35,841 nt of DNA from Rufibacter ruber (GTDB lineage: Bacteria > Bacteroidota > Bacteroidia > Cytophagales > Hymenobacteraceae): NCBI RefSeq assembly GCF_001647275.1, contig NZ_LRMM01000058.1, positions 1-35,841 of the forward strand, read 5' to 3'. Below the pieces are notes generated by a model that was not told the origin of the DNA, did no database searches, and saw only the letters and a list, made by a program, of their open reading frames with translations. The translations under genes and the position numbers were made by a program. Shown here one piece after another: positions 1 to 35,841 of this stretch (positions within the stretch are counted from its first letter, which is position 1; the number at the start of each line of letters is the position of its first letter).

Positions 1-140
1 TGTTTTTTCGTCTTTTGAAATCGAGGAATACCGTAGTAGCATACAAGGAGAAAGCCTCGACCAAACTTATAGTTCCTTATTCTATATAACCCCTAATACT
101 AGATACCTGAATCTTGCGGTACAGCCAAAGCCATGGATCC

Positions 141-941
141 TTACAGCCGTTCCCCCTCTGGGTGCGTAGTCACCCTGAACGCCTTCTTCAACACCCCAGA
201 CAAAGAAAACAAGTACGCCAGCAACATTCCCGTTGCCGACCCTAAGGTGACGTCCAGTTCAGAGTGCACGCCCAGGGCCACCCGTGACATGCACACCAGC
301 ACCGCCCACAGCATAGGAAGCACCAGCCACGGGCGGTGCCGGCGGGGCAGCTGGAGGCCCAGCCACATGGTCAGCATGGAACCCAGCAGAAAAGCATTCT
401 GGGAATGGCCCGAAGGAAAGGAATAACCCGCCTCGCTCACCCAATGCTCCAGTACCAGCGGAGAAATCTGTCTATACTTCTCCGGGTTATTTCTCAGGTA
501 CTTGGCCAGGTAGAGCCGTCGCGCTTCAGCGCTTTGCAGGTAAAACGTGTCCAGCAGAGACGCCTCCTGCCCTTTGCCACCCAGCAGGAACTGGTGGCTG
601 GGGCGCGGCACCTCTGCGAGCGGCTTTATCACGTACTCATTCAGTAGGGCCATGCTGCCCAGCGTGAACAGCAGAAACAAAAAGGCAACCGTAAAGGACT
701 GCGCCTGCAGCTTAAGCCCCCTCTGCTGCCTGGCGGCCAGCAGACACAGCAAAATTCCCAGCACCGGGGTACCGTACACGCCTCCGGTCTGTGAGAGCAC
801 GTACCAGAAAAGGGTATCCCGGTCTTCCTGCAGGTAGCCGCTGAACGCCACCGGCAGCAGCCACACCCCCAGAACCAGCAGAAGCCAGCTCCCGGCCGTG
901 AGCAGCAGCGCAAACTTGTTTTGGCTTAAATGTTTCCTCAT
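141..941 (-). CDS. PAP2-family membrane phosphatase
   Basis: A 266-residue membrane protein of the PAP2 (type 2 phosphatidic acid phosphatase) superfamily. All three catalytic motifs are visible: K106-x6-R113-P114 (KPLAEVPRP), PSGH at 176-179, and SR at 219-220 followed by H226 and D230 (SRVALGVHSELD). Hydrophobic segments surround these motifs, as expected for a multi-pass inner-membrane enzyme with its active site at the membrane face. Family members remove phosphate from lipid phosphates such as phosphatidic acid, phosphatidylglycerol phosphate or undecaprenyl pyrophosphate. The substrate cannot be read from sequence. The gene stands alone, 171 bp downstream of the ABC ATPase end. The start ATG at 941 is the first available and precedes a plausible first membrane segment at residues 10-35. 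Family confident, substrate unknown. Confidence 0.88.
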   Translation of the reverse strand: MRKHLSQNKFALLLTAGSWLLLVLGVWLLPVAFSGYLQEDRDTLFWYVLSQTGGVYGTPVLGILLCLLAARQQRGLKLQAQSFTVAFLFLLFTLGSMALLNEYVIKPLAEVPRPSHQFLLGGKGQEASLLDTFYLQSAEARRLYLAKYLRNNPEKYRQISPLVLEHWVSEAGYSFPSGHSQNAFLLGSMLTMWLGLQLPRRHRPWLVLPMLWAVLVCMSRVALGVHSELDVTLGSATGMLLAYLFSLSGVLKKAFRVTTHPEGERL

Positions 942-1112
942 GGGTGAATTGTAGAGCAGGTTAAGCTTTGTCTTAGTTGATGAAAGCGGTTAGCATAAAG
1001 CTCTGGCCAATGATCCTCACCAATCAAAAACGTCAACATACTCTACGCAAAAAATTCTTACTGATAAGTTGGGGTCTTAAAATGGGAAAATACAGCATTG
1101 CACGCAAATTGT

Positions 1113-2624
1113 TTACGCCAGGGCCTGCACCTTTCCCTGCTCCAGCCGAAGCACCCTGGTCACACAAGCCGGTATCTCCTGGGCATAGTGCGTCACGTAC
1201 AGCAGCGTGGTGGAGCTATGGGCGCAGATCACCTCCAGCAGTTCTTTGAACCGTTGCCGCTGTTGCGCATCCATACCCTGGCAGGGTTCATCTAAGATGA
1301 GGAGCACCGGATTCTTGATAAGCGCCCGCGCCAGAAGGCACAGCCGCTGCACACTGGCTGAAACATTCCGGAGCGGTTTATCTTTTTCCTGCGCAATGCC
1401 CAGGAGCTCCAACCAGGCAAGGGCTTGGGCCGCATTGCCGGGCTGGCTTTTCCGGTGCAGCCCCAGCGTGTCATAGAACCCAGACTCCACCACCTCCAGG
1501 CAAGTGTTCTGGTACGGGAAGAACTGGAACAGCTCTGGCGAGACAAAGCCAATTTTCTTCCGGATGTCCCAGAGGGTTTCACCGGTGCCGCGCTTCCGGT
1601 CAAAGAGTGTAATGTCTTTAGAAAACGCCTGGGGGTTATCTCCGTTCAGCAGACTCAGCAGCGTAGTTTTACCGGCCCCGTTGTGCCCCAGGAGCGCCCA
1701 GTGTTCGCCCGGCCGCACGTGCCAGTTGACCTGGTCCAGCACCGTCTTCTCCCCATACCGCACCGTCACCTCCTTTAACTCTACCAGGGTTTGGTACCTA
1801 ACCGGGGGCGAGGCCGGCAACAGATCGTTCAACCCCGCCGGATTTAAGGCGGGGGAGTTCCCTTCAGGTTCAGGAGTGCCCTGATACCGCTCCTTCGGCT
1901 GCGCCGAAATAAGTTGCCCATTTTGCAGCACCGCCACATGGGTGATAGACGCCGGGATTTCATCAGGTGAGGTGGCCATGATCACCGTCACCCCTGAGGC
2001 GATGAGGTGGGCCAGCAGCTCTTCAAAGTTAGTCCTGGTCTCCAGATCAAGGCCCGTAAGGGGCATGTCCAGCAGCAGGAGTTTGGGCTGCTTCAGCAGT
2101 GCCTGGGCCAGTAGCAGGCGCTTGGTTTCGCCGTTAGATAGTTTGATCAGCTGCTTAGAAAGTAACCCCTCCAGCCGGAGCCGCTGCACCAGCTGGTCTA
2201 TGGTCCAGGTTTTGGCAGCGGTTGAAACTGTGTCTATTTCGGCCAGATACGCTGCCACCGTGGGAGCGTCCTCTGCGTCTGCGGCATGGTAGCGCTGCTG
2301 GTAGTAAAAGGAGCCGGTGTTGGTAGACAATGATTTGAAACGGTGCTTCTGGCCTACCAACGCCACCAGGTTTTTATAGGTGAAGAAGGAGTCCTGCACC
2401 GGGTTTTTCTCCAGATATTCCTCCAGAAACCCATGCGTCACCAGGCCGCCCACCAGGGGCAACTCCCCCGCAATGGCCCGCAGCAGGCTGGTCTTGCCCG
2501 CGCCACTCTCCCCTACCAGCGCCCACTGCTCCCCGGGCTGCACCTCAAACGTCAGGTCTTGAAACACATGGTGGTTCTGGTGCCGAATGGTAACATTCTG
2601 AAGCGAAAGGAATGAGCGGGGCAT
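1113..2624 (-). CDS. Two-domain ABC ATPase, ModF-like
   Basis: A soluble protein of about 503 residues with two ABC nucleotide-binding domains in tandem and no membrane segment. Domain 1 has Walker A GESGAGKT (38-45), signature LSNGE and Walker B LLLLDMP. Domain 2 has Walker A GHNGAGKT, a degenerate signature (VSASVQ) and Walker B LLILDEP. The layout matches the ModF/YlmA-type proteins named after E. coli ModF, whose role is unclear; they lack a dedicated permease. Domain 1 has DMP where the catalytic glutamate is normally found, so it may hydrolyse ATP poorly. The frame is open upstream to 2708, but those 28 residues look non-conserved. The ATG at 2624 sits just ahead of the first ABC beta-strand (FLSLQNVTI) and is preferred. 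No transporter partner lies nearby. Confidence 0.87.
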   Translation of the reverse strand: MPRSFLSLQNVTIRHQNHHVFQDLTFEVQPGEQWALVGESGAGKTSLLRAIAGELPLVGGLVTHGFLEEYLEKNPVQDSFFTYKNLVALVGQKHRFKSLSTNTGSFYYQQRYHAADAEDAPTVAAYLAEIDTVSTAAKTWTIDQLVQRLRLEGLLSKQLIKLSNGETKRLLLAQALLKQPKLLLLDMPLTGLDLETRTNFEELLAHLIASGVTVIMATSPDEIPASITHVAVLQNGQLISAQPKERYQGTPEPEGNSPALNPAGLNDLLPASPPVRYQTLVELKEVTVRYGEKTVLDQVNWHVRPGEHWALLGHNGAGKTTLLSLLNGDNPQAFSKDITLFDRKRGTGETLWDIRKKIGFVSPELFQFFPYQNTCLEVVESGFYDTLGLHRKSQPGNAAQALAWLELLGIAQEKDKPLRNVSASVQRLCLLARALIKNPVLLILDEPCQGMDAQQRQRFKELLEVICAHSSTTLLYVTHYAQEIPACVTRVLRLEQGKVQALA

Positions 2625-2741
2625 TGGGGAAACGGGTGTATAAAGTAAGCTGGCGCAGTAGACGCACAGGGTGTTCCATGGGTAAAGGTTCAGCCGGTTA
2701 GCCAGCAATCAGAAACTGAAACAAGACAGCTCTCACCCCTC

Positions 2742-2781
2742 TGTTTTAGGGCTGATTTGACCAAAACAGGTCAGAAACAGC
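2742..2781. repeat. GTTTT/AAAAC palindrome, degenerate copy
   Basis: Divergent member of the intergenic palindrome family. The outer CTGTTT / AAACAG arms match, and the inner arms carry several mismatches. Confidence 0.5.
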
Positions 2782-2841
2782 ATCTGCACCAAGACTTTCC
2801 GGTAACGGCGGTGTAGTGGCTAAGCCAAAATTCCAGTTCCT

Positions 2842-2881
2842 GCGTTTTGGGGCTACTTTCCCAAAAACAGCCCCAAAACAG
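2842..2881. repeat. GTTTT/AAAAC palindrome
   Basis: Arms GTTTTGGGGCT and AGCCCCAAAAC match exactly; the inner A/T part is imperfect. Confidence 0.75.
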
Positions 2882-3061
2882 CAGCTTGCTTCTCTTAAAG
2901 GCTCAAGCGCACGCTTGCGCCCTAACCTGTGCTAAAACATGAACAGCTTCACCGTTAGAGGTTAACGGTCTGCCTGCCAAGCGGGAAAATGGGTAAGAAT
3001 GAGATCCCGGTGGGAAAGGAAACCTTACCGGTTTGGCAGGATCTTACCCCACCTTTGGAAA

Positions 3062-4111
3062 TTACTTTGCCTTGGGTGAATTCACCTTCTGCAGCAGGAG
3101 TTCCGGTTCATTGGTGGTGATAAAATCTGCGTTGCGCTCCAGGAGCCAGTCCATGATGTTGGGGTCATTGACCGTCCAGACGTTGACGGTGAGGTGCAGG
3201 CGGTGGGCCTCTGTAATCCACTCCGGGTTCTTCTGCACCACGCTCTGGTGGTAGTCAAAGCCGTACATCTGGTCTTGGGCGAGTTGGGCAGGCGTTTTCT
3301 CCCCGTTCAGGTAAGAGACATGGGCAGAGGGCTCCAGCTCCAGCACCTTTTCCAGGATGGCATAGTCAAAGCTGATGTAGTCAACCCAGCCCTGGGCCTG
3401 CTGCCGCTGCACCATCTCCACCACCTTCTGCGCCAGCGCCTGCCCCCGCTCCTTGCTGATGGCCGAAGGTTTGATTTCCAGGATGAGCCTGGTTTTGTTC
3501 TGGTTCAAGCCCGCGTTGAGGTATGCCTCCAGCGTTGGCAGGCTCTCCCCGTTGGGTAATTTCACCTCAGCCAGCTCAGCCGCCGGGGTCTTTTCAATGT
3601 GCAGCCCCTTGATGTCATGGTCATGGTTCACAAACAGCACAGAATCTACCGACATGTGCACGTCAAACTCGCTTCCGGTGCAGCCCAACCGGATGGCATG
3701 CTGTAGCGCGCCAATGGAGTTCTCAGGGGCACCGGTGTTTTTCCAGGCGCCGCGGTGGGCAATGACTTTGTTTTTGATGAATTCGTCCTTCACAATTCTG
3801 AAGGAATACTGCTTTCCGGCTGCCTCCAGCACCACCTCCAGCCATTGGCTCTGCGGGGTAGACGCGGCCGCCTTCTTTACCTTGAGCGTCTTGTCTTTGC
3901 TTAACTCAAACAGCCGCGCACTTTCTATAGAGAGTTTCACCTGGGGCGTACCCGCTCCTTTTGAAACGGGCATCACTTTCCCCACCACCAGGTTCTGCGG
4001 GGTATAGGAAAAGTTGGAGAGGGTGATGGGGGCTTGAGCCATGGCCACAGAGGGTAACAGGAGGGTACAGAATACAAAAAACAATCTGGCAACAGGGGTG
4101 TGAAGTCTCAT
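3062..4111 (-). CDS. Secreted glycerophosphodiester phosphodiesterase
   Basis: About 349 residues. It hydrolyses glycerophosphodiesters to sn-glycerol 3-phosphate and an alcohol. The GDPD catalytic signature is clear: HRGAWKNTGAPENS from H119, then GSEFDVHMSVD and VNHDHDI, which supply the metal-binding E/D and the second catalytic histidine. Residues 1-25 (MRLHTPVARLFFVFCTLLLPSVAMAQ) form a signal peptide with an AMA-Q cleavage site, so the enzyme is probably periplasmic. Residues 26-110 form an extra N-terminal domain that is not part of the GDPD barrel and that I do not recognise. The frame is open upstream to 4285, but the extra 58 residues run through a palindrome copy and would bury the signal peptide, so the ATG at 4111 is preferred. 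Confidence 0.9.
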   Translation of the reverse strand: MRLHTPVARLFFVFCTLLLPSVAMAQAPITLSNFSYTPQNLVVGKVMPVSKGAGTPQVKLSIESARLFELSKDKTLKVKKAAASTPQSQWLEVVLEAAGKQYSFRIVKDEFIKNKVIAHRGAWKNTGAPENSIGALQHAIRLGCTGSEFDVHMSVDSVLFVNHDHDIKGLHIEKTPAAELAEVKLPNGESLPTLEAYLNAGLNQNKTRLILEIKPSAISKERGQALAQKVVEMVQRQQAQGWVDYISFDYAILEKVLELEPSAHVSYLNGEKTPAQLAQDQMYGFDYHQSVVQKNPEWITEAHRLHLTVNVWTVNDPNIMDWLLERNADFITTNEPELLLQKVNSPKAK

Positions 4112-4187
4112 AAGAAACAGGTTCAGTGAAGGTTTACAAGTAAGTACTATATCTGCTTTCATGCCAGTAATAAGAAGGGAAAAGTTT

Positions 4188-4227
4188 CTGTTTTGGGGCT
4201 GTTTTCTGAAAAACGGCTCCAAAACAG
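4188..4227. repeat. GTTTT/AAAAC palindrome
   Basis: Arms CTGTTTTGGGGCTGTTTT and AAAACGGCTCCAAAACAG pair with two mismatches. It lies between ilvA and the phosphodiesterase gene. Confidence 0.8.
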
Positions 4228-4342
4228 GAATGTCTAAAAGCGAATACCCCACCACCTTTCGGCAGCAGGGCATTCTACACAACACACAACACTAACTTTA
4301 AACGAACTGTTAAGCGTACTCTAAACAAACTAAAATGAACTC

Positions 4343-5614
4343 TTATACAAACAGGTTCAGAAAATCCTGCCGGCCGTTGAGGTACTCATAGGCGAAGCCT
4401 TCCTCCAGCATGCGCAGTTTGATGGCTTCCACATCCTGCGGGTGCTTCACCTCTACCCCAATGAACACGGGGCCTTTCTCCTTGTTGTTCTTCTTGATGT
4501 ACTGGAAATGAATGATGTCATCTTCTGGGTGCAGCACGCGGTTCACGAAGGTGCGCAGCGCCCCGGGCTTCTGGTTGAACGTGACCATGAAGTAGTGCTT
4601 GAGGCCCTGGTGCTGCAACGCGCGTTCCTTGATATCTTCCATGCGGGTGATGTCATTGTTGCTGCCGCTGATCACGCATACCACGTTTTTGCCTTTGATT
4701 TCCCCCGCGAAATCTTTTAGAGCCGAAATGCTCAAGGTGCCGGCCGGTTCCAATACCACGCCTTCCTCATTGTACATCTTGAGAATGTCTTCGCAGATCT
4801 GGCCTTCGGGCACCAGCACCACGTCATCCAGCAGTTCGCGGCAGATCTCAAACGTGATCTCACCGGGGCATTTCACGGCCGCCCCATCTACAAACGAGTC
4901 AATGGTCTCCAGCGCCTGACGCCGGTTTTCTTTAATGGACCGGTACATAGACGGCGCGCCCAGCGGCTGTACCCCAATCAGTCTGGTGTTAGGGCTCACC
5001 TGCTTGAACACACTAGAGACGCCTGAGGCCAACCCGCCCCCGCCAATGGGCATGAACAGGTAATCAATGGCAAAATCAGCGTCTTTGAAAATCTCCAGCC
5101 CCACGGTGGCCTGGCCTTCTACAATGGCCAGGTCATCAAACGGCGGAATAAACGCGCTGCCCCGGGCGTCACAGAATTCTTTGGCGGCCTTGAACGTGTC
5201 ATCATACGTGGCACCGGTGAGCACCACCTCTACCATGTCTTTCCCGAAGAGGCGGACTTTGTTCACCTTCTGGGCGGGCGTTTGGGCGGGCATGAAGATG
5301 TAGCCTTTGATACCCAGCAATTGGCAGGCATAGGCAACGCCCTGCGCGTGGTTTCCGGCGCTGGAGCAGACAATCTCCCCCGCCCTTTCCTCGGCAGAAA
5401 GCGACGAAATCTTGTTGTACGCCCCTCTAATTTTGTAGGAACGCACCACCTGCAGGTCTTCGCGCTTCAGATAGATCTCCGCCCCGTAGGTCTCAGATAG
5501 CCACAGGTTCTTCATCAGGGGCGTTTTATAGATCACCCCTTTCAGGTTCTTGGCCGCCTTCTCTACGTTCCCCAGCGCTACCACGGTTTCTAATGAAGCT
5601 GTCTCTTTCTGCAT
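4343..5614 (-). CDS. ilvA: Threonine ammonia-lyase (threonine dehydratase)
   Basis: About 423 residues. This PLP enzyme deaminates L-threonine to 2-oxobutanoate, the first committed step of isoleucine synthesis. K61 in RSYKIRGAYN is the PLP Schiff-base lysine, SSAGNHAQGVA is the substrate/asparagine loop, and GGGGLASG is the phosphate-binding loop. After the catalytic domain comes a single ACT-like domain of about 90 residues (HYFMVTFNQKPGALRTFV to the end), the short biosynthetic form likely to sense isoleucine. The ATG at 5614 is preferred over the longer frame to 5737, because the extra 41 residues are read through a palindrome and a MITE-like repeat; GAAAGAAGAA just upstream is a weak ribosome site. 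The gene is separated from ilvC by 435 bp containing a strong hairpin, so it may be transcribed separately from the main cluster. Confidence 0.95.
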   Translation of the reverse strand: MQKETASLETVVALGNVEKAAKNLKGVIYKTPLMKNLWLSETYGAEIYLKREDLQVVRSYKIRGAYNKISSLSAEERAGEIVCSSAGNHAQGVAYACQLLGIKGYIFMPAQTPAQKVNKVRLFGKDMVEVVLTGATYDDTFKAAKEFCDARGSAFIPPFDDLAIVEGQATVGLEIFKDADFAIDYLFMPIGGGGLASGVSSVFKQVSPNTRLIGVQPLGAPSMYRSIKENRRQALETIDSFVDGAAVKCPGEITFEICRELLDDVVLVPEGQICEDILKMYNEEGVVLEPAGTLSISALKDFAGEIKGKNVVCVISGSNNDITRMEDIKERALQHQGLKHYFMVTFNQKPGALRTFVNRVLHPEDDIIHFQYIKKNNKEKGPVFIGVEVKHPQDVEAIKLRMLEEGFAYEYLNGRQDFLNLFV

Positions 5615-5630
5615 GGTGAATTCTTCTTTC

Positions 5631-5669
5631 TGCTTTTGTCCTGTTTTCAGAAAACAAGCCCTAAAACAA
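5631..5669. repeat. GTTTT/AAAAC palindrome, ilvA side
   Basis: Inner arms around TGTTTTCAGAAAACA match well and the outer arms are imperfect. It starts 17 bp upstream of the ilvA start and forms the ilvA-proximal edge of the ilvC/ilvA island. Confidence 0.7.
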
Positions 5670-5681
5670 GTACCTTTTTCC

Positions 5682-5919
5682 CTGGCGCGAGTCTTCAGAC
5701 TCGTGCCGATGGATGGGTGGAGTCTCCAGACTCCCATTTTACGCTTGGTCTAACTCCTGACAGACCAACGCACTTCGAATCAGTGCCTTTTCGGTCTGTT
5801 AGGGGACAGACCGGGGGAGGTAGTTTCCAGACTCCATTCGTCAAAATCCTACTCGTGGCTCCCGGCGAGTCTGGAGACTAGCATCATCTTTTGTCACGAG
5901 TCTGGAGACTCGCGCCAGT
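5682..5919. repeat. MITE-like element with 24-bp inverted ends
   Basis: A 238-bp non-coding element. Its ends, 5682-5705 and 5896-5919, are inverted repeats of 24 bp with one mismatch; both are built on CTGGCGCGAGTCT. Inside are further GGAGTCT/AGACTCC copies and two small hairpins: TTGGTCT/AGACCAA (5745-5768) and CGGTCTGT/ACAGACCG (5792-5813). No transposase is present. Related shorter elements occur at 7257-7315 and 11618-11719, all in gaps of the same gene cluster. Confidence 0.8.
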
Positions 5920-5935
5920 TGGATCCAGTTGGGTA

Positions 5936-5972
5936 AAAGCCTGTGAAGCCTAAGAGACTTCACAGGCTTTTC
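5936..5972 (-). terminator. Strong hairpin terminator after ilvC
   Basis: A perfect 14-bp stem (AAAAGCCTGTGAAG with its complement) and a 9-nt loop. A-runs precede and T-runs follow the GC core on either strand, so it can work in both directions. It lies 77 bp past the ilvC stop and 320 bp before the ilvA start, and probably ends or attenuates the ilvC transcript. Confidence 0.82.
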
Positions 5973-5976
5973 TACT

Positions 5977-6008
5977 TTGGGCCTGTTTTCTGGAAAACAG
6001 GCCAAAAT
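5977..6008. repeat. GTTTT/AAAAC palindrome, ilvC side
   Basis: A perfect 10-bp inner stem, GGCCTGTTTT / AAAACAGGCC, around CTGG. It lies 40 bp past the ilvC stop. Confidence 0.8.
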
Positions 6009-6049
6009 GTATTTCAACCAATTTGCTTTTCCTCTGATGAGGGAAAGTT

Positions 6050-7093
6050 CTATCTGCCGGAACGCAGTTTTCTTACGGTAGCCCCGGTCTGCCATAACTC
6101 AGACTCACGCACCTCCGCCAACTCGGCTTCCAGCTCGGCACGGTAGCCTGGGGTTGAACCGCGCTGAATGGTACGGGCCGCTTCCTGGCCAGAAGCCACG
6201 CTGTCATACAGTTCATTCAATACCGGAAGAGTAGCCTCACGGAATTTGCCTTTCCAATCTAAAGCGCCGCGCTGGGCGGTTACCGAGCAGTTGCTGAACA
6301 TCCAGTCCATACCGTTCTCGCCTACCAATGGCACTAAGCTTTGGGTCAGTTCTTCCACCGTCTCATTAAACGCCTCAGACGGAGAGTGACCGCGCTGACG
6401 CAACACCTGGTACTGGGCTTCAATGATACCCGCCAAAGCACCCATCAACACACCGCGCTCACCGGTTAAGTCAGAGTATACTTCTTTTTTGAAATCGGTC
6501 TCGAACAGGTAACCAGAACCAACGCCAATCCCCATAGCAATAGCTTTTTCATAGGCTTTACCGGTGGCATCCTGGAACACCGCGAACGATGAGTTCAGGC
6601 CGCTGCCGGCCAGGAACAGACGGCGCAGGCTGGTGCCGCTTCCTTTAGGAGCTACCAGAATCACATCCACATCAGCGGGCGGAACAATGTTGGTTTGCTC
6701 TTTGAAGGTGATACCGAAACCGTGCGAGAAATACAGGGTGTTGCCTGGCTTCAGTCTTTCTTTGATGGTGGGCCACACGGCAATCTGACCGGCGTCTGAC
6801 AACAGGTTGCAGATGATGGTACCGCGCTCCACGGCTTCTTCAATAGAGAACAACGTCTCGCCTTCTACAAAACCATCTTGCTTGGCTTTCTCCCAAGAGG
6901 CTGAATCCTTGCGCTGGCCCACAATCACCTTGAAGCCATTGTCGCGCATGTTCAATGCCTGGCCCGGACCTTGCACGCCGTAGCCAATCACCGCAATCAC
7001 TTCGTCTTTCAGGGTCTCTTGGGCTTTTGCCAACGGATATTCATCGCGGGTTACCACGGTTTCTTCTACACCGCCGAAATTAATCTTTGCCAT
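6050..7093 (-). CDS. ilvC: Ketol-acid reductoisomerase
   Basis: 347 residues. It rearranges and reduces 2-acetolactate or 2-aceto-2-hydroxybutanoate to the 2,3-dihydroxy acid, using NADPH and two Mg2+. The N-terminal Rossmann motif is GYGVQGPGQA, followed by a GQRKDSASW loop typical of NADPH-dependent class I enzymes. Metal-binding acidic residues lie in SDLTGERGVL and in the EAQYQVL helix, and the conserved VAPKGSGTSLRR segment is intact. The length fits the short class I form. It follows ilvN in the same direction after a 341-bp gap filled by inverted repeats. The next feature downstream is a palindrome and a strong hairpin, so it may be the last gene of the main transcript. Confidence 0.97.
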   Translation of the reverse strand: MAKINFGGVEETVVTRDEYPLAKAQETLKDEVIAVIGYGVQGPGQALNMRDNGFKVIVGQRKDSASWEKAKQDGFVEGETLFSIEEAVERGTIICNLLSDAGQIAVWPTIKERLKPGNTLYFSHGFGITFKEQTNIVPPADVDVILVAPKGSGTSLRRLFLAGSGLNSSFAVFQDATGKAYEKAIAMGIGVGSGYLFETDFKKEVYSDLTGERGVLMGALAGIIEAQYQVLRQRGHSPSEAFNETVEELTQSLVPLVGENGMDWMFSNCSVTAQRGALDWKGKFREATLPVLNELYDSVASGQEAARTIQRGSTPGYRAELEAELAEVRESELWQTGATVRKLRSGR

Positions 7094-7199
7094 TTTACTG
7101 TAGCTAATAAAGGTTTTAAGATGATTTTACTAAATTAAGTGGAGGTGAAACCTCACCCCCGGCCCCTCTCCCACGGAGAGGGGAGTTTTTATGGTTTTG

Positions 7200-7236
7200 C
7201 GTTTTCGGCCTAGTTTCTGAAAAACAGGTCAAAAAC
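7200..7236. repeat. GTTTT/AAAAC palindrome
   Basis: Inner half GGCCTAGTTT pairs imperfectly with AAAACAGGTC. Part of the ilvN/ilvC island. Confidence 0.75.
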
Positions 7237-7256
7237 AGGTTTTACCTTTTCTTTTC

Positions 7257-7315
7257 TTGGCGCGGGTCTTCAGACTCGCTTCACTGGTGGTCACGAGACT
7301 GGAGTCTCGCGCCAG
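7257..7315. repeat. Short GAGTCT inverted-repeat element
   Basis: A 59-bp relative of the 5682-5919 element. Ends TTGGCGCGGGTCTTCAGACT and AGACTGGAGTCTCGCGCCAG are imperfect inverted copies with almost no interior. Confidence 0.7.
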
Positions 7316-7344
7316 TTGGTTACACGCCAAAAGGTTGCCATATT

Positions 7345-7384
7345 CCTGTTTTCAGCCTGTTTTTTTGAAAATCAGGCCAAAATC
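7345..7384. repeat. GTTTT/AAAAC palindrome
   Basis: GCCTGTTTT / AAAATCAGGC inner arms with a T-rich loop. Part of the ilvN/ilvC island. Confidence 0.75.
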
Positions 7385-7434
7385 GAATTTCTGTTCTCCC
7401 CTCTCCGTGGGAGAGGGGCCGGGGGTGAGGTTCC

Positions 7435-8043
7435 TTACATGCTGAACACCTTCTCGCGGCTGTTCAGGAACTCGTTTTCCATGACTTCATGGCCCGGCTC
7501 GGCGCGTTCAAACTCGCGCAGTTTGCGGTTGAAGCCGTCGCTGTCTTTGATGATGGCGATGCGGGCGCTGCGCACAAACTCTATCAGCCCGAACGGCTGC
7601 AGAATCTTGATCAGGTTGTCGGTTTCCTCGCGGTGGCCGGTGGTTTCAAAGACGGTATAATCTTTTCTAATCACCACCACTCGGGCGCCGTTTTCGCGCA
7701 GCAGCCGCTCTACTTTGGCTTTCTCGGCCACAATGTCGGTGGGCACTTTGTAGAGCGCCATCTCCTGCCAAATCACGTCTTCGTTGGTGTTGTAGTACAC
7801 CTTAAGCACCTCTACCTGTTTCTCAATCTGGCGGGCAATTTTGCTCACCACCTCTTCAGTTTCGTGTACCACGATGTTGAAGCGGTGGATTCCCTCAATT
7901 TCGCTGGGCGAGGTGTTGAGGCTTTCAATGTTCATCTTGCGGCGGGAGAATATCATGGCGATGCGGTTGAGCAACCCAATCTGGTTCTCTGTGTACACCG
8001 TGATGTTGTATTCCTGCCGTTCTATTGGCGCTTGCTCACTCAT
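7435..8043 (-). CDS. ilvN: Acetolactate synthase small (regulatory) subunit
   Basis: 202 residues. This regulatory subunit of acetohydroxyacid synthase activates the IlvB catalytic subunit and gives valine feedback. The N-terminal ACT domain is clear (YNITVYTENQIGLLNRIAMI, then MNIESLNTSPSE), and a second ACT-like half follows (residues about 85-170), as in the longer IlvH/IlvN type. It starts 21 bp after the ilvB stop with AGAAGAAG directly before the ATG, a good site for tight co-expression. Only 4 bp separate its stop from the repeat island that fills the gap to ilvC. Confidence 0.96.
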   Translation of the reverse strand: MSEQAPIERQEYNITVYTENQIGLLNRIAMIFSRRKMNIESLNTSPSEIEGIHRFNIVVHETEEVVSKIARQIEKQVEVLKVYYNTNEDVIWQEMALYKVPTDIVAEKAKVERLLRENGARVVVIRKDYTVFETTGHREETDNLIKILQPFGLIEFVRSARIAIIKDSDGFNRKLREFERAEPGHEVMENEFLNSREKVFSM

Positions 8044-8064
8044 CTTCTTCTTGGTTTAGCAAGG

Positions 8065-9798
8065 TTATTTCAATCTGATTTCACTCACGCTGCAGCCCTG
8101 TGGCACCATAGGGAACACGTTGTTCTCTTTGGTCACCATCACTTCCAGCAGGAAAGAACCAGGATTGGTAAGCATTTTCTGCAACGCCTCCACCAGGTTT
8201 TCGCGCTGATTGATGCTGCGGCCCGGTATGCCGTAGCCCTTGGCTACCGTCACGTAATCTGGGCTGGTGATGTCCACGAACGAGTAGCGGCGCTCATGGA
8301 ACAGCTCCTGCCACTGGCGCACCATGCCCAGAAACTGGTTGTTCAGAATCAGGATTTTCACGTCTATGCCGCTCTGCATGATGGTGCCCAGTTCCTGAAT
8401 GGTCATCTGCACGCCTCCGTCGCCAATTACGGCCACCACGGTTCTGTCAGGTGCCCCAAACTTGGCCCCGATGGCCGCTGGTAACGCGAAGCCCATGGTA
8501 CCCAAACCGCCGCTGGTGATGTTGCTGCGTGTCTGGTTCAGTTTGGCGTAGCGGCAGGCCACCATCTGGTGCTGCCCCACGTCGGTGACAATAATGGCGT
8601 CGCCTTTGGTGAGCTCGTTCAGTTGTTGAATCACCTCACCCATGGTCATCTCATCGCTGGTGGGGAACAGCTCTTCCCGAATCACCGCGTCAATCTCCTT
8701 CTGCTCGAACTCCCGGAATTTGGCCAGCCACTCGGTATGCTGCTTGGTTTCCACCATTTGGGTGAGCAACGGCAAGGTTTCTTTGCAGTCGCCCCACACG
8801 GGGACGGTGGTCTTCACGTTTTTGTCAATCTCAGCGGGGTCAATGTCCAGGTGAATGACTTGCGCTTGCTTGGCGTATTTGTCCAGACGGCCGGTCACAC
8901 GGTCATCGAAGCGCATGCCTATAGCAATCAGGACATCGCACTCATTGGTCATCACGTTGGGGCCGTAGTTGCCGTGCATGCCCAACATGCCTACGTTCTG
9001 CGGGTGATCAGTAGGCAAGGCACCCGCGCCCATGATGGTCCACGCCGCCGGAATCCCGGTTTTCTCCAAGAAAGCCCTGAACTCCTGTTCGGCGGAGCCG
9101 AGCATCACGCCCTGCCCCCAAAGCACAAACGGCTTCTTGGCTTTGTTAATTAATTCCGCCGCCTGGCGAATGTATTCTTTGCGCACAATGGGCTTGGGCC
9201 GATAGCTGCGGATGTGGTCACACGGCGTGTAGCCTTTGAACGCAAACTTTTGCAGCTGGGCGTTTTTGGTAATGTCAATCAACACCGGACCGGGGCGACC
9301 ACTGCGGGCTATGTGAAAAGCCTTGGCCAACACCTCCGGAATCTCGGTGGCATCAGTGACCTGATAATTCCATTTGGTGACCGGTGTGGTAATGCCAATT
9401 ACATCGGCTTCCTGAAACGCATCGGTGCCCAGTAAGTGCGCGAAAACCTGACCTGTGATGCAGACCAAGGGTGTGCTGTCAATCAAAGCATCGGCGAGGC
9501 CGGTCACCAAGTTGGTGGCACCTGGGCCGCTGGTGGCGAACACCACGCCTACTTTTCCGGAGCTTCGGGCGTAGCCCTGACCGGCATGAATGCCGCCTTG
9601 CTCGTGGCGCACCAATATGTGTTTCAAGTCGCCTTCAAAGTCATAGAGCGCATCATAGATGGGCATGATGGCTCCACCCGGATAGCCGAAGATAGTGTCT
9701 ACACCTTCCACCACGAAACCGTGCAGTAGCGCCTGGCTACCGCTCAACATGGTGTCTGTCTCAGGCAAGGCTGGGGCTTGTTTCTCTTGCGTTAACAT
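8065..9798 (-). CDS. ilvB: Acetolactate synthase large (catalytic) subunit
   Basis: About 577 residues. It condenses two pyruvates to 2-acetolactate, or pyruvate with 2-oxobutanoate to 2-aceto-2-hydroxybutanoate, with TPP, FAD and Mg2+. The N-terminal TPP domain holds [14 protein letters not shown] and the catalytic glutamate in RHEQGG. The central FAD domain and the C-terminal TPP motif (GDGGVQM to [13 protein letters not shown]) are intact. The ATG at 9798 overlaps the end of ilvD by 38 bp. Alternatives are 9843 (overlap 83 bp) and 9750 (no overlap, 10 bp past the ilvD stop, directly before MLSGSQALL). The first gives a typical leader length and is my choice, but 9750 cannot be excluded. 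Translational coupling with ilvD is likely. Confidence 0.95.
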
Positions 9799-11482
9799 AA
9801 GCTTCGTCTTGTAAATCGGTGATACAACCGTGGCTGGCATCACTTACCGTTCTAATGTATTTCAACAATACCCCGCTCTGCACGTTGGCTTTCGGGCGTT
9901 GCCACACGCTTCTGCGGGCAGTTAATTCAGCTTCGTCTAGCTGCACGTCTATGGTGTTGGTGGAGGCGTCCAGCACAATCCAGTCGCCGTCTTCTACCAG
10001 GGCAATGGTACCGCCGTCGTAGGCTTCGGGGCTCACGTGGCCTATCACAAACCCGTGGGTTCCGCCCGAGAAACGACCATCTGTAATGAGGGCTACTTTA
10101 TCGCCTAGACCCGCGCCCATAATGGCCGAGGTGGGTTTCAACATTTCGGGCATGCCCGGACCGCCTTTGGGCCCCACGTACCGAATGACGACGACCTGAC
10201 CCGGTTGAATTTTGCCGGCGGCGATGCCCTCATTCAGTTCTTCTTCAGAGTTAAACACTATAGCAGGGCCTTCAAATCGCAGTCCTTCTTTGCCCGAAAT
10301 CTTAGCCACCGCTCCTTTAGAGGCCAGGTTGCCGTACAGAATCTGGATATGGCCGTCTGATTTGATGGGGTTGGAAAGCGGTCTCAACAAGTCCTGCTCC
10401 GCGCCTAGCGGTTTTATATTTTCTAGGTTTTCGGCCAGCGTTTTGCCCGTAACGGTCAATAAATCTCCGTTCAGCAAACCCGCTTCCAGCAGCGTTTTCT
10501 GCACCGCCGGTACGCCGCCTAAGGCGGAAAGGTCTTCCATGAGGTACTTGCCGCTCGGTTTCAGGTCAGCCAACACCGGCACGCGGTTGCTCACGTCCTG
10601 AAAATCTTCCATGGTCAAATGCACGCCCGCGGCGTGGGCAATGGCGATGAGGTGCAGCACAGCGTTGGTAGAGCCGCCCAGTACCGTAATCATGACCAGG
10701 GCATTTTCAAAGGCCTCGCGGGTTAAGATGTCTCTGGGCTTGATGTCTTTCTCTAACAAATTCAGAATGTAGGCCCCGGTGTCCAAGGCTTCCTGATTTT
10801 TCTCTGGGCTCACGGCCGTGGCCGAGGAAGAGAAAGGCAGGCTCATGCCCAGGGTCTCAATGGCGGCGGCCATGGTGTTGGCGGTGTACATTCCGCCGCA
10901 GGCACCCGGACCCGGACATGCGTTCCGGATGATGCCGCGGTAATCTTCGTCTGAGATAGTGCCGTTCAGTTTCTTGCCGTAGGCTTCAAAGCAGGAAACA
11001 ATGTTCAGCTTCTGGCCTTTGTACTCGCCGCCTTTGATGGTACCGCCGTAAATCATCACCGAGGGGCGGTTCAAGCGCGCCATGGCAATCAAGGCACCCG
11101 GCATGTTCTTGTCACAGCCTACCACCGTGCCCACTGCGTCATAGTAATGCGCACCGGCCATGGCTTCAATGGAATCAGCAATCAGCTCTCTACTCACCAG
11201 CGAATAGCGCATGCCCGCGTTGCCGTTGGTGATGCCGTCGCTCACGCCAATGGTGTTGAACCGCAGGCCCACCATGCCGTTGGCCTGCACGCCCATTTTC
11301 ACGGCATCGGCGAGGCCGTTCAGGTGCATGTTGCAGGTGTTCCCTTCAAAGCCGGTAGAGCAGATGCCCACAAACGGTTTGCGCAGGTCTTCTTCTTTCA
11401 CCCCTGAGCCAATTAGCATGGCCTGAGAGGCCGGAAGGCTGTCGTCTTTGGTGTAGATGCCGCTGTATTTATTTAGAGCCAT
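9761..11482 (-). CDS. ilvD: Dihydroxy-acid dehydratase
   Basis: 573 residues. This iron-sulfur enzyme dehydrates 2,3-dihydroxy acids to the 2-oxo acids of the valine and isoleucine pathways. The three cluster cysteines appear in [16 protein letters not shown] and [13 protein letters not shown], and a metal-binding lysine probably lies near GCDKN. The C-terminal catalytic [14 protein letters not shown] is intact. The length is normal for the ILVD/EDD family. The C-terminal tail (about 20 residues after the SDASHGC region) overlaps the ilvB start. The gene begins directly after a 500-bp repeat-filled gap that follows leuB, so it is either read through from leuA or has a promoter hidden in that gap; I saw no clear one. 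Confidence 0.97.
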
Positions 11483-11564
11483 GGTTTGCTATTTTTACCT
11501 CACCCCCGGCCCCTCTCCCACGGAGAGGGGAGCTAAGCGGTAAAGCATTTTTTAAATGTTATTG

Positions 11565-11602
11565 CGTTTTTGGCCTACTTTCTAAAAAACAGGCCGGAAA
11601 CG
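11565..11602. repeat. GTTTT/AAAAC palindrome
   Basis: Outer CGTTTTTGGCCT pairs with AGGCCGGAAACG with mismatches. Part of the leuB/ilvD island. Confidence 0.75.
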
Positions 11603-11617
11603 AATTCTTTTAATTTT

Positions 11618-11719
11618 AACTGGTGCGAGTCTCCAGACTCCAGTGCTCCACTTTTGTTTCCCGACGAGTCTGGAGACTCGCTTTATCTCTTGATATGAGA
11701 CCGGAGTCTCGCGACAATT
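11618..11719. repeat. Degenerate GAGTCT inverted-repeat element
   Basis: About 102 bp with imperfect inverted ends (GTGCGAGTCTCCAGACTC and GAGACCGGAGTCTCGCGAC) and an internal CGAGTCTGGAGACTCG palindrome. Related to 5682-5919 and 7257-7315. Confidence 0.65.
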
Positions 11720-11737
11720 GGGGATTAGTTTATTTTC

Positions 11738-11774
11738 CGTTTTTGGTCAAATTTCTGGAAATCAGCCCGAAAAC
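11738..11774. repeat. GTTTT/AAAAC palindrome, degenerate copy
   Basis: Outer arms CGTTTTTGG and CCGAAAAC remain recognisable; the inner part is eroded. Confidence 0.6.
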
Positions 11775-11896
11775 ATATTGGTTTATCCATCTTCCTCGGT
11801 CTGTCAGGGGATAAACCAAGGAAACAGAAAAATTTTATTCTGTTAGTCACGGAAGTAACTCCCGCGCCCATAGTAAACAGGTTACATTCCATTTTC

Positions 11897-11934
11897 CGTT
11901 TTCGGCTTATTTTCTGAAAAACAGGCCAAAAACG
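11897..11934. repeat. GTTTT/AAAAC palindrome
   Basis: CGTTTTCGGCTTATTTT pairs with AAAAACAGGCCAAAAACG, with a few mismatches. Confidence 0.75.
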
Positions 11935-11982
11935 CATTTCCGTTCTCCCCTCTCCGTGGGAGAGGGGCCGAGGGGTGAGGTC

Positions 11983-13101
11983 CTAAATAATAGTACTTAG
12001 CCCCAACTCCAGGTTTTTCAAATGCCGGAAACACTCGCCGCCCTCCTGCACATAGTCGGCAATGAAGCAGCCGACTTGCTCAGTGGTGTAAGGGTTATCG
12101 CTGTTCAGTTCTGGGGTTAGCACTTTTCTTCTGAGGGCATAATCCACGCCTTCTTTTACCAGGGTTGCCTCGTCATACATCCCGAAGTGCTCCAGCATCA
12201 TGGCCACTGAAAGTATTGTGGCGATTGGATTGGCGATGCCTAAGCCTTTGCCCTGCGGGAAAGAACCGTGAATAGGCTCAAACAACGCTGCGGTTTCTCC
12301 TATTGAGGCCGAAGGCAACAAGCCCAGAGAACCGGCTATCACCGATGCCTCATCTGAGATTATATCGCCGAACATGTTCTCGGTGAGAATCACGTCAAAT
12401 TGCTTGGGGTTCAGAATCATCTGCATGGCGGCGTTGTCCACGAACAGGTAATCAACTGCAACAGAAGGATATTCCGGGGCAATCTGCTGCACCACTTCAC
12501 GCCACAGACGGGAAGTTTCCAGCACGTTGGCTTTGTCTACTAGAGTCAGTTTGTTGCGGCGCGTGGTAGCCGATTGGAACGCCAAGAGTGCAATACGTAC
12601 AATTTCCTCACGGGAATAAGTGCAGTGGTCATACGCTCCATCGGCGGTACGGCCTTTCTCCCCGAAATAGATACCGCCGGTCAGCTCGCGGTAAATCAAC
12701 ATATCAGCCCCTTGAATGCGGTCAGCCTTCAGCGGTGAGTGCTCAATTAACACATCATAAGCGGTCACCGGACGGATGTTGGCGAACAGACCTAATGACT
12801 TTCTTAGCCGCAATAGCCCTTGCTCCGGACGTACTTTGGCAGCAGGATTGTTGTCATATTTCGGGTCCCCGATGGCGCCCAATAAGATGGCATCGGCCTC
12901 AAAGCAAGCCTGTAGGGTTGACTCCGGAAGCGGGTCGCCGGTGGCGTCAATGGCGCAGGCGCCCATGAGTTGCACGTCCAGCTCAAACTGGTGCCCGAAA
13001 CGCTCAGACACCGCCTCCAGCACTTTCAGGGCCTCGGTACAAACTTCCGGCCCGATTCCGTCGCCGGGTAAAACGGCTATTCTTTTAGTTAATACGCCCA
13101 T
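11983..13101 (-). CDS. leuB: 3-isopropylmalate dehydrogenase
   Basis: 372 residues. It oxidises and decarboxylates 3-isopropylmalate to 2-oxoisocaproate with NAD+ in leucine synthesis. Recognised from the N-terminal [10 protein letters not shown], the [11 protein letters not shown] segment, the substrate-binding [15 protein letters not shown], the YREL catalytic tyrosine region ([14 protein letters not shown]), the metal site [20 protein letters not shown] and the cofactor loop [18 protein letters not shown]. Length is normal. Its start overlaps the end of leuD by 13 bp, which implies translational coupling. Just 2 bp after its stop begins the repeat island leading to ilvD. Confidence 0.97.
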
Positions 13102-13685
13102 GGTCGGTTGCTTTCGTATTGTTCTATCGCTTCTTTCTGGTTCACTAAAAAATCAATGTCATCGTAGCCATTGATCATGCACTCTTTTTTGTAGGCGTCA
13201 ATGGCGAAGGGGATTTTCTCTTCCCACACCGGCACTTCCAGTTCCTGGTTCACCAGGTTCACCACCAACGTAGTCTGCGGGTCTTGCTCAATCTGAGTCA
13301 GCAATCTTGCCAGCACCTCATCGCTCACCTGCAGTGGCAACAGGCCATTGTTCAACGCATTGCCTTTAAAGATATCAGCGAAGAAGCTGGAGATGACCAC
13401 TTTAAAACCGGCATCATAAATGGCCCAGGCAGCGTGCTCACGGCTACTGCCGCACCCGAAGTTTTTGCCTGCCACCAGAATTTTTCCGCTATAGCGGCCG
13501 GTGTTCATGACAAAATCTGCCTTGGGCTGACCCGCGTTGTCAAAGCGCCAGTCTCTGAATAAGTTCTCCCCGAAGCCCTCGCGGGAGGTGGCCTTTAAAA
13601 AGCGGGCCGGGATAATCTGGTCGGTATCTATATTCTCAATCGGCAGCGGAACCGCTGTGGATTGAAGCACTTCAAACTTTTCCAT
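13089..13685 (-). CDS. leuD: 3-isopropylmalate dehydratase small subunit
   Basis: 198 residues. This swivel-domain subunit pairs with LeuC to isomerise 2-isopropylmalate to 3-isopropylmalate. Key motifs are [14 protein letters not shown] near the start and [16 protein letters not shown] in the middle, the hallmark of the small subunit of the aconitase superfamily. Length matches bacterial LeuD. It ends inside the leuB start (13-bp overlap). It is separated from leuC by 212 bp containing a pair of inverted repeats, which is unusual because leuC and leuD are often nearly contiguous. Confidence 0.96.
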
Positions 13686-13732
13686 TTAACTGCTTTATGT
13701 GCCACAAGTGCACTTTACAATTCTTTATATGA

Positions 13733-13876
13733 TCGTCCCCCTTGGAAGGGGGTTGGGGGATGATTACTCGTGCAGATGTTCGCATTCCCGAGAATCAATA
13801 TTTCTTTTTTCTGGGTTGAAGCTGATGGTTCTTCAACTGCCTTTGTCATCCCCCTACCCCCTTCCAAGGGGGACGA
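13733..13876. repeat. Inverted pair of REP-like repeats between leuC and leuD
   Basis: Two 31-bp inverted arms, 13733-13763 and 13846-13876, with one mismatch, enclose 82 bp. Each arm has a CCCCCTTGGAAGGGGG hairpin and a GGGGGATGA-type tail pointing inward. The interior carries a GTTGAA/TTCAAC mini-hairpin. The plan (C/G hairpin plus G5 tail) is like the 35-bp arms of the other islands, with the tails in the opposite orientation. No gene is inside. Confidence 0.82.
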
Positions 13877-13897
13877 CCAGGTATGCGTACCTAAAAA

Positions 13898-15292
13898 TTA
13901 ATTCAGGTATTGGGTAATGTCCACAATCTTTCCTTCCACGGCGGTGATGGCGGCTACCAAGGGGCTGGCCAGCAAGGTGCGGGAGCCGGGGCCCTGACGG
14001 CCCTCAAAATTGCGGTTAGAGGTAGAGACGCAGTAAGCGCCGGCCGGGATCTTGTCTTCATTCATGGCGAGGCAGGCGCTGCAGCCTGGCTCCCGTAGCT
14101 CGAAACCCGCCTCGGCTAATACTTTGTCAATGCCTTCTTCAATGGCTTGTTTCTCCACTTGCTTTGAACCAGGAACAATGATGGCCTCAACATGCGCGGC
14201 TTTTTTCTTGCCCTGCACAAACCTGGCTACCTGGCGCAAATCTTCAATGCGGGAATTGGTGCAAGACCCGATGAACACGTACTGAATCTCCTTGCCCAAC
14301 AACGACTCGCCTGGCTGGAAACCCATGTACTGCAAGGATTTGCTGTAGCTGGCCTGCTCGCTCACCGGTACATCAGTCGGAATCAACGCGTCAATCGCCA
14401 TGCCCATGCCCGGGTTGGTCCCGAACGTGATCATAGGCGCAATGTCAGCGGCGTCAAAGCTCAGTTCTTTGTCAAACTGAGCTCCTTCTTCGGTGAATAG
14501 GGTTGACCAATAGGCCACCGCCTGCTCCCAGCGCTCTCCTTTCGGCGCGAACTCGCGGCCTTGCAGGTAGTCAAAGGTGGTTTGGTCGGGGGCAATCATT
14601 CCTCCGCGGGCGCCCATCTCAATAGACATGTTGCAGACCGTCATGCGGCCCTCCATGCTCAGGTTGCGGAACGCGCTGCCCGCGTATTCTACAAAGTACC
14701 CTGTTGCCCCGCCGGTACCTAGTTTGGAAATCACGTAGAGGATGATGTCTTTGGCGGTTACGCCGGGTCTCACCTCACCGTCAACAGTGATGCGCATGCT
14801 CTTGGGTTTGCTCAACAGCAAGCACTGTGAGGCCATTACCTGTGCTACCTGGCTCGTACCAATTCCAAACGCAATCGCGCCAAAGGCGCCGTGGGTGGAG
14901 GTGTGGCTATCACCGCACACAATGGTCATGCCGGGTTGGGTGATGCCCAGTTCCGGTCCCATTACGTGCACAATACCTTGTCTTTCGTGCCCAAGGCCGT
15001 ACAGTTCAATGTTGTGCTTGGCGCAGTTCTCAGTGAGTTTGTCTACCTGAAACCTAGACAGCGGCTCCTCAATGGGCAGGTGCTGGTTTTTGGTAGGTAC
15101 GTTATGGTCGGCGGTGGCTACAATCTGCTCTTTGCGGAACAGCGGCAAGCCCCGCGCCTCAATCTCATCAAACGCTTGTGGACTGGTTACTTCATGTATG
15201 AGGTGACGGTCAATGTAAAATACATCTAACCCACCCGGGATGGACTTCACCACGTGAGCGTCCCAAATTTTATCTAATAATGTCTTTGCCAT
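13898..15292 (-). CDS. leuC: 3-isopropylmalate dehydratase large subunit
   Basis: About 464 residues. This 4Fe-4S large subunit works with LeuD. It opens with the family signature [15 protein letters not shown]. The cluster cysteines appear in GSCTNSR and in [12 protein letters not shown], with [21 protein letters not shown] between. Length is normal. The frame is open six residues further upstream (ATG at 15310), but the ATG at 15292 matches the usual LeuC start. It lies 89 bp after the leuA stop, which is enough room for a site but shows no terminator, so co-transcription with leuA is expected. Confidence 0.97.
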
Positions 15293-15381
15293 AGTTGTCA
15301 CGTTTGTCATCTGGTAAGGCTGCTCTCTTCTACTTTTCCCTTCTCACTTTTGCCGTGTTCATTCAAGATGACAGCGGGTAA

Positions 15382-16548
15382 TTAATTTGCAGAAACCAGA
15401 TTATCCTGTTCCACCATTAAATGGAGGTCTTCGTCTACTACTTCTTTCTTTTTGTCGGCTACTTCCAGGAAGGCGGCATACGCTTTGTCTAAGGCTGCTT
15501 TCTCCAAGGCATAACCCAACTTTTGCATGCGGTACGCCAAGGCGGCTCTGCCGGAGCGGGCGGTTAACACAATAGAAGAATCCTCGGCACCTACCTCCTT
15601 GGGATCAATGATTTCATAGGTCTCGCGGTGCTTAATCACGCCGTCCTGGTGAATACCACTACTGTGCGCAAACGCATTGGCTCCCACAATGGCCTTGTTG
15701 GGCTGCACCTGCATGCGCATCATGTGTGATACCAAGTGAGAGGTTTCGGTCAACAGACGGGTATTCACGCTGGTGTCCAGGTTCAAATAAGGGTGTTGGC
15801 GGAGAATCATCACGACTTCCTCCAGGGCCGTATTGCCGGCGCGTTCCCCTACCCCGTTGATGGTGCACTCAATCTGGCGGGCACCGTTGATGGCGCCGGC
15901 AATAGAGTTCGCGGTAGCCAAACCCAGGTCATTGTGGCAGTGGGTAGAAAGGGTAACATTCTGCACGCCGCGCACATTTTCATATAAGTACTTAATCTTC
16001 GCTCCGTATTCTTCCGGCAGGCAATAACCGGTGGTATCAGGAATGTTCAACACAGTGGCACCGGCTTTGATGACGGCTTCGCAGACCATGGCCAGGAACT
16101 CATTATCGGTGCGGCCAGCGTCTTCGGCGTAGAATTCTACGTCTTCTACAAAGCTTTTCGCTAGCTTTACGGCCGCCACGGCCCGTTCAATCACATCGGC
16201 CTGGGTGGTGCGCAGCTTGAATTTCACGTGCGATTCTGAGGTACCTATACCCGTATGGATTCTGGGGTAACGGGCGGTTTTCAAGGCCTCAGCCGCTACT
16301 CTTATGTCATTTTCCACCGCTCGGGTCAGGCCGCACACGGTGGCTTCTTTGGTTTGGGCCGCAATGGCGCGCACCGCTTCAAAGTCGCCGGGGCTGGAAA
16401 CGGGGAAGCCAGCTTCAATTACATTTACACCTAGAAGTTCCAGTTGCCGCGCAATAACCAACTTCTCATCCATGTTTAATTTGCAGCCGGGCACTTGCTC
16501 GCCGTCGCGCAACGTGGTATCAAATATTTGTATCTTCTGAGCTGACAT
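15382..16548 (-). CDS. leuA: 2-isopropylmalate synthase, short form
   Basis: 388 residues. It condenses acetyl-CoA with 2-oxoisovalerate, the committed step to leucine. The catalytic barrel shows [15 protein letters not shown] near the start and the metal-binding pair in [15 protein letters not shown]. The linker region ends with [15 protein letters not shown], and the protein stops about 12 residues later. Full-length LeuA is usually near 500-520 residues with a C-terminal leucine-binding regulatory domain, so that domain is absent here. Short LeuA proteins are common in Flavobacteriia and Cytophagales. Homocitrate or citramalate synthase activity is possible in principle, but the leuCDB neighbours support LeuA. 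It is the first gene of the cluster, divergent from the gene at 16695. Confidence 0.93.
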
Positions 16549-16573
16549 CGTTATTTTGGCTTCTTATTCGTTA

Positions 16574-16604
16574 CAAAGAAGTCAGTACTTTTACTGAGGC
16601 CAAA
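16574..16604 (-). promoter_or_regulatory. Promoter candidate of the leu-ilv cluster with inverted repeat
   Basis: Read on the minus strand: TTTG (16604-16601), a 19-bp spacer, then CTTCTTTG (16581-16574), close to the Bacteroidota -33 TTTG and -7 TAnnTTTG pattern. The spacer contains TCAGTA-CTTT-TACTGA (16582-16597), a 16-bp inverted repeat placed where a repressor would block the polymerase. The leuA ATG is 25 bp further on, too short for a leader-peptide attenuator. Confidence 0.55.
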
Positions 16605-16694
16605 AACTTTTTTAAACGAGTCTACTATTTCCAAGCGCCTCTTTTCAATTCACATCAATTTGAAAATCAATATTTTAAAACATTTTTCATTACA

Positions 16695-18242
16695 ATGCCC
16701 AACCAAAATATTGACCCCATTTTTCAATTGATAAAATCACTCTCGCCCTCAGAGAAACGGCACTTCAGGCTGTTTACCAACAAGAGCGGCTCCAGTGAAG
16801 ACTTGAAGTTTCTGCAGCTGTTTGATGCCCTGGACCAGCAGGAAACCCTAAACGAAATCCAGATTCTCAAACAGGTGCCCAGCATTAAAAAGGCACAGTT
16901 GGCCAACCTTAAGAGCAACCTGTACAAGCACCTGCTCTCCAGCCTACGGGCCTACCATGCTCCCCAGAACCTGGATATTCAGCTGCACGAGCAGCTGGAC
17001 TACGCCCGCGTACTCTATAACAAAGGGTTCTACCAGCAAAGCCTCAAAATGCTGGACAAAGTAAAGGTAGCGGCGCTGGAGTCAGAGTTGCCGCACATTG
17101 CCCTCACCGCTATTGACCTGGAAAAACTAATTGAGAGCCAATATATTACCCGCAGTTTGAGCGGCCGCGCCGAAAGCCTGACCCAGGAGGCCACCTCGGT
17201 CTCTACCCATTTGGCCCAAATGCACCAGCTCTCCAACGTAGCGCTCAGGCTCTATGGCCATTACCTCAAAGTCGGGCTTGCCCGAAACCAGGAAGACTAT
17301 GCCTCCATTACCGCTTTCTTCCAGGAGAACCTGCCGGTGATTGAATTGCAGAAGGCGGGCTTTTATGAGAAGCTGTACTTCTACCAGGCCCACGTGTGGT
17401 ACCACCTCATGACCCAGGACCTGAAAGCCTGCTACCGCTTCGCCCAGAAATGGGTAGACCTGTTTGACCAGTACCCGCACATGAAGGAGCGGCGGCCGGT
17501 GTTGTACATCAAAGGCATGCACAACCTGCTCAACGCGCTCTACAACCTGCTGTACCACTCCAAATTCATTCAGGTGCTGCAGCAGTTAGAGGATTTTGCC
17601 AATGACCCCAAGCGCCGGTCTACCCCCAACATTGACACTCTTCTGTTCCTGTACATTTACACGAACAAGATCAACGCCTATTTCTTAGAAGGCAAGTTCA
17701 CTGAGGGGCTGCAGATCATACCCGGCGTATTGCAGAACCTGGAAGGCTTTCAGGCGCAGCTAGACCCGCACCGCATGCTGGTTTTCTACTACAAGATTGC
17801 CAGCCTGTACTTTGGCAGCGGCAATTTCAGGAAAGCCATTGAGTACCTGAACAAGGTCATTCACCACCGCAACACCAGCCTGCGCGAAGACCTGCAGTGC
17901 TTCGCCCGCATTCTCAACCTCATTGCCCACTACGAGGCCGGTTATGATGATGACGCCCTGGATTACCAAATCAGGACCGTCTACCACTTTCTGGGCAAAA
18001 TGGACAACCAGCAGCAGATGCAGGTGGAGATTTTCAAGTTCCTCCGCAAGGTGGGCGGCATTGCCCCGCACCAGGTGAGAGACGCCTTCAGTGAATTAAA
18101 GGAACGTTTGATCCAGATTTCGCAGAACCCCTATGAGCGGCGGCCCTTCCTGTACCTTGACATTATCTCCTGGCTGGAAAGCAAGATTGAGAATATTCCG
18201 GTACAGGAGGTCATGCGCCGCAAAGTGGGCCGGTTGAAATAG
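16695..18242 (+). CDS. Helical-repeat (TPR-like) protein of unknown function
   Basis: 515 residues, soluble, no signal peptide or membrane segment. The N-terminus (FQLIKSLSPSEKRHFRLF, then KKAQLANLKSNLYKHLLSSL, residues about 10-80) is a small charged helical domain. After it the chain is almost wholly helical, with repeated patterns such as ARVLYNKGFYQQSLKMLDKV and ASLYFGSGNFRKAIEYLNKV that read as TPR-like hairpins. This suggests a protein-binding scaffold. I recall similar conserved proteins in Bacteroidota, but I cannot name a function. It is divergent from leuA over a 146-bp gap, so a shared control region is possible, but nothing in it indicates a role in amino-acid synthesis. Confidence 0.85.
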   Translation: MPNQNIDPIFQLIKSLSPSEKRHFRLFTNKSGSSEDLKFLQLFDALDQQETLNEIQILKQVPSIKKAQLANLKSNLYKHLLSSLRAYHAPQNLDIQLHEQLDYARVLYNKGFYQQSLKMLDKVKVAALESELPHIALTAIDLEKLIESQYITRSLSGRAESLTQEATSVSTHLAQMHQLSNVALRLYGHYLKVGLARNQEDYASITAFFQENLPVIELQKAGFYEKLYFYQAHVWYHLMTQDLKACYRFAQKWVDLFDQYPHMKERRPVLYIKGMHNLLNALYNLLYHSKFIQVLQQLEDFANDPKRRSTPNIDTLLFLYIYTNKINAYFLEGKFTEGLQIIPGVLQNLEGFQAQLDPHRMLVFYYKIASLYFGSGNFRKAIEYLNKVIHHRNTSLREDLQCFARILNLIAHYEAGYDDDALDYQIRTVYHFLGKMDNQQQMQVEIFKFLRKVGGIAPHQVRDAFSELKERLIQISQNPYERRPFLYLDIISWLESKIENIPVQEVMRRKVGRLK

Positions 18243-18246
18243 TTCA

Positions 18247-18284
18247 CGTTTTTGGCCCCTTTTTTGGAAAACAGGCAAAAACAG
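18247..18284. repeat. GTTTT/AAAAC palindrome
   Basis: Imperfect copy starting 4 bp after the stop of the helical-repeat gene. Confidence 0.65.
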
Positions 18285-18365
18285 AGGTTCCGCTTTGCCA
18301 TAGCCAGTCAATACTGAGGAGCACCGCCACGTCTATTCGTTCTCAGTTCAGGCCGTGGCTAGAAA

Positions 18366-18405
18366 TTGTTCAGTAGTGAACACTTGCTTGTTCACCACTG
18401 AACAA
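18366..18405. repeat. 17-bp stem inverted repeat
   Basis: TTGTTCAGTAGTGAACA (18366-18382), a 6-nt loop, then TGTTCACCACTGAACAA (18389-18405); one mismatch. No T-run follows, so it is not an ordinary terminator. It lies in the 345-bp gap upstream of the metallopeptidase and could be an operator or an RNA hairpin. It does not belong to the other repeat families here. Confidence 0.75.
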
Positions 18406-18587
18406 GTAGACTTATGGGGTTTTTATTAGTTCCTGGAAATTAACTGATTATAAATCTGGCATAGCCCTTGACTTAGCTGTTTGAAGGCGCGGCATGTCTT
18501 TGTTGGTCTGGTGTTCAGGGTACCTGGCCTAACTTCCGGCAAAAGAACAGCCGAGGCTTTTATAAACAGAATCCTCAAATTATTTCC

Positions 18588-20096
18588 ATGCTCCGTCTCC
18601 TGCTCGTCTTTGCTCTCTTTTCTTTCGCCTTCCCTTTCACGTCCTCTCCTCTTGCGCAGGGGGCCAGCACTGATATTTTCTATCTCGTCAAGCCTTTGCT
18701 CCCCCACAGTGCGGCCTTACAGGTTTCCTTTCAATACAGAAGCAACGCGGCTGGTAAATTGGTGCTCAGGTTTGAGAACAATTCCTGGGGCGACAGGGAT
18801 CTCTTCAACTGCCTGACGGGACTTACCGTAAGCCCAGCCCCGCAAAGCATTGAAATGCTGCCAGACAGCAGCCTGATCAAAATAATAGCGCAACCTAACC
18901 AGGAATTGCAGGTCCGGTACGCCATTAGGCAAGATTTCAATGTGACGCTCAAAAACGTTCACCGGTACCGCCCAATTGTTCAGAAAGAGTACTTTCATGT
19001 TCTAGGGATGCGCCTGTTTCTGGTGCCTGAAAACCTGTTTCAAAGCGACTCAGATTCAGCAAGGATTGAAATCAACTGGGCTGCCCCAGCGGCTGGCCAT
19101 ATCTTCCACAGCAACTTTGGGCCGGGCCTCCGGCAGAAGGCGAACCTGACCAAAGACATGCTGTATTCTACATTTTTTATAGGTGGCGATTTCAGGAGGT
19201 ACAGTTATAGCTGGAAAAACCAGACCATTTACTTGGTCACCCGGGGTAACTGGTCCTCATTCACAGACCAGCAGGTGTTGGATATTCTCAAAGCCACCAT
19301 TCCGGCACAGATGGTTTTTTGGAAAGACAGACTAGACGCGCCCTTTTCGGTAAGCCTGCTCCCCACGTTTGAGGAGTGGACAGACTCCTCCAAGTCTTTC
19401 TCTCTGGGCGGGAGCGGCTTGCTGAATTCCTTTATCTCCTTCTCCTCTAACAACCCAGGCACAGAGCTCAAGATGTTGCGCTGGCTCTATAACCATGAAC
19501 TGCTTCATCGCTGGATTGGCCAAACCCTGGTTAATGAGGAAGAGGAAAAACAGTATTGGTTCAGTGAAGGATTTACTGACTATTACGCCTATAAACTCAT
19601 GCTCAGGAATAAGCAGATCAGCCTGGAGGATTTTCTAGACGTGATCAACAAAGAGGTATTGGCACCTCATTATCAGTCACCGGTCAGAACCCTCCCCAAC
19701 TCAGAACTCACGCAGCAAAAATTCTGGTCTGACAGGCAATACAATAAACTCCCCTACCGGCGAGGCCTGCTCTATGCCCTGCTCCTGGACAGCCAGCTAA
19801 AAAAGAAATACCACGGTAAGAAAAGCCTGGATAATCTCATGAAAAACCTGATGGCCCAAGCCAAAAAAAGTGGTGACTTCAAATTCAACCATACTGTCTT
19901 TCAGGACCAGTTAGACACCTACTTAGGCTCAGCAGCCATTACTGAATTTGGAAGATACATTCTGCAAGGGAATTGGATCAATTTTGAAGAATCTCTTCCT
20001 GCAGGCTTACTTCTGGAGACGCAAAAAGACATTCCGGCAATCATTATTTCACCATTGGCCAATAAAAAGAAACTGGCGGATTTACTGGGTAAATGA
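18588..20096 (+). CDS. Secreted M61/M1-like metallopeptidase
   Basis: 502 residues. Residues 1-24 form a signal peptide (LLLVFALFSFAFPFTSSPLAQG), so the protein is exported. The zinc site is HELLH at 303-307, and the third zinc ligand E327 lies in WFSEGFTDYYAYK, the gluzincin arrangement. Order and spacing (19 residues between H307 and E327) and the SEGFTDYY motif resemble family M61 (glycyl aminopeptidase type) more than classical M1. The N-terminal part (about 30-250) would be the beta-rich domain that precedes the catalytic domain. I see no obvious C-terminal PDZ domain, which many M61 members have. Substrate unknown. It stands alone between a repeat-containing gap and a decayed gene. Confidence 0.82.
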   Translation: MLRLLLVFALFSFAFPFTSSPLAQGASTDIFYLVKPLLPHSAALQVSFQYRSNAAGKLVLRFENNSWGDRDLFNCLTGLTVSPAPQSIEMLPDSSLIKIIAQPNQELQVRYAIRQDFNVTLKNVHRYRPIVQKEYFHVLGMRLFLVPENLFQSDSDSARIEINWAAPAAGHIFHSNFGPGLRQKANLTKDMLYSTFFIGGDFRRYSYSWKNQTIYLVTRGNWSSFTDQQVLDILKATIPAQMVFWKDRLDAPFSVSLLPTFEEWTDSSKSFSLGGSGLLNSFISFSSNNPGTELKMLRWLYNHELLHRWIGQTLVNEEEEKQYWFSEGFTDYYAYKLMLRNKQISLEDFLDVINKEVLAPHYQSPVRTLPNSELTQQKFWSDRQYNKLPYRRGLLYALLLDSQLKKKYHGKKSLDNLMKNLMAQAKKSGDFKFNHTVFQDQLDTYLGSAAITEFGRYILQGNWINFEESLPAGLLLETQKDIPAIIISPLANKKKLADLLGK

Positions 20097-20132
20097 GAGT
20101 AGACATCCGGTTCTTGCCAGAACGCGCTTCCG

Positions 20133-20170
20133 CTGTTTCTAGCCTGTTTTTTAAAAAACAGGCCAGAAAC
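20133..20170. repeat. GTTTT/AAAAC palindrome, strong copy
   Basis: GTTTCTAGCCTGTTTTTT pairs with AAAAAACAGGCCAGAAAC with one mismatch in 18 bp and no loop to speak of. It follows the metallopeptidase stop by 36 bp. Confidence 0.85.
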
Positions 20171-20286
20171 AAAATACCGCTTTGCTTCCCTAAGAAAATC
20201 TGATCTTACAGCTTCTGCCAATTCATATCATCCTTACCTTCAGCAGTCGCAACACTTCTCTCCTAACACTGTTGAAACCGAACCCC

Positions 20287-20747
20287 ATATATGTAGAAAC
20301 ACACATAGAAACCTCCCTGGAGCGACTATGGGAATTTACCCAGCCCCAGAAATGCATCAGGAATGGGACTTGCGCTTCCATTTCATAGCATATTTACCCA
20401 AGCACTCTAAAGACGAACCACAGCGGTTTCTGTACCAAACGCAAATTGGATTTGGTTAAAAGTAATATGGCGAAGGCAAGAGCACCGGGACCCACAGCAA
20501 AGTAACCGGAGAAAGCACGTCTGCCTTAAAATTTTGGTCAGACGAGAAAATTTCGCTTATCAAAACAGGTTCTGGGTACTGGAACTATATTCCTATCGCC
20601 AGCGGCGTGAAATTTATAACTTGGTTTGATTACCAAACCAGATATGGATTTGTAGGGAAAGTAGTAGATAAGATTTTATTCAGGCCGCTCATTGGCTGGG
20701 CCACCGCCTGGAGCTTTGATGCCCTCACAAGATGGCTGGAGAAATGA
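20287..20747 (+). pseudogene. Decayed SRPBCC-like gene
   Basis: No single frame is open, but two frames join into one recognisable protein. Frame from 20287 reads IYVETHIETSLERLWEFTQ. A one-base loss near 20341-20347 shifts to the frame from 20346, which reads PEMHQEWDLRFHFIAYLP and YQTQIGFG, then hits TAA at 20457 and TAA at 20463. The same frame continues GEGKSTGTHSKVTGESTSAL, FWSDEKISLIKTGSGYWNYI, WFDYQTRYGFVGKVVDKI and RPLIGWATAWSFDALTRWLE to TGA at 20745. The pair of stops can be explained by loss of a T near 20457 and gain of a T near 20466. The pattern (ETSLERLWEFTQ, EWDLRF, GYWNYIP, RPLIGWATAWSFD) is what I recall from a family of SRPBCC-like proteins, sometimes linked to DoxX-like genes. 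The start codon also appears lost (ATA). The family name is from memory. Confidence 0.75.
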
Positions 20748-20985
20748 CAGCACCCCCGTTACCAACAGCCCTGCTGGCCCAAGCGGCCCGGGAATTACCC
20801 CAACCGGAAGCGCATGAACATGAATAGGTCCATCTTACAATGGTTTTAAAAGATCATCTCTTCAATAAACGGGTGACACTAGACAGGCAGTCTAATTCAT
20901 AGGGTACTGATCTGCACAAGAGTGGTTTAATTGGGCATAGGGAAACCTGTAGCAGGTAAATAGGATACCCCCTCCCCTAAAACTC

Positions 20986-21549
20986 TCAGCTTGCCATTAA
21001 GGTATCCAGAAAGTAGCCCTCCTCCCTTAGCTGGGCCTTATACTTCCAGAGTTCCAGCTCTTCCATGACCAGATTGGCCAGGTATTTCAGGGTGAGCTGG
21101 TCTTCCAGGGAGAACGTTCTGGGTTCTCTGTCTACCAGACACACCGCGCCCAATTGAAAGCCGTCATGCGTTCTCAGGGGAGCCGCGGCGTAGAACCTGA
21201 GCCCGAACTCGCCGGCCACAAACGGGTTGGCCAGCAAAGAAGGCTGCTCCAGGGCATCTGGAAACACGGTTGGGTTTTCATTGAGAATGGCCAGGCCGCT
21301 CAAACTGCTGCCGCGGTCAACTTCAGTAATCCCGTCCAGCCCCACCTGCGCCTTTAACCAGACCCGCTCCCTGTCTACAAAAGAGATCATGGCCACCGGT
21401 ACTTTGAACAGGTGGGCCGCCAAAGACACCACATGCCGCAGGGTGCCCTCTGTTTCTGCATCAACCGGGTTGGGGTGGTTGGTATCTAGAATGCGGTACT
21501 CGTGTAATTTGGTAAGCCGTTCCTGATCATTCTCAGGAATAATATTCAT
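20986..21549 (-). CDS. Stand-alone GAF-domain protein
   Basis: About 187 residues, nearly all one GAF domain (residues about 20-165). The typical core is present: FKVPVAMISFVDRERVWLKAQVG, the SGLAILNENPTVFPDAL segment, then FYAAAPLRTHDGFQLGAVCLVDREPRTFS. No histidine kinase, cyclic-nucleotide or DNA-binding domain is attached. Such single GAF proteins resemble the sensor half found in front of many bacterial kinases and may bind a small ligand or sense redox or light, but no ligand can be assigned. The ATG at 21549 (MNIIPENDQERL) is preferred over 21573, because N-termini of this group usually begin close to the ENDQERL helix. It is convergent with the decayed gene. Confidence 0.85.
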   Translation of the reverse strand: MNIIPENDQERLTKLHEYRILDTNHPNPVDAETEGTLRHVVSLAAHLFKVPVAMISFVDRERVWLKAQVGLDGITEVDRGSSLSGLAILNENPTVFPDALEQPSLLANPFVAGEFGLRFYAAAPLRTHDGFQLGAVCLVDREPRTFSLEDQLTLKYLANLVMEELELWKYKAQLREEGYFLDTLMAS

Positions 21550-21706
21550 TCTTAAAGCTCGTCGCATCATCAAAAATTCAAACGCTCATATCAACTTCAC
21601 AGCGGTATTTCGCCGGCTGCGCACTTCTTAGGTGTACGGGGAGAGGTAGATTCCGTTGGAAAAATCCTGCTGGTTTCTTTGCAGACTGCCATTGCCGCTG
21701 TACTTT

Positions 21707-21745
21707 CTGTTTTTAGCCTGTTTTTCAGAAAACAGACCCAAAACG
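21707..21745. repeat. GTTTT/AAAAC palindrome
   Basis: Inner CTGTTTTTCAGAAAACAG is nearly perfect; the outer arms are imperfect. Confidence 0.78.
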
Positions 21746-21929
21746 CCCTGTAGCCGTTTTCAGGCAGGCGTTCCATGGCTGCATCAGGGATCTTACCCGC
21801 AATAACCCTCTGAAAGTCAACACTAAAAAACTTCAACCCCCTTCCACCCTCCGCGGGGCGCGGTTTAAAGTACCATAACAGTTCTGGCTGGTCACGGCTT
21901 GTCTGGCCAAAGTTCTTCCGGTTTCGCCT

Positions 21930-21937
21930 TATCTTTG
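21930..21937 (+). promoter_or_regulatory. -7 box upstream of the bestrophin gene
   Basis: TATCTTTG fits the Bacteroidota TAnnTTTG consensus exactly, 45 bp before the start codon. No good -33 TTTG is seen at the usual distance. Confidence 0.4.
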
Positions 21938-21982
21938 GGCAGCGGACAGGTGAGATGTATCTGCCCCTGAAAATTAGCACCT

Positions 21983-22843
21983 ATGATCAACTACAACCCC
22001 AAAGACTGGTTCATCTTCATCTTCAGGTTCTCCAAGTCAGACACGTTCAGGCAACTGCTTCCGCTTTTGATTATGGTGGGCATTTACGCGGGTTTCATCT
22101 CTTTTCTGGAGAACCACTACCTGCAGCTGTCGCAGAATGACAACCTCAAGAATGTGGGGCTCATGCACAGCGTGCTGGGGTTTGTGCTATCGCTATTGCT
22201 GGTGTTCAGAACCAATACCGCCTATGACCGCTGGTGGGAAGGCCGAAAGGTCTGGGGCAGCCTCACCAACGTTTCCAGAAATTTAGCGCTTAAGCTGCAG
22301 GCGTGCGTGAAGGACCAGGAGACGAGGAGTTATTTCCGGCAGATGATCCCCAACTTCGCCTTCGCCCTAAAAAACCACCTGCGTGAAAATGAGGATTACC
22401 AGGAGCTGGACCCGGTCTTAGATTTAAAACCAGAGAAGCACCTGCCCAACCAGATTGCCTGCGCACTCTTTGACAAAGTTAACGCCCTGCACCAGCAAGG
22501 CGCCCTCACCACCGCCCAGCTGCTGGTGCTAGATGAAGAAATCAAGACCTTAACAGAAATTACCGGCGCCAGCGAACGGATCAAGAACACGCCCATTCCT
22601 TTTACCTACAGCGTGTTCATCAAGAAGTTCATCTTCTTTTATGTCATGACGCTGCCGTTTGGGTGGTCGTTCAGCATGGGGTATTATGTGATTCCGGTGG
22701 TCATGCTCATTCTGTACGCCATGGCCAGCCTGGAGCTGATTGCTGAGGAAATTGAGAACCCGTTCGGGACCGATGACAATGATCTGCCGCTAGACCAGAT
22801 CTGCACCAACATCAGGAAACACGTGGCCGAACTGCTGGATTGA
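21983..22843 (+). CDS. Bestrophin-family membrane channel
   Basis: 286 residues of the bestrophin-like (UPF0187/YneE) family: ion channels of the inner membrane, anion- or cation-selective depending on the member. The diagnostic stretch is LVFRTNTAYDRWWEGRKVWGSLTNVSRN (residues about 72-100), preceded by two hydrophobic helices (about 26-45 and 58-75). Two more hydrophobic segments (about 212-228 and 232-248) precede the conserved ENPFGTDDNDLPLDQI, which fits the C-terminal belt of known structures. Length is typical for bacterial members. Ion selectivity cannot be read from sequence. The ATG at 21983 directly precedes INYNPKDWFIFIF, a common start for the family. A strong terminator lies about 100 bp after the stop. 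Confidence 0.92.
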   Translation: MINYNPKDWFIFIFRFSKSDTFRQLLPLLIMVGIYAGFISFLENHYLQLSQNDNLKNVGLMHSVLGFVLSLLLVFRTNTAYDRWWEGRKVWGSLTNVSRNLALKLQACVKDQETRSYFRQMIPNFAFALKNHLRENEDYQELDPVLDLKPEKHLPNQIACALFDKVNALHQQGALTTAQLLVLDEEIKTLTEITGASERIKNTPIPFTYSVFIKKFIFFYVMTLPFGWSFSMGYYVIPVVMLILYAMASLELIAEEIENPFGTDDNDLPLDQICTNIRKHVAELLD

Positions 22844-22873
22844 TAGTGCCATTTTCACCGGGCGGCTCATTTC

Positions 22874-22913
22874 CTGTTTTTGGCCTGTTTTCAGAAAAAC
22901 AGCTCCAAAACAG
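22874..22913. repeat. GTTTT/AAAAC palindrome
   Basis: CTGTTTTTGGCCTGTTTT pairs with AAAACAGCTCCAAAACAG with three mismatches or wobbles. It lies 30 bp after the bestrophin stop. Confidence 0.8.
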
Positions 22914-22940
22914 CCTTGCCAGATAGTTTGGCCAAAACAA

Positions 22941-22980
22941 AAAGAGCCAGCGGCGCATGCATTGCCCGCTGGCTCTTTTT
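22941..22980 (+). terminator. Intrinsic terminator after the bestrophin gene
   Basis: A 13-bp perfect stem (AAAGAGCCAGCGG with its complement), a 12-nt loop and a run of T directly after the stem on the plus strand. Its A-rich left side would serve the opposite strand, so it may separate the convergent bestrophin and YceI genes both ways. Confidence 0.88.
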
Positions 22981-23051
22981 TTAGGGTGGAAGCCGGTAGG
23001 GCTTCTGATTTTGTCTCTGGCACAGCGGCTGCCTAGGCCTCTGGAGAGATT

Positions 23052-23090
23052 CTGTTTTAGACCTGTTTTCTGAAAAACAGCCCTAAAACG
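23052..23090. repeat. GTTTT/AAAAC palindrome
   Basis: CTGTTTTAGACCTGTTTT with CTGA loop and AAAACAGCCCTAAAACG. Second copy in the 332-bp convergent gap between the bestrophin and YceI genes. Confidence 0.78.
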
Positions 23091-23175
23091 TTATCACCGG
23101 CAAGTTTTACGCTGATTAAAACGCTTTTACAACAGGAAAACCAGAAAACGGTAAACTGGTTCAGCGGTGAGAGGC

Positions 23176-23712
23176 TTAGCCTTGTTTCACCAGCTGAATC
23201 TCAGCGTGCAGGCGAATCTCATCACTCACCACCACGCTTCCGGCCTCGGTCACGGCACTCCAGGTCAGCCCAAACTCTTTGCGGCTGATCTTGCCCGTAA
23301 CAGTGAAACCGGCTTTGGTCTGGCCATACGGGTCAACCACAATCCCCCCCAGCTCTACGTCAAGGGTTACCGGGTGGGTATTGCCTTTGATGGTGAGGTC
23401 CCCGTGCAGCTTGGCAGAGTCGCCACTGGTTTTCTCATAGCGGTTGCCCACAAATCTGATTTCGCCGTGGTTGGCAGTATCAAAGAAATCAGGGGATTTC
23501 AGGTGGGTGTCGCGCTGCTCGTTGTTGGTGTTGATAGAGTTCACATCGGCGGTGAACACTACGCTGGCGGTGTTGTCAAAATCGTCCCCCTCGGTTTCAG
23601 CCTCTACACTGAACGTCTGGAAATAACCGGTAACGGTGGTGATCATTAAGTGCTTCACCTTGAACTGCACTTCACTGTGGGTGGGGTCCAGAGACCATTT
23701 GGTAGTTGCCAT
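23176..23712 (-). CDS. YceI-family protein
   Basis: About 178 residues of the YceI family: a lipocalin-like beta-barrel that binds isoprenoid or other lipids in its structural members. The pattern is clear: WSLDPTHSEVQFKVKHLMITTVTGYF at the start, then TASVVFTADVNSINTNNEQRDTHLKSPDFFD, LTIKGNTHPVTLDVEL and the end region. There is no signal peptide, so this copy is probably cytoplasmic, unlike E. coli YceI. The ATG at 23712 is chosen because MATTKWSLDPTHS begins the family domain; the open frame runs 65 codons further upstream through a palindrome with no family similarity. The ligand is unknown. Confidence 0.92.
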   Translation of the reverse strand: MATTKWSLDPTHSEVQFKVKHLMITTVTGYFQTFSVEAETEGDDFDNTASVVFTADVNSINTNNEQRDTHLKSPDFFDTANHGEIRFVGNRYEKTSGDSAKLHGDLTIKGNTHPVTLDVELGGIVVDPYGQTKAGFTVTGKISRKEFGLTWSAVTEAGSVVVSDEIRLHAEIQLVKQG

Positions 23713-23847
23713 AGTTGTATTGTTAGTTGATGGTTTGCGGCCCGAGCTAAGGTATACGATCCCCACTGCTTCGGGTTGATTTACCGTTAAAACATTTAAT
23801 GTACCTACATAGATAAAGAAATCAGCTTTCCGCTCCAAACAAATTCT

Positions 23848-23884
23848 CTGTTTCTGGCCTGTTTTTTTGAAATCAGGCCCAAAC
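23848..23884. repeat. GTTTT/AAAAC palindrome, degenerate copy
   Basis: GTTTCTGGCCTG with a T-run loop and CAGGCCCAAAC. Lies between the YceI and FUSC genes. Confidence 0.7.
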
Positions 23885-23949
23885 CGGCCATCTGCCCCTG
23901 CTGTCAATGCCTTCTGGTTTACAGCAGTTTACCTGCCCTGCAATGGGAG

Positions 23950-26157
23950 CTACCGCCTAAAGGGCTTTGTTTTCTGAAACCAGCAGCCAACCCTCCTACT
24001 CTTTCCCCTCCCCGGGTTCGGCCATGGCGATGTGTATTTATGGATGTCTGCCGCCACTTTTCTGATGAACTCTAACTGCTCTGCCAGCAGCCTGTCATCT
24101 GCAGAAAGGGTTGCCGGCGGGTCAGTAGAAGGCTCCCCGGAGCTGTGGGCGGCCTCATGAAGCTGGAACGCGGGGTCTAAGTGCCTGATAGCCTCTGTGA
24201 GCAAATGCAGCGACCGGCGCACATTCTTCTGGATGGCCTCTGGGTACAGGCAGGGCTGGGCGTTGATCTTGCCGGAAATGACCGTGGCAATGTAAGACGA
24301 CAGCACATGGTTGAGCACCACCAGCTGGTAAATCTCCCGGCTGTGCAGCTGCTTGCTCTTTGGCTCTGCGGCCATGCGCTGAAACGCCGCCGACAGGTCT
24401 GCCGACTTCACGTTGACTTCCTTGCGGGCCAGCTTGTATTGCACATTTGACACGGCGTTTCCTGCCAGCAGCCCCGCCAGCACCTGCAGATAGTTCAGGT
24501 TGGCCTTTAACGCGTTTTGCAGGAACGTCCCCACCTGTTTTGACTCCCAGTTGGGCAGAATCAGGTAGGTGGCGGCAAAAGCAATGGCGCAGCCCGCCAC
24601 GGTGTCTACCAGGCGCTCCTCCACAATGGCCAGTCCGCCGCCCCCCAGAAAGCTGAACAGGATGAGCATGAACGGCGTCACGAGGGTAACGCTGAGCACG
24701 TAGTTCATGCGCTGCACCGTGTAAAAACCGGTCATGAACAGGACCATGAACACAAACTGGATGGTCTCATTTTTAAACAGGTACAGAATGAGCAACCCAA
24801 TGGCGCCCCCCAGCACGGTGCCAATGATACGCTGCACGTTTCGCTGCTTGGTCAAACTGAAGGCAGGTTTCAGGATGAAGACCACCGTGAGCAACACCCA
24901 GTAGCTGTGCTCCCCGTACGGGAACAGCCGGGTAAGGGCAAAGGCGACCACGGCCACCAGCGCCATGCGCAGCGAGAACCGAAACACAGAAGAAGACAGG
25001 CCCATGTTGCTCCACAGCAGCCGGGGCGAAAAATTCTGGCGGGTCACAAACAGCGAAAACTGGAGCTCCCGGTTCTGGTACGCCTCCTGCGCCGCCTCCG
25101 TGTTGAAATAAGACCTGATATCTGTGAGCCGCTGCACAATGCCTCTAATGTTCACCAGTATCTTCTTGAGCACCAGCGTGTGGGCGGTAGGCTCCTGCAC
25201 ATCTATTGCCTCTATCTTCTGCTTCAGGCTTTCCAGCTGCGGCAGTACGTTCAGCGGCGTGCCCGGCTGGTAGTTGGCTTGCAGCGCCAGCCCAATGCGG
25301 TCCAGCTCATCTGCCAGGCGCTCAATGATCTCAGAAATGTCTCTCAGAACACCCGTGCCCGCAAACTTCTCATTAATGGACGCATAGTCATAGTGAATAG
25401 AAGTGATCTGCTCATACAGATCCACCAGGTCTACAAAGATCATCACCAGCGTTCTACCCGTGTCTGTTGACTCCTGCACCATCTGCCTACTTTTGAAAAG
25501 CACCTCGCGCGCGGCAACCTGCTTCTCACTCACCAGCACCTGCTGCGCCACCAACCTGCGGTACTCCGGCTCCATGTCTGTTGGCGACCGGTAAAAAGAG
25601 GCTTTGATGCGCAGGTATTTGGCCACCTCCCGCACGCTTTCGCCCAGCGCCTGCTGGGCCGGCCGGTAAGGCATCATCTGGTGAGACAACAGGCTCAACA
25701 GCAAATACCAGACACCGCCGGTTAGCACCAGACCCGCGTACTGGAACACCTGCACGTTGGTGAGGGGCCGGTGCATGCTCAAAATCATAACCAGCAGGGC
25801 ACCCAGCCCAATAAGGGACGCCCGCATGCCGTACACCAGCAGCATGGAGAACAGAAAGCAGAACACCCCAATCTCCAGCCCCATGGTGACCACGTGCCGC
25901 TGCGCAAACCCGGTCACCATTGCCACCACCGTACACAGCAGAATGGCCACCAGCATGCCATTGCGCTTGTGCACCACCGGCCCCGGCGAATCAGCCAGGC
26001 TGGCCCCCACCGCCCCCAGGGAGACGGTGATCCCCGTCAACAGCTGCCCCATGTAAGAGAACAGCAGCGCCGGCAGCAGCACCCCAATGGTCACCCTAAT
26101 GCCATCGGCAAAATTCTGACCGTAAAAGAAAGACTGTAGTTCCCGGACTTTGTTCAT
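23950..26157 (-). CDS. FUSC/YccS-type inner-membrane transporter
   Basis: 735 residues. The architecture is that of the FUSC superfamily (YccS/YhfK, related to aromatic-acid exporter AaeB and fusaric-acid resistance proteins): an N-terminal block of about six membrane segments (residues about 15-165), a long soluble helical region (about 170-390), a second membrane block (about 398-545), and a C-terminal soluble helical tail. Characteristic stretches are ADGIRVTIGVLLPALLF in the first half and FRFSLRMALVAVVAFALTRL with HSYWVLLTVVFILKPAFSLTKQRNVQRIIGTVLGGAIG in the second, the latter being the FUSC-like signature. Substrate unknown. The start is just after an A-rich run and a tandem GGAGTGAA-type repeat. 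It is divergent from ypdA. Confidence 0.88.
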   Translation of the reverse strand: MNKVRELQSFFYGQNFADGIRVTIGVLLPALLFSYMGQLLTGITVSLGAVGASLADSPGPVVHKRNGMLVAILLCTVVAMVTGFAQRHVVTMGLEIGVFCFLFSMLLVYGMRASLIGLGALLVMILSMHRPLTNVQVFQYAGLVLTGGVWYLLLSLLSHQMMPYRPAQQALGESVREVAKYLRIKASFYRSPTDMEPEYRRLVAQQVLVSEKQVAAREVLFKSRQMVQESTDTGRTLVMIFVDLVDLYEQITSIHYDYASINEKFAGTGVLRDISEIIERLADELDRIGLALQANYQPGTPLNVLPQLESLKQKIEAIDVQEPTAHTLVLKKILVNIRGIVQRLTDIRSYFNTEAAQEAYQNRELQFSLFVTRQNFSPRLLWSNMGLSSSVFRFSLRMALVAVVAFALTRLFPYGEHSYWVLLTVVFILKPAFSLTKQRNVQRIIGTVLGGAIGLLILYLFKNETIQFVFMVLFMTGFYTVQRMNYVLSVTLVTPFMLILFSFLGGGGLAIVEERLVDTVAGCAIAFAATYLILPNWESKQVGTFLQNALKANLNYLQVLAGLLAGNAVSNVQYKLARKEVNVKSADLSAAFQRMAAEPKSKQLHSREIYQLVVLNHVLSSYIATVISGKINAQPCLYPEAIQKNVRRSLHLLTEAIRHLDPAFQLHEAAHSSGEPSTDPPATLSADDRLLAEQLEFIRKVAADIHKYTSPWPNPGRGKSRRVGCWFQKTKPFRR

Positions 26158-26161
26158 TTTT

Positions 26162-26195
26162 TAAGGAGTGAAGGAGTGAATGGGTGAAGGAGTGA
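26162..26195. repeat. Short tandem repeat upstream of the FUSC gene
   Basis: Three partly degenerate copies of a GAAGGAGTGAA-like unit lie 5 to 38 bp upstream of the FUSC start codon (read on the plus strand here). Confidence 0.6.
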
Positions 26196-26435
26196 TTTTT
26201 TAATTTGCCAATTGGGTAATGTGCTCTGGAAGGTATGCATTAGGCTTAACAAGATTGAAAACAGGGCAAACAACTTTGGCATATCTTCTCTTTTCTGTCA
26301 TTCTAAAAGAACCCTGGCAGCGAACGGTAACACCCATACTCCAAAAAAGCTGAGTTCGTCCGCAGGTTGCTTTCAGAAGAACAATCAGATTAAAATGTTT
26401 TTAATTTATCCGGCTACGCCGATGCTTTGAAAATG

Positions 26436-26473
26436 CGTTTATGGCCTGTTTTCCGGAAATCAGCACGAAAACG
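26436..26473. repeat. GTTTT/AAAAC palindrome
   Basis: CGTTTATGGCCTGTTTT-CCGG-AAATCAGCACGAAAACG; moderately eroded. Confidence 0.7.
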
Positions 26474-26548
26474 TCTTTTCAATCATGTCCTCTTAACGGA
26501 AAAACAGCATGCAGAGATTGACTCAAGAACACAGTTCAATCCCTGCTC

Positions 26549-26588
26549 CTGTTTTCGGTTTGTTTTCCAGAAAGTAAGCCAAAAACAG
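26549..26588. repeat. GTTTT/AAAAC palindrome
   Basis: CTGTTTTCGGTTTGTTTT-CCAG with right arm AAAGTAAGCCAAAAACAG; imperfect. Confidence 0.7.
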
Positions 26589-26643
26589 CAAGTACCGTAC
26601 AACCTTCTTTATTCTTCCAGCATTCACTCTTTCACGCATTGTT

Positions 26644-26651
26644 TACCTTTG
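26644..26651 (+). promoter_or_regulatory. -7 box directly upstream of ypdA
   Basis: TACCTTTG fits the Bacteroidota TAnnTTTG consensus exactly and ends 4 bp before the start codon. If it is used, transcription would begin at or near the A of the ATG. The -33 region is weak. Confidence 0.45.
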
Positions 26652-26655
26652 CCGC

Positions 26656-27639
26656 ATGCGGAACACATCTGAATATGATATAGTGGTGATTGGCGCGGGG
26701 CCCATAGGGCTTTCGTGCGGCATTGAGGCGCAGAAAGCAGGGCTCTCTTACGTGATCATTGATAAAGGGGCCCTGGTGAACTCGCTGTACAATTATCCGG
26801 TGACCATGACTTTTTTCTCTACCTCAGAGAAACTGGAGATTGGCGGCGTGCCCTTCATCTCAGACAACCCCAAGCCCCGCCGCAATGAGGCGCTGGAGTA
26901 CTACCGCCGCGTCACGGGCAAGTTCACCCTGAACGTGCGGCTCTTTGAGGAGGTGATGAGCGTACAGCAAGAGGCAGACAGGTTTCTGGTGGAAACAGCC
27001 AAAGGCACCTACCGCGCCCGCAAGGTCATTGTCTCCACCGGTTTTTATGATTTACCCGCGCTCATGAACATCCCCGGCGAAGACCTGCCCCACGTGACCC
27101 ACTACTACAAAGACCCGCATTACTACGCGCTGCAGAAAGTGGTGGTGGTGGGCGCCAGCAACTCCAGCGTAGACGCCGCCCTGGAAACCTACCGCAAAGG
27201 CGCCGACGTCACCATGGTGGTGCGGGGGCCGCAGATTGGGAGGCGGGTAAAATACTGGGTGAAACCAGACATTGAAAACCGCATACAGGAGGGCAGCATC
27301 AAAGCGTACTTCAATTCCACCCTCACGGCCATTAGGCCGGGCGAGGTGGAAATAAACACCCCAAACGGCCCTGTGACCCTGGCCAATGATTTTGTGCTGG
27401 CGCTCACCGGCTACAAACCTAATTTTGATTTACTCCGGCGGTTTGGCGTAGAACTGTCTCCAGATGACAAGCTGTACCCGCAACACAACCCTGAGACCAT
27501 GGAAACGAACCAGCCCGGGTTGTACCTGGCGGGCGTAGTCTGCGGCGGCATGGACACACACCTGTGGTTCATTGAAAACTCCCGCGACCACGCCGCAAAA
27601 ATCATCTCCCACATTCTGGCCCAGCGTCCTGCTCTTTGA
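26656..27639 (+). CDS. ypdA: YpdA-family bacillithiol disulfide reductase
   Basis: 327 residues of the YpdA (Bdr) flavoprotein family, thioredoxin-reductase-like enzymes that use NADPH to reduce oxidised bacillithiol. The FAD motif is GAGPIG at 13-18, the conserved FFSTSEKLEIGGVPF stretch follows near residue 54, and the second nucleotide motif is VVVVGASNSSVDAALE around residue 166. There is no CxxC redox pair of the thioredoxin-reductase type, which is typical of YpdA. The C-terminal PGLYLAGVVCGGMDTHLWFIENSRDHA segment closes the FAD site. Presence implies that the organism uses bacillithiol or a related thiol; the synthesis genes are not in this window. It is a single gene, followed by a palindrome. 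Confidence 0.92.
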   Translation: MRNTSEYDIVVIGAGPIGLSCGIEAQKAGLSYVIIDKGALVNSLYNYPVTMTFFSTSEKLEIGGVPFISDNPKPRRNEALEYYRRVTGKFTLNVRLFEEVMSVQQEADRFLVETAKGTYRARKVIVSTGFYDLPALMNIPGEDLPHVTHYYKDPHYYALQKVVVVGASNSSVDAALETYRKGADVTMVVRGPQIGRRVKYWVKPDIENRIQEGSIKAYFNSTLTAIRPGEVEINTPNGPVTLANDFVLALTGYKPNFDLLRRFGVELSPDDKLYPQHNPETMETNQPGLYLAGVVCGGMDTHLWFIENSRDHAAKIISHILAQRPAL

Positions 27640-27644
27640 TTTTT

Positions 27645-27685
27645 CCTGTTTTCGGCCTGTTTTTCAAAAAGTAGCCCGAAAACAG
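27645..27685. repeat. GTTTT/AAAAC palindrome
   Basis: CCTGTTTTCGGCCTGTTTTT with right arm AAAAAGTAGCCCGAAAACAG; two to three mismatches. It begins 5 bp after the ypdA stop. Confidence 0.8.
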
Positions 27686-27837
27686 AATTTTCATAACCCG
27701 GAGAAGCGCCCCGGTACTGCCTGAATGGGAAGTCAAAATAACACCAGAGCCACAATTTTCTTTTCTTTGTGGCCGTACCACCTCATGCAGTACGGTTTTA
27801 TAGTTTAATCCTTTTGCTCTTGCCCGCTTTTTACGCC

Positions 27838-28419
27838 ATGAGAAAAAGACTCAGGAAACAGTATAGAATTGCCCGCGTCATCTTTTACAAAGAAACCCTC
27901 ATTGACCACAGGGAACATTTCTGGACTTTCCTGGGCTCCTTTGCAGGCATTGGGTTGATTGGCCTGCTGAACAGCCAGTTTCTGCCTTCCAGCGACAACC
28001 TGTTTCTGATTGGCTCCTTTGGGGCGACCGCGGTACTCCTGTTCGGGTTGATCAACAGCCCTCTGGCCCAGCCCCGCAATTTGATTGGCGGCCACGTTTT
28101 GAGTGCTTTGGTGGGCGTGTCTGTTTACCACCTGCTCCCGGAGGTGGCCTGGCTTTCTTCGGCACTCGCCGTGTCTTTGTCAATTGTGGTCATGCAGATT
28201 ACCAAAACCATGCACCCGCCGGGTGGCGCTACGGCCTTGATTGCCAACATTGGTTCTGCCAAAGTACACGCCCTGGGCTATTTCTTTATTCTTTCGCCGG
28301 TGCTCTCCGGGGTGCTGATCTTACTTTTGGTGGCGCTGGTGGTGAACAATGCCACCGCCCACCGCAGGTATCCCGCCAACAGAAACTGGTACCAGTTCTG
28401 GAAAAGAAAATACCGCTAA
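27838..28419 (+). CDS. HPP-family membrane protein
   Basis: About 193 residues with four hydrophobic segments (about 30-48, 55-75, 85-100 and 145-168) and the name-giving motif MHPPGGATAL near residue 125. HPP-family proteins are small integral membrane proteins; one cyanobacterial/plant branch has been linked to nitrite transport, but that cannot be extended to this copy. The N-terminus is basic (MRKRLRKQYRIARV). The ATG at 27838 is chosen over the in-frame GTG at 27769 because the extra 23 residues would put an unlikely hydrophobic stretch ahead of the basic N-terminus. It is a single gene without an obvious partner. Confidence 0.88.
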   Translation: MRKRLRKQYRIARVIFYKETLIDHREHFWTFLGSFAGIGLIGLLNSQFLPSSDNLFLIGSFGATAVLLFGLINSPLAQPRNLIGGHVLSALVGVSVYHLLPEVAWLSSALAVSLSIVVMQITKTMHPPGGATALIANIGSAKVHALGYFFILSPVLSGVLILLLVALVVNNATAHRRYPANRNWYQFWKRKYR

Positions 28420-28599
28420 CCCCCTTCTTCACTACCGAGTAAACCCCACTTCCCTGCAAAAAACTAAGGATCACAAGTTTCTGTGGGATATTAGAAGGTT
28501 TCTCCAAAGAAACCAGATCTCACATTATCTGTAAAATTCTTTTTTTCAAGCACTTAACTAACAGAAAAACGCTTCCTGTCTATTTCCTGAAAAATTAAA

Positions 28600-28631
28600 T
28601 TGTTTTCTCCACCGGTTACACCGTTTCTTTG
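28600..28631 (+). promoter_or_regulatory. Promoter candidate of the efflux operon
   Basis: TTG at 28600-28602, 21 bp spacer, TTTCTTTG at 28624-28631, one base off the TAnnTTTG -7 consensus. The TetR start codon is 43 bp further on. Confidence 0.5.
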
Positions 28632-28641
28632 CGCGACCGAA

Positions 28642-28651
28642 TGAACGTTCA
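28642..28651. promoter_or_regulatory. Likely TetR operator
   Basis: TGAACGTTCA, a perfect 10-bp palindrome 11 bp past the -7 box and 23 bp before the TetR start. It would overlap the transcription start, the usual place for autorepression by a TetR protein. No second copy was seen in the window's other promoter regions. Confidence 0.5.
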
Positions 28652-28673
28652 ATAGACAATAACGGAGAAGAAG

Positions 28674-29246
28674 TTGGAGAAGATTGCAGAGAAGAAAAAG
28701 GCTATTCTGGAGAGTACGCTCAAACTTGTGAAAGAGAACGGCTTTCATGGAACCCCCATGAGCCAGGTAGCTAAAAAAGCGGGAGTGGCGGCTGGTACCA
28801 TTTACCATTACTTTGACAGCAAAGATACGCTCATTATGGAGCTGTACCTCTATACCCAGTACCGGGTGTTAGACGCCATGCGCGAGAACAGCCGGGAAGA
28901 CATGGACTATAAAACGCTCTTTTTCAGCAACTGGATGAGCCGCTGTCAATTTTACATAGAAAACCCTGACGCCCTTTGCTTTATGGAGCAATTTGTGAAT
29001 TCACCGTATAACAACCGTTGCTCCCGGGAACAGAATGAGCGTTTCCAGAAAGAAGTACTCCAGTTTATTGAACGCGGCATTGAACAAAAATATCTCAAGC
29101 CTATGAATCAGCGCCTCATGTGCATCATGATGCACAGCACCGCCCTCACCGCTGCAAAAATCCAGTTGGCCGGCCAAGTCTCCCTGGGCGAAGAAGAGCT
29201 GCAGCAACTGGCCCAAATGGTCTGGGACGGCATCAAACTTAATTAA
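28674..29246 (+). CDS. TetR-family repressor of the efflux operon
   Basis: 190 residues. The N-terminal helix-turn-helix is typical of TetR: GFHGTPMSQVAKKAGVAAGT followed by IYHYFDSKDTLIMELY, with recognition helix about residues 38-47. The C-terminal helical domain (about 60-190) binds an unknown inducer. The start is TTG at 28674: there is no ATG between the upstream stop at 28653 and this codon, and GGAGAAGAAG precedes it, an unusually good ribosome site for this genome. A TTG start may keep the repressor level low. It is 32 bp ahead of the TolC-type gene and clearly leads the operon, so the drug pump genes are probably its target. Confidence 0.9.
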   Translation: MEKIAEKKKAILESTLKLVKENGFHGTPMSQVAKKAGVAAGTIYHYFDSKDTLIMELYLYTQYRVLDAMRENSREDMDYKTLFFSNWMSRCQFYIENPDALCFMEQFVNSPYNNRCSREQNERFQKEVLQFIERGIEQKYLKPMNQRLMCIMMHSTALTAAKIQLAGQVSLGEEELQQLAQMVWDGIKLN

Positions 29247-29278
29247 TTCCCCCTTAACTACCTGTAATACATTCCCAC

Positions 29279-30616
29279 ATGAAGAGAGTAACGCTTCTGG
29301 TGTCTGCGCTGCTAGTGTACCTGCTGGTCCCGCTAGGCGCAATGGCACAAGACACAAGCACCCAAAGTCCGCCGGTTAATGGCACCCTCACCCTCCAGCA
29401 GTGCGTAGAGTATGCTCTAAAAAACCAGGCCCAGGTACGGCAATCTCAGCTAGACGAGGAGATTGGCGAGCGGCAGATAAAAGCGCAGCTGTCTGGCTGG
29501 CTCCCGCAGATCACCGCCCAGTTTGCTGCGGCGCACAATATTCAGCGGCAGCAAATGGTTTTTGAGGGAGTGGCCCGCCCCATTGGCACCAACTACACCT
29601 CTAACGTGCTGCTCCAGGCCAACCAGACCCTGTACAGCAATGACTTGCTCCTGGCGTCACGTGCCGCCAATTTTACCAGAACCGTCCTGGACCAGAACAC
29701 CAAAGCCACTAAGATTAACACCGTGGTGGATGTCAGCAAGGCGTTCTTCAATGTACTGCTAACGCAGGAGCAGCTCCGCATTCTGGATGAGAACATCATC
29801 AGGCTGGAAAAGCAGTTCAGGGATGCCCGCGCCCAGTATGAGCAAGGTCTGGTAGATAAAACCGATTATCAGCGGGCCAGCATCACCCTGGCCAGCACCC
29901 GTGCCGACCGCAAGCGCGCCCAGGAGAACATTAAAGCCCGCACCGCGGTGTTGCAGGAGTTGATGGGTGTACCGGTAGGGTCTGACCTTCAGCTGGCGTA
30001 TGACTACAACCAGATGCAGCAGAACATTCAGGTAGACACCACCCAGCAAGTGTCATTTGCCAACCGGGTGGAATTTCAGCAGCTGCAGACCCAGCGCCAG
30101 ATTCAGGTGCTGAATACCCGCTACTACCGCTGGGGGTTTCTGCCAAACGCCTCCCTCTACGGCAACTACAACCCGCTGTTCTTCAGTGACAACTTCTCTG
30201 ATCTGTACAGCAAAGCGTACCCTACCTCACAGGTGGGGCTGCAGGTAGCCATCCCCATCTTTCAGGGGGGGCAACGGCTGCAGAACATGCGCATCTCTGA
30301 ACTGCGGGAGACACGGCTGGACCTAGACTTACAAAACCTGCAGCGCCGCATAAACACTGAGTATCAAACGTCTCTGGCGAACTACAAGAGTGACTACAAT
30401 GACTGGATCACGCTCCAGAGCAACCTGCAGCTGGCTGAAGAGGTCTACAACGTGATCAAGCTCCAGTACAATGAAGGCATCAAAACCTACCTGGACTTGA
30501 TTGTAGCAGAAACGGACCTCAGAACGGCGCAGCTTAATTATTACAACGCACTGTACAGTGTGCTTTCCAGCAAGCTGGATGTGCAACGGGCCCTGGGTAC
30601 CATTGCCGTAGATTAA
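29279..30616 (+). CDS. TolC-family outer-membrane channel
   Basis: 445 residues. This outer-membrane efflux protein forms the exit duct of a tripartite pump. Residues 1-23 are a signal peptide (LLVSALLVYLLVPLGAMAQ). The two OEP repeats are visible: the first begins at LTLQQCVEYALKNQAQVRQ (about residue 36), the second around GLQVAIPIFQGGQRLQNMRI (about 319), each followed by a long coiled-coil helix region, for instance RDARAQYEQGLVDKTDYQRA and VYNVIKLQYNEGIKTYLDLI. Length is typical. It is placed first among the pump genes, before the fusion protein, an order often seen in Bacteroidota. No Shine-Dalgarno site is visible. Confidence 0.93.
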   Translation: MKRVTLLVSALLVYLLVPLGAMAQDTSTQSPPVNGTLTLQQCVEYALKNQAQVRQSQLDEEIGERQIKAQLSGWLPQITAQFAAAHNIQRQQMVFEGVARPIGTNYTSNVLLQANQTLYSNDLLLASRAANFTRTVLDQNTKATKINTVVDVSKAFFNVLLTQEQLRILDENIIRLEKQFRDARAQYEQGLVDKTDYQRASITLASTRADRKRAQENIKARTAVLQELMGVPVGSDLQLAYDYNQMQQNIQVDTTQQVSFANRVEFQQLQTQRQIQVLNTRYYRWGFLPNASLYGNYNPLFFSDNFSDLYSKAYPTSQVGLQVAIPIFQGGQRLQNMRISELRETRLDLDLQNLQRRINTEYQTSLANYKSDYNDWITLQSNLQLAEEVYNVIKLQYNEGIKTYLDLIVAETDLRTAQLNYYNALYSVLSSKLDVQRALGTIAVD

Positions 30617-30650
30617 TGAACAGAATAGAACTGAAAATCACTTCCCTATA

Positions 30651-31796
30651 ATGAAAAGAACTTATTCCCCATTAGCGGCGGCTGCTTTGTGTGCGGCGTT
30701 GCTGGTTTCCTGCGGCAAAAAGGACGCTGCCCCCCAAGGCCCTATGATGGGCGGTCCGGTACCCGTAAACACCTATACCGTTACCCAGGAGCACGTAGTA
30801 GGCACTGACAGCTATCCCGGCACCGTGGTTCCCTTGAATGAAGTGGAGTTGCGTCCGCAGGTGAGCGGCTACATCAGCCAGATATTTGTAAAAGACGGTC
30901 AGCGCGTGACCAAGGGTCAGAAGCTGTATGAAATTGACCGTACCAAATACCAGGCGGCGTACAACCAGGCACAGGCCAACGTACGCAGCGCCCAGGCCAA
31001 CCTGAACCGGGTACAAAAAGACCTGGAGCGCTATGAGAACCTGGCCAAGCAAGACGCCATTGCCCGCCAGCGGGTAGATTACGCCCGCGCTGATGTGGAA
31101 ACCGCCCGCTCTCAGGTAGCTGTTGCCCGCGCCCAGGTGGCCAGCGCCGCTACAGATTTAGGCTACTCTATTATTACAGCGCCTTTCTCCGGCACCATTG
31201 GCATTTCTCAGGTTAGGGTGGGCTCGCAGGTGAGCCCGGGCCAGACCTTGCTGAACACTATTTCGTCTGAAGGCCCCACGGGGGTTGATTTTGTGATCAA
31301 TGAGCAGGAATTGCCTCGCTTTAACCGGTTGCAGCAGGGCAAGCAGCCAGATTCGCTGTTCACGCTCACCCTGGCAGACGGCAGCCGATATGCTCATACC
31401 GGTAAATTAAGCGCCATTGACCGGGCGGTGGGTCTGCAAACCGGTACCATCACCGTGCGGGTGAGTTTCCCTAACCCCAACCGGCAGCTGGTAGCCGGCA
31501 TGACGGTAACCGTCAACGTGCTGAACCAGGATATAGGCCAGCAAATCACCCTTCCTTTCAAAGCGGTGACTGAGCAGTTAGGCGAATACTTTGTGTACCG
31601 GGTGCAGGGAGATTCTGTGGTCCAGCAGAACATTCAGCTGGGTACCCGCTTCCAGGACAAGATTGTGGCCCGTGAAGGCTTAGAAGCCGGACAGACCATT
31701 GTAGTGGAAGGCATTCAGAAGCTCCGCCAGGGGGCCAAGATCCAAGTGGGAGCCCCTGCGGCACCTGGTGCTGGGGCTCCGGCCGGGGCCAGATAA
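30651..31796 (+). CDS. RND membrane-fusion lipoprotein (AcrA/MexA type)
   Basis: 381 residues. This periplasmic adaptor connects the inner-membrane pump and the outer-membrane channel. The N-terminus has a lipobox LVSC with C21, so it is lipid-anchored. It reads in order: barrel-sandwich half (VELRPQVSGYISQIFVKDGQ and VTKGQKLYEID), a coiled-coil hairpin (about 100-155, rich in AQANVRSAQANL and VAVARAQVA), the second lipoyl half (IITAPFSGTIGISQVRVGSQ), a beta-barrel domain and the membrane-proximal domain (VEGIQKLRQGAKIQVG). The last 15 residues are Ala/Gly/Pro-rich. It sits 34 bp after the TolC-type gene and 36 bp before the pump gene. Confidence 0.94.
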   Translation: MKRTYSPLAAAALCAALLVSCGKKDAAPQGPMMGGPVPVNTYTVTQEHVVGTDSYPGTVVPLNEVELRPQVSGYISQIFVKDGQRVTKGQKLYEIDRTKYQAAYNQAQANVRSAQANLNRVQKDLERYENLAKQDAIARQRVDYARADVETARSQVAVARAQVASAATDLGYSIITAPFSGTIGISQVRVGSQVSPGQTLLNTISSEGPTGVDFVINEQELPRFNRLQQGKQPDSLFTLTLADGSRYAHTGKLSAIDRAVGLQTGTITVRVSFPNPNRQLVAGMTVTVNVLNQDIGQQITLPFKAVTEQLGEYFVYRVQGDSVVQQNIQLGTRFQDKIVAREGLEAGQTIVVEGIQKLRQGAKIQVGAPAAPGAGAPAGAR

Positions 31797-31832
31797 TCAA
31801 CAATCGTTTACAGTAGCTTTTTCAGAAGAGAC

Positions 31833-34800
31833 ATGATATCTGATGTATTTATAAGACGGCCCGTCACCTCCATTGTCATTTCCATAGTGATAGTGTTGGT
31901 GGGAACGCTGGCCATGATGAACTTGCCCGTCACGCAGTACCCAGACATTTCGCCGCCTACGGTATCTGTATCAGCGAACTATACGGGGGCAGATGCCCAG
32001 ACGGTAGAGCAGACGGTGGCTACCCCCATTGAGACCCAGATCAACGGTACGCCGGGCATGGCCTACCTCACCTCTACCAACACCAGTACCGGCCAAATGA
32101 ACATGACCGTGACTTTTGAGGTGGGTACTGACATTAACATTGCCACCCTGGACGTGCAGAACCGCGCCAGCGTGGCTGAACCCAGCCTGCCTGAAGAGGT
32201 GCGCCGTTTAGGGGTGACCGTGCGTAAGCGGAACCCGAGTATCCTGATGGTGGTGGGTATTTATTCGCCCAAGAAAAGCCATGACATCCAGTACCTGGAC
32301 AACTACACCAACATCTACGTGAAAGACGCCTTGCTGCGCGTAAAAGGCGTGGGTGACGTGACCGCCATTGGGCAGGATTTCAGTATGCGTCTGTGGCTGC
32401 AGCCAGACAAAATGGCCCAGTACAACCTGAGCCCAAACCAGGTGGTGGCCTCCATTCAGGAGCAGAACATGCAGGTGGCCGCCGGTACAGTAGGTGCCCG
32501 CCCGCAGTACAGCACCCAGGCGTTCCAGTACCCCATCACGGTAAGCGGACGTTTGGCTACCCAGGAGGAGTTTGAGAACATCATCATCCGTACCAATCCG
32601 GAAGACGGCTCTTTGGTGTACCTGAGAGACGTGGCCCGCGTGGAGTTTGGGCAGTTTGACTACGGCCGCCAATCTACCATTAACGGGAACCCGGCCGCCA
32701 TGATGCTGATTTACCAGGCCCCGGGCTCTAACGCCGTTGAAACCGCAGAAGGAATCTACGCCACCCTGGCGGAGATGAAGAAAACTTTCCCGGCAGATGT
32801 GGACTACATTGTGTCGTTTGAGTCAGTAACGGTGGTAGAGGTGTCTATTAATGAGGTGGTACATACCTTGTTAGAGGCGCTGGTGCTGGTAATTATTGTG
32901 GTGTTCCTGTTCCTGCAGAGCTGGCGTGCCACGCTGGTGCCTATCCTGGCTATTCCGGTATCTATCATTGGTACGTTCATCTTCTTCATTCCGCTGGGCT
33001 TTACCATTAATACGCTCACGTTGTTCGGGTTTGTGTTGGCCATTGGTATTGTGGTAGATGACGCCATTGTGGTGGTAGAGGCCGTGCAGCACTATATTGA
33101 CCATGAGCGGCTTTCGCCAAGGGAGGCTACGCGCCGGGCCATGAAAGACATTACGGCACCGGTAATTGCCATTGCCTTGATTCTGGCGGCGGTGTTCATT
33201 CCGGTAGGTTTTATTCCGGGTATTGTGGGTCGTCTGTACCAGCAGTTCGCTATCACCATCGCTATTTCGGTATTGATTTCGGCCTTTGTGGCCTTGACCC
33301 TGACCCCGGCACTTTGCTCGCTCATGCTGCGCCCTATGAACGTGAACCGTGAATCACGGGGCTTGAACAAGTTCTTCTACAAGTTCAACAACTGGTTCGC
33401 CCGTACCACTGAGTCTTATTCGGTGGGGGTGCGCAAGAGCATCAAGGCGGCCCCGCTGGCGTTGATTCTGCTGGTGTGCTTGTATGTGGGTACGGTGGGC
33501 TTGTTCGCCAAGAAGCCAACCGGCTTCATCCCTACCGAAGATGAGGGACGTCTCTTTATCTCGGTGGAGTTGCCAGAAGGCTCCTCGGCTAACAGAACGC
33601 AGGCGATTCTGGAGCAGATGGCAGGCATCATTGGCGAAGTGAAAGCCATTAAAAACGCTACTTCCATCTCGGGTCTGAACGCCATTAACTTCTCGTTCAA
33701 GTCTAACAGCGGTACGTTCTTCATTCAGATGCACCCGTGGGACCAGCGCCAGGAGGAATCTATGCGCCTGCAGGGTGTGATTGGTGAGCTTAACCAGCGT
33801 TTCTCAGCGATCAAGGAAGCGAACATTATTGTGGTGGCGCCGCCGGCTATTCCGGGTCTGGGCCAGTCAGGAGGTTTCAGTTTCATGCTGGAGCAGCGCA
33901 CCGCGGGTGACATCAAGGAGATGGAGCGCGTGATGGGCCAGTTCCTGGGCGCGGCCAACCAACGGCCTGAAATTGCCATGGCCTACAGCTTCTTCAACAC
34001 CCGCACCCCCGGTTACCACGTTGAGGTGGACCGCGAGAAGGTGAAAAAGCTGGGTCTGAACCTCACTGATGTCTTTGCCACCATGTCCTCGTACATGGGA
34101 AGCCGGTACATCAATGACTTCACCCGTTACGGCCGTAACTACCGCGTGGTAGCGCAGGCAGACACCGCGTACCGCATGGACATCAAAGACCTGGGCCAAT
34201 ACTACGTTTTGAACCGCACCGGAGAATCAGTGCCGCTGAGTGCGGTGGTGTCTAGTAAGGTGGTAGAGAACCCGGCGGTGATTTCACACTACAACCTGTT
34301 TAGGTCGGTTGAGATTTCAGGCAGCGCCGCGCCGGGCTACAGTAGCGGGCAGGCCCTGCAGGCGTTAGAGGAAGTGGCCCAGCAGGTGTTGCCAGCAGGC
34401 TACGGGTATGACTTCTCTGGCCTCAGCCGCGAGGAGCTAGCCGCCGGAAACAGCACCATCTACATCTTCGCCCTTTCCATTGTGCTGGTGTTGCTGTTGC
34501 TGGCCGCCCTGTATGAAAGCTGGTCAGTGCCGTTCTCCATCCTGTTTGCCATTCCGTTGGGTATGTTTGGGGCCATTCTGGCGTTGACTTTCCTGCCTAA
34601 ACTGGACAACAACGTGTATGCCCAGATTGGTATGATCACCCTGATTGGTCTGGCGGCCAAGAATGCCATCCTGATTGTGGAGTTTGCCAAGGAACGCGTA
34701 GACCGCGGCATGGAACTGATAGAAGCCACCATTGAGGCGGTGAAACTTCGTCTACGGCCCATCATCATGACCTCAATGGCCTTTATCTTGGGGGTGGTGC

Positions 34801-35003
34801 CGCTGGTGCTGGCCTCTGGGGCGGGGGCCGTGTCCCGCCAGACCATTGGCTGGGTGGTAATTGGCGGTATGCTGGCCGCTACGTTTCTGGCTATCTTCAT
34901 TGTGCCAGTTCTTTACGTGGTGATTACGCGCCTGGCCTACGGCAAGAAAGGCCTGGCCGAACTGCGGGAGCGTCACAAAGGCATTGACTTTGACCATAAT
35001 TAA
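31833..35003 (+). CDS. RND multidrug efflux pump (HAE1, AcrB type)
   Basis: 1056 residues, the expected size of a hydrophobe/amphiphile efflux-1 transporter with 12 membrane segments and two large periplasmic loops. It starts MISDVFIRRPVTSIVISIVI, the classic RND start. The proton-relay residues are present: D409 and D410 in GIVVDDAIVVVEA (TM4) and K943 in LAAKNAILIVEFAKE (TM10). GFIPTEDEGRLF after TM7 and the C-terminal half repeat are intact. It takes drugs or amphiphiles from the periplasm and inner membrane using the proton gradient. The substrate range cannot be predicted. It is the last gene of the operon and is followed 8 bp later by the most perfect palindrome of the window. Confidence 0.96.
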   Translation: MISDVFIRRPVTSIVISIVIVLVGTLAMMNLPVTQYPDISPPTVSVSANYTGADAQTVEQTVATPIETQINGTPGMAYLTSTNTSTGQMNMTVTFEVGTDINIATLDVQNRASVAEPSLPEEVRRLGVTVRKRNPSILMVVGIYSPKKSHDIQYLDNYTNIYVKDALLRVKGVGDVTAIGQDFSMRLWLQPDKMAQYNLSPNQVVASIQEQNMQVAAGTVGARPQYSTQAFQYPITVSGRLATQEEFENIIIRTNPEDGSLVYLRDVARVEFGQFDYGRQSTINGNPAAMMLIYQAPGSNAVETAEGIYATLAEMKKTFPADVDYIVSFESVTVVEVSINEVVHTLLEALVLVIIVVFLFLQSWRATLVPILAIPVSIIGTFIFFIPLGFTINTLTLFGFVLAIGIVVDDAIVVVEAVQHYIDHERLSPREATRRAMKDITAPVIAIALILAAVFIPVGFIPGIVGRLYQQFAITIAISVLISAFVALTLTPALCSLMLRPMNVNRESRGLNKFFYKFNNWFARTTESYSVGVRKSIKAAPLALILLVCLYVGTVGLFAKKPTGFIPTEDEGRLFISVELPEGSSANRTQAILEQMAGIIGEVKAIKNATSISGLNAINFSFKSNSGTFFIQMHPWDQRQEESMRLQGVIGELNQRFSAIKEANIIVVAPPAIPGLGQSGGFSFMLEQRTAGDIKEMERVMGQFLGAANQRPEIAMAYSFFNTRTPGYHVEVDREKVKKLGLNLTDVFATMSSYMGSRYINDFTRYGRNYRVVAQADTAYRMDIKDLGQYYVLNRTGESVPLSAVVSSKVVENPAVISHYNLFRSVEISGSAAPGYSSGQALQALEEVAQQVLPAGYGYDFSGLSREELAAGNSTIYIFALSIVLVLLLLAALYESWSVPFSILFAIPLGMFGAILALTFLPKLDNNVYAQIGMITLIGLAAKNAILIVEFAKERVDRGMELIEATIEAVKLRLRPIIMTSMAFILGVVPLVLASGAGAVSRQTIGWVVIGGMLAATFLAIFIVPVLYVVITRLAYGKKGLAELRERHKGIDFDHN

Positions 35004-35010
35004 CCCCATT

Positions 35011-35052
35011 CCTGTTTTGGGGCTGTTTTTCAGAAAACAGCCCCAAAACAGG
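35011..35052. repeat. GTTTT/AAAAC palindrome, perfect copy
   Basis: Perfect 19-bp arms (35011-35029 and 35034-35052) around TCAG. It begins 8 bp after the pump stop. No T-run follows the stem, so it is not a classic terminator; one lies about 40 bp further on. Confidence 0.92.
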
Positions 35053-35089
35053 AACCACCCGCTCTATGTATAGTAGTGCGTGTTTTACT

Positions 35090-35120
35090 AAAGCCTTGGC
35101 TCTGGGAGCCAGGGCTTTTT
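35090..35120 (+). terminator. Intrinsic terminator after the efflux operon
   Basis: AAAGCCTTGGCTC and GAGCCAGGGCTTT pair over 13 bp with one G-T wobble and a 3-nt loop, followed by TTTTT-type bases on the plus strand. Confidence 0.85.
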
Positions 35121-35145
35121 CTTACCAACCCGTTTATCAGCCCGC

Positions 35146-35187
35146 CTGTGTTTTTGAGCTACTTTTGTAAAAACAGGCCGAAAACAG
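35146..35187. repeat. GTTTT/AAAAC palindrome
   Basis: Outer arms CTGTGTTTTTGAGCT and GGCCGAAAACAG, imperfect inside. The copy contains a TACTTTTG box. Confidence 0.7.
35160..35167 (+). promoter_or_regulatory. -7-like box inside a palindrome copy
   Basis: TACTTTTG fits TAnnTTTG exactly, about 98 bp before the last gene. No convincing -33 box; it may be chance. Confidence 0.3.
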
Positions 35188-35264
35188 AAACCGAGAGAGC
35201 CCTGCTTCTGTGATCAGCAACTTCATTGGCAGCCTGCCCCACACTGCGTTGACTTTCCTTATCA

Positions 35265-35753
35265 ATGAACCTTATGAATGCTACACCAACCTTAAAAAAG
35301 CGCCCGCTGCTCACCGGCATTGCCCTTTACCAACTCATTGGGGGTTTTATTGGACTGGGCCTGTTCCTGAAGTTGCTACCGCAGCTGCAGAATCCTTCTT
35401 CTTCTACCTGGGTGGGAATAGCGGTGGCGGCAATCCTCTATTTCTTCTCTATTGTCTGTGGCTTTCTGCTCCTAAAAGGAACCCGGCTGGCGTTTAACCT
35501 GTCCCTGGCCAATCAGATACTGCAGATCTTCAGCTTCGGGATAGCGGGGGTGGCGTACAATTATGTGGCGGGGGTAAAGATTGGGGTGGGCATTGACTTT
35601 CTGGAAAGCTGGCTTTTCAAGTTCCGGTTTTCACTGTCTTCCTTCAGCTTCAGTTTTAATGCGGGCACAGGCCTTTCCTTTGTCTCGGTAAACCTGTTGG
35701 CACTGGTGATCCTGTACCTGCTGGAGCGCTTGCAAGACCAGAGGCCACAGTAG
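35265..35753 (+). CDS. Small integral membrane protein, unknown
   Basis: 162 residues with about four hydrophobic segments: LLTGIALYQLIGGFIGLGLF (about 15-35), WVGIAVAAILYFFSIVCGFL (about 49-70), NLSLANQILQIFSFGIAGVAY (about 79-100) and LSFVSVNLLALVILYLLERL (about 138-157). The stretch between segments 3 and 4 (SWLFKFRFSLSSFSFSFNAG) is rich in Phe and Ser. I do not recognise a family. The ATG at 35265 is used; 35274 is an equal alternative because MNATPTLKK also precedes the first segment. It lies alone after the terminator of the efflux operon; nothing links it to a neighbour. Confidence 0.72.
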   Translation: MNLMNATPTLKKRPLLTGIALYQLIGGFIGLGLFLKLLPQLQNPSSSTWVGIAVAAILYFFSIVCGFLLLKGTRLAFNLSLANQILQIFSFGIAGVAYNYVAGVKIGVGIDFLESWLFKFRFSLSSFSFSFNAGTGLSFVSVNLLALVILYLLERLQDQRPQ

Positions 35754-35841
35754 CCGTTGCTTAAATACAGCCTTTTTTTTTACCTTTCCCCCTGTTTGTG
35801 CTGTTTTCATTTAAATCAACCCAAACCCAAAGGGAGGTTTA

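Follow-up and report, generated by a model that had tools for sequence, protein, structure and literature searches.

Short palindromic repeats are common in bacterial genomes, and their purpose is disputed. In E. coli, the BIMEs are palindromic DNA sites at the 3′ ends of transcription units that are bound by gyrase, IHF and HU, and those that bind gyrase and IHF are thought to handle supercoils or polymerases at gene ends. The REPs of E. coli, Pseudomonas and Stenotrophomonas are short extragenic palindromes in high copy, described as lying mostly downstream of genes, in convergent or tandem gaps (PMC3733652), and the DUS of the Neisseriaceae are described as present in thousands of copies, in dialects built on a short invariant core and, beside terminators, as inverted pairs (PMC3630211). 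In one open-licence full-text library we found no account of repetitive extragenic elements in Rufibacter genomes, the papers that pair Rufibacter with palindromic repeats concerning other genera by title, and no account of palindromic intergenic repeats in Hymenobacter.

Here we analyse an intergenic palindrome in a 35,841-nt stretch of Rufibacter ruber DNA (the window). Like the REPs, the Rufibacter element is a short extragenic palindrome in high copy that lies downstream of genes, in convergent and tandem gaps, although at 42–46 bp it is slightly above the REP range of 20–40 bp. Unlike the REPs associated with RAYT genes, it has no stem-foot tag and no RAYT that is demonstrably its own, takes the form of a complete dyad with unvarying spacing in every window copy, holds its T/A tracts steady and is kept at orthologous sites across the genus. 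It resembles the BIMEs as palindromic DNA at 3′ ends, protein binding in Rufibacter being only proposed, and differs from these mosaic pairs in being a single palindrome. With the DUS it shares thousands of copies, dialects round a constant core and inverted pairing near terminators; however, DUS are often intragenic, whereas the Rufibacter element is paired and intergenic. Finally, a perfect minority with a basal stem and T-runs (HIT-ruvC gap) is like bidirectional intrinsic terminators, whereas most Rufibacter copies have neither T-runs nor good pairing.

Form and copy number of the palindrome

The consensus is a half-site, YGTTTTnGGSCTGTTTT, followed by a 4-nt centre and the inverted half; of the four T/A tracts in each palindrome, those within a half start 11 bp apart, and the inner two are separated by 4 nt. 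Searching the window for the half-site GTTTTNGGCCTGTTTTC, with at most 3 mismatches allowed, gives 39 matches (vs. a mean of 0.5 and a maximum of 2 in 100 dinucleotide shuffles), and 38 of these, by reading of the match list, fall inside palindromes; the window half-sites are nearly always paired, at a fixed spacing and between genes. Repeat finding grouped 20 copies, all without gaps, as one family, with the copy at 18245 in a second. A first position-weight matrix, whose training set included one wrong row (26476) that was later removed, recovered all 21 window copies and two weak places near 26480 and 35791 (scores 11–13). The original prediction of about 21 intergenic copies was thus confirmed at 21, far above shuffles, all of them intergenic by the rough gene calls made in this analysis (Table 1). 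A known RNA family was rejected, as the window has no match in Rfam at the gathering score.

Table 1. Palindrome copies in the window. Pairs are core pairs out of 17; strand is given as '.'.
Feature	Position	Strand	Context	Core pairs
Palindrome copy	2740..2781	.	tandem gap	12/17
Palindrome copy	2841..2882	.	tandem gap	14/17
Palindrome copy	4187..4228	.	tandem gap	15/17
Palindrome copy	5629..5670	.	~14 nt upstream of called ilvA start; near-identical copies at same place in G004, G010	11/17
Palindrome copy	5971..6012	.	after ilvC stop	13/17
Palindrome copy	7198..7239	.	ilvN/ilvC gap, which carries a copy in 11/11 genomes compared	12/17
Palindrome copy	7345..7386	.	after ilvN stop	9/17
Palindrome copy	11563..11604	.	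leuB-ilvD gap	13/17
Palindrome copy	11736..11777	.	leuB-ilvD gap	12/17
Palindrome copy	11895..11936	.	nearest leuB stop, ~45 nt away here (2–7 nt in 10 other species)	14/17
Palindrome copy	18245..18286	.	directly after TPR gene stop, 2 nt	12/17
Palindrome copy	20132..20173	.	convergent gap	16/17
Palindrome copy	21706..21747	.	divergent gap	13/17
Palindrome copy	22873..22914	.	convergent gap, next to separate terminator-like hairpin	14/17
Palindrome copy	23051..23092	.	same convergent gap as 22873 copy, opposite side of hairpin	14/17
Palindrome copy	23847..23888	.	tandem gap	12/17
Palindrome copy	26434..26475	.	divergent gap	12/17
Palindrome copy	26548..26589	.	divergent gap	13/17
Palindrome copy	27645..27686	.	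5 nt after stop codon	14/17
Palindrome copy, perfect	35011..35052	.	after RND pump stop, 7 nt; arms 21 bp (35009–35054)	17/17
Palindrome copy	35147..35188	.	tandem gap	12/17

A refined matrix, trained on the same 435.8 kb of the genome in which the copies were counted, gave 216 copies scoring at least 12 and none in the reversed sequence. Set against the two outcomes that would have refuted the original prediction (no enrichment over shuffles, or no compensatory changes between arms), enrichment across the genome is overwhelming and compensation across the genome is weak. Genome counts come from pattern counts and sampled stretches; the density in sampled sequence is ~0.5 copy/kb, about one per two kilobases, and by extrapolation we estimate ~2,700 copies in the whole genome.

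Gene ends and retention across the genus

The element lies at gene 3′ ends, most of all where two genes converge. In gaps of 45–200 nt, with nine genomes pooled, it is present in 71 of 86 convergent, 141 of 337 tandem and 5 of 42 divergent gaps; in the genome of R. ruber itself (G000), 49 of 51 convergent gaps of 45–3000 nt carry it. Compared with randomly placed sites, copies within 80 nt are shifted towards stops and away from starts (five genomes), and the nearness to stop codons first noticed in the window holds for the copies at 18245, 27645 and 35011 (distances in Table 1 run from the first core column). Because the element serves both strands and follows genes, a role at the gene end is likely; copies are also carried by 23 of 40 divergent gaps longer than 200 nt in G000, which counts against a DNA site dedicated to gene ends.

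The palindrome is present in 16 of 16 genomes of the genus Rufibacter, whereas in the rest of the family 134 sampled genomes gave background counts only; this restriction and the gap-orientation counts bear out the earlier suggestion of a lineage-specific element tied to gene 3′ ends. It is genus-specific among the sampled genomes and kept at orthologous places, such as the leuB stop, which has a copy 2–7 nt after it in 10 of 11 species. Synteny between G000 and G004 was too poor (8 gaps), so the pairs G002-G003 and G011-G014 were used for the orthologue work. Among 114 orthologous gaps in G002-G003, 56 were without the element in both genomes, 50 had it in both and 8 were discordant; the 75 gaps in G011-G014 divided into 41, 27 and 7, respectively. 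The consensus is species-specific (e.g. GTTTAGGGGCT in G004).

T/A tracts and a candidate DNA site

Substitution rates were taken from flank-anchored pairs only. Seven orthologous sites align cleanly, with flanks that differ by about 8%; in these, the T/A-tract columns changed in 0 of 70 cases and the other core columns (28 per site) in 34 of 196. A seemingly wholly rewritten core with 21 changes (G003 57188) was rejected, as the site is out of register. Two doubtful sites were set aside from the nine that then remained (G002 178327, out of register; G002 147986, a doubtful element), and with both kept in the values are 1 of 90 and 50 of 252; the number of sites behind this steadiness is small, and part of it could stem from copying among the repeats. 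Since the T/A tracts are the steadiest part of the element, they hint at a site in DNA that belongs to gene ends and not at an ordinary RNA terminator; the bases that stay constant do not simply coincide with those that pairing requires, which makes DNA-level and RNA-level function separable by sequence.

We tentatively favour, as the leading reading, a REP-like, vertically inherited gene-end site that is read as double-stranded DNA by a putative chromosomal protein. We infer that such a protein, dimeric or tetrameric, would contact the four T/A tracts and leave the other bases largely free, and, by analogy with the E. coli sites, that it might serve to handle positive supercoils or polymerases running into convergent gaps. 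If a protein does read these sites, gene boundaries would here be managed in a way that is new.

Arm pairing and alternative readings

The element could instead act as RNA at 3′ ends, its hairpin terminating transcription or shielding a Rho-generated 3′ end from exonucleases, a reading that suits the position after stops and in convergent gaps and that we hold possible but doubtful. Mismatches on both arms that preserve pairing had been reported in the window, and some copies do show them; over the 21 copies, however, the covariation score barely exceeds that of shuffles (0.151 vs. 0.133 ± 0.015, with 55 of 500 shuffles as high). The true register of the window copies pairs at 79.6% (vs. ≤55.4% for slid registers). 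In G000, the two arms are almost independent of each other (0.738 vs. 0.723 ± 0.005, an excess that is small but real), and at column 16/35 the 216 copies hold GC in 62, CG in 52, CC in 43 and GG in 40. On the sense strand of 238 tandem copies, G-U combinations number 263 and A-C combinations 298; an excess of G-U is absent in every tandem pairing class, including copies with 15–16 of 17 pairs (34 vs. 32 A-C). As the arms are mostly independent and tandem gaps show no G-U excess, RNA pairing does not appear to be selected in general, and the RNA structural element that the original prediction entertained is poorly supported as a general account.

A minority of copies are perfect palindromes, in numbers far beyond random expectation: G000 has 20 among 215 copies where 2.1 would be expected, and G004 has 22 among 115 against 3.7. 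The one at 35011 has slightly longer arms than the 19 bp first claimed. Covariation is strong in the convergent HIT-ruvC gap: across 15 species, a set that leaves out a G000 hairpin from elsewhere, 28 pairs are 88% Watson-Crick (vs. 53% ± 3.6% with arms shuffled among species); these pairs include bases outside the element, G-U outnumbers A-C (15 vs. 8), and a T-run follows the hairpin. This pairing and the excess of perfect palindromes are not predicted by a plain protein site. Compensatory changes at the ilv/leu sites, with the set upstream of ilvC taken from oriented sequence, are smaller and are confounded by the species consensus. Between G002 and G003, same-gap pairs show 34 double changes that keep pairing (vs. 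14.8 ± 3.5 by permutation), many of these pairs having poorly alignable flanks, near random level.

In G000, copies lack the U-run that follows the G+C-rich hairpin of an intrinsic terminator, and a four-T run is as common before tandem copies as after them (28 of 178 5′ flanks vs. 30 of 178 3′ flanks); the original judgement that these are not textbook terminators is true for most copies. Only a well-paired minority in other species has such a hairpin and U-run: outside G000, where copies from convergent or tandem gaps reach 16–17 of 17 pairs, T follows at 0.39–0.45 vs. A at 0.15–0.19. Few perfect copies lie in divergent gaps, 2 of 70, although these gaps account for 92 of the 734 copies overall (p 0.007), as an RNA role would have it. 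Terminator-like signals at 3′ ends, counted with the element masked because its own T-tract contaminates an unmasked count, occur in 267 of 748 cases in gaps with the element and in 100 of 362 in the other gaps; they are thus no rarer where it is present, and no replacement of terminators is seen. The separate terminators noted near 22941 and 35090 are indeed visible as terminator-like hairpins. An RNA role moreover leaves the steadiness of the T/A tracts unexplained. Some perfect copies have locus-specific basal stems and T-runs, as in the HIT-ruvC gap. Under the favoured DNA-site reading, the perfect minority, some with such stems, may also be part of terminator hairpins.

High copy number, intergenic position and a species-specific consensus would also fit a non-autonomous mobile palindrome (REP/MITE-like), selfish or domesticated, whose renewal of copies gives the species dialects; gene-end bias is described as usual for REPs too (PMC3733652). 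At the orthologous site upstream of ilvC in G004/G001, the flanks are kept at 0.90 and 0.91 while the core stands at only 0.67. Three Y1-transposase genes were read as RAYT-type (L004, L005, L006); the symmetric ends of all three are formed by other inverted palindromes, but element copies also flank two of them (L004 at 1084 and 1963; L006 at 1313 and 2099). The consensus lacks a GTAG or CGTC stem-foot tag, 214 copies showing TTTCTG/CAGAAA-type ends, and the small number of copies that could be anchored yielded no clean empty site (12 of 69 and 13 of 71 in G002/G003, both ways; 3 of 40 and 3 of 37 in G011/G014). With copies also kept at orthologous places over the genus, we consider mobility unlikely. 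A further proposal, that REP clusters are always framed by two copies, was rejected: it is striking in the ilv gaps but stands at 3 of 7 GAGTCT clusters in the own-genome sample.

Template switching between arms in replication, which can create and repair stems (as described in PMC8794818), might repeatedly have perfected gene-end palindromes of little function of their own. Arm lengths are bimodal (mostly ≤10 or ≥14 consecutive pairs), perfect arms extend up to 31 bp into unrelated locus-specific flanks, and G001 has a tandem copy of one arm; yet such a mutational product, which we judge improbable, gives no account of the T/A steadiness, the genus restriction or the gradient from convergent to tandem to divergent gaps. 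A self-recognition tag of the uptake-sequence kind, differing in dialect from species to species, is very improbable for all its parallel with the DUS, as the window half-sites are nearly always paired at a fixed spacing and intergenic.

Returning to the favoured DNA site, a bolder and decidedly speculative extension would have nearly every convergent pair and many other gene ends in Rufibacter furnished with a sequence-specific DNA site, symmetric between the strands, for which a protein of its own exists. Throughout the genome, such sites would act in both directions as roadblocks, as insulators or in loading topoisomerases, alongside intrinsic terminators, and would since have diverged into species dialects. 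Curvature from phased A-tracts was rejected as a general explanation, G004 copies being no more curved than shuffles (21.8 vs. 22.8); in G000, G002 and G005, the curvature predicted from a dinucleotide wedge table had medians of 33–35 degrees vs. 24–25 in shuffled sequence.

Form, abundance and distribution of the element

The original prediction of about 21 palindromes was borne out by the 21 copies that we counted in the window. The element is a dyad, 42-46 bp long, with the consensus YGTTTTnGGSCTGTTTT, a 4-nt centre (mostly CAGA, CTGA, TCTG or TCAG) and an inverted half; half-site matches with up to three mismatches numbered 39, against a shuffle mean of 0.5. The predicted enrichment also held across the whole genome of origin (G000), where half-sites with up to two mismatches numbered 1520 + 1471, versus 3 + 2 with the reversed pattern. 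A matrix trained on a 435.8-kb sample of this genome, window included, found 216 copies in that same sample at a score of at least 12 and none in the reversed sequence. A 595.8-kb sample of hand-chosen stretches, mostly on longer contigs, gave 295 copies at score 15 (0.50 per kb), which extrapolates to about 2,700 copies in 5.5 Mb. The copy-free piece L157 is possibly acquired DNA, or a region poorly read by the gene caller.

The window's ketol-acid reductoisomerase shares 99% identity with the Rufibacter roseus enzyme, followed by records from Sabulibacter ruber and further Rufibacter, and we infer that the genus carrying the element is Rufibacter. Among 150 sampled genomes of the family, forward half-sites numbered 133-1520 in the 16 genomes of the genus and 0-13 in the other 134, near the latter's controls; a further survey found at most 17 in 21 other family genomes and 22 genomes from other families of the order. 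Species with other dialects of the element score low because the search pattern is the G000 consensus: G004, with 188 forward half-sites, carries 0.39 elements per kb of sampled sequence. The consensus reads GTTTTnGGSCTGTTTT in G000, GTTTAGGGGCTGTTTTT in G004 and CGTTTTTGGCCTGTTTTC in G006 and G013. At a single example, upstream of ilvC, the place is kept and the sequence altered, the flanks of G004 and G001 being 0.90 and 0.91 alike and the element core 0.67.

Coordinates of the repeats, gene cluster and copy-free piece
Feature	Sequence	Position	Strand or orientation	Remark
Second palindrome family (GGCGCGAGTCT..AGACTCG)	window	5682-5918, 7252-7319, 11615-11721	inverted pairs	
Second palindrome family	L006	1153-1291 and 1960-2098	inverted pairs	
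36-37 bp repeat CCTCACCCCCGGCCCCTCTCCCACGGAGAGGGGAG	window	7149-7185, 7396-7432, 11497-11532	both orientations	near element copies
ilv-leu biosynthesis cluster	window	4343-16548	minus	gene order same in 11 genomes compared
Degraded, weak element match (E 0.035)	window	35791-35830		
L157	G000:C77	20001-40000		20 kb, zero copies, only three called genes

Placement at gene ends and retention of sites

Gene calls came from a simple script with codon usage trained on long frames; their starts are rough. Within 80 nt, copies in five genomes lay closer to stops and further from starts than under random placement; in G000, 38% of 220 distances were at most 40 nt from a stop, versus 21% at random. Pooled over nine genomes, gaps of 45-200 nt carried the element in 71/86 convergent, 141/337 tandem and 5/42 divergent cases (Fisher p = 7e-12 and 9e-5). 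In G000, 49/51 convergent gaps carried it, including 20/20 of those up to 200 nt, as did 23/40 divergent gaps longer than 200 nt. It also occupied all three larger internal gaps examined in the window's ilv-leu cluster, whose gene names are our reading of Pfam matches. A gene-end bias is also seen for REPs in other bacteria, according to PMC3733652, so the element's place alone is not new; the available part of the RepRanger paper (PMC12306157) does not name Rufibacter.

Orthologous gaps were mostly concordant: 50 both occupied, 56 both empty and 8 discordant of 114 between G002 and G003, and 27, 41 and 7 of 75 between G011 and G014. In 10/11 species the leuB copy starts 5-10 nt past the last aligned codon, or 2-7 nt beyond the stop; the exception is G000, where another repeat lies between stop and element. 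Anchoring by flanks only, with no detected copy required in the second species, placed 12/69 copies of G002 in G003, 13/71 in reverse (mostly the same sites), and 3/40 and 3/37 between G011 and G014, with spacers of 42-52 nt apart from single cases of 69 and 70 nt.

Columns were compared at nine sites of equal length, seven from G002-G003 and two from G011-G014. The T/A columns (10, 11, 21-23 and their mirror) had changed in 1/90 cells, versus 50/252 for the other core columns, centre included. With two sites set aside on re-reading (one out of register, one a doubtful element), a hand count from the site list gave 0/70 and 34/196 beside flanks about 8% diverged, although the excess in the non-T/A columns is approximate, given small numbers and flanks chosen for similarity. 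Since no copy had to be detected in the second species, the steadiness of the T/A columns does not stem from such a requirement.

Pairing of the arms and the proposed function of the element

It is the T/A tracts of the element, rather than its pairing, that look steady; this, together with service of both strands and a position following genes, convergent ones above all, leads us to favour a putative gene-end DNA site recognized by a dyad-symmetric protein. We infer that its role would be topological or polymerase-related. BIMEs are bound by gyrase and IHF.

The strongest rival is that the element functions at RNA 3' ends. In the convergent gap between the HIT and ruvC genes (identified by Pfam HIT and RuvC), 14 of 16 genomes have a matrix match and G015 a degenerate hairpin; G000 has neither. 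Across 15 species and 28 pairs, 88% of pairings were Watson-Crick, a fraction somewhat inflated by taking the best inverted repeat per gap, versus 53% ± 3.6% for whole arms shuffled among species (maximum 66% in 1000) and 24-42% in slid register. All four types of pair occur in several columns, with the TT and TTT columns (nearly) invariant and a T-run downstream, in a set that includes one unrelated G000 hairpin. The predicted compensation between arms is strong at this gap, but G000 arms showed only a slight excess of likeness within elements (0.738) over different elements (0.723 ± 0.005), with column 16/35 bearing G or C on either side almost independently. Pairing at the ilv/leu sites exceeded controls by a smaller margin (ilvC stop, 0.782 vs. 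0.699; leuB stop, 0.824 vs. 0.764; ilvC upstream, 0.770 vs. 0.709 ± 0.022), an excess confounded with species consensus because both halves share one dialect. In G002-G003 same-gap pairs, 34 double changes kept pairing, versus 14.8 ± 3.5 when permuted (48 pairs, many weakly alignable).

Sense-strand G-U did not exceed A-C in tandem copies (263 vs. 298; 238 copies, five genomes), and a larger set drawn from seven genomes likewise lacked such an excess in every pairing class of tandem copies. Three classes from convergent and divergent gaps, whose orientation is arbitrary, had nominally more G-U than A-C (p 0.01-0.05). With the element masked, terminator-like signals on the proper strand stood at 267/748 3' ends where the gap holds an element and at 100/362 where it does not (wrong strand, 84/446 and 58/302); being at least as frequent beside it, they argue that the element is no stand-in for terminators. 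One convergent window gap holds a terminator-like hairpin between two copies, in keeping with the separate terminators originally reported beside them.

Perfect palindromes are a distinct minority of copies, the length of consecutively paired arms being bimodal. Observed against expected, they numbered 20/215 vs. 2.1 in G000, 22/115 vs. 3.7 in G004, 8/59 vs. 0.7 in G005, 6/36 vs. 1.1 in G013, 4/127 vs. 0.1 in G002, 2/121 vs. 0.0 in G003 and 1/46 vs. 0.3 in G006; in G004 and G005, many extend into locus-specific flanks, up to 31 bp. By gap, 44 were tandem, 24 convergent and 2 divergent (all copies, 471, 171 and 92). Alongside a DNA site, these hairpins may be a minority used in termination, or shaped by it. 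Template switching, described in PMC8794818, could also be the source of this class. In the HIT-ruvC gap of G001 (L248), one palindrome arm is present twice in tandem ahead of the hairpin, which might be the trace of a template-switch or slippage event.

A possible mobile origin and neighbouring repeats

A mobile origin of the element is possible; no empty sites were found among the anchored copies, a small, flank-selected set. The second palindrome family borders a Y1-transposase gene in L006, and its members therefore look like true REP elements. In the ilvA-ilvC, ilvC-ilvN and leuB-ilvD gaps of 11 genomes, the REP cluster, where present, often lies between two element copies, a framing observed for the ilv region, and the same gaps without it often hold one copy. 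Two further stretches, L004 and L005, contain such Y1-transposase genes with different end palindromes, and from their Pfam Y1_Tnp match we read the genes of all three stretches as probably RAYT-type.
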